From NCBI GenBank assembly GCA_008330645.1, contig VLTN01000014.1:434001-498000 (forward strand): a DNA stretch of 64,000 nucleotides. The letters run 5' to 3'. The notes under the pieces were generated by a model. That model had not been told where the DNA came from, did not search any database, and was given only the letters and a program-made list of their open reading frames with translations. Below are positions 1 to 64,000 of this stretch, one piece after another; positions within the stretch are counted from its first letter, which is position 1, and each line of letters begins with the position of its first letter. A program made the translations under genes and the position numbers. This DNA is from Cafeteria roenbergensis (lineage: Eukaryota > Sar > Bigyra > Bicosoecida > Cafeteriaceae).

Positions 1-3000
1 TGCGCATCTCGTCCCGCGCCTTGGCAGCGGTGGCCAGGAACCCAAAATCGTCAGAAACGCTGGCAGCCAGGGTGGAAATGGCAGTGGGGGCAGCGACGTC
101 GTCCGCCATGGACAGGAACGGGAGGCCGGACGAGTTGAGCTTGTCGGGGCGGCAGTCGGTGGGGTCCCAGAGCCAGATGTTCGCCTGCAGCAGGGCCGAG
201 CAAGCCGGCACGCGGTCGACGGTGTAGTTCCCCACGACGGGGTTGGCGGCGTCGAGGGCGGCCTGGGTGACGGGCACGAGCGTGGCGTTGTTGATGGGGG
301 TGGCGGCCTGCAGCGCGTCGGGCCCGGAGTTGGACTTGCCGCGGTAGAGGGGGACGTTCATCTCGGTGGCCCACGGGGCGGCGCCTGCGGCCGTCGAGGG
401 GACGTTGGTGTTGAGGCTGGACGTGTTGAAGGTGATGGGGGGCGGCATGCGGGTCGGGTTGAGCTTGAGGATGAGGAGGCCGGCGAGCAGGGCCAGCACA
501 GGGATGAGCAGCTGGAACACGGCGGCGCGAAAGTCGCGCAGCGCGTAACGGAGGCGCTTGAGGAAGAGAGCGTAGAAGTGCTGGCAGAAGACGCTGCCGG
601 TCGCGGAGCGGGCCTCGGCGCGAATGGCTGCGTGCGTCACGGCGGCGTCCTGCACCGGCTTGGAGGCGGCAACGGCGGGCGACGCCGCTTCCACGGCGGC
701 AGGCGCGGGTGCGGGCGCGACGCTGGAGCTGGCAGCCGGGCCGGGGGCGGCAAAGTCCCAGGCAGAAGCCGGCGCGTCGAGGTAGCCGTCGCTGGGGGCG
801 GCGCCCGAGGCGGCCTTGGCGGCGTCCGAGGCGGGCGGCATGTAGCCTCCGTCCTCGTGGTCGTCGTGGGCAGGGGCGTCCTTGGAGTCCGTGGCCGCGC
901 CAGCGGCGGCAGCGCTGCTGCCGCCGGCGTGGGCCTTGTCGTCGCGGGCACGCTGCGTCGCTCCGGAGGCGCCGTGGTGCTCCTCCTCGGCCACTCGCAG
1001 GAACACCTCCTCGAGGGTGGTCGCGCCGATGCTGTACGAGCGGATGCCCAGCCTGGAGAGGTTGGCCTCGAGGTCCTCGAAGAGGGCGGGGAAGCTGGAG
1101 GATGCCTCGGTGGGCACCTGGAACGCCACCTCGGCGCCGACGTCGCTGAGCGTCTTGACGGAGGGCACGTGGCGGCGGATGATGGCGGCGATCGGGGCCG
1201 AGCTGCAGTGCTCGTCGGCCTTGTTCAGCGTGAGGTTGTACCCGACTCCGTAGCGCTTCTTGAGGAACATGGAGGAGCCGCAGCAGCGCACGCGGCCGGC
1301 CGCCATGATGGCGATGCGGTCGCCGAGCAGGTCGGCCTCGTCGAGGAAGTGGGTGGAGAGGATGATGGCGCGGTCGGACTTGGAGGAGAGGAGGATGTTC
1401 CAGGTGGAGCGGCGGGAGTAAGGGTCCATGCCCGACGTGGGCTCGTCGAGCACGACCACCTTGCTTCCGCCGATGAGGGCGATGCCCACGGAGAGCTTGC
1501 GCTTCATGCCGCCGGAGAGGGCCTTGGACTGCACCTTCCGCTTCTCGGTGAGGCCCACCTCCTTGATGGTGTCGTCGACGGCGGCGGCGACTTCCTTGGG
1601 AGGCACGCCCTTGGCCGCGGCAAAGAAGGTGAGGTGCTCCGCCACCGTGAGCTCCGGCCAGAGCACGTCGTGCTGGGGGCACACGCCGAGGATGCGGCGC
1701 ATGTCGTCCATGTCGCGGGAGACGTCGAGGCCGAAGGCGCTGGCCACGCCGCTGGTCATGGGGATGAGGCCGGTGAGCATCGTCATTGTGGTGCTCTTGC
1801 CCGCGCCGTTGTGGCCGAGCAGCGCGAAGATCTCTCCCTGGAACACGTCGAGGTCGACGCCATCCACAGCCTTCTTCACGCCGTCGGGCGTGTCGAAGTG
1901 CTTCTTGAGGCCGCGGGCGGTCAGGCAGCGGTCGGCCGCCTTGAGGGCGCGCCGCTCCGCGCCGAGCGGCTCGAAGTTGCGCTTGTTGGCGTAGGCGGGG
2001 TCTTCGTCGGTGTCGCTGAGCAGGAGGCGGTCGCCGTGGCGGGCGTCGGCGCCGTCGAGGCCGGGCAGGGAGATGTCTCCCGACACAGTGGTGGTGCCGT
2101 CTGTGTCGCGGCCGCCGAAGCCGGGGTTGCGAGCGCGCTTGCCGGTGGTCCGGCGCGCGCAGCCGCCGCCGCAGCAGCTGCAGCAGCCGGCCCAGAAGCG
2201 GGGCATGCAGGGGAAGTACCAGGGGCGAGGCACGCCGAACTCTGACGGCAGGATCTGCTCGAGGTAGAGCGCGATGAGGGTGTAGATGATGGTGTCAGCG
2301 AGCATCATGAGCATGCCGGAGCCGACGTTGAAGCCCTGCACGGTGAAGCCGATGGTGGACCAGTGGAGGCCGATCCCGGAAGACTCGAGCTGCGCGACCA
2401 CCTGCAGGTCGAGGCCGAAGGCGACAGGGGCGAGGAAGGAGGCCCCGACCTTGGAGCCCATGTCCTTGAGCGGGTCGTTCACGGCGTAGTAGGGGAAGAA
2501 GGACGCGAGGAAGATGATGGTGCCGACGGCGGAGGCGACCTTGGCGCGGGAGAAGAAGACCGAAATGAGGAACGCCTCGGCGGTGGCTGCGATGCCGAAG
2601 AGCCAGAACAGGAGCCAGATGAGCATGGAGTCGGAGCGGCCGAACATGTTCTTGGAGGCGATGCTGGCGATTCCAAACGAGCAGACGAGGAAGGCGAGGA
2701 AGTAGCTGAGGTACCAGGCGGCCGTGAGGGCGCCCGAGGGGATGCCCATCATGCGCATGCCCTCCTTGATGCGGCTCTCCTTCTCGTGCACCACGGCGGC
2801 GATCATCTGGGAGACGGGGTAGAAGAAGAAGAGGACGAAGGAGAGGGAGAAGACGTTGGACGCGAGGGTGTAGAACGTGGTGGCGTAGTAGGACGCGGTG
2901 GGGAAGGGCACCAGGGTGGCCTGCTGCGGGCTGAGCGAGTGGGAGCGCAGGAAGTCGAGGAGCTTGCCGAGCGCCTCGATCGGGCCCATGGCGCCGGCCT

Positions 3001-3940
3001 GGCCATCCCCAGAGGTCGCAGCCGCGGCGCGGATCTTGCCGTCCAGGGTGTCGCCGCGCAGGTCGTCGGCGAGGAACGGGAGGTTGAATGAGCAGTTCCA
3101 CACGGCGAGGAAGCCTGGGACCTGGGCGATGGTGGTGTTGTACACGGTCAGGCCGGTGCCGGCGAGCGGGATGGGGCGCTCGCGGGCGCCTACGATGAAG
3201 CGGTCCACAGCCAGCTGGATGGGAACGAAGCCCGGGACGGTGAGGAAGTCCTTGGTGGGCCACTGGGAGAACTGGTCGAGCGCGGGGTCGTAGGACACGT
3301 AGTCCGACTGCGTCTTGAGCACCAGGCCCTGCTGGTACGGGTCGGTGGCGACGCCGTTGTCGGGCGTGGCAGTCTTGTTCATGCGGATGGTGTAGTTCCA
3401 GTGCGGCGGGCCGTGGTGCCACACCACGGCCGCGTAGATGAGCGGCTCGCTGTTCTTCCCGTAAGTGTCGGAAAGAATGTAGTTTTCCAGGTCCTGCTCG
3501 GTGGTGAAGTTCATCACCCTGCTGGCGAGCGGCGGCACCGAGTCGAGGGAGCGGGAGAATCCCGGCGCCTTGGACTCAAACTTGCACCCAAGGGCGTCGA
3601 CGGCGCTCTTGGAGAGCCCCGGGTACTCCGACTCAAGGTGCGCATAAAAAGGGTCCCGCAGCTCGGGAGGGCCAACGACGGCCAGGCGCCGGTTGAGAAT
3701 GTCCATCGCCCGGGGAAGGTACACGAAGTCCTGGCGGGTGCTGGAGTCCACGGTCGTCACGGCATCGCACTCGTGCGTCGCGTCAGGCATGAACGTGAGC
3801 GGGGAGTTGGCGTAAAGAAAAGCCCATACTCCCACGAGCACGACCGGGAGCAGCAGCTCCGACATGGCCGAGATGGGGTTGCGGAGCTTTTGCAGCCACG
3901 TCTTCCACAGGCACAGCAGGAGGTGCCGGAAGAAGGCCAT
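1..3940 (-). CDS. ABC transporter subfamily A (ABCA) full-length type, C-terminal part outside window
   Basis: ABCA proteins are membrane exporters or flippases, mainly of lipids. About 1,313 residues are visible with no intron, starting at the ATG complementary to 3938-3940 and still open at base 1. Order of parts: N-terminal hydrophobic segment (about residues 32-47), large extracytoplasmic loop (to about 340), a cluster of hydrophobic helices (about 350-640), then the first nucleotide-binding domain. That domain has Walker A GHNGAGKST (709-717), signature LSGG (808-811) and Walker B VVVLDEPTSGMDP with D832-E833. An Ala/Pro-rich linker follows. The second transmembrane half begins near residue 1118 (FCQHFYALFLKRL). 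A lone TM1, big loop, then TM bundle and NBD is the ABCA layout. The second NBD should lie beyond the left edge. The gene is divergent from TRAP-beta. Subfamily is secure; substrate is unknown. Confidence 0.95.
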   Translation of the reverse strand, partial: MAFFRHLLLCLWKTWLQKLRNPISAMSELLLPVVLVGVWAFLYANSPLTFMPDATHECDAVTTVDSSTRQDFVYLPRAMDILNRRLAVVGPPELRDPFYAHLESEYPGLSKSAVDALGCKFESKAPGFSRSLDSVPPLASRVMNFTTEQDLENYILSDTYGKNSEPLIYAAVVWHHGPPHWNYTIRMNKTATPDNGVATDPYQQGLVLKTQSDYVSYDPALDQFSQWPTKDFLTVPGFVPIQLAVDRFIVGARERPIPLAGTGLTVYNTTIAQVPGFLAVWNCSFNLPFLADDLRGDTLDGKIRAAAATSGDGQAGAMGPIEALGKLLDFLRSHSLSPQQATLVPFPTASYYATTFYTLASNVFSLSFVLFFFYPVSQMIAAVVHEKESRIKEGMRMMGIPSGALTAAWYLSYFLAFLVCSFGIASIASKNMFGRSDSMLIWLLFWLFGIAATAEAFLISVFFSRAKVASAVGTIIFLASFFPYYAVNDPLKDMGSKVGASFLAPVAFGLDLQVVAQLESSGIGLHWSTIGFTVQGFNVGSGMLMMLADTIIYTLIALYLEQILPSEFGVPRPWYFPCMPRFWAGCCSCCGGGCARRTTGKRARNPGFGGRDTDGTTTVSGDISLPGLDGADARHGDRLLLSDTDEDPAYANKRNFEPLGAERRALKAADRCLTARGLKKHFDTPDGVKKAVDGVDLDVFQGEIFALLGHNGAGKSTTMTMLTGLIPMTSGVASAFGLDVSRDMDDMRRILGVCPQHDVLWPELTVAEHLTFFAAAKGVPPKEVAAAVDDTIKEVGLTEKRKVQSKALSGGMKRKLSVGIALIGGSKVVVLDEPTSGMDPYSRRSTWNILLSSKSDRAIILSTHFLDEADLLGDRIAIMAAGRVRCCGSSMFLKKRYGVGYNLTLNKADEHCSSAPIAAIIRRHVPSVKTLSDVGAEVAFQVPTEASSSFPALFEDLEANLSRLGIRSYSIGATTLEEVFLRVAEEEHHGASGATQRARDDKAHAGGSSAAAAGAATDSKDAPAHDDHEDGGYMPPASDAAKAASGAAPSDGYLDAPASAWDFAAPGPAASSSVAPAPAPAAVEAASPAVAASKPVQDAAVTHAAIRAEARSATGSVFCQHFYALFLKRLRYALRDFRAAVFQLLIPVLALLAGLLILKLNPTRMPPPITFNTSSLNTNVPSTAAGAAPWATEMNVPLYRGKSNSGPDALQAATPINNATLVPVTQAALDAANPVVGNYTVDRVPACSALLQANIWLWDPTDCRPDKLNSSGLPFLSMADDVAAPTAISTLAASVSDDFGFLATAAKARDEMR

Positions 3941-4263
3941 CGCAGCAGGTCCACAGGGCGCGAGTTCAACAAGCCTCTCGCGGCGGGATCTGCGCTGTCG
4001 CCGGCTGCGGGCACAGGACCGCGGTCGGGCAGCTCAGGGGCGTCCGTGTGCGAAGCAGGCGACCCGGGAGGGCGCGGGCTGGCACGGGGACGGCTGGTTC
4101 GCCGAGGGGGTGCATCTTCAACGGGGAACGGCGCCGCGTCTTTGGTTTTGCTGCGCGCAAGGTTGGCGGGGCGGGCAGAGCGCGTGCGTTGCTCTACCGC
4201 AGCCGCGATCTCGGGGGGCGGATTTGGCTGCAGCCACAACGTGGCCCAGGCAACGCAGCAACC
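3941..4263. promoter_or_regulatory. divergent intergenic region between ABCA and TRAP-beta
   Basis: This 323 bp gap separates two divergent start codons, so it must carry both 5' UTRs and both promoters, or one bidirectional promoter. It is GC-rich and I see no TATA-like box, repeat or RNA gene. The regulatory role is inferred from gene orientation only. Confidence 0.4.
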
Positions 4264-5397
4264 ATGGCGCGCGGGGCGCGGTTCTTCCTGATGGCGCTTG
4301 CGGGCATTGTTGCCATGCACGCCGCGCGTGCTCAGGTGGAGGACGAGGTCGAGGAGGACGCCGCGGTCTTCGAGGAGGAGGACCCGATTGACGAGGAAGC
4401 CGCCGCGTCCGTGTTCATTGCGGCCAACAAGGTGAGCCCCCCGCCGGCTGGCCCTTGCGTGCTGCCCATGCCCGCCTTGGCGCATCCGGTGCGCGCGGAG
4501 GGCAGGGGGGGTTGGCGAGCGGGCAGTGCGCCTGGCAGCGCCTGGCCCGTTCGTGGGCTCCCGCGCAGCCCTCGCCGCCTTGGCGGCCGTCGGCCGGTTG
4601 CCGTCCCGGCCCGCGCGGGGCCGGCTGCGGCTGCGGCTCTCACGCACACGTCAGCGTCCCTGTGACGCCCCGCCGGCTTGCACACCTGCGCGAGCTTGGC
4701 GCTCGCTGCGAGGCCCGAGCTGGTGCCCATCCCTCGCGCTCGGCGCGTGGGCCACGGTTTTGCGCTTTCCTCGCCGCGCTGTTGCTGCCGCAGGCCATTG
4801 AGTTCGGGGACGTGCCGCTGCTCGTGGTGGGGAAGGAGTTTACCGTGACCTACGAGCTGTTCAACCTCGGCAACGCGTGAGCTTGGGGCCGCGTGTTGGC
4901 CTGTGCGGGCGCCCCGACTCCGTGCGTCTGTGCCCAGTTCACCCTCTCGCGCCAGCCGCGCACCGCCATCGACCCCCCGCAGGCCCGCGTACGGCGTGGA
5001 GCTGATGGACAGCTGGGACGACGCCTCGTTTGAGCTCGTCAAGGGCGAGGCCACCGCCGCGTTCGACCGCATCGAGGGCGACGGGTCTGCCAAGCACACC
5101 GTGGTGCTGCGCCCCCTGAAGGAGGGCGTCTTTGACTGCACGCGCGCCAACATCACCTACACCACTGTGCCCGAGGACCAGGCGGACGAGGACGCGGCCG
5201 AGTACCGCGAGGCCCTCACCTCCACGGACGGCCTCGTCCAGGTCGTCACCGCCGCCGAGTACCGCCGCCGCACCGGATCGACCACCAACGAGTGGCTCGT
5301 GGTGGCCGCCCTCAGCGCTCTCGTCGTGGTGGGCCCCATGCTGTCGGCCAACACTGCCTTCAAGCAGCTCGAGATCGCCGCCAAGAAGGCCCGCTGA
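4264..5397 (+). CDS. SSR2: translocon-associated protein subunit beta (TRAP-beta / SSR2)
   Basis: TRAP-beta is a single-pass ER membrane subunit of the TRAP complex beside Sec61. Three exons: 4264-4431, 4794-4876 and 4983-5397, all GT-AG, giving 221 residues. Exon 1 encodes a signal peptide (about residues 1-23, ending ARA/QVED) and a strongly acidic stretch (about 25-45). Exons 2 and 3 carry the immunoglobulin-like lumenal domain. Diagnostic strings are VTYELFNLGNA joined across intron 2 to PAYGVELMD, then KHTVVLRPLKEGVF and ITYTTVP, which parallel animal SSR2. The C-terminal membrane helix is at about 187-204, followed by a short basic tail (AAKKAR). The acidic leader is unusual for beta and resembles TRAP-alpha. 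Intron 1 is 362 bp and holds nothing recognisable. Confidence 0.88.
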
Positions 5398-5697
5398 GCC
5401 TGTGGCAGGGGCCCGGGGGAGGGGGAAACCGAAGCCTTGCCCGCCGGCCCCTCTGGGCCTGGCTGGGCCATCGGCCGCCATGCATGCGCGGGCGAGAGAG
5501 AGAGCCACGCGCCCCGAGCTGTGAGCACGTTGCGTGGCAGCGCGCGAGGCAGCGCGCGAGGCAGTGGGCTGTTTTGGGGCTGGCCTCGGCCGGCAGAGCA
5601 CGAACGCAAGCTCTCGCACGCAAACCTCGGCCACGCGAAGCGCAACAGCGATCGAGCCGCACGCACACCCGAGGCGCACCCAGGGCGCCCGTCAATC
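5398..5697. other. intergenic spacer upstream of the eIF4A-III-like gene
   Basis: A 300 bp GC-rich gap between two genes in the same direction. It has a short GA-rich stretch and a locally repeated GCGCGAGGCA motif near 5535-5565. I see no gene. It presumably contains the TRAP-beta 3' UTR and the promoter of the next gene. Confidence 0.4.
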
Positions 5698-7251
5698 ATG
5701 GCAGCTGCGGCAAGCGCAGGCTCATCATCAACCGCGGCGGCCCGCGCCGGGGGCGACGACGAGCGCGCGGACGGGGCCATCTCGTTCCGCCGCTCGGCGG
5801 GCGCCGCCGCGTCTGCCGCGAGCCCCAAGCCGGGGTCTGGTGAGCAGGGACCAAGGGCGCCACATTGAGGCACGCCCCCGGGGCCTGCGAACACGCGCCA
5901 TTGACGGCAGCGGGGACGGAGGGGGGAGGGGCGGCCTGGGAAGCGCTGCTGGCCAATGCCGCACGCCCCGGCCGAGTCCGCCACGCGGGCTCAGCGGGAG
6001 AGAGAGCGCGCGCGCCCGCGCGACGCCTGCGGGCGGTGGAGTCGGGGAGGGGGCGGGGCGGGCGTCGCAGGCGCCACTGCTTGCCGTGCGGTCCTTGATG
6101 CGCTTGTCCTCGCAGTGGCGGTCTTCAAGTCCTTCGAGGACATGCGCCTGGACAAGGACCTCCTGCGCGGCATCTACGCGTACGGGTTTGAGAAGCCTTC
6201 GGCGATCCAGCAGCGGGCCATTGTGCCCATCGTGTCGGGCCGCAACGTGATCGCGCAGTCGCAGTCGGGCACCGGAAAGACGGGCGTGTTCTCCATCAGC
6301 GTGCTGCAGCGCGTTCGCCGCGAGTCTCCCGAGCTGCAGGCGCTGGTCCTGTCGCCGACGCGGGAGCTCGCTGACCAGAGCCAGAAGGTCATGATGGCGC
6401 TCGGGGACTTTATGAGCGTGACGTGCCACTCGTGCATCGGGGGCAAGAGCGTGCGGGACGACATCCGCGCTCTTGAGAGCGGCGTGCAGGTGGTGTCCGG
6501 CACACCCGGGCGGGTGTTTGACATGATCCGTCGCGGCCACCTCTCCACGCGCAGCCTGTCGATGCTGGTTCTGGACGAGGCGGACGAGCTGCTCTCGCGC
6601 GGCTTCAAGGAGCAGATCTACGACATCTACCGGCACGTGCCGCCCACCACGCAGGTGGTCGTCGTGTCGGCCACGCTGCCCAAGGAGGTGCTGGACATGA
6701 CCAGCCGGTTCATGGCGGAGCCCGTGCGCGTGTTGGTGAAGCGCGACGAGCTGACGCTGGAGGGGATCAAGCAGTTCTTCGTGGCCGTGGAGAAGGAGGA
6801 GTGGAAGTTCGAGACCCTCTGCGACCTCTACGACACCCTCACAGTCACGCAGGCCGTTATCTTCTGCAACACCCGCAACAAGGTGGACTGGCTTACGGCC
6901 AAGATGCGGGAGGCGGGCTTCACCGTCTCGGCAATGCACGGGTCCATGACACAGAAGGAGCGCGACGCCGTCATGGCCGAGTTCCGCTCCGGCGCCTCGC
7001 GCGTCCTCATCACCACCGACGTGTGGGGCCGCGGCATCGACGTGCAGCAGGTCAGCCTCGTCATCAACTACGACCTCCCCACCAGCCGCGAGTTCTACAT
7101 CCACCGCATCGGCCGCTCCGGCCGCTTCGGCCGCAAGGGCGTGGCCATCAACTTCGTCACGGACGAGGACGTGCCCATCCTGCGCGACATCGAGCAGTTC
7201 TATTCCACCGTGATCGACGAGATGCCCATGTCCATCGCGGACGCCCTCTGA
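5698..7251 (+). CDS. EIF4A3: DEAD-box RNA helicase of the eIF4A-III / FAL1 type
   Basis: eIF4A-III is the RNA-clamping ATPase of the exon junction complex; its yeast relative Fal1 works in 18S rRNA maturation. Two exons, 5698-5839 and 6116-7251, encode 425 residues; the junction falls just before the Q-motif region (FKSFEDM). All core motifs are present: GTGKT (99-103), PTRELA, TPGR, DEAD (201-204), [15 protein letters not shown], and HRIGRSGR (377-384). Long matches with eIF4A-III outside the motifs, such as [19 protein letters not shown] and the ending [17 protein letters not shown], favour eIF4A-III over eIF4A-I. The N-terminal 45 residues are Ala/Ser-rich and not conserved. A small oddity is WGRGID where most relatives have WARG(L/I)D. 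The gene converges on the GT32 gene. Confidence 0.93.
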
Positions 7252-7548
7252 GCCCGAGACCCGCCCCTGGCGCAGCCTGCGGCGCAACGGAGGCCTTGCA
7301 CGCGAGCGGCTGCGCGGGTGAGCGTGACTCGTGTTCTGATAGTTTGGCTGCGTTCGAGTACATTGCGCAGTGCGAATGCATGGCGACTGACTCCCCCGCC
7401 CCAGCCCGCCCCCTCACACCGCCCCCTCACACCGCACTCTCGCATTCGAGCTCCACTGCCCTCCACGCATGCTGCGCACACTGCGCCCAGGCCGCCGGCC
7501 GACGACCTCCCACAGCGCCCTGCCCCGCGCCCTCTCGCGGGGAACCCG
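7252..7548. other. convergent 3' intergenic region
   Basis: About 300 bp between the stop codons of the convergent helicase and GT32 genes. It contains a C-rich tract with a repeated CCCCCTCACACCG motif near 7409-7436. No gene or RNA is recognisable; it should hold both 3' UTRs. Confidence 0.4.
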
Positions 7549-9162
7549 CTACACGACCCCAGTCTGGCGGGGCGCGCTGCGACTCTCCGCCACAGGGCGC
7601 CCGCCACGCGGGTTGTCCGGCGGCGACGAGATCGGCTCTGCCAGCGACTCGCAGCAGAAGCATGGCCGCTCGGGCCCGCCACAGCACGCGCTGAGCAGCA
7701 GCGACGTGTAGAGGCAGCAGAGCAGCGCTCTCGCCTCCCTGCGAAGGCAGCACGGCGCCCACCCGATGGCGCACACTGCCACCACCACGGGCGTTGCGAT
7801 GGCCAGCGTGATGCCGGCGATGACCAGCGGAAGCGCCACTGCCTCGGGGAGCATGTCGTACCACTGCCACAGCAGGCTGGTTGAAGTGTCGTGCCAGGAG
7901 GCCCCGTGGACGTGTCCCACGATGGAGGCCGGCCCGCTGTCGTAGAGCGACGGCGCCAGCAGCCACACGCCCCCTGTGCCGCCCGCCCCGGCCGCGGCCC
8001 CGCCGCCCCTCTGGGGGTAGACCTCAGCGGGCAGGCCCTCCGCCGCCCTCGCCAGGCGGAACCCAACGAGCTGCGTGGACACGAAGCTCGGCCCCGTGGA
8101 GAACATCACCGTGAAGAAGCGGGTGTAGATCCAGCGGGGGGAGGCCAGCGGCGACAGCAGCCGCCGGCAGAGCACGCCGAAGAAGGGGTGGCCGGGGGCC
8201 CCCGCCATGAAGTCGTTGCTGAGGCCGACGGGCTCCGTCGTGGGAAGGGTCAGCTCCGACCGCAGCACGTCGCGCCAGCGGCTGGACCGCCTGAAGCCGA
8301 CGTCGAGATCCGCGTAGATGCCCCCCATGGCGTACAGCAGGAAGTACCGCGCCGCGTCCACGCGCTGAATGTGCACCCCGTACGCCCTGTACTGGGGCAG
8401 GAACCACGGGAAGAACCGCCCCACGAAGTCCTCCAGCGCCGCGTCGCTCCAGAGCAGCAGAGTGAAGGGCACCTCCTCCCCCCAGCTCGCCGCCCACGCG
8501 GCATGCGAGCCCTTCCATCGGTCGGGCACGTCGTGGTCCTTCCAAGTCTGGTGCACCAGCCTGGGCACCAGGGACTCCGCGTCCGTCGACGTCACCCCCA
8601 GGGCCGCGAAGTCCGCGTCGTCGAAGGCGCCACCGTGCTCCCCCAGGGCCTCGCCGCCCGGCACGGCATTGGCGGCGCGCCCGGCATGCAGGCCCGCTCC
8701 CTCCCGCGCGCCGGGAGCGGGGCCGCCCAAGCGCGGGTTCGCGCCGTTCACCACCTTGACGCCCGGGTGGCGGAGGGCGAACTGGGTGGCCTCCAGCCGG
8801 AGCGCCCGCAGCGACTGCGGCGAGGCGGGGTCCCACGGACTCGCAGCATGCCCGCCCGCGGCCGTCGATGGCAGCGGCAAAAGCACTTGCGACGAGAGGC
8901 CGAGCGAGTCGCTGGCCCAAACGGACGCCACTCCGACAACCGCCAGCAGCGCTGGCGAAAACCCCAAGAGGAGGCATGCCCACAACGCACCGCAGCCCCT
9001 GCACAAGGCCGCCCTGTTCAGTTCGGCCTCGGCGCGGTGCCACGACGGCGGCGCAGGCAGCCCGCGCGATTTCGAGACCCACTGATTCGCGTCGCCGGGC
9101 CCAGACGGCGCAACGCGCGTGCTCTTGCGCCGCCTTGCGGTCGCCCACTCCGCGCTCGCCAT
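7549..9162 (-). CDS. GT32-family glycosyltransferase, similar to inositol-phosphoceramide mannosyltransferases (SUR1/CSH1 type)
   Basis: Single-exon gene of 537 residues. The start used is the ATG complementary to 9160-9162 (ATGGCG context); the frame is open upstream to about 9342, but that longer frame begins with GTG. A hydrophobic segment at about 55-82 suggests a type II Golgi anchor. The catalytic part contains PRLVHQTWKDHDVP, then AARYFLLYAMGGIYADLDVGF with the metal-binding DxD as DLD (285-287). It also has GLSNDFMAGAPGHPFF and FSTGPSFVS, strings typical of fungal MIPC synthase catalytic subunits, and HGASWHD near the end of the catalytic part. Another hydrophobic stretch (about 445-470) and a Cys-rich tail follow. 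Family GT32 is secure; mannose transfer to inositol phosphoceramide is inferred from motif similarity. Confidence 0.82.
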   Translation of the reverse strand: MASAEWATARRRKSTRVAPSGPGDANQWVSKSRGLPAPPSWHRAEAELNRAALCRGCGALWACLLLGFSPALLAVVGVASVWASDSLGLSSQVLLPLPSTAAGGHAASPWDPASPQSLRALRLEATQFALRHPGVKVVNGANPRLGGPAPGAREGAGLHAGRAANAVPGGEALGEHGGAFDDADFAALGVTSTDAESLVPRLVHQTWKDHDVPDRWKGSHAAWAASWGEEVPFTLLLWSDAALEDFVGRFFPWFLPQYRAYGVHIQRVDAARYFLLYAMGGIYADLDVGFRRSSRWRDVLRSELTLPTTEPVGLSNDFMAGAPGHPFFGVLCRRLLSPLASPRWIYTRFFTVMFSTGPSFVSTQLVGFRLARAAEGLPAEVYPQRGGGAAAGAGGTGGVWLLAPSLYDSGPASIVGHVHGASWHDTSTSLLWQWYDMLPEAVALPLVIAGITLAIATPVVVAVCAIGWAPCCLRREARALLCCLYTSLLLSACCGGPERPCFCCESLAEPISSPPDNPRGGRPVAESRSAPRQTGVV

Positions 9163-9614
9163 GCCGCGCTCCCCAACTCGCGTGCGTGCCAGTTCGCGGC
9201 TGTTTGCCAGCGCCTTTCGTCGTCGCCAGCTCCGAGCGGCGGCTCTGCCGCTGCCGGGCGACCTGCCCGAGTCGTGACATTGGGTCTCGGCCGCGGCCCG
9301 CAGGCCGCTGGGCAGCCCGCCCACTCGAGGCGTCCAGCGCACAAGGCAGGCTGCACAGCTAGCCAGGTGGCGTCCCGTCGGCGCTTCGCCGCCCGCCTCG
9401 ACATCGCGTCGCCCGCGGCAACGGCCGCATCCTGACTCGCTGTCGCACGTTGCAGTCCGTTCCCCGCAGCCCCTCGAGGCAGCAGGCGGAGCCCACTCGC
9501 GGCCTCAGCTGGCCGAGCGGAGGGCGTCTTGAAACTTGGTTGGGGTGTCGAGCGCAGGGCAGTCGCGGGCCCCGGGCAGGAGCCTCGTCGCGCATCTGTT
9601 GACGTGCCTGCGCC
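9163..9614. promoter_or_regulatory. divergent intergenic region between GT32 and the coiled-coil gene
   Basis: This 452 bp stretch lies between divergent start codons. It has no recognisable gene, repeat or RNA. Both promoters are inferred to lie here. No core promoter motif can be named with confidence. Confidence 0.35.
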
Positions 9615-11853
9615 ATGGCCACCGATACCGCCGCCCGCGAGGGCCTCATTGACGCGCTTCGGGACCTCGGCGTTGCCCAAGCGGAACGAAACGCATTCGA
9701 AATGCGGCTGGGAGCAGCGGACGGGCGCATTTCGGAGCTGGTTGCGGACAACGCGCGACTGCGCCGAAGGGCAGCCGAGGCCGCGCAGGACTCCACGGCC
9801 GCGCGAGGCGAGCTCGCCGTCGCGCTAGCCCAGCTGAGCAGTGCAATGGAGGAAGGCCGCCAAAAGGGCGCCGCAGATGCTGCTGCTGAGGCTTCGCAGC
9901 TCACCCAGGCGACGATGAAAAAGGTCCGCGACTTGGCTGCGGCCCGACGAGAGAACGCCAAGCTCAAGGTACGCTCGCGTGCAGTCGGGCACCCACCCCG
10001 CGCCCCGTGTCCGCGACCGCGCTCCTTGTTGTGCGTGCCAGCGGGTACATCCTCGGCTGTTGCGGGGGGCTGCCCCTCGGGTAGCTGAGCGTGCGCAAAC
10101 AGTCGTTGTCGCATGCCCGCCTCTGCTGTGCCAGGCCATGCCGATCCGCTTGGCTTGCCCCCCCCCCCCCCCCATCCCCCTCGCGCGCGTGCTCTCCCAC
10201 CAACAACCCCTTGGCCCGCCTCCAGCTCCGCCACCCTCCCCACCGCTCCCGCTGCTCGTGTCTGTCCGCTGCCCCGCAGGCGACGATCGATCGACTGACG
10301 GCCTCGCTCGACGAGGCCTCGACTGCGCGGCAAAGTGAGGCGTCGGCGGCAGCCCGCGCCGCAGGCGAAGCCGAGGCAGCAATCGCACAGGAGCGAGCTC
10401 GTGCCGATGCCGCCGAGCGACGTGCAGCCGATGCCGGCACAGCAGCAGAGCAGGCGCGTGCGGAGGCCGCAGCGGCGTCGCTGCGCTGCGGCCAGGCGGA
10501 GAGGTCCGCGAGCGAGGCCGCGGCGATGCTCACCGCGGCGGAGGAGCGAGCCGCCGCAGCGGAGGCAGCAGCGGCAGAGCTTCGGAATGCTCTGGCCAAG
10601 GCAGCAACGTGAGCGTTCCCTCCCACTGAACTCAAACACAGAGAATTCGGGGATTGGACGCGGCGACGCTCCAGAGCGCGAGCCCGTGGGCGCGCGCTGA
10701 ATTGGCGGCAACGGCGGTGCGCGCACCACGGCGCGGGTGCAGGGGTGCGCTGGTGTCAGCGCGTGGGTGGGGGGAGGGCGGGTTTGAGCAGGCGCGCTGG
10801 AAGCGGCGCTCGCCGCACGGGGCTGGCGCAGGGGGCTGGCGCAGGGAGCTGGCCCGTTCCTAGGTCGCACGCATGGCGGCCTGAGGCGCGCAGTCGCCGT
10901 TGCCTAGCCTTCTTCACCGCCCAACGCTATTGGCCCGCCCACCGCAGCGAAGCTGAGAGCGAGCGCCGAGCCGCCTTGGAGCAGGCGGCGGAGGCATCGC
11001 GGCGCGCCCATGAGTCGCAGGCCAAGGCCGTGGCTGCGGCGGAGCGGCGCGTTCGAGGCCAGGCGGCGGAGAGCCTCAACGCAGCAGGGGCGGCCGCCAG
11101 CGCGGCTCTGCGGGAGGCGGCCGAGGCCCGGGCTCGAGACTGCGCCCAGGCCAGGGAGGCGGGGCTGCGGCAGGGTAGGCGCTCCGGCGAGGCCGCGCTT
11201 GCCGCTGCCGCCGAGGAGTGCTCCAAGGCGCTGGAGGAGAGCCGGTCGCTCTGCAGGGGCCAGCTGCGCGCCGCAGCGCTGGCGGCCATGGCAGGCAGGG
11301 CGGCCGCCCACCGCAGGCTGGCCGTTGCGCGCGCCTGGGGGCGCCTGTGCACGGCAACGGCCGAGGCGCGCGGCGCCGCTGCCGGCCGAACGGCCGCCGG
11401 ACTGTGGCACCTCTCCAGGCGGCGGCAGCAGCGAGAGGCCAGGGAGGCGCTGGCAGCCTGGCGCGCGGCCGCCGCAATGAGCGCAGCGGGGCTCCTGCCG
11501 CGCATCTGGCATGCCCTGGCGGCTGGGGGCAGGTCGGGCCGCATCGTCAGGATGCCTGCTGGGGGCGGCGCCTCGGCCGTGACTGGGCCAGTGGCCGGTC
11601 CGTGGCCAGCCGCAGCGGCGGCGGGCCGGAGCGCCCCGGCCGAGACCGCTCGCGGCGAGGGCCCGCGCTCCCATGGCAGAGCCGCCCCCTGGCTCATCCC
11701 CCTGCCAATGGTGCCGCCCTTCGCCCCGAGCAGCGCAGCGGCCGTGGCAGAGCCAGAGGGGGGCGGGCGGGCCCCGGGCCAGCCGGGCACAGCTCCGCCG
11801 GTGACCCCGCCGGGACATGGGGGGGGCGGGGCGGTCGACCGCGCCACAGCCAC

Positions 11854-11888
<35 letters not shown>

Positions 11889-14635
11889 CTAGCCAGGCAA
11901 GGTCCGCAGCGGTGGCCGGCTCAGGCCGCGCATCCGGCTCTGCTGGCTCCAGCGCCGCCCCCGCCGCGGCTGGCTCAGCCGCTGCACGCTGGCCAGCCAC
12001 CGGCGAGGCCGGCAGCGCCCCGTTCCTCTCCCCCGAGCCCGTGAAGGGCGAGGCTGCGAGGCTCTTCCCGCGCAGCGCGTGGCATCTCCGCGAGGGCGCC
12101 GGCACGGCTCCCAGCACAGACCCGCGCCGCCGCGCCCGTCGCGCTGCCGCGACTGCGGCTGCCGTGCGGCCAGGGGACAGCCGCTCCGACGGCCACCGGC
12201 CAGGGAACGTCGCAGGCGCGGATGCTGGTGCTGCTGGTGGCGTTGCTGATTCTGGCGATGCTGGCGCCCCTGCCAGCTCCGCGCTGCCCGCCCCGCAGCA
12301 GGGCTCCGGCCGGAGTCACGGCCACAGCCCTGGCCAGCCCCAGCGGGATCTCCACAGCAGCGCACTTGCGCTGGAACCAGGTCCCTCCTCGCCCTCGGCC
12401 TCGTCGCTTCGGCGCTGCTCGGACTGGCTCGCGCTCGCCCTCCCGCTCCAAGCCTCGGCACAGGACGAGACGTCTGGTGGCTACCATGCAGCGCGAGCGC
12501 CCGCCGAAGCGGCCGGCGCCGCTCGCGGCACCGGCTGTCCTCCTGCTATGGACGGTTTCGCGGGCAGTGCGCGAGGCGACGCAAGCGTTCCGCGAACAGT
12601 GCTGCTGGGGGTGGTGCTGGCGGGCCTGGCGGCCACGCAGGTCAGGAGCTTGCAGCCGCTTGACTGCGCTGCCTCCCTCGATGCAGAGGCGGAGTGCAGG
12701 GCCCATAGCGACGCCCACGAGCCGTGGGGACGGCAGGAGCAGTCATGCTCCGCCTCCTCCAAGGGCACGGGCGGCGCCCTCAGCGGCCCGGCCTCGAGCC
12801 GAGCAGAGCCTCCGGCTCGACCAGAAGCGCCCGCCGACACCAGTGATGGCCCGCCGAGCGGCACGACGGCCGCGCCCGCGCCGGCCCGCGCGCCAGCCCA
12901 CGCGCGGCTCCCGGCGCAGGCGCCGGCTCTGGCCAAGCCGGCGGCGCCGCGCCATGACGCCACCGCCCTGGTGCACACCGGGCCGTTGCCCATCGACGGC
13001 AGCGAGGCGCTCCGCTCCGTCGTGGCGTCCCTCCGTGCGCGTCACGCCGACACCGTCCGCCTGTTCCGCCACGTTGCGCCCCCGAAGGCGGTTCTGGCCC
13101 TCCCAGCCCCAGAGGGGTGTTCGCAGCCAGCTCCGGCAGCCGCCTCATCGGCGGCCAGTGCGCCCTCGACCAGCCCGGCCTCGCTTCCCGCCCCGGCGGC
13201 GGCGTCGGGCCGCGAGAGGCAGCTGAGCCCAGCCGCGGAGCGCCTCCCGCCACCCCCCGCGGACGAAAATCCCGGCCACCGGAGCCTTGTGCGCGAGCAG
13301 CCCTCACAGCCGCCCCAGCGGCAGGGCCAGCGACGGATGCACGGCAGGCCTGACGTCGAGGGCGCCCACGGCCCCTGGGGAGAGCCGGACGCGCTACAGA
13401 CTGCCGCCGCGTCGCTCCTTACGGAATCGTGGGGCGCCGCGGCCGCGGCCCGGCGGCTCCCTCGGCGGCTTCGCGTGGATCCCGCAGCTGCAGCGGCTGC
13501 CGTGGCTCGCCGGCGGGCGGGGCTCCGTCCCGGAGGCGGCGCCTCCGCACGGACGCCTCTGCCCTGGCGCATGGCGTCCGCGCCCACGGCGGTGGTCTTC
13601 ACCGAGGCCGGCAGGCTGCTGGCCATGGCACGGATTTTCACTCGCCTGCACGGGCTAGCGGTCGCAAACAAGGGGGCGGCCTTCAGGCGGTGGGTCGCTG
13701 CGACTAGCCGCCCTGCTGCGGCGCCTGCTGCGGCGTGCGCTGCGGCAGTCGACCGTGTCGGCGATGCGCCGGGCGAGACGGCGTCGGTTGTGCTGCAGTC
13801 CGCCGAGGTGTCCCCAGTGCGCGCGGCAACGCCGACTCAGTCTCTCGGGGTCGACGTCCCGCCCCGCCAGGAAGCGCCCGCGTCCGAACTCCCCGACGGT
13901 CTGGCAGAGCCGCCCGTGCCACGGCCTTTGCGGAAGGAGGAGCAGCCCCCGCGCGCGGCCCCGTTTTGCTCGCCGCCTCGTCAGCGCCTTCGGATCCCGT
14001 CGAGACGTCCGCACACCACGGGCGAGCTGGGGGACGAAGTAGCCGCGGCCGGCGGAGGGCGGTTCCGCGGCGGCGGGGCAGGGCCGGCCCCGCGGTCCAG
14101 CAGGTCGGCAGCGCAGGCCGCGGACGCGCTCGCCCCGGGCCTGGCCGAGGCGGCCCCCCCGCCGCTCCCGTCGCTGGGCGAGGCGCTGGCAATGCGGGCC
14201 GCAGCAGACCACGCCGCGCGCGAAGTTGAGCTGAGCGCCGCCAGCGCGGCGCTCGCCGACACCGAAGCCAGACTGGCGCAGGCTCTCGACGACGCCGCGG
14301 CGGCGGACGCCTGTCGCGCCGAGGCAGAGAGCCGTTTCGCAGACGCCGCGGACAGGCTGGCGATGGCACGCAGGCAGGCGCACGAGTGGCAAGCTGCGTC
14401 AGCGCGGTCGGAGAAGCTTCTCAAGGGGCTCCACAGCCGGCTCGCCGCGCTGCGGGAAACCGGCGCTGCCGCAGCTGCTGAGGCGCAGCGAGCCGGCCGC
14501 GTGGCCGCGGAAGAGCGCCGGGCGCGCGCGCGTGCAGAGGCCGACGTGGCCCGACTGCGCCGCGAGCTTGAGGAGCGCATCCGCGAGAGCGGCGCGCTGC
14601 AGCGGCAGCTGCTTCTTGGGGGCCTCGACGAGTGA
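9615..14635 (+). CDS. large Ala-rich coiled-coil protein, function unknown
   Basis: I do not recognise this protein. Three exons are proposed: 9615-9968, 10280-10608 and 10948-14635, giving 1,456 residues. Exon 3 start is the phase-compatible acceptor after a pyrimidine-rich run; two other AGs (before 10864 and 10894) also keep the frame. The first 330 or so residues are near-continuous Ala/Glu/Arg coiled coil that reads smoothly across both junctions. A Trp-bearing helical patch follows (VARAWGRL, GLWHLSRR, ALAAWRAAA), with another near 13620-13710 (AFRRWVAAT). These vaguely recall the AxxxW spacing of SFI1/centrin-binding repeats, but too weakly for an assignment. The middle is Pro/Ala/Ser-rich and probably disordered. 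A second coiled coil occupies about residues 1305-1456. Architecture suggests a cytoskeletal or centrosomal scaffold, by inference only. Confidence 0.75.
10158..10173 (+). repeat. C16 homopolymer in intron 1 of the coiled-coil gene
   Basis: Sixteen consecutive C residues lie in the intron between 9969 and 10279, upstream of the acceptor. The rest of the introns of this gene (311 and 339 bp) hold nothing recognisable. The length of such a run is prone to sequencing error. Confidence 0.8.
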
Positions 14636-14960
14636 CGCTCGCCGTTCGACAATCCGGTGTGTGTGGGTCCGGCACAGCGCCGGCCGTCAACGAAGCCCAA
14701 GGCCCACTCGAGCGCGTGTGCCAAGCCTGTGTGCGCTGCGCTGGCGAGTGAAGCAGAACAAGCGTCTTGCCCGTCTCGAGTTCATGCGAGGACCTGCCGC
14801 CACCTGATGGCAAACCAACGACAAAGAACAAGAGCCCCAAACCATGCCACCAGCCAGTCCCGGTCGGGCACCGCGCGCAGGGATCCCAGCTCGCCGAGGC
14901 GTGCGAGACTGCCCCGCGAGCGGCCGTGCCGGGGCTCGCCAAGGATAGAGCACTGGGAGA
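14636..14960. other. convergent 3' intergenic region
   Basis: A 325 bp gap between the stop codons of the coiled-coil gene and eL32. It is slightly less GC-rich than its surroundings, with an A-rich patch near 14815-14840. No gene or structural RNA is seen. Confidence 0.4.
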
Positions 14961-15383
14961 TCACTCCTCGGCGCCCTCCTCCTCGTCGTACCGGGTCACG
15001 CCGGCGTTGAGGCAGCGCACGTTGAGCTCAAGGCAGCGCTGGAGGATCTCCCGGCGCTTGACGAGGGCCACGGTGCGGGCGATCTCGACGCAGTGGGTGC
15101 GGTTGTTCATCATCAGCATGTCAACGTCCTCCGCGTTGAACACGCGGTACTTGAGGAAGCCGTTGGGGAGAAGGTTGCGGGTCTTCTTGTCAGTGCCGAA
15201 GCCGATCTTCACGGTGGTGGGGGTGCCCTTGAAGCGGCGGCGGAAGCGGCCATCGATACCGCGGGGCGCGCGCCACGACTCCTTCACGCGCATGAAGTTG
15301 TCAGACTGGAACCGCTTGAAGGCGGTCTTCTTCTTGATGATCTTCTTCTTGCGGATCAGGGGCTGGACGGTGGCCTTGGGCAT
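14961..15383 (-). CDS. RPL32: 60S ribosomal protein eL32
   Basis: eL32 is a large-subunit ribosomal protein. The frame encodes 140 residues from the ATG complementary to 15381-15383 to the TGA at 14961-14963, close to the usual length of about 130-135. Hallmarks are RGIDGRFRRRFKG in the middle and a basic N-terminus (RKKKIIKKK). Further matches are KKTRNLLPNGF and the C-terminal NVRCLNAGVTR with an acidic tail, all at the expected positions. The frame is open upstream, but the added residues are not eL32-like. In the gene strand, CTCTCGCAG lies 15 bases before the ATG, so a 5' UTR intron with acceptor at about 15399 is likely, as is common in ribosomal protein genes. Confidence 0.95.
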   Translation of the reverse strand: MPKATVQPLIRKKKIIKKKTAFKRFQSDNFMRVKESWRAPRGIDGRFRRRFKGTPTTVKIGFGTDKKTRNLLPNGFLKYRVFNAEDVDMLMMNNRTHCVEIARTVALVKRREILQRCLELNVRCLNAGVTRYDEEEGAEE

Positions 15384-16161
15384 GGTGACTGGTCCGGCCT
15401 GCGAGAGCACGAGACGGAAACAGGAGCGGGCGAGCGAAAACGTGCTTGGCCCCCTTCCAGCGTCGCAAGCGCGCGCGGAACGGCCGTGCTTGCCGACACC
15501 CGGCTCTAGAGAACCCCCCTTCCACCCAGGGGCCGCTGCTTCCCGCCTCGCCACCCCCAGACGGCGGCTCAGGCCCAGGGAGACCAGGCGCGGCAGCCGC
15601 CGAAGGGACTTGCCCGGGCAGCGCCGCCAGCCGGACTCTCCCAGAACGCCAAGGGCCCTGGCGAGCGGCCTTCCCGCCCCACCCCAAGGCTACTGCGCCC
15701 CCGCAGCTGCCTGGGGCCCGCGCGGCCAGCAAGGCGCCGCCGTATTGCGCTGGGGTCCAGCCCAAGCCCGCGCGCCTGTGCTCTGTCCGCCTCGGGCGCC
15801 CGGCCCCGCGCCACCACGTCCCGCGCGGCACCGGCCCGGCCCCGGCCCCCATGCGCGTGGAGAGGCTGAAAGGCATCGCGTCCGTGCGCAGCAAGCGCTG
15901 CCTCGGACTCACCTTCGGCAAGACGGTGCGAGCAATGGGCTGCCGTGACGAGCTGCCGGGTCCGACGTCGGCAGCCCGGGCTCGGCCGCCCGATGACGTG
16001 GCGCTGCAGAGGCGCCAAACTTGCGAGCCGTCGAAAAACGCTGTGTTGCGGCGGGCAACCGTCGGCAAGGTTGCGCGCGCCACTCGGGCCAGGAGCAGCC
16101 CCCGCGCGTTCCTCCTGCAGGCGGCGACCGCCACAGCGCACCAGGCACCTGCCGGGCCACA
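15384..16161. promoter_or_regulatory. divergent intergenic region between eL32 and CEP164, with probable eL32 5' UTR intron
   Basis: This 778 bp region separates divergent start codons. The eL32 side carries a good splice acceptor just upstream of its ATG, so part is probably a 5' UTR intron. Several open frames cross the region on both strands, but none has recognisable content; they fit the long chance frames expected at this GC content. Promoters are inferred, not seen. Confidence 0.4.
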
Positions 16162-19100
16162 ATGGCTGACGCCAACAACACGAGCGGCAACAGCACGCAG
16201 GATGTGGTGCTGGAGGAGGAGCTTGACCCATCCTACGAGCCCTCTGACGAGGAAATCCAGAACTACGCCCAGTGGCTGGGCATGGACGTGAAGCTGGACT
16301 CGGAGCTGATGTGGATTGCGCGGGAAGGGCTCAAGGTGCGTGCGCCCGCGGCTGGGCAGCGGCCGCCGGCTGCCTGAGGCGCCGCTGCAATTGACTCGCA
16401 AGGCCGGGCAAGGCCTTGGCCCAACGGAAGCAGCCTCCTTGTGCGCGCCGCGCTTCCGCTGCGTCCGCGAGGTCCCTTGGCTGGCGGCATGCGGGCGCCC
16501 AGGACGCGCTGAAGAGCGCTCAACGTGAATTGTGGTTGGTTGCTTTGGCCTGTTGCTTCGCAGGCGCCGTTACCAGACTCCTGGAAGCCGTGCCGCACCC
16601 CAACGAACGAGGTATACTACTTGTGAGCCAAAATGGCTGCGGCAGCACCCTTGCGGGGCTCGCGCGGGCGCTGCTTGGCTCCGGGCGCGTTCCGGCCTGC
16701 GACTGCCAGCTGGAGCGCGGCGTTCCGCCTTGCCTCATCGCAGCAACTTCAAGTCTGGCGAGAGCCAGTGGGAGCACCCATGCGATACTGTGAGCACGGC
16801 GCCGGCGTTTGTGTGCGCGCGCCTGCCCACGCCGCCAGCGTCTGCGCTGGATGAGCAGCTCCTGCCAGAGGACCAGCGCCCACCCAGCGCCGCCGCCCTC
16901 CGCGCGCTCAGTGGCCAGAGTCTCCGCGATCCCTCCCCGGCCCGGTTCGCAGTACTACAAGGAAATGTTCATCGCCAAGAAGAAGGAGCTTGTGGCCGGC
17001 AGCTCCGGCGCCTCGGCCGACCCGGCGCACGCGGCAGCGGCGGCTGAGGCGGACGCCATTCTCAGGGACGCTCCCGCCCCTGGATCGCACGGGGGCCTCC
17101 CGGCGAGCCAGGGGGGCCGCTCTCAACCCGGCTCCGGCTCCGGCTCCGCCTCTAGCTCGCGGCCGTCGTCGGCGTCGCGCAGCAGAGCAGCGTCCACAGG
17201 CAGCGCGGGCGGGGCCGTCGGCGGAGCAGCTGACCAGGCCCTTGGGGGGGCCAAGCGCACCGGCGGCCTCCCCTCCCTCGGCAGCGGCGGGGGCGGGGGC
17301 GGCCTCCCCCGGCTGGGATCGGCAAAGCTGCCCTCCCTCGGATCGGGAGGCGCAGCGTCTCTCAACCCGCTGGACTCCAAACCGCTGCCTCTGCGCGGCC
17401 TCCGCTCCGCCCCGACCGACCTGCGACCGACGCGCGCGGACGACGCGGACAGCGAGAGCAGCAGCCAGTCGCTCGAGCCGCACGCGCGCAAGCAGCCCAA
17501 GGGCCGGGCCGGCGGGGCGGCGGGCGGGAAGGCGTCGGCAGCGCCACACGTGGACACGCGGGCCGGTGCCACCGACGAGGAGGATGACGAGCTGGAGGCG
17601 CGGCGGCGGGCGGCGCAGGCGGGGAAGGGCGACAGGCCGGAGTCGCGGCTGCTGCCGGCCAAGCACGCCCGCGGAGGCAGCGGCGGCAGGGGCAGCGGCG
17701 GCAGGGGCAGCGGCGGCAGGGGCAGCGGCGGCAGGGGCAGCGGCGGCATCCGGGAGGAGGAGGACGAGGAGGAGGACGAGGAGGAGGACGACGGCGACGA
17801 TGAGGACAGCCAGGGGGCCGACCCGCTGGCATCAGCTGTGGCCAGGGCCAAGGCCGACGCCAGGGGCGGCACGCGGGGCCACAAGGACAGGGCATCCCCT
17901 CGCCGCAGGGGCTCGGATCGGCGCAGCCCGGCCTCAAAGGGCTCTCCCTCGCGGCACAGTCGCTCGCCCCGCGGCGGCGGCTCCCGCGACGACGTCGACT
18001 CGACTGGCAGCCGCATTGCGGAAGCCGAGGCAGAGCTGCGCGATCTGGAGCGGGACGTGAGCGCAGCGCGTGCAGAGCTGAGCCGTCTGCGCGACGACGC
18101 GTCGAAGCTGCGGGAGGCGGAGGCGGAGGCCAGGCGCAACGTGACGGCAGCGCGGGCGGAGCAGCGGCAGGCGGAGCGAGAGCGGGACGAGGCCAAGGCG
18201 GCCGCGGAGGTGGCCGACCAGGACCGCACAGCGGCGGTGGAGGCGGCTGCATCGGCCAGAGCGGACGCCACCGCTCGCCGCGCGGAGGCGGACCGCGGCC
18301 GGCGGGAGGCGGAAGGCATCGCCGCCGAGGCGCGCCGGGCCGCCGCTGACGCTGAGGAGGCCGGCCGCGCCGCCGCCCGCGCCAAGGAGGAGGCGGAGGC
18401 GGACCTTGAGCGCACGAAGCGGCGGTGCGAGGAGGAGAGGGCGCTGTGGCGGGGCAGGGTCGAGCAGGCCGAGGCTGACGGCAGAGCAGCGCTCAAGGCC
18501 GCCGAGGAGCTGTGGGCGAGCCGCACGGCCGAGGAGGAGGAGCGTGGCAAGGCGGCCGTGGACAGGGCGGCGGAGCGGTGGAGGACGGCGCTCGCCGACG
18601 CGGAAGCCCGGGGCCAGGAGAGCGTTGCCGCGGCGGAGGCCAGGGCGGCCGCGGAGGCGGGGAGGGCGGAGGCGGCAGCGGTGGCGGCGGCATCGGCAGC
18701 GGCCGCCGAGGTGCCCGGCTCGCCAGGACACGCTCGAAGCCCGAGCAAGGGATCTGTCAGCGGCGGGTCTGCTGCTTCTGCTTCTGCTGCTGCCGCTGCT
18801 GCTGCAGCTGCGGAGGCGGAGGCGGCGCTCAGGCTGGCGCAAGAGGAGGCCGCGTCGCTCAAGGCGTCGCTCACCGAGGCGCAGGAGGCGAGGGACGATG
18901 CCGCCGCGGGGCTTGCCAGAGCGCAGGCCCGTGCCAACGACGCGAGCGCCAAGGCCGTGGCGGCAGAGGCTGCTGCGGCCTCGGCGCGGGGCGAGGTGGC
19001 TTCGCAGCGGAGGCGGGCGGAGGCGGCGGAGGACGCGGCCAAGGAGGCAGCGGCGGATGCCGAGGCTCTCCGCGCGCGGCTGGAGGCGGCAGAGCGGCGG

Positions 19101-20240
19101 GCCGAGGAGGCGGAGGGGGCGGCGGCGGAGGCGGCCTCGCGCAAGGCGACGGCGGCCGGGAAGGCGCGATCGGTGGAGGCGGAGGCGGACGAACTTCGCG
19201 CCGCTGTCAGGAAGGCAGAGCTGGAGGCGGGGCAGGCCAAGGCCGAGGCGGGGGCGGCGAGGGAGGCGGAGGCCGCGGCCCGGCGGGGCGCTGAGCACGC
19301 GCGGCAGGAGGCGGCGGAGGCAGTGGCCAGGGCATCGGCGGCGGAGGCGGCGGTGGCAGCAGCGGCAGCAGCGGCGGCCGCCGACCAGCAGCTAGGCAAG
19401 GCAGCTAGGCAAGAGGCGCCGGCCCCGGCGGCCCCCAGCGCACCCAGCGCCGGCGCGGTGGTGCCGGGCGAGCCGGGGCGGCCAGCCGTGCCTGCGTCGG
19501 TGCCGCAGCCTGCAGAGGCGGCGTCGGGCTCGGCGGCTCTGAGCGCCCAGCTTCGCGCCGCCGAGGCCAGAGCCGCGAGGGGCGAGGCGGCGGCGTCGGC
19601 GGCGGCCGTCGAGGCCAGGGAGGCGACAGCGGCGGCAGAGGCAGCGGAGGCCGCCGCTGCGGCCGCGCGCTCGAAGCTGGCCGAGCTCAAGGCGCGGGCG
19701 GTCGGGGCCGAGGAGGAGGCAGCCGGGCTTCGGGTCGACGTCACCGCGCTCCGGCGGCGCCTCGGGGAGGCCGAGGTGGCGCGTAGAGAGGCCGAGGAGG
19801 AGGCGGCGAGCTGGGCCAAGGAGGCCAGCAGAGCCAAGGCGGCGGCCCGGGTCGCGCAGGCAGCGGCGGACGACGCGACAGCGTCTGCCGCATCGGCTCG
19901 CTCCGCCCAGCCGGCCCTGGCAGCCGGCGCAAGGGCGTCAGCACCGGGGATGCGACCGAGCGCAGCGCAGGCCAGCCAGCGCCAGGATGGGGACGAGGCC
20001 GAATTTGAGTCCGACGGCTCAACTGGGGGTGGCTCTGGCGGCGGCGCTGCCAGCCCGCTGGTCCAGCCGGTGGCTTCGAAGCACGGCGCCCGCGCGCGAG
20101 GCGGCCACGCGGCGAGCCCGGGTGGTGCGGCGGGGGTGCGGCAAGCCATGATGCCGCCGCCCCCTGGCCGCTCGGGCACGGCCACCCCCGCCGGCGCGGC
20201 CACCGCTGCGCCGGCTGCTGGCACCGCCCATGCCCCTGCC

Positions 20241-20287
<47 letters not shown>

Positions 20288-22232
20288 GGCGGCGGAGAGC
20301 AAGAGCCCGGCCAGCCAGGTGACCGCATCGCCCAGCGAGGGCGGGGCCGAGAGGGCCTCCGCCACGGCGGCCGCCAGGGTCGCGCGCGATGCGTTCGACG
20401 GCTCCGGGGACGTGTCCCGCCTTGTGGCTGAGTCGGCGAAACTCCGCGCCGCCAAGGATTGGCTTGCCTCCGAGCGACGCGGCGCCGAGGCCGAGCGACG
20501 CCGCCTCGAGTCCCGCCGGGCGGAGTGGAAGCAGCGGGCGCGGGCTGTGCTTGCCAGCGGGGACGGTCGCGGCGACGACGGAGGGGCCTCCAGGGCGGAG
20601 CGGGCGCTGCTGCGTGAGGCCAAGGAGTCGCTCGACCGCCGGACGAAGGAGGCGAACAGGAGAGTGTCGCTCATCCACGAAGTGCGCGACTGGATCAAGG
20701 AACACGAAGCCCTGGTGGCCGCCCTGCGAGACGCGGTCACTGGCGAGAGCTCTGCCGGGACGAGCGGCGGAGCGGGGCTGGAGGCGTCGCTCCTGTCACT
20801 CGCAGAGCTCACGCCCGCCCAGCCGCGCCTCCGCGGCAGAGGAGCCAGCGGCGGCGCAGTCGCGGCGCGGCGACTGGAGGAGCACACGCGCGCGTTGGTC
20901 GAGCGGCACACTCCCGCGCGGCCGAGGGCGACGAGGGGCCGCGCAGGGCGGGAGGGATCTCCCGGGGGGGACGGCGTGCCGGCTCGGGGCGACGGCGGCT
21001 CCGGTGCCGCAGCCGCCATCGCGGCTCTGCTGCCTCTGCTGACCGATCCCTCCCGCGCTCCCTCGGCTCTGCCTGCGCACATGAGCGACTCAGGATCTGC
21101 GGCTCTGCTTGAGACGGCTCTGTCGTCGGCGACGAGCTCGGATGGGTGGTACGGCAGCGGCGGCAGCGGCAGTGGCGGCGGGGCGCGCGGGCAGCGGCGG
21201 CAGCATCGAGATGCGAGCCGGAGGCGGCGCAGGCACCACGGCGCGGGGCGAGGAGGGTCCGACCCTCGGTACGCCGAGCAGCGCGCGGCTGAGTCGCACC
21301 GGCAGCAGGAGTGGGGGGAGCCGGCATGGGGCCCAGGCGGCTGGGGCGGCGGGCCGATGCCGCCGGGGGCAGCACCAGGGCAGGCCAGGCCAGCGGTGCC
21401 TCCTCCCGCTCTGCCGCCCCACGCGCAGCCCCAGCAGGCCGGGGGGGGCTGGCAGTGGGTTCCCGCGCCTGTGGCGCCCGGCCTGTACCAGCAGCAGCAG
21501 CAGCAGCAGCAGCTGCCGCCGCCGCCGCACATGGCGCCGCAGATGCAGCCGCCGCTACCGCACGCCCCTCCAGCGGTGGCGCCGAGTGCGAGGGGGTACT
21601 GGGACGACGTGGCCCCTCGAGAGGCACCCCGGGGGACCACGGGCACGGCAGCGGCGCGCGCGCGGCCGCGGCCGGCGGGCGGCGGTGCGGCGGGGGGTGC
21701 AGGGCGGGTGCCGGTTGCGCTGGAGGCCTGGGCGCAGCGGCGCCGCATCCTGGCCGACATCACGAGCCAGCGCGCGCGCGCGGCACGCGCTCTTTGCAGC
21801 TGGGCGGTGGAAGCTGGGGGAGGCGCCAAGGCCGACCGCCCAGCACGGCGGGCTGGGGCCGCGCCAGACTCCAAGGCGGTCCTGGAGAGAGCGGCAAGGC
21901 TTCGGTTCAGGGCAGAGGCTACCGCGGCGCAAGTGTCAGAGGCGGCGGCCGCTGGCGCTGCTGCCGCAAATGCGGCGGAAGGCCGAGGCGTCAGTGAGAT
22001 GCTGCTTCGCTTGCGGCTCGACCAGCAGCGGGACGGCAAGCAGCGCCCCTCCACCCCTCCCCGCCGGGCTCGACAGCGGGACGTGGCGCCGGCGGCCAGC
22101 GAGTCGCTCTCCGACAGCGTGCTGCGCTATGGGGCGGCCAGCAGCGGTGGCGCCCGCAGGGACAACGGAATCGAGGATCTGGCAGCAGCGCTGTTCGGCC
22201 CCGCTTCGGCCCACCGGGCCGGACTTGCGTGA
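16162..22232 (+). CDS. CEP164: CEP164-like distal appendage protein with N-terminal WW domain
   Basis: CEP164 sits on the distal appendages of the mother centriole and is needed for ciliary membrane docking and TTBK2 recruitment in animals. Four exons (16162-16335, 16564-16622, 16744-16789, 16953-22232) encode 1,852 residues; the human protein has 1,460. The N-terminus matches CEP164 through the leader (LEEELDPSYEPSDEEI, ELMWIAREGLK) into the WW domain (about 59-90: APLPDSWKPC, then YYFNFKSGESQWEHPCD), split over exons 2 and 3. Then come a Ser/Gly-rich segment with a GGRGS repeat and acidic tract, a long Ala/Glu coiled coil (about 447-1066), and a shorter one (about 1243-1340). A Gln/Pro-rich region and a helical C-terminus (EAWAQRRRILADITSQ) end the protein. 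The N-terminus identifies it; the rest is low complexity. Confidence 0.88.
17677..17748 (+). repeat. 15-bp coding minisatellite (GGRGS) in CEP164
   Basis: About four and a half copies of a 15 bp unit (ggcaggggcagcggc) encode a Gly-Gly-Arg-Gly-Ser repeat. It lies just before a run of Asp and Glu codons (about 17755-17815). The copies look identical, which suggests recent expansion or strong homogenisation. Confidence 0.85.
20242..20286 (+). repeat. (CTG)15 trinucleotide tract in CEP164, read as poly-Ala
   Basis: Fifteen uninterrupted CTG units are read in the GCT frame and give a poly-Ala run between the main coiled coil and the second one. A pure triplet run of this length is expected to be length-variable between strains. 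Confidence 0.9.
21489..21512 (+). repeat. (CAG)8 tract in CEP164, read as poly-Gln
   Basis: Eight pure CAG codons give Q8 between YQ-type and Pro-rich sequence. With the upstream CTG tract, this is the second pure triplet run in the same exon. Confidence 0.9.
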
Positions 22233-23260
22233 GCTCGTGGAGTCCGGAGCGAGGGACGAGCCATGCCTTCCAGCGGGCGAGTCGGCTCGCTCTCTTCGTC
22301 GTTTGGTTTGCTGCGTGGAACGGAGAGGTCGAGGCGCCGCAATGACAGCCTTCGGTCCGTTGGCTGCAGCCCGCTGGCACCACCGGCAGCACTGCCGCCA
22401 TATGCTCGCGCACTTGTGAGGGGGATGTGAAACGCCTGGTCGCGGTGCTGCCACTCGCTTGCACGCGCGCCGGCGGGCTGCGCCTGAGGCCAGAGACGAA
22501 CGGCGGCTTTCGGGCCTGCAACTTGAGCCGACACAGCACAAACCTCGCACGATTGCGCGCAAGTCGAAGTTCGGGCGGCCGCTGCCAGCGTGCCATCTCG
22601 CCACGCTGCAGCGTAGCATAGCACAGCGCAGCGCAGCCACAACGTCCGGCTTTGAACCCGCCGCGCGACAGGCGGCAGGGGTGGCGCAACCGAGACAGGG
22701 CGCGTCCGGTCCGGACCGGGGGCGTGCAACCAGCGATTCGGCTCCGAGCCCGAGCCGACGGCTGACACTCTGAAGGCGACTTGGGCTCCGTCCCCAACGG
22801 GCGCGAGTAGCCCCGCCCAGGGGCAGCGAGGCGAGCGCCGGCTCGTGCGGCGGCCCTTCCGCCGCTGGCGGTCGAACCCGTTGCGGCCGGCGATGCCTCG
22901 CCAGCGTGACGTCGGGGCTGAATCGCTTCACGACCCGCGAGTCCGTCTGGCGCAGGCCGGCGCTTGCGGGCCTGCTCCGCGCTACCCGGCCCGCAGCTGC
23001 CCAACCGGGAGAATCTCCACGCGCGGTCGCTGTACGATGCTCACTCGGCCCGCATGACGGCTGTAGCGGCCTTGGCAAACGCGGCACGCCGTCGCGCACC
23101 AGGACAGAGCGGCGAGGCCTCAAACTGGCTCGCCATACCACGCTCCGATCACTCCGCGTCTCTGCGAGCAGCAGCGCCACCGCCCAAGGACGGTCCCCAG
23201 GCCACCTCACACGCGTATCTGGCAGGGGCGCCAGGGTGTGGTTGCCCCTCTCGACGCGGA
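22233..23260. other. 1.0 kb intergenic region downstream of CEP164
   Basis: This is the longest gap in the window. I looked for exons, tRNAs and small RNAs on both strands and found none I can support. A T-loop-like string on the minus strand near 22870 lacks a pairing stem. The region should contain the CEP164 3' UTR and the promoter of the next gene. Short GCATAGCACAGCGCAG-like direct repetition is visible near 22610-22635. Confidence 0.35.
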
Positions 23261-24968
23261 ATGGCAGCGACCATCGGCGCGCTCGTGCCGGATCTGACGG
23301 TTCAGCTCCTCGGCGCGGCCAAGTCGGGGCTGCACGAGGTGCGACGAGGCGCCCGGTGCTGTGTGATGCACCCTCGCGCTGGTGCCCGAGTGGGGCCGGG
23401 TCCCGTGTCTCGGCGTCCGAGGAAAGCGCGAGAGCACGTCAGGCGAGCCAGTGTCAACTGTTCTCCAGCTCGCGCCCCCCGCTCTTCCCCGCCCGCAGCT
23501 GCTCGAGGAAGTGGCCCCGTTCACCGTGATTCTGTGAGCGCTCTGGGCAGCATCGCGCGCCCGCCGCACGGGTCCGGCAGCCGGAGGCATTGCAAAGCTT
23601 CACTTGAGCTCCCGCCGCGTGGTTCGCGCTGCGCTGCTTCCGCAGATTGTACTCTGGGCCGTCGACGGACTGCATGGTTCTTGAGCTCACCGAGGTGAGG
23701 CCCGACACGGCGCCTGGCCGAGCTCGCACCCGCTTGAGGAGGAGCCCGGCGGCTTGCGGTGCCTTGTTTGGTGCCTTCCGTGCGACTCGCCACGCGAACG
23801 CTGCCGCTTCTGCCCGGTCCTCTCCCCCCCCCCGCTCCTGACCCCGCTGCAGGCTGCCAAGCTGCGCAACAAGAGGGGCGCGTCCTCCGCACGCGTCTCA
23901 GACGCCGAGGCCGCCCATCGCCTCATTGACGGCGTGTGCGACCCAGACGCTGTGCTTGGGTTTACAGTCCTGTTCCGGGAGTCAGCTGCCCCGCCCGTGA
24001 GCAGCCCCGCGCTTGCCGCCGCGCAGGCCGCTGGAATCCCCATCGTCGTGGACGATGTGCTGTTTGACCTGCTCCGCGGTCCGCCGGCGGGAGCGCACGC
24101 CTTCTCCCTGGTCGACAGCGCGCGCAAGATGGTGCGCACAGCCGCAACTTTGCCCGACTGCGTGGCCTTTGGGCTGGACGACATCCGGCGCTCCACGGCC
24201 GGCCTTTGCGTCCAATCGGCCTTCCCCATGCTCACGGTCCCCGCCAACTGGAAGCCGCCCTCGGGCGTGCCGCCGCCCAGCAAGGCGTCGGCCGACCGCT
24301 CGTGGCCGGGCCTCGCATCGCTCGCTGCCTGGTGGAAGCGCAAGCCCCGCGTGGAAGCCACCTACTTGGCCCCGGTCGCACAGGAACGGTCGTCGGGCGG
24401 CAGCTCCGCCGAGTCCGGCGTCGCGATGGAGGTTGCCGGGTCGGAGCGCTCCCCCGCTGAGTCCTCGCGAGCCTCCGCGGCCCCGGGCGGGGAGTGCGCC
24501 TGTTCCGTGCCCGTCACCGCCTCAACGCCGTACCTGGCGCGGTGGGTGCCGGAGGACACTGCCCAGCGGTGGTTCCCCGGCGCCCTGCCTGCATGCATGC
24601 CCTCTCATAAGGTCTACATGCGGCCGGTTGACGTGCCGTGGCACAACCGCGCCCGCCTGGTCGAGCTCTCGACCGAAATGCAGACAACAATTTCCCGCCT
24701 GCTCGCAGCCGGCAGCCGCGCCGGCCGCACGCGCAAGAGCCGCGTCCTCGAGTCCCTCGGCATCGGCAGAGCCGGGGGCATCAGCAGCGGGGAGGACACC
24801 GGGGCGGACGGCGAGGGAGAGGCCGGGGCTGCGTCGCAGGCGTCCTCCCTGGCCTCCCCCTGGGCCTCGAAGGACGGCGGCGCGGCCGCTGGCCCCGCAG
24901 CTGCCGCGGCGGCCCTTGCGCCAACGGTCGAGGCGGCTTCTGAGCGCGCCTCGGAGGGCTACTGCTGA
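23261..24968 (+). CDS. unrecognised protein, four exons
   Basis: I do not recognise this protein. Exons 23261-23338, 23499-23533, 23646-23694 and 23853-24968 join in frame with GT-AG borders to give 425 residues; the two internal exons are only 35 and 49 bp. The N-terminal half has alternating hydrophobic segments (ALVPDLTVQLLGAAKSG, APFTVILLYSGPS, GIPIVVDDVLFDLL) that look like a compact alpha/beta domain. A conserved-looking patch near the C-terminus contains YLARWVPEDTAQRWFPGALP and PVDVPWHNRARLVEL. The last 80 residues are Ser/Ala/Gly-rich. No signal peptide or membrane helix is evident. The smooth joining of tiny exons supports a real gene. It converges on NDUFAF6. Confidence 0.7.
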
Positions 24969-25615
24969 CCCAGGCCGCCCGGGCCGCCGCCCTGCCCGCC
25001 GCCCGCTCAGGCCTTGCGGCTTCCCCGCCGTGCGGGCACGTGTGTGTGCGCAAGCGAGAGAGCGAGAGAGAGAGCGCGAGAGAGAGAACGCGTGCCTTCG
25101 AGGGGAGGTGTGTGCGGGTGCGTGGGTAGGGAGGGGTCGCTTGCCGCGCTCTCCGGCCAGCTGCAGCTGCGGCGCTGGACTCGGGCCGGCCCGGGGCGAG
25201 CCGGCTGGCGAGCCCTGCCGCTGGGGCCCTCGTTGCGAGCGCAGCAGTGCTGGGGGGGGGGGGGCGTCCCCTGTGGCTCCGAAGGGCTTGCGCTGCTTGC
25301 GCTTGTGCGAGCTGTGATCAGCTAGAGCCCGCTCAGTGAATTCCAATATATGCACGATTCGGACACACGCCCCGGGCACGCGAGGCTTGCCTTCACACCA
25401 GCGCGTCGCGCCGCACGCGCCTCTGGTATCGCCTATGCGAGCCAACCTCAGCCCGTCCCCCCATTGGCCCCCCCCATCCTCCGATCGCGCGCTTGTCCTC
25501 ACCGCTGGCTTCCAGGCAGCCGCCCCGACGCCATCCAGCTGCCCCCTGGCATCTACACCCTCGCCGTGTCGCGTCGCTCGGCGGGCACCGCGTCGCTCGG
25601 CGGGCACCGCGTCGC
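24969..25615. other. convergent 3' intergenic region with GA-rich and G13 tracts
   Basis: A 647 bp gap between convergent stop codons. It contains a GA-rich microsatellite (about 25048-25090), a run of 13 G (25252-25264), and an AT-rich patch (CCAATATATG, about 25341-25350). Direct repeats run up to the NDUFAF6 stop. No gene or RNA is recognisable. Confidence 0.45.
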
Positions 25616-25617
25616 TC
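25570..25617 (+). repeat. 19-bp direct repeat ending at the NDUFAF6 stop codon
   Basis: About two and a half copies of a 19 bp unit (cgcgtcgctcggcgggcac) lie just downstream, in the gene sense, of NDUFAF6. The last copy runs into the stop codon and diverges there. This looks like a small tandem duplication of the 3' UTR. Confidence 0.75.
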
Positions 25618-26980
25618 AGTAGGTGCCCCGCGCCCAGTGCCAGTAGAGGCGCGCCATGACGGCCAGCTGGTTGCGCGGCGCCATGTCCGGGCTGCAGGGG
25701 TCAAACCCGATGGCCTCGAAGTGCTTAAGCCAGGCGCGCGCCGGCACCGCCGTCAGGAGCGCCGCCGCAGCCGTCTTTGGCACCTGCCCGGCCAGCGCCT
25801 CGGCGGCCTGCAGGTTGTCGTGCGCGGCCACGGCCACGTCGTAGGCGCAAGCCACGACCCGCTCGTGCTGCCTCACGGCGTCGTCGTTGGCCCCGACCGT
25901 CCTGTTGCCGTGGGCTGGGTCGCCGCCCCGCTCCGTGGCCCCCAGCCGCTTTGCGTTGCTCTGGACGTCCCGCTCGCGCGCGACCAGCCGGAACACGCGA
26001 AGAAGGGCCGCCGGGGACAGGTCGTGTGCGTCGGTGACCTCAGTAGGCAGGTAGAGCTGCCCCATGCTCGCGTGAAGGCGCATGCCGCGCACGGTGTTGG
26101 CTAGCACCACCGACCGGGAGACGTAGCCAGCGGCCGCCTCGGCTGCGGCGTTGCCCCTCACGCCCAGCGTCTCCAGCGCGAGCAGGGCCAGCGATCCTTC
26201 CGTCGCGTCGGCGTACTCTTCCAGGTCCTCCAGCGTCTGCGGGCGGTAGGAGCCGCCACCGGCGGCGGCGTCGCCCCCCGAGTCCCCGACGCGCATAGCG
26301 GCGTCCTGAGCGCGGGCGTCGATGAGGCGGTGGAGGTATCGCTCTGTGAGGTCGAAGCGCGCCATGACCACGCTCAGCGGCACGGCCATCGGGTGAGGGT
26401 GGCCCCTGCCGGCGGCCGCCCTGGAGACGAGGTCGTGCCAGAATTGGAAGCGCATCGCGGCCGCGGCAGCGTTGCCGCGCGCCGAGTCCAGCACGCGGGA
26501 GACGTCGGAGTTCAGGCAGCGCAGCAGGTACATGGCCTCGGCCGCCTCCTGCGGCAGGAAGGACGCGGCGAGCGCGCCGTCCCTGTCGCGCTTGCGAGCC
26601 GTGTTGCGCCACAGCTCCGCGTCCACGGCCTCGCTGCCATCGTACCTGCGCTTCACGGCAGCCGCCTCCTCCGGGCTCATGCCCTCAGCGGCGGCGGCTT
26701 CCTCGAAGGAAGCATCGGAGTCGGTCGCGGCCGACGGCGGGCTAGCTCCCTCCCCCTGCCCCTCCAGCGCGGCCTGCTGCTGCGACCGAGCGTGACTGCC
26801 CTCCAGGTCAATCAGCGACTCGTCGAACACGCCGCGGCGGGGTGCGAACACGGCTCGCGGCGACACCGGCTGCTCGTCAGCGGGAGAGGAAGCCAGCCGC
26901 ACGGGCGCCGAGCGCCGCGAGGCGCCCAGCCACCCGAGTGCGGAGCGCCCGCTGCGAGCCAGGAGCGCTGCAGGCCGCAT
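25616..26980 (-). CDS. NDUFAF6: NDUFAF6-like mitochondrial complex I assembly factor (squalene/phytoene synthase fold)
   Basis: NDUFAF6 is a mitochondrial protein with a phytoene-synthase-like fold, needed for early assembly of respiratory complex I. The frame gives 454 residues from the ATG complementary to 26978-26980; the start MRPAALLARSGRSALG is Arg-rich, without acidic residues and suits a matrix-targeting peptide. The core matches NDUFAF6: YLLRCLNSDVSRVLDSA, MRFQFWHDLV, HPMAVPLSVVMARFDLTERYLHRLIDAR, LEDLEEYADATEGSLALLALE and LYLPTEV. The C-terminus WHWARGTY compares with SWRKTY in human. About 100 residues between presequence and domain are poorly conserved and acidic. The Asp-rich prenyl-diphosphate motifs of true synthases are not intact, as expected for NDUFAF6. 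No intron is visible. Confidence 0.87.
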   Translation of the reverse strand: MRPAALLARSGRSALGWLGASRRSAPVRLASSPADEQPVSPRAVFAPRRGVFDESLIDLEGSHARSQQQAALEGQGEGASPPSAATDSDASFEEAAAAEGMSPEEAAAVKRRYDGSEAVDAELWRNTARKRDRDGALAASFLPQEAAEAMYLLRCLNSDVSRVLDSARGNAAAAAMRFQFWHDLVSRAAAGRGHPHPMAVPLSVVMARFDLTERYLHRLIDARAQDAAMRVGDSGGDAAAGGGSYRPQTLEDLEEYADATEGSLALLALETLGVRGNAAAEAAAGYVSRSVVLANTVRGMRLHASMGQLYLPTEVTDAHDLSPAALLRVFRLVARERDVQSNAKRLGATERGGDPAHGNRTVGANDDAVRQHERVVACAYDVAVAAHDNLQAAEALAGQVPKTAAAALLTAVPARAWLKHFEAIGFDPCSPDMAPRNQLAVMARLYWHWARGTY

Positions 26981-27279
26981 CGCCTCCCCTGGCGGGTGTG
27001 CTGGTCGCCGTCGGCGGCGCGGCCGGATGACGTACGGCGCCGCAATTGCCGGCAGAGCCAGTTCGTCGCCCGTCGCTCCGGCTCGCGCGCTCAACCGTCG
27101 GGCTCTCGGCAGCCCCAGGGGGACACAAGCGCGGCGCTTTCAGGGACGCCATCGGCCCTGGGTGCCTTTGGCAAGCTTCCCGGCAGCCCTTCTCGGAAGA
27201 GCGCGCCCGTTGCAATTGCAGCGCAGCGGTTTGCGCCGATCGCACCTGTCGCAACCCGCCGCTCGCCCCACAACACGGC
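26981..27279. promoter_or_regulatory. divergent intergenic region between NDUFAF6 and the giant coiled-coil gene
   Basis: Nearly 300 bp between divergent start codons, inferred to hold both promoters and 5' UTRs. No repeat, RNA or clear core element is visible. Confidence 0.35.
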
Positions 27280-30200
27280 ATGGCCCTCTACACCGGCGGC
27301 GGCCTCGCCCAGGACATGGGGTACGGAGCGTACTACCCCCCCTCGGGCCGATCCACCGGCCACGGCGGATCCACCACGCCGGACGCAAGCATTGGTGAGG
27401 CTGCCGGGGCCATGATTGCTGCTGGCCGCCCTCCACCGACCGCAGTGCCGCCCGGGCGGCAGCGGAGCGCGGCCCCCGCCCCACGCGTACGTGCCTGGGG
27501 TGCCAGCCGCGACCCCGGGTCAGGCCGGGCCGCTCGCAGCCCGACTGGTCGCGGCGCGCGGGGCGCTGGCAGGCCGGGCGCAGGATGCAGCGGAGGGCGA
27601 TGAGGCGTGTCCAGCGGCTGCCGCTCTCGACTTTGCGGCAGTCGCGCAAACGCGGCCGCTGCCGTTGCCCCCCCCCCGCCCCCCTCCCCCTCTCGGCGCC
27701 GCGCGCGTGCCCCCGCCCCCGTGTCGGCTGGCCTGTGCGGTCTGGCATGCTCTCGTCGACACCGCTGCCCTGCCCGCGCGTGGCTGCGCCCTGGTTTCGG
27801 TTCCGCAGACGAGCACAACCGCGGCCGGAGCTCCCGCACGTTTGTGCCAGGCGACGGCGGAGCGCCCATGTCGGGGCCCGGCTCCAGGGCAAACGCCATG
27901 GGCCCTCCGGACCTCGCGGCACACGCCCAGAGCCTCATCGAAGGCGGGGCGCGCATTGACCTCGGCTCGATCCTTGGCATGCCCGTCGGCGCGCCGCAGT
28001 CGCAGCCAGGCCAGCCGCGACTGACCCCCGGCGAGCGCGCCAAGGCCCGGCAGCGCCTCCTGTCCCCGCACAAGGTGGCTTCAGACATGCGGCGGCAGCA
28101 GCGCGACACGGAGGTGGCCCGTCAGCGCGCCGAGACGGAGGCCAAGGAGCTGGCGGAGTGCACGCACGCGCCGCGAATCAGCAGCCGCTCCCGCGCCCTT
28201 GCCGAGCGCCGCCTCGCCCGCGAGGCTGCCATGGAAGGGACATACGGAGCCTCCCCTGCGCTGTCGGCGACGCCCGCCCCGGCCTCCCGGCCAGCGCAGA
28301 GGCTCGGCCATCAGAGCGCCGGACCCCGCGCAGCGTCCAGCCCCGCCCCGGGCGGCAGCGACGCCGGTCTTGGCGCCAGCGCGCGGTCTCGGGGACCCTC
28401 GCCCTCCCCGTCCGCCGGCGCCGGCGCCAGCTCGGGCCGCCCTGCCGTGGCCCCCTCCCCCTCCCCGCGCGGCTCGGCGCCTGGAGGGCGCTCCTCGTCT
28501 CCGGGCTACTCGCGCCAGTCCTCGCTCAGCCCCACAGCAGCCTCCCGCCTCAAGTCGCAGCCGGCTCTGCCGCAAGGCCGCTTCTTGCGCTCAGGCAAGG
28601 GCAAGGGCGGGGGAAACCTGCGCGGTTTCACGCCGCCACCGCCCGGGTCCCGTCGCTCCAGCTCCCCGCAGCCCCGCAGCGAGGCCGCGGAGGACGGTCG
28701 GCACCTGACTCCGTCCAAGTCCCGCCAGCACCGCGCCCACGGGCAGGCGGCAGTGGGGCCTGGCGGCGGCCGCGTCGCCCGCGGCACGTCGCCTTCGCCC
28801 TCGCCGGCCCGCGCCCGCACCCGGGACCGCGACCGCGCCCGCGGAGGGGGAGGGGGAGGAGGAGGGGGAGGGGGGGGAGTTGCTCCCTCTGCAGCCCCTA
28901 CGCCGACGTCGGCACGCAGACCCCCTCGCGCAGCGGGCGGGTACAGCAGGGCCTCACAGACGGCTGGAGCAGGCGCTGCGCCCGCCGGGCACGCTGCCAT
29001 CCACGCGCCCAGCCCCGCAAGCCACGCCGCCTCCGAGGCGCCGCCCCCGCCGCCCGCCATGCCCCCCCCGCCGGGAGCAACGCGCGTCCCGCCAGGCTTC
29101 CGCGCTGACGAGGAGGACGAGGAGGCAGTGCCGGACGAGGACGAGCTCCACATCGCCGGCCACGACCGCGCAAGCGACCGTGCTGACGCCGGGCACGCCG
29201 CTGCGGCGGCGTCTCACGGCCGGCCGCCAGCGGCCCTCGCCCTCAGCAGCGGCGCGGCATCCACCCCGCGCCCGGTGACGGCCGTCCCCCGGCCAGAGGC
29301 GCCGCCCCAGCCGGCATCGTCCTCGTCGTCGCCGCCCGAGGCATCGGCGCTCGCGTCCCGGGCTGGCGATCGCGGATCCGCCTCGGACGCCGCGGACGCC
29401 GCCGCACCAAGCCCCACCGCGGCCGCCCGTGCCGCCTCCGTCCAAGCCGCCGCCCTTGCCGCAAGGCAGGCCGCCCTCTCGGACCCCGTGGCGGCAGCAG
29501 CCGCCCTCTCGGGGCCCGCGCGCGAAACCGCGCTGGCCCTGCTGGGCGCCTCGCTGCAGGAGGCCCTGGACGAGGCAGCAGCGCGCAGGGAGCGCTACGC
29601 CGCCAGCGTGCACCGGGCATGGGAGGAGGCGCGGGCAGAGGCCGCGGGCATCCGGGCCAAGCTAAAGGCTCGCGTCAAGGAGGGGAAAATGAGCGACGCG
29701 GCGGCGGCGCAGGAGTTCTCCAGCCGGGAGGTGGCTCTCAGGCGGCGGGTCATGGCGCGCGAGCGCAGGGCAGCGGTCCTGGTTGCGAGGGCCGTCTGCG
29801 AGGCATACGAGGCGCAGAACCGCGCCCGAAGGGCCATCGGCGAGCCGCCGGCAGAGCTGCCCCACGATGCCGCGCAGGCGGCAGGGCCCGAGGCGGTCGC
29901 GGCGGTGGAGGCGGCGTCCTCGGCGCCCCCCCAGAGGGACGTTGCGGCGGCAATCGTCGCGGCCGTGCTGGATGCGGGGCTTGGGAACGCTGGGTCCGGG
30001 AACGCTGGCGCCTTGGCGGCTGGCGAGCGGCCCAGCGGCCGAGCGTCGGAGGCGGAGGCGGGGGCGGGGGCGAAGGCGACGCGCGGTGCTGCTGCTGGGT
30101 CTGCGGCGCCGCGCCCCCGCCCCACTGACAGCTCTGGCGAGTCGGCCGCAGCGACGGCACACGACAAGCCTTCCGGCACTGCCACTGGCGCCGCGTCAGA

Positions 30201-33129
30201 CGAGCTGGCCGCCGCTTCCTCCTCCTCCACCTCCTCCCCCGCCGTCGCCGGCGCTCTCCCTGAGCTCGACACCCCGGCGCCCTCCCCGCGCGGCCCCGCC
30301 CCCCAGCCCTCTGCCGCGGGCGGCGCGGCGCCCTCGCCCTCCAGCGCCGCCGCGCACGCAGCGGGACCGGCCGGGGACAGCGCCCCCGCTGCCGACGGAG
30401 CGTCCGGCGTGGGCCCCTCCTCCCCGCTGCCGGAGAACAGCCCCCGTGGCTCCGCCAGCGGCGCGGCGCCCCCGTCGCCGCGCCTCCCGGCGCTGTCCCT
30501 CCCCGAGCGGAGCGGCTCCTTCGCGAGCTCGGCCCCGTCCGAGCAGGGCAGCGCCTCTTCTCCCCGCACGGCCCACGGCGGCGGATCCTCCGTCCCCGGC
30601 AGCCCGGTGCACGTGGACTCACTGCGAGCGGAGGTGGAGGTGGCCGAGGCCCGCGCCGCAGCCGCCAAGGAGCGTGCCAGGGCCGAGGCGGAGCGCGCCA
30701 AGGCCGAGTCGGCCGAGGCGGTGGCCCGCGCGGAGCGCGTTGCGCGCGACCGCCTGGAGAAGGAGGTGGAGGAGGGGCGGGTGGAGCGCTCGGCGCTCGA
30801 GGACAAGGTGCGGCTCGCCGCAGAGGAGGCCAGGGCGGACGCACAGCGGTCGGCGGACAAGGCGAGGGAGGCGGCGGAGGCCGCGGCGGCCTCATCGGCG
30901 GCGGAGGCGGAACGCGCGCGGCAGCGGCTCTCAGCGGCCGAGCAGGAGCGCGACAGCATCCGGCGCCGCTCCCGGGCCTCCGCGCTCCTCCAGCGAGGAG
31001 TGGCGGTCATGGCCAAGCAGCGGCTGGAGGCAGCGGCCGCCGACGCGGAGCGCCGCGGCAGGGAGGCCACCGAGTCCATGCAGGCGGAGCTGGAGGCGGA
31101 GCGCCGCCGCATGCACAAGGAGGTGGAGGCTGGCCGGCTGCGGGCCGAGGACGCGGAGGAGCGCGTGGCCGAGCTGCAGAGCCGCATGCAGAGCCGGCTG
31201 GAGCAGGAGCGCAGGTGGAGGGAGGAGGAGGTGGAGCGGCTGCGCGAGGAGGCGGAGCGGGAGCGGCGCGCGGCCGAGGAGCGGCTGCAGGGCGAGAGGG
31301 AGGCGGCAGCGGCGCGCGTGGCGGCAGCCAAGAGCGCGGCGCAGTCGGAGGCAGAGCTGCGGGTGCAGGCGGCGCAGGCAGAGGCCGCCCGGCGGGCCAG
31401 CGCGGCGGAGGCGGTGACGCGGGCCACGCGCGTGGCCGGCCGGTGGCAGCAGGCCGCGGCCGCGTCCCGCTCCAACCAGTGGCGCCACAGGGTGCAGGCG
31501 GCGGAGGAGGCTTTGCGCGCGGCCAGCGAGGAGGTCACTTCGCTCAGGACGGAGCTGGAGGCGGAGCGCGCGCGCCGCGCGGAGGACGCCCAGCTGGCCA
31601 CCGCCATGGTGGAGGAGGAGCGGGAGCGGAGCGCGGCAGAGCTGGCCCGCACGGAGGCCGTCAGGCGCGACGAGCTGGCTGCTGTCCGCGCGAACCACCA
31701 GCGCGAGCTGGCAGAGCTGGCGGAGCGGGCCGCCGACCGCCAGCTGGCAGAGTACCGGTCGCTGATGGAGCGGTACCTGCAGCTGCAGACTGAGCGGTCG
31801 GACGCCGTGGCGGACCGGGACCTCGCCCGCCGGGAGCTGGCGGCGGTGGTGGAGGCCGTCGAGGCGGAGAGGGAGGCGGCCGCCGCGGCGGGCCTGCCCG
31901 TCACGGCCGCGCTTGGCGCCCACCCTGCCGCCACCGCCGCCCTCGCTGCCTCCGCCGCCCGCCGCGCTGCCACTTCTGCCGACCAGGCAGCCGCCGGGCC
32001 GGACGCGAATCCGCCCTTGGCGTCCCCCGCCCATGGCGCGGAGGCTGCCGCCGCTGCGGCCGAGGCCGGGGCGGCCACTTTGGCGCCCACCCCGACGCCG
32101 CCAGCGAGCGGCCCCGTGAGCGTGGTGGTGCGGCCGCACCCCGCTCGCCCCGGCGACGTCGCCGCCTCATCATCCGCAACGGCTGGCCCTGCCGCCACAA
32201 GTGCCGGTGCCCAAGACGGCGCCGCCGCTGGCGCCGCCGCTGGCGCCGCCGCTGGCGCCGCCACTGGCGCCGCTGCGCTCACCACCGCTCGCTACAGCGA
32301 GGTTCTGCGCGGCTTCGCGGCGGAGATCTCCCAGCTGCGGCAGGCCATGACCAAGAGCGTGCGGCAGCGGTCCGAGGCGGAGGCCCGCCTCACCGAGGCG
32401 CAAGCCGCCGCCGCGGCGTCGGCTGCCGAGCGCGACACGCTCCGGGAGGAGCGGGTGCGTTGGCGGGCGCGGCTGGACCGTCAGGCGCAGGAGCTCCAGC
32501 GCATGGTGGAGGAGGCCCGCGGGCAAAAGAGCCGCCTCGTCGGCGCGATGAACGGCGTGGAGGCAGAGCAGCGCGCTCTGCGCGACGAGCGCCACGCGCT
32601 GGGCCAGCGGGAGGCCGTGGTGCTCAGCTTCTACAGCCACCTCGGGCTGCCCGTGCCGGAGCCGCTCATGGTGGAGTCGGGCGCTGCGGCTCTGCCCGGC
32701 GCAGACAGCGCAGACCCTGACGACCAGCAGGCCGCAGCGCCCTGGAGCGGCGCTCCCGCCGGCGACGACGAGGACGGCGGCGCCCCCAGTGGGCCGCCGG
32801 CGGACCGCCAGGGGTCGCACCCGCCCTCCGCTGCGCCGGGCCGGCCCGCGCAAGGCGCATGGCACGCGGGGCAGACGGCCCCCCGCAGGCCGGGATCCAG
32901 CGACCCGCCGTCCAAGCCCGCGTCAAGGCACGACGTTGAGGTGGCCCACCGGCTCTCGGCGGAGGAGGGCGAGCCTCTTGGCGGCTACTTTGGCGTGGTG
33001 CCACCGCACGCGCCTGCGCGGCTTTCGCCCGCAAAGCCATCCGAAGCAGGCCATGGCAGGCGCTACGGCGCGGAACCGCCGTCCCCACCTCGCCCTGCGT
33101 CTGCGCAAGGCCCGAACCCTGCCGAGTGA
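27280..33129 (+). CDS. giant low-complexity and coiled-coil protein, function unknown
   Basis: I do not recognise this protein. Two exons, 27280-27394 and 27809-33129, joined in phase 1, give 1,811 residues; the 414 bp intron is C-rich before the acceptor. The N-terminus is Gly/Tyr-rich (about 1-38). A charged helical stretch near residue 132 leads into ECTHAPRISSRSRALAERR, a short motif style common in protist cytoskeletal proteins. A long Ser/Pro/Ala-rich part follows to about 970, including a poly-Gly run and a helical island (about 640-720). A long Glu/Arg/Ala coiled coil covers about 975-1400, and a second about 1533-1643 ends near VVLSFYSHLGLPVPEPL. The tail is disordered. Overall it resembles a filament or centrosomal scaffold; this is inference from architecture. 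Confidence 0.75.
28843..28879 (+). repeat. purine-only G-rich tract encoding poly-Gly
   Basis: A 37 bp run of G with scattered single A residues encodes 12 Gly in a row in the coiled-coil gene. Four or more G-runs on one strand make a G-quadruplex plausible in DNA or mRNA. Confidence 0.8.
32221..32275 (+). repeat. 12-bp coding minisatellite (Ala-Ala-Ala-Gly)
   Basis: Four to five copies of a 12 bp unit (gccgccgctggc) encode AAAG repeats between the two coiled coils of the giant protein. One copy differs by a single base giving Thr. Confidence 0.8.
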
Positions 33130-33926
33130 GGCAGCGCGGCCGACCCTGGCCAAGCATCGCCTAGCGCAACCTTGGCGTGCGCGTAGCGACATTGCGGGGT
33201 GAGCCGCAGCTGCGCCGGCTCCAGGCGGCAGTGCAACTCGGCTTGCAAACCCCCGTTGGGGGCTCTTTGTGTGAGGCTGCGTGTGCGCGTGCGTCCCCAT
33301 TGCACCCGGGCGAGAGCCCCGAATCGCCCGTGTTGTCATTCAGGCGACCTTGCTCCCAGCGGGGACCCGTTTGCGGCGCCGCCCCCGCTTTTCAAAGGCA
33401 AGCGCAGGAAGGCGAAGAGGACCACCGAATGCGCAGGGCAGCATCTCGGCGGCGCGCCCGCCCCGGAAGCGGCGCTGCACGAGCGGGCGACTTGAACGCT
33501 GTCCCGTCGACTTCAATATGCGACGCCCGAGCTAAATTTACAAAACCACTTGAAGATTTTGCTTCCGGCTTTGGGCCGGCGAGGCCAGACGAACCGCGGG
33601 CGGAAGCTCGCGCGCCTGCTGTGCTGAGGGCAGCAGGCGCGCGGCCACGACCGAGAGCCAGCCTTTGGCCGCCACGGCAGGCGCAGCAGCGTCCGTGCTC
33701 CCCTGCAAGCGAGCCGCCTGCGCGAGCAACGGTCTCGGCCAACTTCAACCTGACTCTGCCTCTGCGACAGCCAGACCGGTCCCGGGCGCCCACAGTTCCG
33801 GCTGGAAGGGGCGGCTGGCATCGCCGCCAGGCCCCACCAGTCCGGCCGGCCCCGCGGTTCCGGCTCGGCTTGGGCCGTTGCGTGGTCCACTCCCAGGCCA
33901 GGCCAGCGCCAGCCCGCGCGGGCGCA
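33130..33926. promoter_or_regulatory. intergenic or 5' region of the TBC-like gene with an AT-rich island
   Basis: About 800 bp upstream of the chosen start of the next gene. The reading frame is open upstream (an in-frame ATG at 33429 is an alternative start), but the added residues look like random GC-rich translation. At about 33515-33560 there is an AT-rich island (GAGCTAAATTTACAAAACC) unlike anything around it, a plausible core promoter or transcription start region. This is inferred from composition only. Confidence 0.4.
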
Positions 33927-36305
33927 ATGCTCGCAATGTTGCCGCAGTGCATCAGCGCCCACCTCCCCGAGGCCGCCGGCGGGCTTGTCGTTCTGGTCGC
34001 GATCCTTGTCGTGCTGGCCGCCCGGCTGTCCCGGAGCCCTCAGGACGGCGTCCATGACGTGGAGGGGCTGGAGCTGGCTGTGCAGGGCGCCAGGTGGGCG
34101 CTGCTAGGGGGTGACCATCGTCACCAGTTGCGCTCGCTTGTTGTTCAAGCTGCCAAGGGCAAGGCGCTGAAAATGGCCACAGTGACCATCGCGCCGTCGG
34201 CGAGGCGGATCCGTGAAGCGGTGATGAATGTGCCGCCGCCTGCAGCGCCAGGGGACTGGGCAGACGCCCGGTGGGGCTGGAGCGCCGGCGGCGGGGACAT
34301 TGGCGAAGTTCAGCCAGCGCTTCCGGCCGCCCTGGTTGGCGGAGGGTTTGCGGGCGGCACCGAGCGCACTGCAGCCAAAACAAGGCTGGCCGGTCACGCC
34401 CAGCAGCAGGGCGCGGCGGCACCCGAACCAGGCGGGGGTGCCGACCCGACGCCAAGCAGCTCCAGCGCCGGGACCGCCAGCGACTCCGACTACGACGACG
34501 CGGTGGGCGCTTACCGCCCCCCAGTGCTGCCAGGGCAAGCCCGCGAGGCAATCGCTTCGCGCAGCGTTGAGGCCCCATGGCCCACGGACGGGTTTCGGTG
34601 GTGTGTGGTTCCGGTGCCACCCTCGGTGGCCGCTGCCATTGGCGCCCTCAACTCGGCGCGCCGCAACTCGCAGCCGCTGCATCGGGCGCACTCGGCCGGA
34701 TGCTCAGCCCCGCACCTGCTCTCTCCGCCCATGGCGCACTACGTCAGCTGCCTGTCCGAGGCAGCGGCAAGCGCACCCGCGGCTGCCGCGACGTCCGGCA
34801 TCACCTCCGCCGGCTCGACGGGCGCCGCTGCGACCGCCACAGCCCCCTGCCCCCCGCACTACAGCGACTCAGCTCCGCTCGAAGCAGGCCGCGGCCCCAC
34901 CCTCAGCATCCCCATCGGCCCCGTCGGACCGTCGCTGCTCGGCCGCCTCTCCCCGGCCCAGCGCGCCGTCACTGCCGTGCACTCGGCCTCGTCGCTCGCG
35001 TCGCCCGTCGCGGCGCGGTGGTTCCCCGTCGCCGGGAGCAGCATGGGCGCCCCTCACAGCGCCGCGGGCAGCGCCAACCCCTCCGGATCGCCCTCCTTCC
35101 CGTCCTCGCTGGCGCTCTCACAGACTACTGCGGCGCCATCGGTTGGCCCAGCCGACGCCGGCCAGCTCCATCATGCAGGCCCAGGGTCGTCCGCCTCACA
35201 GCAAGGCCCGGCGAGCGCCCTGCCGCGCGGCGCCGGCCATGCGCTGACGTGGCAGCCCTCGCCCCCGCCCGGAGCCGCTGGTTCAGCCCCCGGGTCTGCC
35301 GCCGGATCCGTGTCGCCGAAGCGGCGGTGGTGGCGCGCGCCGGGGCGGGGCCAGGCCGAGGCTGCGGGCCGCTCGTCGGGGTCCTCTGACAGGTGCGACG
35401 CGTCCACATTTGCCGCAGCTGCTGCTGCTGCAGCTGCTGCTGCTGCCGCCGCTGCTGCGGCTGGCGCCGGTTGCGGCGCTGCGTCCGGGCCCCACCGAGG
35501 CGCTGGCCGCGGAGAGGACGCCGTGGGCATGGCCGGCCTGGCCTCGGAGCGCTCCCAGTGCATGCGCGGGGCCAGCGCCTCGGAGCACGACGACGCTCTG
35601 TCGGTGGTTCTGGACCACCTGGCCTCTGCCCCCCCGCGCCCAGAGGCCCTGCTCCGGGGCGGGGCGACTCTGCGGCTGCCCGCCTCCGCGCGCATGTCCG
35701 TTTGGGAGGCCTCCCTCGCAGGCCGCGGTTTCGCGTGGGCGTGGTCCGCCGGCCAGACGGTGCGGGCGGTGCAGGCCGCCATGCGCGGCGAGGACTTGGC
35801 CGCGCTGCCGTGCCCTGCGCGAACGGGGAGGGACTCGTCGGCGGCGGACGCCGAGCGGCAGAGCTCGCGGCACGGCGCGGCGCGACTGCTGCGGCTGGTG
35901 CGGCGCTGGCGGGCTTGCGCGGCCACTGCCGGGATGCGATACGGTCAGGGCGTCATGTCGCTGGCGGATGTGGTGCTGGGGGTGGCGCGCGCAGCGGCGG
36001 GGGAGACCGAGGCGGGGGCAGGGGCGCGGGCGGAGGCTGAGGCGACGCAGGCAGCGGGCGACAGATCCGGCGGCGATGGATCCAGCGAGGGTGGCGGTGG
36101 GGGTGGCGGCGCTGACGGTGCTGGCGGAGCGCCAGCTGCGGAGGCTAGCTCGGCCTATGCTTGTGGGAGCGCACGGCGTGACCTGGCTGCCGAGGAGAGC
36201 GCGTCACGCGGCTCTGCCGAGAAGTGCGACGTCACGTCAGTCGCGATGTCGGCCGCAGGGAGCGGTCCGGCCCGTGGCTCAGCGGGCGCCGCCCAGTCAG
36301 ATCCT

Positions 36306-36336
<31 letters not shown>

Positions 36337-39300
36337 CGGCGCAGTCTGACCGCGACACAGAGGCCGATTGGCGGGCGCTCAGGGCCCTGCTTGCGGTGAC
36401 GTGCTCCTTGCTGCGGCCAGTGCTGAGCGACGCGGGTGTCGCTCGCGTGGCGGAGGAGCGGCGTCTCTCGCGGATCCTGCACGTGGTGCAGGTGTGGGCC
36501 CCGTCGCTCCGAGCGACGCTGAGCGACGCTGGCGCGGAGCCCGAGCTGTTCGCCGTGCCCGCCATTGCGTCGCTCTTCTGCTCAGCGCTGCCAGAGCGAC
36601 GCGCCCTCGTGGCCCTCGACGCGGCAGTGGTGCTCGGGCCGTCGCTGACGCCCTGCGTGCTCGCGGCCTCGCTCCTTGAAGGCAGGAAGGAGCTTGAGGC
36701 CGCGGCTGGGGGAGGGCACGTTGCGGTTTCGCAGGCGCTGGCGGCCGCCACGGCTCTCACTCCGCCGTCGGAGGCCCGGCGCGAGCCCGCATCCTCAGGG
36801 TACCCTGCCGCCGCTGCTGGCAACGGCGCGACCGCCTCCCCCGTGCCATCACCCAGTCACCCCCGTGCTTCGTCCACCTCCCCGCCCGCCGCCTCCTCCT
36901 CGTCTTCCTCGTCGTCGTCGCCCTCCTCTGCCGCCGCATCCCACGCCGCCGCCGGCTCTGCGCTGCAGGTGGCGCCTCGGCTGCCAGCCTCCGACCAGAG
37001 CCCCGGACCCGCCGCCGCTCTCGCTCCGGGCGCTGCAGGGAGCGGGGCCAGGGGATCCGTCCTGCCGGGCTCCGGCCGGCTCACGGGCTCCGAGGCGGCT
37101 CCAGTCGCGTCGCGGCTCAGCCGCTGCCTCGCCCTGGGCGCCCGGCTGGCTGCGCTGACCCCGGCCGTGCTGCTCGCGGACGACGCCCCCCTCACACCGG
37201 TCCAGCCCCGTGCCGCCACGGAGGCGCTCGCCGCCGCCATAGCCTCCCCGCAATCCTCGCACCCGGCCCGTTCCCGGCGTACCGGCCCGGCAAGCCGCCC
37301 TCGGCACTCCACCCCCATGCCATCGCGGCCCCTCGCCCGCCCGTCCGGCCCGGTGCCCGCCCAGCTCGCCACCCTGCCCCGGGGCCGGTCGGACCCCTCC
37401 GCCGATGCCGTGGCCCCGCAAGGCGGCGGCGCAGGCCGCTCCGGCAGAGCCACAAGCAGACCCCTGCCGCCCCCGGAGCGCCCCACGCACGCCGCCCAGC
37501 AAGCGGCCACGCCAGCCGCCACTGGCGCCCCGCGCCGCTCCAGCAAGGGCCAGCGCGGTGCGGGCGGGCGCAGCGAGACGACCATGTCATCGCCCCCAGG
37601 TCCGGCCGCCTCTGGAGGTCCGGCGGAGCAAGTTGCCGATGTGAGCCTGGGACGGCTGCGGCGTCGCTCCGGCACAATGCCTGCCGCAGGATACCCCGGC
37701 AGAACCAGCGGCTCTACCGGTCGCGTGTCGCCGGCGCACGCGCTGCGGGGACAGGACCCAGCGGCAGCCCCGCCGAGCGCAGCGGCGGACCCTGCCCTCG
37801 GCGCTGGCAATGGCGCTGGCGCTGGCGCTGGCGCTGGCGCTGCTGCTGCTGCGCCGGAACGCGCCGCCCACTCCGGGACCCCTCTAGCTGCGCCATGGCA
37901 GCCGGAATCCACTCCAGCGCCTTCGCCAGCGGCGCCGCGAGCAGCAGCGTCGGCCGCCCGTCCCTGCGCGCCCCGCCTGGAGCGGGTCTGGAACGCCTCC
38001 CACGGCCAGGCAGGGGACGCCGCTCGCAGCCGCTCCAGGGCGCACTCTGCCGCGTCGGCCCCAGCGCCTGCCTCTCCGCAGGCGCCGGGCCAGCGGGAGC
38101 AAGCGCTCCGGGAGCTTGCTGAGCCCCGCGGCGCTGCCCAATTTGCCGCAGCTGCATCGCCGCGCAACACACTGGCGCGCGACACGCCCCTTCATCCTCT
38201 CCGCGCCCCCTCGGCTGGGGTGTCCGGCGGCGCCTCTGCCGGGGCGATCACGCCCTCGATCCTCGAGGGCGCCTCGGCTGGCGTGGGGTCCGCTCTCCAG
38301 CCAACCCCCGTCGCTGCCGCCGCCGCGGCCGATCTTGTGGTCGCCAGAGCAGCGGCCGGCAGAGCCAGCAGAGCCCTTGCAGCGCTCACCGGCGAAGATG
38401 ACGTAGTGTCCCTCTCCACACCTTCTGCGGTTTCGCCGCCTCCTGCAGGCGGGGCAGCCGAAGGCGCTACCCCGGGAGCGGCACGGGTCGCACCGCTCCG
38501 CACCCTCAGCGAGGAGACCACCACGCACGGAAGAGCTGGCGACTCGGCAGAGCCCCTGGATGACGTCGACGCGGCGGGGTACAGCCAAGGTTCGGAGGGC
38601 TCGTCGCGAGCCGTGCACGGCGGCGCCAGCCGCCGACACGCCAGGCAGCCGAGGCAGCAGGCTGGCGCTGCAGCCGGAGTCGGCGCGGTCACCGCCGCGG
38701 ACCTGGCGGCGCCGAGCGGAAGCGGCGCGGCGGGCTGTGCGCGCCGCGAAACTGCCGGGCGCCTGGCGAGCCTGGCTACGGACGCCGCTGCGCACGGCAC
38801 GAGCCACGGCCGCAGCATCGTTCGTAGCCACCGCAGCCTGCAGCAGCCGGCCCAGCAGCAGCTGCCCGGGAGCTCCGCAGTGCGGGCCTCGGGTGCGCCG
38901 CCACACGCTGCCCCCGCGACCGCCGCTGCAGTCACAGCTGCGGAGAGCGGCGCCGCGCCTCTGAATCGCGCCGCCGGCCGCGGGCCTGCAGCTGCGGAGG
39001 GCGGGCTGGACGTTGCTCGCATCGTGAGGGCCCACCAGCTGCACCAGCAGCAGGCGCAGCCCACGGCGCCGCTTGCTGGCCGCCAGGCCGGCCTCGGCCG
39101 GGGCCAAGGCCAGAGCCTGGGCAGGGGCGCGCCGCCGCCTCCGCTCCGGGCACGACGCCGGACCTGCAGAGCCTTCCTTCCCAGGGCACCGCTCGGCCCA
39201 CTTCCCCTGGCTCTGCTCGGGGCCCCGCTTCGCCCAGCGGCCGCCATGGCCGCGGCCATGGGAGGGCTGCCCCTGTGGGGCGGCTGGGGCCCGCTGGCCG

Positions 39301-41888
39301 CCGCCACAGCTGCCCTGGGCGATGCGATGCCGACAATGCCGCTGCCTGCGGCGGCTGAGTGGGCTGCGTCCGTGGGCACCGACCTCGTCGTGGTCACAGC
39401 GCCGCCGTGCGCTGCCGTGCAGGCAGCCCTGCGGTGCTCTGCCGCGCAGTCGGACCTTGCGGCCGGCAGAGCCGCTGCTGCTGCGGCCGCAGCGCACACC
39501 GCGCCCTCCTGCTGCGGCCCCACTCCAAGGCGCCGGCCGCCCGCTCCTGGCCGCCTCGCCGGGGCGACGGCCCTTGCGCCCGCCGGCGCCGCCCAGCCGG
39601 CTGCCGGCGGCGACCCATCCGGCCCCGGCGACTTGGCAGCTCCGTCGTCGGCGCTGGCCGTTCTGGCAGCGGCCGGCAGGGCCATGCAGCTCCCTCCCGG
39701 CAGAGCCAGCTCCGCGGCGCCGAGCTCTCGCCACCCAGCCGCCCTCTTGCTGGCTGAAACCGCTGTCGCAGCTGCGGGGGCCGCCGTGGTGAGCGCAGAC
39801 CTCGGCGCTGCTGCTGCGGCTGTGATGCGCGCCGCGAGCCTTGCACATCGCGCGGCCGGACGGCGACCGGCATGTGCGCGCGCCGTGGCTGTGGCGGCGG
39901 CCCTGTCCCCGGCTCTGCATGCAGAGCTCGACCTGGCGTCGCGAATCGCGGCGTTCAAGTCCGAGCCGATTCCCGGAGTTTCCACGGGTCACGTTCACAT
40001 CAGCGTCGCATCGCTCCCGATCGCCTCCTTCCTGGCCTCCCAGCGCGCCACCAACTCCCGCACAGGCCGGCCCCTCGCCGGCCCCCCCAAGCCAGCCTGG
40101 AAGGTCGTCCGCGGTGCGGCGCCGGGAGGCGGCCCGCGTCCCGCCTCGCATGCCGGCCGCGAGCGCCCAGCAGAGCCGGGCGCTGCGCCCCGCGCTCGTC
40201 TCCCCCCTTCACCAGGTCCCTCCGAGTGGCGCCTTCAGCCGGCCTCCGCCACGCGCGGCCCTGCGGCCAGCGCCGGCTGTTGCGCGGGGCTTGGAGGCTC
40301 CGCCGGCGCCGGTGCAAGCCTGGCCACACCGCAGAGCCGGTGGGACTGGCTTCGCCTCGCCGGCAGAGCCGCTGCGGAGGGCGGTGCTGGCTCTGCAGCT
40401 CGGGGGGCCTCCGCAGATCTGGCCGCGCTGAGCTGCGCGGTGGTGGCGGCGGCCACAGCCGATGCGTGCGGGCTCTCTGGCTGGCGCTGGGGCGCCGCGG
40501 GGGGCGGGATCCCCGTCGGCGGGGCTGCACCGGCCGTGCCTCGGGGGTCGGCTGCAGGCCGGCGCCAGCTTCACCCGATGGTGGCAGGCGCTCCGGTGCT
40601 TGGCCGCGCGGCGCTGCAAGACGGATCGCTTGCGCATCCGCTGGGGCTCTCTGCCCCGTCACCGGCCGCTGCTGCTGACGTCATGCGCTGCTGCAGGGCC
40701 GCGATCGGCGGCATTGTGTCTGGCTCGGCCACGGCAGCTGTGGCGGCGGCATCCGTTGGCCCGTCCCCTTGCGCCCTGCCTGCAGAGCCGTCGTCGAGTC
40801 ACCAGAGCGACGCTCCCCCGATCGTGTGCGTTGGGCCGAGCCTCCTGCGTCCGGCGGCGCCCCTCCCAGGCCGCCCCGTGCCAGGAGGCGGCCACCGCCC
40901 CCACCGCAGCTCAGGCGAGGGCGCCTCGACGGCCGCCGCGGCTGCCGCAGCGGCAGCTGCCTCCGCTGAGTCTGGATCCGGGGGCCGCAGCGCGAGCCAC
41001 GCCCACTGCGACCCTCTCTGCCCCGGCTCCGCCGTGGACGTCCCCGCGCTGCTCAACGCACGCTGCTGTGAGGCGCTTGCAGATCGCGAGGCGGAGGCCG
41101 GCGGGGCCATGGGGGACGCATACGAGGACCTCCTGATGGGATCAAGGGCGCTGGTTGCCGCGCCGGTGGCGCTCGGGGCGGCGGCGGGCATCGCGGCTGA
41201 GAGGAAGGCGAGGCAAGCGCGCTCGCCCGGCGTGCAGGTAGGGGGCGCGCTTGCTGCGGGGTCGGCCGCAGGGTGGGCGCGGGCCGCGCAGCGAGGCGCC
41301 GGCTCGGGTGCGCTGGCGGAGCTGGCGGCGCCGCTCACCGCCAGCCCCGGTGCCGCGTGGGGCGGGGGCGGAGCAGCCGACAGCAAGGCCGTGGCGACCC
41401 CGGGCTCTCGCAGCTTCGCTGGTGCTGGAGCGGTGGGGGGCGCTGCCGCCGGTGGAGGAGGTGGCGGGTACTCAGTGGCCGCCGGCGCTGTTGCAACGAC
41501 CCCAAGGCAGCTCTGGGGAGAGCCCGCCTCAGCCGTCGTGTCTGGCGCGGTTGTCGCGCCGAGCACGGCAAAGGGCTCTGCAGGGTCTTCCCTCGAGGCT
41601 GCCCACCTCGCTGCGCTCCGGGCCATTGCGCCGGAGGTTGCGGCGCTGCACCCGGCCTCTGAGGCGGCAGCTTGGTGGAGAGGCCCGGGCGCGCGCAAGA
41701 CGGGCCAGGGGCCCCGTGCAGTGGTGGCAGTGACTGGGGAGTCTCTGGGCGAAATCCTTGCAGTGCGAGACGCGCTGGTCCGCGCTGGCGTCCCCCTGGT
41801 GGTGGCGCTCCGGCCGTGCGAGGCAGTCTGGATGCGAGTGGAGGCGGCAGCGCTGCGGGCGCTCTCTGGCCCCACCAGGCGGCCCTGA
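33927..41888 (+). CDS. 2,653-residue membrane-anchored protein with probable degenerate TBC (Rab-GAP-like) domain
   Basis: Single-exon frame; the ATG at 33927 is chosen because it begins with a plausible signal anchor (GGLVVLVAILVVLAARL, residues 18-34). Most of the protein is Ala/Pro/Ser-rich with homopolymer runs. Residues about 585-925 contain TBC-like landmarks in order: SVWEASLAGRG (591-601), DAER (641-644) at the arginine-finger position, and RYGQGVMSLADVVLGV (671-686) as the YxQ motif. A 200-residue low-complexity insertion follows, then VPAIASLFCSALPERRAL and LDAAVVLGPSL near 877-906. TBC proteins accelerate GTP hydrolysis on Rab GTPases. The Rab-GAP role is inferred; the domain is split and divergent. 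The C-terminus has a structured piece (VVAVTGESLGEILAVRDALV, VVALRPCEAVW) I cannot assign. Confidence 0.6.
36307..36334 (+). repeat. (GGC)n tract encoding poly-Ala within the TBC-region insertion
   Basis: About nine tandem GGC units read as poly-Ala inside the low-complexity segment between the two halves of the TBC-like domain. Other short Ala/Gly repeats in this gene lie near 35416-35460 and 37805-37850. Confidence 0.7.
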
Positions 41889-42047
41889 GCGCGCGTTCTC
41901 GCGCACCTGGCATCCCGCCGGCGCGCTTTGCTTTCTCGCGGACTATCGGTCGCTCGCCATCCCAGCAGCCGAGCGCCTTCCCGTTGGTCTCGGACTGCGC
42001 CCCGCCTGCCGCCGCGACCCTTGCGTACGCCCCTGGGGTGATCCCCG

Positions 42048-43751
42048 ATGAGTGCTGCGTGTCACAGTGGTGGGCTAGACGCGGCTCGCTACCATGCACG
42101 CGACGCCGCGATGCGTGAAGCGCTGGGAAATGCTGCTTGCTTGCGTGCTCGCGCCGCCGCCGCCGCCGTCGACGCCGAAGGCGGCAGAGCGCCTGGCAAA
42201 CCTGTTGCCATGGCCCCTTCGAAGCCCACTCCGGGGTCCCACGCTCAGCAAGCGTCAGGCCCGAAGCCTCCGTTTGCAGCGAAGGCCTTCGCTTGCCCAG
42301 CTGCCCTGCGCCTCAGTGCTGCTGTGGAGTCCAATCGCCGCGCGCGAAAAATGGCAGAGCGGCGCGTTGCGCCTGCGTTCGCGCCCGCCGTGACGGCAGC
42401 TGCAGCCGGCGCGACCACGGACGCCGTGCTGCGCACGACAACGGCCGGTGCCTCGCGGGCAGTGCCTGGGGGATTCAGACGAGGGCAGAAGATTCTTCTC
42501 GTGGGCGAAGGCAACTTCTCCTTTGCTCTCGCGCTCGCCCTTGGCCTAGGGAGCGGTGACAGCATCGTTGCCACAGGTAAGGATGTTCTGGGTCGCGTGC
42601 GCGTTTGGCTACGGGCGCGACAAGGCGGAGGGCAGGGCAGGGGGCAGGGGGGGCGCGGCTCGTCTTGCGCCGGGAAGGGAGTGTGGCCTGGCTGCGAAAC
42701 TATGCTGCTGCTCCCCCCCCCCCCGGGCTGGTCTGTCGAGCGGCTTCCCGTGCGATCGAGTGCGCCAATTCGAGCTGCTGCTGCGGTGTGTGGTGTGGCC
42801 CCTGCCGCAGCGTTCGACACGTTTCGAGAGGCTCGAGACAAGTACCCGACAGCGGTCGAAACCAACGTTGCGGTGCTGCAGCGGCTCGGCTGCAGGCCGC
42901 TGTTCGGCGTGGACGCAAGCCGCTTGGCGTCCGACCCGGCCGTGGCCAGCGCTCTGTTGGAGGCACAAACTGGAGAAGCATCGTCCAGTGCTCGGCTGCC
43001 GGCCTTCGATCGCATAGTTTTCAACTTCCCTCACACTGGTGGCGCAACCACAGCGGACATCAAGCGCAACCAGGCGCTTCTCAGGGACTTTCTCGCGCAG
43101 GCTGCACTCCTGCTGAAAACGCGTTCACCAGGCACACCCGTGAAGGCGGGCGACGAGGCTCAGGTCTTGGTGGCGCTGCGTCGCACGTCGTTTTACGAGT
43201 CGTGGCGTTGTGACGTCCAGGGTCAGGCCTGCCGGCTCGATTTCCGGGGGACAAAACCGTTCGTGGCGGCGCAGTTCCCGGGGTACGCCCCTGTTCGTAC
43301 ACACCCTGCGACAAGAGAGGCGCCAGGCGCAGGGGGCGACGGCTCCGGCCTGGGCGGGGCAGCGGGAGCTGGGTCTGCTGACTGGTACACGTTTTCTCAT
43401 AGCAGGGCAAGTGCCACTCACGCGCGGCAGGCGGCAAAGTTTGGCCCGGCCGTTGCGGCGGAGAAGCGTGCTGCTGCAGCCGGCGCCAAGGCCGCACAGC
43501 CTGACGACGCAGCTTCCCCGGCAGCAGCCGCTGAGCCGTCCAAGCGGGCGTTGAAGCTAGCAAGGCGCCGCCGGCGGGCCGAAGCGGAGACTGCCGCAGC
43601 CGCGGCACAAAGCAAGGGCGCTGGACGTGCTGCAAAGCGGGGCCGCGCGGCCCCACCCAGTGGCGCAGCTGTGGACAAGCGCGCCAAGTCGCTGGATCCC
43701 GAAGCTGAAGCAGCACTAGCTGCCGCCATGCTGATGGGAAGGCGAATCTGA
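42048..43751 (+). CDS. BMT5-like rRNA (uridine-N3)-methyltransferase, DUF2431 family
   Basis: Yeast Bmt5 methylates a uridine of 25S rRNA at N3 using S-adenosylmethionine, in the nucleolus. Two exons, 42048-42576 and 42811-43751, give 489 residues. The SAM-binding motif is ILLVGEGNFSFA (149-160). The splice joins SIVAT to AFDTFREARDKYP, as in family members. FDRIVFNFPHTGG (about 244-254) is the other hallmark, followed by DIKRNQALLRDF and FYESW. The C-terminal 120 residues are Lys/Arg/Ala-rich, suiting a nucleolar protein. The 234 bp intron is a multiple of three without stops, so the unspliced frame stays open, but the family match is interrupted there. Internal ATGs at 42111 and 42207 could also be starts; the first 130 residues are not conserved. 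Confidence 0.85.
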   Translation: MSAACHSGGLDAARYHARDAAMREALGNAACLRARAAAAAVDAEGGRAPGKPVAMAPSKPTPGSHAQQASGPKPPFAAKAFACPAALRLSAAVESNRRARKMAERRVAPAFAPAVTAAAAGATTDAVLRTTTAGASRAVPGGFRRGQKILLVGEGNFSFALALALGLGSGDSIVATGKDVLGRVRVWLRARQGGGQGRGQGGRGSSCAGKGVWPGCETMLLLPPPPGWSVERLPVRSSAPIRAAAAVCGVAPAAAFDTFREARDKYPTAVETNVAVLQRLGCRPLFGVDASRLASDPAVASALLEAQTGEASSSARLPAFDRIVFNFPHTGGATTADIKRNQALLRDFLAQAALLLKTRSPGTPVKAGDEAQVLVALRRTSFYESWRCDVQGQACRLDFRGTKPFVAAQFPGYAPVRTHPATREAPGAGGDGSGLGGAAGAGSADWYTFSHSRASATHARQAAKFGPAVAAEKRAAAAGAKAAQPDDAASPAAAAEPSKRALKLARRRRRAEAETAAAAAQSKGAGRAAKRGRAAPPSGAAVDKRAKSLDPEAEAALAAAMLMGRRI

Positions 43752-44542
43752 GCCTGCCGCGCGCGGCGCCGGGAAGGAGCGCCCAGTGTGGCGTTTGCCT
43801 ACAGAGTCCGTGTGCCTCAAAGGCCGTGGGTGCTGGCCAATCCAAAGGGAGCGAAACGCTTGTCTTTCTCTTTCTTTTTTCAGGAGTTGCTGGCTGGCAA
43901 CCAAGCCAGCGACGTGCGCAATCGACACTCGCAAGGACCTGGGTTGGTCGTGCTCGGCTTCTGCCCCGCGCTGCGCGTGATGCGCGCCCGCTTCTTGTGC
44001 CTCTCAGCAGGTCCTCATCATGCCCCGGAGCCTGGGCCAGCGCTCGAACGCGAGCTCCCTCCTTTTGTTGCGTTCCCCTTTTGGTCTCTCCCATCGTGAC
44101 GGAGCGGAGGGTCCTGGCTCTGCCACGCGGCGCGATGATCTGCAAAGCTGGCTTGTAGAGCCGCGGCAGAGAGGCCCAGCTCGCAGCCCCAGCTTGCACT
44201 CTTGCAGGCGCGCGTCTCGTCCTCGCGCGGTCGGGGCTCGCGACAGTAGTGCCAGTTCTGAGACTGGTATACGCCTCCTCTGCCGTTGTTCTGCGGCGCA
44301 TCGTGCCACGCTGCTCCTGCGGTGAGCGTCTGCTTCGAGATCGAGGCGCAAGGGCACTCGACCGAGATGCCGATCGCGCCCTCACCGCCCCCGTCCCGGG
44401 ACTCTCACCGGGCCTTAGCGTGGGAATGCACGTTACTCGAACGCTTTGTTGCTATCACCGCGCTCGGAGGAGTGGCTACGGGTCTTGACCTTCGCAGGCA
44501 CGGAAGGGCGTTAAAAGCTCGACACTCGTCTGCGCCTTCAAC
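43752..44542. promoter_or_regulatory. intergenic region upstream of the giant AAA gene, with a strong splice-acceptor-like tract
   Basis: A 791 bp gap. At about 43860-43882 there is a T-rich tract ending in CAG (tttctttttt then cag), by far the best-looking acceptor in the window, so a 5' UTR intron or an upstream non-coding exon of the giant gene is plausible. A second, weaker acceptor (cttcgcag) ends at 44497 in frame with the giant gene. A protein-like open stretch (about 44364-44510, including WECTLLERFVAITALGGVATG) could be part of an upstream exon, but I find no clean donor. No tRNA or snRNA is seen. Confidence 0.4.
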
Positions 44543-47500
44543 ATGGCCGATGCTCGTACCCCCAGACCGGCAGCGCCACCTCGGCCAGCAAGGGTCGTGC
44601 CCCATGGTCCGGACACCTGCCCTGTGGCCTCCGGGGCCGCACTGGCGGTGCCCTCTGTGCCCGGCCTGGCATGCTCTGGAGGTGCAAGACAAGTCATTGT
44701 CCCTCGGCCACAGTCAGCCACGGCGGCAGCAGCAGCTATTGTTGAATTTCCGCCTCAAGGCTGCTCCATTCCGCTGTTTGGTGATGTCGCCGCCGGCTTG
44801 GAACGCAGGGCACACCTTTCGCAACAGGAGCAAAAGCAGCTTGCTTCAAACCTCCTTGCGGCTGCCGTCCAGTTGGAAAATGTGTCCTTTGAGACAGTCT
44901 CCGAAGCCGTGGAGACCATTGTGGTCCCACACATCATTGCCGTGTGGGACAGCGTCGGAACTGGCCCATCTTTGCATGCCGCCATGGCAGAGTTTGCTGC
45001 GGCCGGACTGGCGCGCTTGCGCGACGGCGACAAAGCTTGGCGACCGGTGCTCCAGGCCTTGCTGCAACCAGACGCTTTGCTGCAGAACGATCCAGTACTG
45101 CCACATCACTTGGTCATCCTGAGGCTGGTGACCGCTGGGCCCGCAATGAGAGGCTCTCGGCGGTCACAGTGGGCGGAGCTTGTTCTACTGCTCCTGCGCA
45201 AGTGGGAAGCAGACCGCGAGTTCTCGCATTGCAGGCCATTACCGCTCCTCCTTTGCAATGATCTCACTGCGCTTCTTGAACTCGGCTTCGTGCCACAACG
45301 CGTCGAGAGCGCAGCTGCCCCGACAACGGGGCAGGAGCTTTCGGGCGTGCAAGTCGAGCGGCTCAACAGCTCGGACTCGTCCAAGCGCCTCAACCCTCTG
45401 ACCGTCCCGCTGGAAATTCGCTGGACCGATGGCACGCGTGACGTGCTGCTGCCCAGGGCCCGAGACGGCTCCTCCCGGCCGGCTATGCGCACGCCGAAGC
45501 GCACCCTTTGTCACGTGCTCCCAGCGCTGACAAAGCTTGCCGCCGCCACGCGCAACCGATTGCTGGCCACAGTGGGAGATGGCGGCAGCTGCTGCACCTC
45601 ACCCATGATCGGGGCCTCGGCTAGATCCGCAGCAGCGGGAGGGGCGGTGAGGGACGCCCCAACGGCAATGTCTCGGAAGCAGCAAGCTGCCGCGCGCCAG
45701 CTAAGGCAGCTGGACGAGGCCATTGGACAAGTGTGGGGAGCTTTTGACATAATCATTCCAACGAGTGGGGCCGCGTCGCCCAATGCAGAGGTGCAAAGCG
45801 GAGTTGTAGGGGACTGTGTCCGGAACAGCCTGGCATCCCTCCCTCTGGCGCAGGCCGTTTGCACCCTGTTCGGGACCGCTGCGGCCAAACGGCGCGGTGA
45901 CGAACACATCCTTGACGCAGCGCTGCGTGCGCTCGCCGAGCGGAGTGGCGCTTCGTGTGAAAGTCCGGCCTGGGCGGCAGCAGCCAATGCTCTCGTGCGC
46001 TCAGCCTGCCAGCGCGGAGCCGTTTCTGCCAGTTCGTGGGAGAGTCTCCAACGCCAGTTGGTAGGAACCGACGCACAGCCTGCGTCCATCGCAAGCCTCG
46101 AGCTGGCGGTGCTGCTGTGCACCGAGCTGGCCCGCACCACAGCCAAGTTCGTGCACCCGCGTTCCATTGTGCAAGGCGTGAAGCAGCTGCTGGTGATGGC
46201 TGCAAGGCCCGTGACGACGGAATCCTCCGCATTCGTGGGCAAGGCTTTGCAGCTGGTTTGTGCGCTGCGAGACGCACACGGGAGCGGCGCAGTTGCAGCA
46301 TTGGCGTCCTTGCTTCCGACGCTTGCCGCCGGTGGAGGCGCTTCACCAAGTGCCATGAGCTCTCGTGCTTCTGCTGCAGCCGGCGGCGGCGCTAGCCTGC
46401 CCATTGAGTGGCTCTTCGTGCTGATGCTCGCTGAAGCCTCGCGCGGCTTGCACGGAACGGACGGCCTCCGCGAGCTTGCCGGGCGGCAGGGAAGCCCCCC
46501 AGCCCATGGGGAATCGTTCGCCGGGGACGTTTTGACGCACACCATCGCCGCTGTTTGCGCCATGGTGCCTCATCGTGCCAACGAGCTTGTGGCTCGCGCC
46601 TGGGGAGGGGGCATCAGACTGCTGTCAGCACTTGCCAGCGATGCGCCCGACGCGGTGATCCAAGCATTGCGAAGACTCGCCGCTTCAAGCGGCGCCCACG
46701 CAACCGGCGGCACTGGAGCCCCTCTGCTGGGCCGAGCGATCTCGACAGCACTGGCCGATTGCAATTCTCTTCCCGTCGAGACGGCGAGCCATGCCGGCCA
46801 AATCCTCGTTTCGATGTTGAGTTCGGCCGAAGGACTTCAAGCCTTCTGCAGCTGCCTGGACCTGGACGAGCTCCAGGTGTTCTGCGACGTGCCGTTGCTG
46901 CTGAGCTTGGGCTGCTTGACCGAGCGCTCGCTGGGTGGATACTTGCGCGCTCTGCAAGACTTGGACGCAGTTATGGCGAGGGACGGCGCCCTCCCAGCAC
47001 CGACGACTGGTCCGCAATCGCTTGCTGCAGCTGCTTCGGCTCATGGCGGCGCCGGGGCCATGCCGTCGGCTGGAGGCTCGGCAGAGTCCAGCCAGCTTCC
47101 CCTGGCAGCGCAAGCAGGGTGCAACCTTTTGAGCTGTAAAGGACGCCCCTCGCCAAGCACTCCTGCACCGAAAGTGCTTGCTGCTTGCCTCAGGCATTTG
47201 CAACGACTCTTGGCTCATCCTACGTGGGCTCCCGTCGTGGCTGCGCACCGATGGAAACTGGTCGAGTTCGCATTCGAGCCGTTGTTGCACGACCACTTGG
47301 ACGTGCGGCTGGCTGGGGCTGACATCTTGGCCGACGTCCTGCACGCCAAGGGCCTGGGCAGGAAGCGCATCCTTGCAAGCGCGGCCGCCGAGGCCACGTC
47401 TGTCCACGTATTTCAACAGCTTTCGTCTGGCGCCCGGCCCGGCAGCGACGAAGTCGGCGAGTCATCCAGCGAGGCCCACCTCATGTTCCTCGCTGACGAG

Positions 47501-50500
47501 GCGGCAGCACCTGGAGCCGACACGCGGACGCTTGGCAGGGCGAGTGCGGCTGGGCTCTTAGCTACAACAAAGGCTGTTGAGGAACTGCAACGTGCAGCGC
47601 GTGCCGGGGGGCGAGGTCCGAGCGTCTCGCACAGCCTCGGTCTGGGCGAGACCGAGCCAGGGCCCAGCAGTGGCTCGGGCAGTCATAGCCGCCAAGAGGC
47701 GGGCGGAATGGAGCTCACGCCGTCCACGCAAAAGAACCTGGACAGCGTGCTCGAGGCAGTTGAAAATCCTGTGCCCTTGCTGCTACAAGGGCCAACTGGC
47801 GTCGGGAAGTCAAGCACAGTTAAGCTGGCGGCAGCTTTGAAGAGTCCGCGGCCCTTAATCAGGTTCAACATGAGCGCAAACGTGTCCGTTGATGACTTCT
47901 TCGGCAAGGTCGTGCTGCAAGCTGCCGCCGGCGGAGGAGAGATCCCGGCTTTCCAGGAGCAGCCATTCACTGTCGCCTTTTCCCGGGGCCACTGGCTCCT
48001 ACTGGACGAGATCAACCTCGCAAAGGATGACGTTCTGCAGCCCATGGAAGCGGCGCTTGACAGCGGCGTGCTCTTCGTCAGAAACCCGGCTTCGTCCGTG
48101 GAATCGTACTTGGAGTACAAGATGCACCCGGACTTTCGCCTGTTCTTCACCCAGAATCCGGCCTCAGGCGAGTTCAAGGGCAAGCGCCAAGTGCTGTCGG
48201 AGTCATTCTTGTCGCGGTGCGTGCCCTTGGCCTTTGAGGAGCTCCCGCCCGACGAGCTTCGCCAAGTAGTGGCAGCCCAGATGAAGCGCACCGAGGAGGG
48301 GCTGATGCTCGGCCACGCTTCCACGAGCTGGGAGCCCTTTGCGGCAGCAGCCGTCAAGCTCTTTCTCGACTTTCGGGCGCTGACGTCTGCCAACCACTTC
48401 CCCGAAAAGCGAGGCTACGCGGCAGTGACCGTTCGTGACTTGCTCAAGCTTTCGACATCTATTGCTCACAGCCTGTGCTCCCCCGCCAACAGCGCTGTCA
48501 CGACGAAGGCAGAGCAAGTTCAGCCGCTGCTTGCGTTTGAGGCCTGGTGCGTGTTTGGCGCGAGGTTCCGCACTGCACGAGCCCGCGGCCTGGTGCACAA
48601 TTTGATCGTGCGCGCCTACGCCACGGTGGCGCCGGCTCTGGCCGACTGCTCTCTCGAGGTGCAGAACGCCCAGCTGGTGTTCGGGGACTCGCGCTCGGAC
48701 GCCGCGCCTCGCGTGTTTGTGGAGCGGCGGCGGCCCGGTGGCACGCTGGGGGCGGGAGCGGCATCCTCATCGTCCCCAGATCAGGCGCTGGTTGTCGAAG
48801 AGATCCACGCGGCATTTGACCAGGCCCTTCGCGGGTCGCCAGCGCCAGACTGCAGTCTCCCACCCGCTGTCGCGCGCCGAGTCTGCGCCGCGCACGCTCG
48901 CCTGTGCGCGTCATTGACATCAGCTCGCGTGATGGACCAGTGTGGCCTGTACATGCCCGACGCCAGGTGGGTGTACCTGTGGATGCTTGCCCTCTGCGCA
49001 GCGTTGCCCGCCGATGGGCCACCTCTGGCCGACGCCCAGTGGGCGGCTCTGGCGGCAGCGTGCGGGGCGGCGACCTGGGGGCGGCTTGTGCGCCACCGCA
49101 TCGCTAAAGATGCGGCGCAAGCGGCCGTGGCAACGGCCTTCGCAGCTGGGGCGTGCGACTCGCCTCTTCCGCCCGAGGCAGCCGCTGTGGTGGAGAGCAT
49201 CACCCCTGATCGCCCCTTTGCAATAACCGCCCGAGTGATTTGCTTGTGGCGGCAGATCGCTCGAGCTCTTCGCCAGCAGCTTCCGATTCTCGTCGTGGGC
49301 CCCCTCGGTTCGGGGAAGAGCAACGCAGTCAGGGCCCTGGCGTTCCTCCTGCGCAGGGCCGTCGTCGAGTCTTGCATCACTCCCGAGACAGAGCCGGCCG
49401 ATCTGGTCGGACAGATGGCGCCCAACCCCTTGTTCAGAGCTGGGCGCATGTCTCGAGCAGACAAGGAGCCCTGCGGAGGTGCGGCCGCAGCAAGCGCGGC
49501 CGAGACTTCGGCACCCGCACTCGCAGCTGCAGCGCGCAGCGAGGACGAATTTGCCTCTCGTGTTGCCTGGCTGGACGGTGTCGTCACTGCAGCGCTCGCG
49601 GACACGGAGGGGGTCTTCCTGCTGCTCGACAACATCAACACTGCCGACGCGTGCGTCCTTGAGCGCCTTAACCCGCTCCTTGAGGCCGAAATCGACTGGA
49701 CAGTGACTGAGAACGGCGAAACCACGCCGCGCTCGGTTCCTTCGGGTCTGCGAGTTGTGTCCACGATGACTCCACCGGCCCCGGGTACTCCCCTTGCCCG
49801 CGCTGCGGCCCTGGAGCTCAGCCCGGCCGTAGCCAACCGCTTCGACATCGTGTACCTGCCGCAGCTCGGAGAAGGCGCCCTGCCATGTGCCGGCCTCGAT
49901 GGCGCTCGCGCCGCCGCTGCGGCAGCCCCCGTGGATGATAGCCACCCGGACCTGTTGCGGGACGAGCTGAACAGCCTGGTTCGCTGCACATGGGGCGACG
50001 CTTTGGCCGGGCGCGTCGATGACGACCTGAGCAAGCTCGTCCGGGCTGCCATGGCGTTTTGGGAGACAGGAGCGTCAACCACGGCGAGCACTGTCCGCTT
50101 TGACCGCTTCACGCTCCGGACAATCGTGCAGTGGTTCGATGCGGCCTTTCTGCACTCCATTCGGCGGCCCGGCGAAAGCCTCGCGGCAACTGTCTGGCAC
50201 GTGTTCTGCTCAGTCGTGCTTCGGCAGTTGCCCCAGGATGCAGCAGGGGCTTCATCGCTGAGGGCCAGCCTCTTTGAACGCGTGGCAGACGCCTTGGGCA
50301 TCGATCCCGCTCGGCCTCCTCTCCCAGTTATCGACGAGTCGGTGGGCAGAGTCAATGCCACTGGGGAGCACGTCCTCTCGGGCAGCCGGCTCGAGCTCGC
50401 GGGCGGAGTCATGGCCTCCGTCCTTGCCAACCAGCCTGTTCTGCTCGAGGGCCCAGCGGCAACCGGCAAAACGTCGCTTGTGAGTAGTCTCGCGAAGGCC

Positions 50501-53500
50501 TCCTCAGGCGGTGTGAAGCTGCTGGAGCGGGTCAACATCCAAGACGGGACCACGACAGCAGACTTTGTGGGCAGCGTGCTGCCCTTCGGCAACTCCCTCG
50601 TGCACGAAGTCGGAGCGCTGGTGCGCGCAATGGAGCGCGGCAGCTGGTTTGTAGCAGACGAATTCAACCTCGCTGACCCGGATGTGGTTGCTATGCTTGC
50701 GCCACTGCTCGAGGGCAGGGGGTATCTCGTGATTCCAGGAGTGGCCACTGGCCTTTCAGGACGCCGCAACCGGAAGTCAGTCTTTGCCCACCCGGGTTTC
50801 AGGTTCTTTGCGACCCAGAACCCCGCGTCGTACGCAAACCGGAACAAGCTCCCTGCGTCGCTGCGCAGCCGCTTTGTGGAGGCCCAGGTCGAGGCGTTCA
50901 CGGAGTCAGAGATCGGCGAAATCTTGGCGCGTCGGCGCACCAGCCCGCTCCCAGGCGTGCCCTCGCCATCGGCCGGAGTCGCGCCAGATTGCTCAGCGCT
51001 TGCAAAGGTGTTTGTGGCCATCTCAAGCGACGCTGTGCGCGATGTTCCTCCCATGTCGATGACGATGCGCGAGATGGTCAAGTGGCGGCGCCGTTTGGCA
51101 ATGCTGCCCGCCACTTCAGCATCCCCAGCAGCAGCCGGCTTGTCGCTGCTCGCAAGTCGCCTGGACCCCGAAACCACGGCGCATGCGGCTCTCGCTGCCA
51201 AGCTCAACGACGTCTTCGAGCTCGCTTCCATCCGACCGGAAACTTCTGCCAGCATTGAGGCAACAGGTGCGACTGGAGCCGTGTTCCGTTTGGACGGTGT
51301 GAGCCTGCCGGTGGACGGTGTGCGCCTGGACGCGTCGCCCTTGACCCACCACTTGAGCTGGGGCGTCGCTAGGGGGGCTGGGGTGTCATCTGCGCCGTCT
51401 GAGCTGCCCAAGAGCTTCGTCCGAGCCCTGGTCCAGCTTGTGTTCGCAACGCAAGCTCGGGAGCCTGTGCTGCTCGTTGGCCCAACGTCGTGCAAGTCGT
51501 TGCTCGTCGAAACGTGGGCGCGCTTGTTCGGAAAGCTGGAGGCGCTCCAGACCGTCCACTTGACCGCCGACACTGAGGCAGCGGCCCTCATCGGTCAAGT
51601 TCAGCCGTTTACTCGCGTCTCCGCATTCCTGCAGGCCAGCCAGCTTGTCAAGTCTCTTGCGGCCCGCATGGAGGCGCACGCTGGAGTGGCACGCGGAGCA
51701 ACGGCAGCCCAGTTGGAGAAGCTGCTTGACGCTGCCAGCTCCCTGGAACGCTCTGCTTCGCTGGTGCAGAAGCAAATGGCAGAGATCGCAGCGGCAGCGG
51801 CTGACGATGGCGATGTGGCTTCCGACGGCGAGAGAAATGCCGAGGAGGCAAGAGCGGACGCACTTGTCGACGAGCTTGCGCTCTTGGCTCCCGCCTTTGA
51901 CCCCGAGGATCCCAAAGCATGGGCGGCCGCAGGCAGCATGCCCGACTTTTCCGTTTCGACGACCCAGACACCCACGAGTGCCCAGTTTTCGTCTGCAGTG
52001 GCTTCAGGGGCGGGCGCTGCGGCAGCGGCCGTCCTTGATGGCGACAATGACGAGGACGAGGAAGACGAAGAGGAGGAGGAGGAGGAGGAGGAGGAAGGCA
52101 CTGGTGCAATGCTGAGCGCTGCTTTGCTTCGGTACCAATGCGAGACCGCCGAGCTCGCCCGGGAGGCATCGGCACTCGAGCAGGCGCACTTGACACGCGA
52201 GTCTCTGCTGGCACTGTTGCCTGACGAGGTGCAGGACCAGTCGATTCGCGCATCGAAGCGCGTCCGTGCGCCCAGGGAGGCAATCAAAGCCAGCATCGAG
52301 ATCGAAGCAGCCATGGATCGGCTCTGCGAGCTGCATGCCAGCTTGCAAGCCGATGGAGCCATTGCAGTGCTCCGCTCGAAGGTGGGAGCGCTTCTGTTGC
52401 AGCTAACCGGGGACGAGCAGGATCTCTCTTCGAGCACTCCGGTGTTCTTGTTCAAAGATGGCCCAGTCACGTCGGCCGCCAGGCGCGCACAGCCGGTTTT
52501 GCTGGAGGACTTTGACCAACCGTCCCAGGCGGTGACGGAGCGCCTCAACTCCATTCTCGAGCCGGACCCCGAGCTGACAGTTGTTGAGGACTCGACTGCA
52601 TCGCTCGCCGCCGGGGCGAGAGCCACAGCGCCAGGAGCCATCCCCGTTCTTCCCGGGTTCCAGCTTTTCGCGACATCCCACGAAGTGTCGCGAACTCGAG
52701 GCTCTCGGCTGAGCCCGGCAGCTCGATCCCGCTTCACGGAGATTTTCGTGCCGGCCTACAGCCGCGGCGACGTGCTGGCGATCATGAAGACTCACTTGCG
52801 CAAGGGCTTGGAGCAGGCCCGCGCGGAGGAGTGCGCCGAGGCGCTTGACCAGCTATTTCGTATGCTGCAGCTCGGCGACTCCCTTGGCGGCACGCATGTC
52901 GACGTGACCCTGCAGCATAGCTTGCGACTATGCCGGTTCATGGTGTCCGCTGAGGGCTCGCTGGTGCACGACTGGCGCAGGCGAGCTCTCATTGGAGCCA
53001 GGTTTGTGCTCGTTGACGGCCTGGGCCCGGCTGCGGCCGCTCGAGTGCTGCTGGAGTGGGTGCGGAGCTGCTTCGCGCGTGCCTCAGGTGTCGATGACCT
53101 TGCAGCGTTCGCTGGAGAGCTTTGCGCGGAGCCGTCTCCCGCTTGCAAGCGCGCGGCGACTCTCTTCCGGCCGCTTGTTAACGACGATGGCATAGTGGCT
53201 GGGGTCTCCCTTGCTTTCGGATCCACTGCCATGCAGCTTGCGACGCCCTTTCCGTCGGTTCAGGAGGCGGTGAGTCACTTCGAGCAGGCTACGCAGTCGG
53301 TGCAGCTCACTTCTACCCTTGTGACGAACATGGCACGAATCTTTGCGGCGGCTGCAAGCAAGAGCCCCCTGCTGCTGGTCGGCCCTCCTGGCGCCGGGAA
53401 GACTCTGGCGGTGCTTCAAACAGCCAAGCTGGTCGGGGTGGCCTGCGCTCGGATCAACTGCTCGCAGTCCATCACAGTCGAGCAGCTCTTCGGAAGCATC

Positions 53501-56500
53501 ATGCTCGTCGTGCGAAACGGGGTGCGCGTGTTCGAGTGGCAAGACGGCAGCATCACCAGGGCGCTGCGAGCTGGCTGCTGGGTTCTCCTCGACGAAGTCA
53601 ACCTCTGTCCCCCCGAGGTGCTTGATGCTTTGAGCCCGCTGCTCCAGCACAGCGACCGCCGAATCCCCATCCCCGGCCACCCCGGCATGGACGGCTCCCA
53701 ATTCGTGTCAGCTTCGAGCGGGCGAGTTCTCGGAACGATGAACCCAGCGTCCGTAGGCGGGAACCGCGGCCGCCTGCCGAGGTCCATCGCCAACCTGTTC
53801 ACACGAGTCCAGCTCAGCGAGTGCTCGGAGGACGAGCTGCTCGAGATTGCTCAGTGCTTGTTCCAGGAGCTGCTGCCACACCCCGACCCGAGCTCTGGCC
53901 GCTACGTGGCCATCACACCCAAGCAACTGCAGAACGTGTTCGAGGCGCACCTTGAAATCGCGAAGCTCGTCAACGATCGCTCCGTCGGAGTTGCGGGCGG
54001 GAGACACGCGCTAAACATGCGCGACCTGGCGAAGCTGCGCGATGTGCTGCGAGGGACGTCCCGGGACTTTGCAGACCACTGCCGCCTGCTCGTTGATTTA
54101 CCCAGCGAGCGTGGCCGCAATACTTCGACCCAGGCTGCCTCTGGCGGTGATCCCCAGGGCACACCAGCTGGGTCGTTGGCGCGCAGCGGGCGCACCAGCT
54201 CCGACCACCGCGCCCTTGCCCTTCGCCGCTGCGCCGAGCTCGTCTATTCCGCACAGTTCCCCGACCCGGACGACCAAGCACGCATTTGCAAGGCTCTTGC
54301 CAAGGCACTGCCGCTATCTCCGGAGCTGAGCTTGCTGGCGTCTACTCTGAGCGCGGACACGTCGTTCCCTAGCATCCTTCGCGTCGGGACTGTGTTCATG
54401 CAGATGGAGTCAGAAGCCGAGTCGGCTCGCTCTGCGCCCGTCCCTCTTGTCCACACCTCCTCGACGCTCGCGCGGCTGGAGCGGCTTGGGGCGGCAATCC
54501 AGAGTGAGCGCGGTATCCTCCTCGAAGGCCCAGCGTGCAGTGGGAAGACCGCTCTCGTGACGGAGCTTGCGAGGCTGGCCAAGCGAACGCTCGTTGTGAT
54601 CCCGTTGCACATGGACACCGAGGTTTCGGACCTCATTGGCCAGTGGCAGCCAGTGTACCGGGCTGCTGATGACTCGGCCGCCCTGCTGGAGAGCTCAGAG
54701 CTGCTAGAGCGGTCAATGGTCGATGTCATCGGGCTGGCGGGGCCCTGGCTTTGCCGCTCAGACACCCCCGAGCAGAATTCGGCTTTCATGCGGGTTATTC
54801 AGTGCATCAAAACGTGTACGTTGCTTCAGGGCACCGCAGCACTGGACTCCCTGTCCCTCGGCACAGACCTCGACCTGCCTGCGGACGCGTCTCGAATGCA
54901 GCGGGCCCTGGCCGCCGCCAAGCTTCTGCTTGTGCAGTGCATGGATCTGCGCCGCCTATCTGGTCGCAATGCTTTGCCGCGTTGGGTTGCGTCGGAGCTG
55001 GTCGCTGCCGAGCGCAAGCTTCGGCGATGGCGGGCGCAAGCTAAGCGGGAGGTCGAGCAGGCAGCGAGGCACGAGTTGGCGTTCCGCTTCGTCGAGTCGC
55101 CGCTGGTGAACGCTGTGCGCAACGGGCACTGGGTGCTCCTGGACAACGTCAATTGCGCCCCCCCAGATGTCGTAGAGCGCTTGAACAGCTTGCTGGAGGA
55201 AGACCCCGTTCTCGGGCTTCACGAGCACGCCGACGGTGAAGAGCTCACGCGCGCCAACGGAGGGGTCCACCCACGATTCCGCATCATCGCGTGCGCAAAC
55301 GGACAGCGGCCCGAGGCCCACAAGCTCTCTGGTGCATTCTTGAACCGCATGCTCCGCATCTGGCTGGCACCCTTGGACGCGGGGCTTGCTGAGGTGGACG
55401 GGTCCGAGGCAGGTGCGAAGGCTCTTGACGCCCACGACGCAACCGCCATCACTGCATTCGCGTTCGCTGACGTCGTTGGGGGGCAGCAAGTCGCGCGGCT
55501 CCTCGCTCTCGCTCACGGCAAGGCGAAGAAGTGCTTCGAATCTAGCCCGCTCCTGGCTGGGCACGGCTTCCCAATCACGTTTCGCAATCTGCTCAATGCG
55601 GCAAAGTTTGCCCGCCACTTGGTGGAGCAGGGACGCTCCCCAACGGCAGCAGCTGCGGCTGGGTTTATTCGGAACTACGTCGCCGGAGTCGAGCCGCAAG
55701 AAGGACGTGCGCGGCTGTTGGGCGAGCTGGTCTGCGTTCTCAAGAGCCCAGCCGTTGTGTCTGCGACGTCCAGCGTGTCAACCGGAGCGTCGCAACGTGC
55801 GGCGGGTCCTCAAGCCATGGTCCAGGGGCTGCAGCTTGCCATGCGCGAAATTGAAGCCGCCGTGATTGCATCCTTGCTCTACGAGGCGGAATCGCACCCC
55901 AGCTCGGCAGCCAGAGGAGCCATCTTGCGCGGAGTAGCAGCTGGGCTTCAGGCGGGCTTAAACGCCCCCGATCTGTCTCGGGTGGTGTCAAGCAGGCTTG
56001 GAGCTGAAAACGATTCTGCAGCGGCGAAGGAAATCCGCGGCGCTGCCTTCGGGAGCCGTGCGTCCATTCCCCCGGTTCGCGGTGAGACTGAACTGGCAGC
56101 CGCGGCCCTGTTGCCGGCCAGGCAATCCAAGGCAAAGATTCATCGGCTGCTGTGCATGTCCTCGAGCCTCGACGCCGGGCACACGGCAGCGTTGCTGCAT
56201 CGTGTTGAGAGATCGTGCTTGCATCTCAGCAACGTGCTCGCATTTGTCAAGGAGAATTTGGAAGCCGAGGGCGTCGCTTCAGCCGAGGGTAGCTCTCTGG
56301 GCGCGCTCTTTGCTGCTTGTCGCCAAGTGCTTCGCACCCTAGGAGTCTCCACGGCGAGCCGGCCGTGGCGCACTGTTGCCACGTCACACGGAGTGCTGGC
56401 TTGTCGAGCAAGGTTGCTGAGCGCTCTCGAGGCTTCTCACAGCAACGCTGCCGCGTTCGCGTTGCATCAGGCGCTCACCTGCCCCTTGCCCTCGGCATTG

Positions 56501-59500
56501 GGGACTTTTGAGCACTCGGTAGAGCAGCTTCACCAACAAGGTTCGGCAGTTCCGAAGCTGGAGCTGGACGCTTTCGCGATTTCTCACTCGTGGCTTGCGG
56601 GCGTGTGGCATTGCCTCCCGGACCAGATGGCGCTTGTGGCGCGCCAGCAGGACGTTGCAGCTGAGTCAACCTCCGCCAGTGCGAGCGACATCCCGACTTT
56701 GCGGCAGCTGGCGAAGTGGGAATCGGATTTGGAGCTCGAGTTTGCAGCTGATGAGGCAATTACGCTTTCGGCCACGGTCTGCGAGCTGCTCCAGCGGTCG
56801 GATTGGTCATCATTGCAGGGGATCAGGACGATGCAACAGGCAGCGTCAGGTTCGAAACTGCTTCTGCAGTCGGCTCCCTCAGTCTGCGCACGGCTTGCAA
56901 AAGACGTGTTGTCCAGATTTGCCGCGTGTCTTGGCGAGGTGCAAAACACCGCGTCTGCCGGAGCGATGGTGCCAGTCTCGGAGCGCGTGCAATCGACAGC
57001 GTGTGCCACTGCGCTACGCCGGCTCCATCAGCAGGCCGCCTGCACACCGTCGCTGGACAGCCAGACCTTGGTCCGGCTGGCCACTGCCCTGTCGAGCACC
57101 TCAGTTGTTGCATGCCTTCCACAAGGCTGCCAGCTTGCAGTCTGGTCTCCCAGCGGAGCTGTTGCCGCCGATGGTGGGCCAAGGTCTGGAGGGCCCGACA
57201 AGTCTTGCACAATTTGGTTTGTGCTGGGAGCAGCGGTGTCCGGGCAGATCAAGCCGTCCGCTCCCATGCTGACGATGCAGCTGGAGGGCATTGTGTTGGC
57301 TTTGCGACACTCTCACGCCCCGTCCTCTTGCGCGCGTGTTGCTGCGCTGCACTGTGGTTCTGGGTACTCTGAAGCACTTAAGAAGGCTGCACGGGAATGC
57401 TGTGACAGTGAATCAGCCCTCGTCGGACCAGAGGTACCACTTGGGTTCAAGGAGGTGCCCCTGGATGCCGGGCCGTCTGGAGCACTTCGCCAAGTGGAGT
57501 GGGAAGCAATCTGCCTCGTTGCACATTGTCTTGGCATCATGGCTGCGGCACCATTCCTCGCATCGTCCCACAGGGACGCACCGCTCCCATCCGCGAGGCA
57601 GCTCTGGACGGACACAGACTCAGCGTTGCCCGTGGCAGGCGTGACCGCGGTCGGAAGGAGTAGCGAGGACAATGACGAGGAGACTGGCTACAGCCCTGTG
57701 CTGTGCAAGTGCACCGTGCAGCTCCTGGACGCCATTCGATGCAGCTCTTTGTCCACCACCAGCGACTGGAAATCACACGATGTCGAGGCTGCAGCCGGTA
57801 GAGTCGCTCGCGCGGCCGAAGCAGTCGAGCACCTTCGCGGAAGCCGAAACCTCGCAACGGCGCAAGACAGTCTGCAGCGCAGCCTTCCCACCTCAGCTGC
57901 ATCTGTTGCAGACCTCATTCGGGTGCAGCGGAGCCTGGTGGCACAGGGCCGCATGCCTCGCGTCACCATGGTTCTCGCAGACTGGCTGAGCAAAGTCACA
58001 GGCGGAAGCGCCTACGCAGGCTCGTCAGGCAACGGGCACTTGCTTTTTGCAGCACTCTCCGCTTTTGCTGGAGTGAGGACTGCCGGTTTGGTCCTCGCCG
58101 GCGCGGCATCCCTCCGCGCTGCTTCGCTCCTGAACAACGGAGACGCGGATGGCGCTCATCGGCTGTGGACTTGTTCGCAACGGGACGCGGCAAGGTTCCG
58201 CGAGGACGTACACGGCGCTGTGTCCAGAGCGGTCAAGATCGACTTCGCGGCCCCAAATGCTTGGCTCGACTCGAGGGTGGGCGGGGTGGAGTTCTTTCGC
58301 CAAGTTCAAGCAGTCGTTTCGGACATGATGCGAACAATGGGGATTCGCGAATCCTGCATCAAGTCCCGCGGCTTCGACAAGCTCTTCGAGGAAGCGCAGT
58401 GCCTCTCAGCGCGCTCACAGTCTGATGCTTCTCAAGAGCCTCTCGAGCCTCTGATCATTGCGAGGTCGGCAGCCCAGAACATGCTGCTTCAGCGGCTGGT
58501 GCGCCTGAGCAAGCGTGTCGCCAGCTCGCTCTCAAAGGCACGCACGATGGCAGCCGCCCCTGGGTCCCTCTTGGTTGGCCTTGTGGACAAGCTATCGTGG
58601 CTGCGGTGGGCGCAGGACGCTGTCGAAGCCTCGGATGCCCTTTCGATGGAGGACGAGTTTCGTGCCCAAGCGGTGCATGCCGAGGAGCTGATGAAGCAGG
58701 CCTCTTTGCTACGGGCTCAAGCCAACGCTCGCGACCCGTTGCGAACTGAAGTTGGGCACCTGCTTTGGCTCGAAGAGCAGTTCAATGGGCTTGCGCAGCC
58801 CGACGAGGTGGCCCACGCACGAGCGAAGCCAGCCTGGCGAGAGCTAGAATCAATGGTTCGAAGCCTGCACGAGGCCGCCGTCGGGCGCTCCGTTCGCGAC
58901 GGCGACGGCGCGGGCAAGCAGCCAGCACTGCTCAACTCTTTCCTCTCTGGGTCGTCGGACCTGGGGAGGTGGCAATACACCCTTCGGCTGGCACTTGAGC
59001 CCAGCACCACGGCTGCCATGGCGGCAGCTGGGCATGGGTCCGCAGCAGCTCGCGCTGGAGGCGCTGATGTCGCGTTCAACGTCACAGCCGCAGTTTCTGT
59101 CCTTGAGCCAGACCTCGCAGTGCAGATTGCAGCTGCTGGAGATCAGTCGGGCCGCGTGCCTCCTGCAATCGTGAAGCAGTTGCTGCGCCGATTCGCCGAG
59201 TTTCGGCACAAGGGTTGGACACGGTCCGCAGAGCTTGCGTCTCACTCCTCGCGTTTCAAGCTCTTGGCTGACGAATGTGAGGGCGCCCGCTGCGCAGTCA
59301 AAGGACGTACCATCCCCACTTCGACGCTTGAGGCATTCAGTCGCGCCGAAGCTGCCCAAGCGCGTTGCAACTCGCTGGACCGTTGCATTGCAATGGCAGG
59401 CACCGGCACCAGTTGCGCGGTTGAAGCTCCAACTATGGGGCTCAGTGACGTCATAATTCTCCTCCCCGTTGCTCATGACTCGGCCTTGGAGCGGCTGTGC

Positions 59501-62500
59501 AAGTGGGACCTACGAGCGTCTGCCTGGCTCGGCGAGCGCAGTTCGGATCCGCCGGCCTTTCGTGCGCACCGAGAGGATGCAGACTTCGCGGATCAGCCCT
59601 GCTGCGTGCACCAGGCCCTGTGTGGACTTCCAGGCGATGCAGCGTGGGCCACGGCATTGAGCTCAGCCGCTCAGTCTGGCGCGGCCGCACTTGCCAACCA
59701 CGCCTTGAGCAGCGGAGATCGCGTCAAGATTGCTCCTCGACTGTCAGACGATGTTGGCTTGCAGCTTGGACTGGCCACCTTGACGGCAGGGCTCGCCGGG
59801 AGCGTCTGTTTGGCTCGACTGGAACAAGCTGCAATCGACAGGTCGGCGTTGCTGGACACTTTGTGCGTGGAGCCAGGAAGCGATGTTGCACTCGCCGAGG
59901 CAGACGTGAGGCTGGCCATTGCGACAGCAGGGCGACTCGCCGAACCAGAAGCAGCTTTTCTCGAGAGCGACCTGTGGACGGGAGTGGCTTCCTGGCAACC
60001 CAGCGAGTTTGCTGACCATATCCATGACGACACTGAAGCGCTCGCTCGCGAAGCCCAAGCTATGGTTGAAGAAGCCACCACCCGTCTGCAACGCGCACAA
60101 GATTCGCTGGTCCGGGAGGCAGTATCAAAGCAGTCAGCTGCCTCCGCGGCTGTCAGCGCCGCAGTGTTGGGCTTGCTGTCTGCGTTCCGACATTGTTGCG
60201 GTGCATCCATGCAAGGTATGTGGGGCGCAGGAGCAGCGTCGGCGGCGGGAGCAGCGTCGGCGGCGGGAGCAGCGTCGGCGGCGGGAGCAGCGTCGGCGGC
60301 GGGAGCAGCGTCGGCGGCGGGAGCAGCGTCGGCGGCGGGAGCAGCGTCGGCGGCGGGAGCAGCGTCGGCGGCGGGAGCAGCGTCGGCGGCGGGAGCAGCG
60401 TCGGCGGCGGGAGCAGCGTCGGCGGCGGGAGCAGCGTCGGCGGCGGGAGCAGCGTCGGCGGCGGGAGCAGCGTCGGCGGCGGGAGCAGCGTCGGCGGCGG
60501 GAGCAGCGTCGGCGGCGGGAGCAGCGTCGGCGGCGGGAGCAGCGACAAGCGATGCGCTTCACGCCGTCCTGCGTGATGGTCCGCAAGGGCTCGAGCGAAT
60601 TGTGGCCCTTGTTGTGAGAGCTGCCCGACAGGGCGACACCCTTGCGCCGTGGGGCTTGTGCACACTTGTCGCTTCTGCCGAAGCTGTGCGTCGAGAAGTC
60701 AGGCAGCAGCTGAAGGCTGCGAACCAAGCTGTGGCGGCAGCTCTGCAGCTGCTCAAGCGCGATTCGAGGCTCTGCCAGCAAGTGGAGTGGCTTTGGACCG
60801 CAACTCAAGTTGCATTGGGGTATGGCTGCGGCGTTCTTGATCATGCAGCGACGCTATGCAGCACCTTGTCGTCAAGCAGTGTTGACGCAAGTGGCACTCG
60901 CAAGAAGTTGCTCGCAACAGCCGATGCTGGCGAGCAGCTTCGGGCGGACTTGGTTTCTGCGTGCTCGGACATCCATTCGCTTGTGACAGCGCCAAGTATG
61001 GATGGTGCATCTGCGGATCGAGCTGTCAAGCGGATAGAAGCAACGGTCGCCAAGTTCGACAGCTCTCATCGCACCGCTTCCGCCAGGGTTTCTGGCGCAC
61101 CGCGTCTGTGGCTGGCAGCTGTGGATGCGACGCGCACATTTGTCGTTTGCCTAGCATTCCTGGGGGTCGGGTGCCTGTCACGTGGGCCGGTAGAGAACGA
61201 AGTCGCAGCAGGCGCCATGGAGCGTCTTCGGCAGAGCCTCCCAGATGCGGGCCTGCACTGGCAGAGGCACAATCCGGCAACGAACTGGCGGAGTGAGTAC
61301 GCACGGCTCCATGCACAGCAGGCTTCAATGGAGGATGCTTGCGTGAGAGTCTTGACTCGCTGTGGCTCGGAGCAGACCAGTGTGACTGTCTTCGAGCTTC
61401 GGTGGGCACTGGCGCAAGCGGCGGGGGCGCCTACGAGCGCGGGAATGGGCAGCGCGTTCGTGGCTAGGGTGCTGTGCACAATTGGGCTTCCAGAGGCTTT
61501 GAAGGTGTTTCGTCGCTCAGTCGCTTCAGAGCAAGAGCCTGTTCATTCAAGCTTGTTGCAGCTTGCCAAGGCCATGAAGTCGCTCAACGATGCAGCGTTT
61601 TCATCCCTGTCAGTCGCTGACCGAGAAGTCGTGCTTGCAGCCTTCGGCTCGACCGGAGGCGGCGAGCGTCGGGACGACCAGTCTACAGAGGCGCGTGCTG
61701 CCCTGGGCACGCTTCAGGCGCTCTGGACCGCCCGCTGCACCCTTGTGCGCGCGTCTTTGCAAGTCCAAGGAGACGGCTGCGTGGCAGGCGGCTCAGCTAT
61801 TCTTCAATCGCTCTTGATTGCGGTCAACGCCATGATTCACGAGCTTGTCTTCGAGCTGACCGCAATGCCAGACTGCGCAGTGCACCCACCACCTATCACA
61901 GATGGAGATGTCTGCAGCGACGCCCTATTGGCTGCGCCAGCAGATGAAGTCTGCCCAGGCCTACCCACAACAATTTTTCCCGGACTCCAACTCGTGCACT
62001 TCGCGCCTGCTCATTGGGAGGCGACGCGTGAGGCGATAGCCGACCAGCTCCTCAGAGACAAGGCATCTTCCGGGCTCGTGGCAGAAGCTTGGAGAGCTGC
62101 TGAACGCTGCCGGGCCGTGTGGAGCGTCAGCACCGCAGCTTGGAAAGCTGCGCGGGTGCGGATGCGTCGGTTGGCTCAGCTGGGTGCCGACCCTGCTATT
62201 TCTTCGCGCCTTGGAGCCCAGCTCGTCAGCTGTGCCACTCGGACGAGACTGTCGCACGCCACCGGCATGGGAGCCGGAGTGTCGGTTGGTGAGGCTTGCG
62301 GTGACGAGGCGATGCAGCTGGTCGCACACGAGTCCCTCGTCGGGCTCTCGGAGTCCTTCAGGCTGCACGCAGCACAGCGGATTCGCGACGACCCGGTTGC
62401 CGCTGTGCTAGCGGGGCTGGCCAACGACTTGGAAGAGTGTGCCGACAGCTTCAGTCGTGCACTTGACGAAGCTGTTGGCTGCAGGGAAATCGACCGTCGG

Positions 62501-64000
62501 CACGGCCACGCGAGTCAATGGGGTGCCATGGGGACAGGGCAAGCATCGTTTGCGGAGCAGGAGCGTGCCTTGACCGAGCAATCATTCCGGCAGGTTGAGG
62601 CCAGGCGTCGATGGGAGGAGTGCACGACCGGGCTTGCCGATGATTTTTTGCTCATTTGCGAACGGTTGTTGCGCACTTGGAATCGTCTTCCTCGGGAGCA
62701 GCACTTGCTCGCAGTGAGGCTGGTGACAGGAAACCTCGATGGGTTGAACCCGCCACGAGCTGGGCACTTTCGCTGCTGGCGCGTCTTGGCGCTCGAGCTC
62801 CGTGAACCCATCAAGCTGTACAGCCCACGCTCCATGCCCGGGTTTGAAATCACTGTCAGTGCAAGCAACCAACACAACGTCTGGGACAGTTTCACAGCCC
62901 AGCTTCCTCGAGCTGGAATCGCAGGCGAGCAGTGTAGCCACGATATTCCTTTGGAGACCACGACGCTGTGTATCCAGCCGAAAGGCTACGAAGCGGTAAC
63001 GATGCGTTTGCCTCGCCAAGGCGGCGAGCTGACGTTTGAGACGACCGACTGGGCACTTACCGTTTGCATTTCGGTTGTGGACGAGCTGTCGATATCGGAC
63101 CCAACCGGCGTGTTTGCCTCAGACGCAAGCTCGGCCTTTCACGGGACTTGCGCGCCGACCGTGCACTCCGACGGTGGTGCAGCTGCCGACCACGAAACAC
63201 AAGATTGGCATCAGCGAGCGTCGGCTCTTGCCGAGTGCGCGGCACGCCTCAATGCAGCAGTGCGAGCGCAGCCGCCTGTTGCGAGGCTGTACCAGCCGCG
63301 AGCTTTCCCACCCGCCAGGCATCGTTCCAATCGCGGGGCAGCTGCGCTTCCCGACAACAGGCAGCGCGAAGCTGAAGACCGGCAAGCAGCCATTGCATTG
63401 CAGTCCATCGTCGTTGCCAAAGAGCAAGCACGTGCCATGGAGGAGGTGCTCCGGGCAGCCACGGATGTTCCTTCTGGGCTGGGCCTCCGAGTCGCACGCG
63501 ATGTGGCTGGAGGTCTGGCCACGCTTGCCGCCCGCCTCCGAGCATCCGCAGCCCCTCCTGCCGACAGGCGGTCACGAGTGCGATGGACAACTGGCATGCA
63601 AGCCTCTGCTGAGCGCGCGCTTGCAGCTGCGGGTCAAGCATGCTCCTTTGTGGGGAAGTGGCTAGCGGGAATTGCGGTCACAAGCTCGCTTCAACTCGCT
63701 GCGCTTGCAGCTGCTGCATGGACCCCGCGGCTTCAGCTGGAAGTCGAGGAGGCCACGAGGAAGTTTGGGAAGCTGCTGAAGTTTGTCACCCAACGCACGC
63801 CCCCAGACGTGTTGCGCGGCCACCTGGGGGCAGTGTGGGGAACGGCTCGTCCAGCCACAGTTCTTTCGGCCTTGGCAGACTTGCACCGAGCCGCCGAGGA
63901 GTGGCAAACCGAGCTGCAGCTATGCCTTGAGCGCTTGCCAGCCGACGTGACCGCCACACCCAGCCCAAGGAGGCTCTTGCAGTCTATTGGGCTTCGAGCG
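44543..64000 (+). CDS. giant midasin-like (dynein-related) AAA+ ATPase, 3' end outside window
   Basis: One uninterrupted frame of 6,486 codons, still open at the right edge. The first in-frame ATG after the stop at 44486 is used. Six AAA modules are recognisable. Walker A positions are 1083 (GPTGVGKS), 1586 (GPLGSGKS), 1970 (GPAATGKT), 2313 (GPTSCKS, degenerate), 2947 (GPPGAGKT) and 3329 (GPACSGKT). Walker B-type motifs are DEIN 1155, DNIN 1696, DEFN 2039, EDFD 2655, DEVN 3017 and DNVN 3534. Strings such as TQNPAS and LSESFLSRC are typical of the midasin/dynein-related AAA_5 family. Midasin (Rea1/MDN1) remodels pre-60S particles. Here the leader before AAA1 is about 1,080 residues, against roughly 300 in midasin. 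No Asp/Glu-rich region or MIDAS domain has appeared in the 2,800 residues after AAA6. Orthology is therefore uncertain; it may be a divergent paralogue. Confidence 0.85.
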   Translation, partial: MADARTPRPAAPPRPARVVPHGPDTCPVASGAALAVPSVPGLACSGGARQVIVPRPQSATAAAAAIVEFPPQGCSIPLFGDVAAGLERRAHLSQQEQKQLASNLLAAAVQLENVSFETVSEAVETIVVPHIIAVWDSVGTGPSLHAAMAEFAAAGLARLRDGDKAWRPVLQALLQPDALLQNDPVLPHHLVILRLVTAGPAMRGSRRSQWAELVLLLLRKWEADREFSHCRPLPLLLCNDLTALLELGFVPQRVESAAAPTTGQELSGVQVERLNSSDSSKRLNPLTVPLEIRWTDGTRDVLLPRARDGSSRPAMRTPKRTLCHVLPALTKLAAATRNRLLATVGDGGSCCTSPMIGASARSAAAGGAVRDAPTAMSRKQQAAARQLRQLDEAIGQVWGAFDIIIPTSGAASPNAEVQSGVVGDCVRNSLASLPLAQAVCTLFGTAAAKRRGDEHILDAALRALAERSGASCESPAWAAAANALVRSACQRGAVSASSWESLQRQLVGTDAQPASIASLELAVLLCTELARTTAKFVHPRSIVQGVKQLLVMAARPVTTESSAFVGKALQLVCALRDAHGSGAVAALASLLPTLAAGGGASPSAMSSRASAAAGGGASLPIEWLFVLMLAEASRGLHGTDGLRELAGRQGSPPAHGESFAGDVLTHTIAAVCAMVPHRANELVARAWGGGIRLLSALASDAPDAVIQALRRLAASSGAHATGGTGAPLLGRAISTALADCNSLPVETASHAGQILVSMLSSAEGLQAFCSCLDLDELQVFCDVPLLLSLGCLTERSLGGYLRALQDLDAVMARDGALPAPTTGPQSLAAAASAHGGAGAMPSAGGSAESSQLPLAAQAGCNLLSCKGRPSPSTPAPKVLAACLRHLQRLLAHPTWAPVVAAHRWKLVEFAFEPLLHDHLDVRLAGADILADVLHAKGLGRKRILASAAAEATSVHVFQQLSSGARPGSDEVGESSSEAHLMFLADEAAAPGADTRTLGRASAAGLLATTKAVEELQRAARAGGRGPSVSHSLGLGETEPGPSSGSGSHSRQEAGGMELTPSTQKNLDSVLEAVENPVPLLLQGPTGVGKSSTVKLAAALKSPRPLIRFNMSANVSVDDFFGKVVLQAAAGGGEIPAFQEQPFTVAFSRGHWLLLDEINLAKDDVLQPMEAALDSGVLFVRNPASSVESYLEYKMHPDFRLFFTQNPASGEFKGKRQVLSESFLSRCVPLAFEELPPDELRQVVAAQMKRTEEGLMLGHASTSWEPFAAAAVKLFLDFRALTSANHFPEKRGYAAVTVRDLLKLSTSIAHSLCSPANSAVTTKAEQVQPLLAFEAWCVFGARFRTARARGLVHNLIVRAYATVAPALADCSLEVQNAQLVFGDSRSDAAPRVFVERRRPGGTLGAGAASSSSPDQALVVEEIHAAFDQALRGSPAPDCSLPPAVARRVCAAHARLCASLTSARVMDQCGLYMPDARWVYLWMLALCAALPADGPPLADAQWAALAAACGAATWGRLVRHRIAKDAAQAAVATAFAAGACDSPLPPEAAAVVESITPDRPFAITARVICLWRQIARALRQQLPILVVGPLGSGKSNAVRALAFLLRRAVVESCITPETEPADLVGQMAPNPLFRAGRMSRADKEPCGGAAAASAAETSAPALAAAARSEDEFASRVAWLDGVVTAALADTEGVFLLLDNINTADACVLERLNPLLEAEIDWTVTENGETTPRSVPSGLRVVSTMTPPAPGTPLARAAALELSPAVANRFDIVYLPQLGEGALPCAGLDGARAAAAAAPVDDSHPDLLRDELNSLVRCTWGDALAGRVDDDLSKLVRAAMAFWETGASTTASTVRFDRFTLRTIVQWFDAAFLHSIRRPGESLAATVWHVFCSVVLRQLPQDAAGASSLRASLFERVADALGIDPARPPLPVIDESVGRVNATGEHVLSGSRLELAGGVMASVLANQPVLLEGPAATGKTSLVSSLAKASSGGVKLLERVNIQDGTTTADFVGSVLPFGNSLVHEVGALVRAMERGSWFVADEFNLADPDVVAMLAPLLEGRGYLVIPGVATGLSGRRNRKSVFAHPGFRFFATQNPASYANRNKLPASLRSRFVEAQVEAFTESEIGEILARRRTSPLPGVPSPSAGVAPDCSALAKVFVAISSDAVRDVPPMSMTMREMVKWRRRLAMLPATSASPAAAGLSLLASRLDPETTAHAALAAKLNDVFELASIRPETSASIEATGATGAVFRLDGVSLPVDGVRLDASPLTHHLSWGVARGAGVSSAPSELPKSFVRALVQLVFATQAREPVLLVGPTSCKSLLVETWARLFGKLEALQTVHLTADTEAAALIGQVQPFTRVSAFLQASQLVKSLAARMEAHAGVARGATAAQLEKLLDAASSLERSASLVQKQMAEIAAAAADDGDVASDGERNAEEARADALVDELALLAPAFDPEDPKAWAAAGSMPDFSVSTTQTPTSAQFSSAVASGAGAAAAAVLDGDNDEDEEDEEEEEEEEEEGTGAMLSAALLRYQCETAELAREASALEQAHLTRESLLALLPDEVQDQSIRASKRVRAPREAIKASIEIEAAMDRLCELHASLQADGAIAVLRSKVGALLLQLTGDEQDLSSSTPVFLFKDGPVTSAARRAQPVLLEDFDQPSQAVTERLNSILEPDPELTVVEDSTASLAAGARATAPGAIPVLPGFQLFATSHEVSRTRGSRLSPAARSRFTEIFVPAYSRGDVLAIMKTHLRKGLEQARAEECAEALDQLFRMLQLGDSLGGTHVDVTLQHSLRLCRFMVSAEGSLVHDWRRRALIGARFVLVDGLGPAAAARVLLEWVRSCFARASGVDDLAAFAGELCAEPSPACKRAATLFRPLVNDDGIVAGVSLAFGSTAMQLATPFPSVQEAVSHFEQATQSVQLTSTLVTNMARIFAAAASKSPLLLVGPPGAGKTLAVLQTAKLVGVACARINCSQSITVEQLFGSIMLVVRNGVRVFEWQDGSITRALRAGCWVLLDEVNLCPPEVLDALSPLLQHSDRRIPIPGHPGMDGSQFVSASSGRVLGTMNPASVGGNRGRLPRSIANLFTRVQLSECSEDELLEIAQCLFQELLPHPDPSSGRYVAITPKQLQNVFEAHLEIAKLVNDRSVGVAGGRHALNMRDLAKLRDVLRGTSRDFADHCRLLVDLPSERGRNTSTQAASGGDPQGTPAGSLARSGRTSSDHRALALRRCAELVYSAQFPDPDDQARICKALAKALPLSPELSLLASTLSADTSFPSILRVGTVFMQMESEAESARSAPVPLVHTSSTLARLERLGAAIQSERGILLEGPACSGKTALVTELARLAKRTLVVIPLHMDTEVSDLIGQWQPVYRAADDSAALLESSELLERSMVDVIGLAGPWLCRSDTPEQNSAFMRVIQCIKTCTLLQGTAALDSLSLGTDLDLPADASRMQRALAAAKLLLVQCMDLRRLSGRNALPRWVASELVAAERKLRRWRAQAKREVEQAARHELAFRFVESPLVNAVRNGHWVLLDNVNCAPPDVVERLNSLLEEDPVLGLHEHADGEELTRANGGVHPRFRIIACANGQRPEAHKLSGAFLNRMLRIWLAPLDAGLAEVDGSEAGAKALDAHDATAITAFAFADVVGGQQVARLLALAHGKAKKCFESSPLLAGHGFPITFRNLLNAAKFARHLVEQGRSPTAAAAAGFIRNYVAGVEPQEGRARLLGELVCVLKSPAVVSATSSVSTGASQRAAGPQAMVQGLQLAMREIEAAVIASLLYEAESHPSSAARGAILRGVAAGLQAGLNAPDLSRVVSSRLGAENDSAAAKEIRGAAFGSRASIPPVRGETELAAAALLPARQSKAKIHRLLCMSSSLDAGHTAALLHRVERSCLHLSNVLAFVKENLEAEGVASAEGSSLGALFAACRQVLRTLGVSTASRPWRTVATSHGVLACRARLLSALEASHSNAAAFALHQALTCPLPSALGTFEHSVEQLHQQGSAVPKLELDAFAISHSWLAGVWHCLPDQMALVARQQDVAAESTSASASDIPTLRQLAKWESDLELEFAADEAITLSATVCELLQRSDWSSLQGIRTMQQAASGSKLLLQSAPSVCARLAKDVLSRFAACLGEVQNTASAGAMVPVSERVQSTACATALRRLHQQAACTPSLDSQTLVRLATALSSTSVVACLPQGCQLAVWSPSGAVAADGGPRSGGPDKSCTIWFVLGAAVSGQIKPSAPMLTMQLEGIVLALRHSHAPSSCARVAALHCGSGYSEALKKAARECCDSESALVGPEVPLGFKEVPLDAGPSGALRQVEWEAICLVAHCLGIMAAAPFLASSHRDAPLPSARQLWTDTDSALPVAGVTAVGRSSEDNDEETGYSPVLCKCTVQLLDAIRCSSLSTTSDWKSHDVEAAAGRVARAAEAVEHLRGSRNLATAQDSLQRSLPTSAASVADLIRVQRSLVAQGRMPRVTMVLADWLSKVTGGSAYAGSSGNGHLLFAALSAFAGVRTAGLVLAGAASLRAASLLNNGDADGAHRLWTCSQRDAARFREDVHGAVSRAVKIDFAAPNAWLDSRVGGVEFFRQVQAVVSDMMRTMGIRESCIKSRGFDKLFEEAQCLSARSQSDASQEPLEPLIIARSAAQNMLLQRLVRLSKRVASSLSKARTMAAAPGSLLVGLVDKLSWLRWAQDAVEASDALSMEDEFRAQAVHAEELMKQASLLRAQANARDPLRTEVGHLLWLEEQFNGLAQPDEVAHARAKPAWRELESMVRSLHEAAVGRSVRDGDGAGKQPALLNSFLSGSSDLGRWQYTLRLALEPSTTAAMAAAGHGSAAARAGGADVAFNVTAAVSVLEPDLAVQIAAAGDQSGRVPPAIVKQLLRRFAEFRHKGWTRSAELASHSSRFKLLADECEGARCAVKGRTIPTSTLEAFSRAEAAQARCNSLDRCIAMAGTGTSCAVEAPTMGLSDVIILLPVAHDSALERLCKWDLRASAWLGERSSDPPAFRAHREDADFADQPCCVHQALCGLPGDAAWATALSSAAQSGAAALANHALSSGDRVKIAPRLSDDVGLQLGLATLTAGLAGSVCLARLEQAAIDRSALLDTLCVEPGSDVALAEADVRLAIATAGRLAEPEAAFLESDLWTGVASWQPSEFADHIHDDTEALAREAQAMVEEATTRLQRAQDSLVREAVSKQSAASAAVSAAVLGLLSAFRHCCGASMQGMWGAGAASAAGAASAAGAASAAGAASAAGAASAAGAASAAGAASAAGAASAAGAASAAGAASAAGAASAAGAASAAGAASAAGAASAAGAASAAGAASAAGAASAAGAATSDALHAVLRDGPQGLERIVALVVRAARQGDTLAPWGLCTLVASAEAVRREVRQQLKAANQAVAAALQLLKRDSRLCQQVEWLWTATQVALGYGCGVLDHAATLCSTLSSSSVDASGTRKKLLATADAGEQLRADLVSACSDIHSLVTAPSMDGASADRAVKRIEATVAKFDSSHRTASARVSGAPRLWLAAVDATRTFVVCLAFLGVGCLSRGPVENEVAAGAMERLRQSLPDAGLHWQRHNPATNWRSEYARLHAQQASMEDACVRVLTRCGSEQTSVTVFELRWALAQAAGAPTSAGMGSAFVARVLCTIGLPEALKVFRRSVASEQEPVHSSLLQLAKAMKSLNDAAFSSLSVADREVVLAAFGSTGGGERRDDQSTEARAALGTLQALWTARCTLVRASLQVQGDGCVAGGSAILQSLLIAVNAMIHELVFELTAMPDCAVHPPPITDGDVCSDALLAAPADEVCPGLPTTIFPGLQLVHFAPAHWEATREAIADQLLRDKASSGLVAEAWRAAERCRAVWSVSTAAWKAARVRMRRLAQLGADPAISSRLGAQLVSCATRTRLSHATGMGAGVSVGEACGDEAMQLVAHESLVGLSESFRLHAAQRIRDDPVAAVLAGLANDLEECADSFSRALDEAVGCREIDRRHGHASQWGAMGTGQASFAEQERALTEQSFRQVEARRRWEECTTGLADDFLLICERLLRTWNRLPREQHLLAVRLVTGNLDGLNPPRAGHFRCWRVLALELREPIKLYSPRSMPGFEITVSASNQHNVWDSFTAQLPRAGIAGEQCSHDIPLETTTLCIQPKGYEAVTMRLPRQGGELTFETTDWALTVCISVVDELSISDPTGVFASDASSAFHGTCAPTVHSDGGAAADHETQDWHQRASALAECAARLNAAVRAQPPVARLYQPRAFPPARHRSNRGAAALPDNRQREAEDRQAAIALQSIVVAKEQARAMEEVLRAATDVPSGLGLRVARDVAGGLATLAARLRASAAPPADRRSRVRWTTGMQASAERALAAAGQACSFVGKWLAGIAVTSSLQLAALAAAAWTPRLQLEVEEATRKFGKLLKFVTQRTPPDVLRGHLGAVWGTARPATVLSALADLHRAAEEWQTELQLCLERLPADVTATPSPRRLLQSIGLRA
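52030..52102 (+). other. acidic tract inside AAA4 of the giant ATPase
   Basis: Asp and Glu codons, mostly GAG and GAC, form a run of about 20 acidic residues (about residues 2500-2520). It lies between the degenerate Walker A and Walker B of AAA4, within a helical insertion that separates these motifs by some 340 residues instead of the 70-110 seen in the other modules. Confidence 0.75.
60232..60537 (+). repeat. perfect 17 x 18-bp in-frame minisatellite
   Basis: Seventeen tandem copies of an 18 bp unit (gcggcgggagcagcgtcg in one phase) appear identical, with partial copies at both ends. In the giant gene's frame each unit reads Ala-Ala-Gly-Ala-Ala-Ser, adding about 102 residues (about 5230-5332) to the helical linker. 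There are no spacers, so it is not a CRISPR array. Perfect identity implies recent expansion or homogenisation; read collapse could also have altered the copy number. Confidence 0.92.

What the first reader, a model, noticed from the sequence alone, without database searches (positions are those of the whole stretch)
44543..64000. Single-exon giant AAA+ ATPase of more than 6,486 residues with a non-canonical midasin plan
The sequence shows one frame open over 19.4 kb with six AAA modules of midasin/dynein-related type. Established midasins have about 300 residues before AAA1, compact AAA modules, then a linker, an acidic region and a MIDAS domain in about 5,000 residues. Here there are 1,080 residues before AAA1, uneven module spacing (503, 384, 343, 634 and 382 residues) and 2,800 post-AAA6 residues without an acidic region. 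It could be a very enlarged MDN1 or an undescribed AAA ring family. The absence of introns is also striking, since several smaller genes nearby have them.
Basis: partly seen in the sequence, partly recalled or inferred. Interest (0 to 1): 0.8.

Follow-up and report, generated by a model that had tools for sequence, protein, structure and literature searches.

The report
Giant midasin-related AAA ring with four VWAs
A marine flagellate carries, besides its ordinary ribosome-assembly motor midasin, two even larger relatives of that motor whose ATP sites and gripping domains are arranged differently; the one in this window is about 9,280 residues long and ends in four metal-binding grip domains instead of one.

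Summary
The open frame is real. It continues 8.4 kb past the window edge and encodes 9,283 residues in one uninterrupted frame. It has six AAA modules of the dynein/midasin type and four C-terminal VWA domains with MIDAS motifs. It is not the organism's midasin: the same genome has a separate, canonical MDN1 on contig C90. A second giant on contig C11 (12,912-codon frame) is a colinear paralog, module by module. The ring is midasin-related: independent assembly is rejected by the AU test (p 0.008; SH p 0.092 does not reject), position-wise kinship with midasin is allowed (p 0.25). VWA2 carries the midasin pre-MIDAS/MIDAS block. Several midasin features fail: hydrolysis motifs sit in AAA1/3/5 rather than AAA2-5, AAA2 lacks the long H2 insert, there is no acidic region, and two more VWAs follow the MIDAS domain. 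Verdict: a midasin-related paralog pair, undescribed as far as my searches go; a new variant of a known kind, probably a pulling machine for a target other than pre-60S ribosomes. In passing: Omnitrophota bacteria have giant frames with six AAA modules, one also with a midasin-type MIDAS block.

The parts
44543..64000 (+). 5' two thirds of the giant gene (residues 1-6486 of 9,283); the rest lies on the same contig to window-scale 72394, outside the window
   Evidence: open frame; continuation and stop codon
44543..47704 (+). N-terminal region before AAA1 (residues 1-1054), no Pfam family over its cut-off
   Evidence: residues 1-1052, Pfam at E<=1: one match, E 0.031, below cut-off; no similarity to the C11 N-terminus found
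47705..48595 (+). AAA1 module: P-loop GPTGVGKS (47789), Walker B LLLDE: hydrolysis-competent by motif
49220..49942 (+). AAA2 module: P-loop GPLGSGKS (49298), Walker B LLLDN (catalytic Glu replaced); no long H2 insert
50375..51082 (+). AAA3 module: P-loop GPAATGKT (50450), Walker B VADE: hydrolysis-competent by motif
51440..52942 (+). AAA4 module: degenerate P-loop GPTSCKS (51479), 343-residue Walker A to B distance including a GAG-coded Glu run (52052-52095), Walker B LLED
53300..54097 (+). AAA5 module: P-loop GPPGAGKT (53381), Walker B LLLDE: hydrolysis-competent by motif
54440..55702 (+). AAA6 module: P-loop GPACSGKT (54527), Walker A to B 205 residues, Walker B LLLDN
55703..64000 (+). post-AAA6 linker (continues outside the window to about residue 8,100), no Pfam family over its cut-off, not acidic; followed outside the window by VWA1 (MIDAS strand at residue 8168), VWA2 (8582), VWA3 (8850) and VWA4 (9086)
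60230..60544 (+). perfect 18-bp minisatellite, 17.5 copies, in frame, coding (GAASAA)n inside the linker
   Evidence: translation

Best explanation
The gene encodes a midasin-related mechanoenzyme that is a paralog, not the ortholog, of MDN1. Six AAA modules in one chain form a ring. A long linker carries a C-terminal cluster of MIDAS/VWA domains that binds the substrate. ATP hydrolysis in the ring moves linker and grip, pulling the substrate out of a larger complex. Shown here: the six modules, the four VWAs with MIDAS motifs, a colinear paralog (C11) with the same active-site pattern, a separate canonical MDN1, and sequence kinship of ring and VWA2 with midasin. Inferred from motifs: only AAA1, AAA3 and AAA5 hydrolyse ATP; AAA2 and AAA6 bind without hydrolysing; AAA4 does not bind. 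Inferred from anatomy: the target is not the pre-60S ribosome, because the AAA2 H2 insert that recruits Rea1 through Rix1 is missing and MDN1 is still present; several MIDAS domains would give a multivalent grip or a choice of UBL-like ligands.
For: AAA_5 over the ring and midasin as top PDB hit, 341.8 bits for 4,819 residues; 1,179 residues of the canonical MDN1 alone score 678 bits, so this protein is far more divergent. MDN1 on C90 has an acidic region (D+E up to 0.37 per 200 residues), the GKRLNM..IWLRR pre-MIDAS block and a final MIDAS domain. C11 aligns colinearly over AAA1-6 and VWA1-3; in the tree all six C14 modules pair with their C11 counterparts at UFBoot 99-100. Both paralogs share DE at AAA1/3/5, DN at AAA2/6 and GPT[SA]xKSLL plus E-D/E-N at AAA4. 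Module profiles find their own position best in fission yeast Mdn1 (6or5) for AAA3, AAA4 and AAA6, and the best stretch of both single-sequence searches is AAA5 on AAA5. Independent origin of the ring rejected by AU (p 0.008), position-wise kinship allowed (p 0.25). VWA2 profile: best PDB hit is midasin, E 7e-6, over the pre-MIDAS block and MIDAS. In Rea1 the AAA2 insert contacts Rix1 and sits in the pore (PMC6286127, passages); MIDAS-UBL bonds are catch bonds (PMC8837202, passages).
Against: AAA1 and AAA2 profiles match midasin AAA5/AAA3 and AAA4 better than midasin AAA1 and AAA2. Against the organism's own MDN1 the positions are less clear: C11 AAA5 scores 98.2 bits on AAA3 and 97.4 on AAA5, C14 AAA1 scores best on AAA3, and C14 AAA6 best on AAA2 (MDN1 AAA1 and AAA6 are degenerate). 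By my own arithmetic (no call), 4 or more of 6 matching positions with three same-parity choices each has a chance of about 0.10. The SH test does not reject independent origin (p 0.092), and deep nodes of the tree are weakly supported. The VWA2 profile scores another VWA protein, NDE1, almost as well (E 1.7e-5), though only over the VWA part. Linker and N-terminal regions show no detectable similarity to the own MDN1 or even to C11 (the MDN1 N-terminus was not in that comparison). No expression, biochemical or structural data; function is inferred from homology.
Confidence: 0.68

Rival explanations
1. It is the organism's own MDN1, only enlarged and rearranged.
For: Midasin is the best PDB match of ring and VWA2; Pfam midasin lid PF17867 is found over its cut-off.
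Against: A separate gene on C90 has the canonical MDN1 features: far higher similarity, acidic region, GKRLNM pre-MIDAS block and final MIDAS, Walker B DE at AAA2-5 and degenerate AAA1/AAA6, as described for Rea1 (PMC6286127, passages).
Confidence: 0.03
2. It is a second, specialised ribosome-assembly midasin (subfunctionalised MDN1 paralog) working on pre-60S particles.
For: Ring kinship with midasin and a midasin-type MIDAS block; the neighbouring gene at 42048-43748 is a BMT5-like rRNA methyltransferase, weak context.
Against: The AAA2 H2 insert that contacts Rix1 in Rea1 (PMC6286127, passages) is reduced: Walker A-B distance 110 (C14) and 63 (C11) against 299 in the own MDN1; different active sites; no acidic region in C14; extra VWAs.
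Confidence: 0.15
3. A ring family assembled independently from MoxR-type AAA modules and fused to VWA domains, converging on midasin (as the six-module rings of Omnitrophota giants may have been).
For: C14_3/C11_3 and C14_5/C11_5 group together in the ML tree, weakly (48.4/46); Omnitrophota modules cluster by parity within themselves; SH test does not reject (p 0.092); C11 AAA5 is tied between MDN1 AAA3 and AAA5.
Against: AU test rejects monophyly of all 12 C14/C11 modules (p 0.008); AAA3, AAA4, AAA5 and AAA6 match their midasin positions best in the PDB searches; VWA2 with the pre-MIDAS block.
Confidence: 0.14

Closest known systems
Midasin (MDN1/Rea1)
   Same: six AAA modules in one chain, long inserts in AAA4 and AAA6, AAA6 Walker B with DN as in the Mdn1 chain 6or5, long linker, MIDAS domain with the pre-MIDAS block
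   Different: hydrolysis motifs at AAA1/3/5, no long AAA2 insert, no acidic region, four VWAs instead of one, 9,283 residues, 1,082 residues before the first P-loop; coexists with a canonical MDN1
C11 giant of the same genome
   Same: colinear AAA1-6 and VWA1-3, same active-site pattern, 42-46% identity in AAA1, 2, 3, 5 and 6 and 35% in AAA4 (second half only for AAA4 and AAA6)
   Different: longer frame (12,912 codons), moderately acidic stretch before VWA1, apparent intron within VWA3 and no VWA4 found in the 10-kb stretch L011, GC3 0.90 against 0.68
Omnitrophota giant open frames (L031/L045, L026)
   Same: six AAA_5 modules in one frame in two genomes; L045 also has a midasin-type pre-MIDAS block and MIDAS
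   Different: bacterial; all six Walker B sites DE; modules cluster by parity within the bacteria; one VWA motif found in the L045 stretch, none by pattern in the L046 stretch; frames of 8,314 and 48,300 codons
Bdelloid rotifer 7,479-residue protein with partial midasin similarity (PMC7943196, passages)
   Same: a giant protein with weak, partial midasin similarity, described as of unknown function
   Different: domain plan not reported in the passages seen; not compared here
Dynein heavy chain, VWA8, RNF213
   Same: AAA modules of the same clade; dynein and RNF213 have six-module rings (recalled)
   Different: Pfam dynein models AAA_6 and AAA_7 pass their cut-offs on the AAA modules, Dynein_heavy does not, and no other dynein-specific family is seen; no RING found by Pfam; VWA8 has fewer AAA modules (recalled)

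Membership tests
Midasin (MDN1/Rea1) | six tandem AAA modules of the dynein/midasin type | tested here: met
   (AAA_5, seven stretches because modules with inserts are split)
Midasin (MDN1/Rea1) | AAA2-AAA5 active, AAA1 and AAA6 without Walker B (PMC6286127, passages) | tested here: not met
   AAA1/3/5 DE, AAA2/6 DN, AAA4 degenerate P-loop; the own MDN1 shows the canonical pattern. AAA6 alone agrees with midasin in lacking the catalytic Glu
Midasin (MDN1/Rea1) | helical H2 inserts in AAA2, AAA4 and AAA6 (PMC6286127, passages) | tested here: not met
   Walker A-B distances 110/343/205 (C14), 63/465/232 (C11), 299/367/258 (own MDN1) for AAA2/4/6: AAA4 and AAA6 met, AAA2 not
Midasin (MDN1/Rea1) | D/E-rich region before the MIDAS domain | tested here: not met
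   max D+E per 200 residues 0.14 in C14, 0.23 in C11, 0.37 in own MDN1
Midasin (MDN1/Rea1) | MIDAS domain with upstream pre-MIDAS block | tested here: met
   VWA2 profile against PDB: midasin best, E 7e-6, NDE1 next at 1.7e-5 over the VWA part only; but VWA1 precedes and VWA3-4 follow it
Midasin (MDN1/Rea1) | linker homologous to Rea1 stem/middle/top | tested here: inconclusive
   no detectable similarity of the linker to that of the own MDN1 or C11; fold not predicted
Midasin (MDN1/Rea1) | the only MDN1 candidate of the genome (orthology) | tested here: not met
   canonical MDN1 on C90
Midasin (MDN1/Rea1) | acts on pre-60S via UBL substrates Rsa4/Ytm1 | not testable with these tools
   needs experiment
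Dynein heavy chain | dynein-specific domains (linker, stalk/microtubule-binding domain, C-terminal region) | tested here: not met
   Pfam: AAA_6 and AAA_7 over cut-off on the AAA modules, Dynein_heavy below cut-off, no other dynein family
RNF213 | RING E3 module next to the AAA ring | tested here: not met
   no RING family in Pfam
VWA8 | single-VWA protein with fewer AAA modules (recalled) | tested here: not met
   six AAA and four VWA; a separate three-AAA candidate lies on C67, not examined further

The most novel reading that the evidence does not exclude
Eukaryotes, or at least some protists, possess a second branch of the midasin motor that split off before midasin's AAA1 site decayed. 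It fires ATP at alternating sites (AAA1/3/5) instead of AAA2-5 and grips cargo through a cluster of up to four MIDAS domains; its bacterial counterpart is found in giant proteins of Omnitrophota, so that the six-AAA plus MIDAS plan is older and wider than ribosome assembly.
Probability: 0.27. Interest if true: 0.82.

Novelty: new variant of a known kind. Interest (0 to 1): 0.6.

Why it matters
Midasin is generally treated as a single-copy ribosome-assembly motor (recalled). A genome that keeps a canonical MDN1 and two relatives with larger frames, a different set of active sites and several MIDAS grips offers a natural test of which ring sites, inserts and grip domains midasin needs for pre-60S work, and points to other cargo for this kind of pulling machine. 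The bacterial giants found on the way bear on where the six-AAA plus MIDAS plan came from.

Tried and rejected
Rejected: 'own MDN1' (C90 is MDN1). Rejected: dynein, RNF213 and VWA8 membership (Pfam and domain count). A sequencing or chance artefact is rejected by the 9,283-codon frame, codon periodicity and the colinear paralog. Looked for relatives in viral contigs with the AAA1 and VWA2-3 alignments: 27 and 69 pattern matches, 0 confirmed. Looked for similarity of N-terminus and linker to C11 (both) and to the MDN1 linker: only low-complexity noise. A run of Ig-like (ASH/MSP-like) domains at residues about 6,490-7,200 was suspected by eye; Pfam at E<=1 gave only fn3_5 at 0.052, so it is not claimed. 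NCBIfam gave only sub-cut-off matches. The 18S search failed; the species is inferred from assembly statistics. The active-site reading rests on motifs only. No eukaryotic sequence collection was on hand, so spread among protists is untested. Print searches for such paralogs: 12 of 12 papers listed; 15 of 27; 12 of 25; 12 of 92; 1 of 1; 3 of 3; none of the listed titles and abstracts describes a six-AAA protein with several VWAs. Passages were looked up in PMC7159879, PMC11573180, PMC6286127, PMC10066038, PMC2674469, PMC2837639, PMC6431247, PMC7943196 and PMC8837202; PMC7203096 had no occurrence of midasin in the held part. PMC6431247 reports midasin homology in a giant planarian retrotransposon ORF.

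GC3 values and periodicity were recounted.
Full report
WHAT IS THERE. The window is stretch 434001-498000 of contig C14 of a 36,303,456-bp assembly in 167 contigs. With the next stretch of that contig the frame runs to a TAG at window-scale 72394 and gives 9,283 residues. About 247 stops would be expected by chance in that many codons. GC at codon position 2 is below position 3 in 58 of 62 windows of 150 codons. Overall GC3 is 0.68, against 0.90 for the frame of its paralog C11. The assembly statistics agree closely with Cafeteria burkhardae (then C. roenbergensis) strain BVI: 170 contigs, 36,327,047 bp, 70.1% GC (PMC6972860, passages). The species is therefore inferred, not shown: the 18S search failed twice.

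ANATOMY. Pfam AAA_5 matches with E 6.4e-102 and seven stretches, and the midasin lid PF17867 passes its cut-off. After the ring come about 4,400 residues without a Pfam family over its cut-off and without an acidic region (max D+E 0.14 per 200 residues). Outside the window the chain ends in four VWA domains with the motifs DNSGSM (strand at 8168), DASLSM (8582), DVTGSM (8850) and DESYSM (9086), each followed by a TD or SD loop. Pfam VWA covers VWA4 (E 3.8e-18), and the best stretches of VWA_4 and DUF1194 fall in VWA3 and VWA2, below or near cut-off. VWA1 has no Pfam stretch of its own; it rests on its motif and on C11 VWA1 (64.6 bits), which Pfam does recognise (E 2.2e-11).

NOT THE ORGANISM'S MIDASIN. 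The same genome has a canonical midasin on contig C90: an 8,473-codon frame, with an upstream frame that apparently carries a diverged AAA1 as a separate exon (splicing not shown). A 1,179-residue piece of it scores 678 bits against the Mdn1 chain 6or5, while 4,819 residues of the window protein score 341.8 bits at best. (That 6or5 is fission yeast Mdn1 and 5jcs budding yeast Rea1 is recalled; the listings say Midasin.) C90 has the acidic region (up to 0.37 D+E per 200 residues), the pre-MIDAS sequence GKRLNMRRVVGYIASGFRRDAIWLRRTKPSKRTYQ and a final MIDAS, Walker B DE in AAA2-5, and degenerate AAA1 and AAA6. That is the pattern described for Rea1 (PMC6286127, passages).

A PARALOG PAIR. A third giant on C11 (12,912-codon frame) aligns colinearly with the window protein over AAA1-6 and VWA1-3. 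Module identities are 42, 44, 46, 35, 42 and 44% for AAA1 to AAA6, the AAA4 and AAA6 values being for the second half of the module only. In a tree of 38 module sequences (6 C14, 6 C11, 6 own MDN1, 6 from 6or5, of which AAA5 and AAA6 only as second halves and AAA1 incomplete, 12 from two Omnitrophota frames, 2 from one further bacterium) all six C14 modules pair with their C11 counterpart at UFBoot 99-100. Protein searches of the genome with the VWA regions found only these two loci at E<=0.001; they did not pick up MDN1's own MIDAS, so more distant ones could be missed. The AAA_5 search scored 23 places of 128 candidates, so its counts are lower bounds.

RELATION TO MIDASIN. Profiles of the C14+C11 pairs were compared with the modules of 6or5. 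AAA3, AAA4 and AAA6 profiles find their own position best: 87.8 against 78.5 bits, 47.7 against 20.1, 51.0 against 38.0. In single-sequence searches the best stretch is AAA5 on AAA5 for both paralogs. AAA1 matches AAA5 (100.7) and AAA3 (84.8) better than AAA1 (30.1), and AAA2 matches AAA4 (78.1) better than AAA2 (27.6 and 21.4 in two pieces); in both cases the parity is kept. Against the organism's own MDN1 the picture is less sharp: C14 AAA5 prefers AAA5 (89.0 against 78.6) and C14 AAA3 prefers AAA3 (96.7), but C11 AAA5 is tied (98.2 on AAA3, 97.4 on AAA5), C14 AAA1 is best on AAA3 (96.3) and C14 AAA6 best on AAA2 (73.2). After removal of MDN_1, MDN_6 and POM_1 (35 sequences left), the AU test rejects a tree in which all 12 C14/C11 modules form one clade (p 0.008; KH 0.010; SH 0.092, not rejected) and allows position-wise grouping with midasin for modules 2-6 (p 0.25). 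The VWA2-3 pair with its upstream block has midasin as best PDB match (E 7e-6) over the pre-MIDAS block and the first part of the MIDAS domain; the VWA protein NDE1 follows at 1.7e-5 over the VWA part only. So the protein is midasin-related at both ends, in the same order.

DIFFERENCES THAT MATTER. (a) Active sites: DE Walker B at AAA1, AAA3, AAA5; DN at AAA2 and AAA6; AAA4 with a shortened P-loop GPT[SA]xKS and E-D or E-N, the same in C14 and C11. The DN at AAA6 is shared with 6or5. (b) Inserts: Walker A-B distances in AAA2/4/6 are 110/343/205 in C14, 63/465/232 in C11 and 299/367/258 in the own MDN1. The AAA2 insert of Rea1, which sits in the ring pore and contacts Rix1 on the pre-60S particle (PMC6286127, passages), is therefore reduced. 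(c) No acidic region in C14, a moderate one in C11. (d) VWA1 before and VWA3-4 after the midasin-type VWA2; VWA3 carries a DAPCHG motif of the alpha-kinase VWA kind (recalled), shared with C11; VWA4 is seen only in C14.

HOW IT MOST LIKELY WORKS. In the published model for Mdn1 the MIDAS domain holds UBL domains of assembly factors by catch bonds and tension through the linker helps to extract them (PMC8837202, passages). The same logic with three alternating hydrolysing sites, no AAA2 plug and several MIDAS grips suggests an ATP-driven remodeller of another large complex with UBL-like or acidic-loop ligands. Shown: domains, motifs, paralogy, separate MDN1. Inferred: ring assembly, pulling, which sites fire, the target. 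The intact Walker B at AAA1, which midasin lacks, suggests that the split is old; this is an inference from one site and is not dated.

BACTERIAL RELATIVES SEEN ON THE WAY. A scan of the prokaryote collection with the AAA1 pair gave 71 pattern matches, of which 9 were confirmed. Two Omnitrophota genomes have six AAA_5 modules in one open frame, of 8,314 and 48,300 codons. The first also has a midasin-type pre-MIDAS block and MIDAS. With that block as query, 110 of 193 genomes of the phylum have a match at E<=0.001. In the listed rows, which were cut, most matches lie in frames of about 330-400 codons, as expected of ordinary VWA proteins, and 11 of 193 genomes have a match in a frame of 2,500 codons or more. 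Three of those loci read here (L048, L049, L050, the last in a 1,206-codon frame) show the pre-MIDAS block by eye. The presence of AAA modules was tested in only two genomes. [quoted passage not shown]

STATUS IN PRINT. Searches listed no description of such a protein among the papers shown (lists cut in 26, 81 and 82); only open-licence PMC papers are held. A bdelloid rotifer protein of 7,479 residues with weak midasin similarity is mentioned in PMC7943196 (passages). Protein records for this species probably exist in GenBank (recalled), so the sequence itself is not new; its nature seems undescribed.

Noticed in passing
L031/L045 (G001:C45), L026 (G002:C26): Omnitrophota bacteria carry giant open frames (8,314 and 48,300 codons) with six AAA_5 modules; the first also has a midasin-type pre-MIDAS block and MIDAS domain. 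Possibly a bacterial counterpart of the midasin plan.
   Followed up: partly
193 genomes of the phylum of G001: In the listed rows (list cut) 11 of 193 genomes have the MIDAS-block match inside frames of 2,500 codons or more, up to 35,009 codons.
   Followed up: partly
G000:C90:48116-76915 (-): The canonical MDN1 of this organism is itself enlarged (8,473-codon frame plus an upstream frame with AAA1), with an acidic region of about 1,000 residues before the MIDAS domain.
   Followed up: yes
G000:C79:1694-2110 (-): AAA_5 match with the same score as one on C90 (87.4 bits) near a contig end: possibly an allelic or duplicated fragment of MDN1.
   Followed up: no
window 60230-60544: Perfect 18-bp minisatellite (17.5 copies, 100% matches) inside the coding frame, coding Gly/Ala/Ser repeats.
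   Followed up: partly
window 42048-43748 (+): BMT5-like rRNA (uridine-N3) methyltransferase gene directly upstream of the giant gene.
   Followed up: no
window 44543-64000 against C11: The window gene has GC3 0.68 while its paralog C11 has 0.90; most of the upstream part of the window is also GC-richer. Cause unknown.
   Followed up: no
L009:1-2400 (residues 6487-7286): Beta-rich stretch that looks like several Ig-like (ASH/MSP-type) domains by eye; Pfam does not support it (fn3_5 E 0.052).
   Followed up: partly
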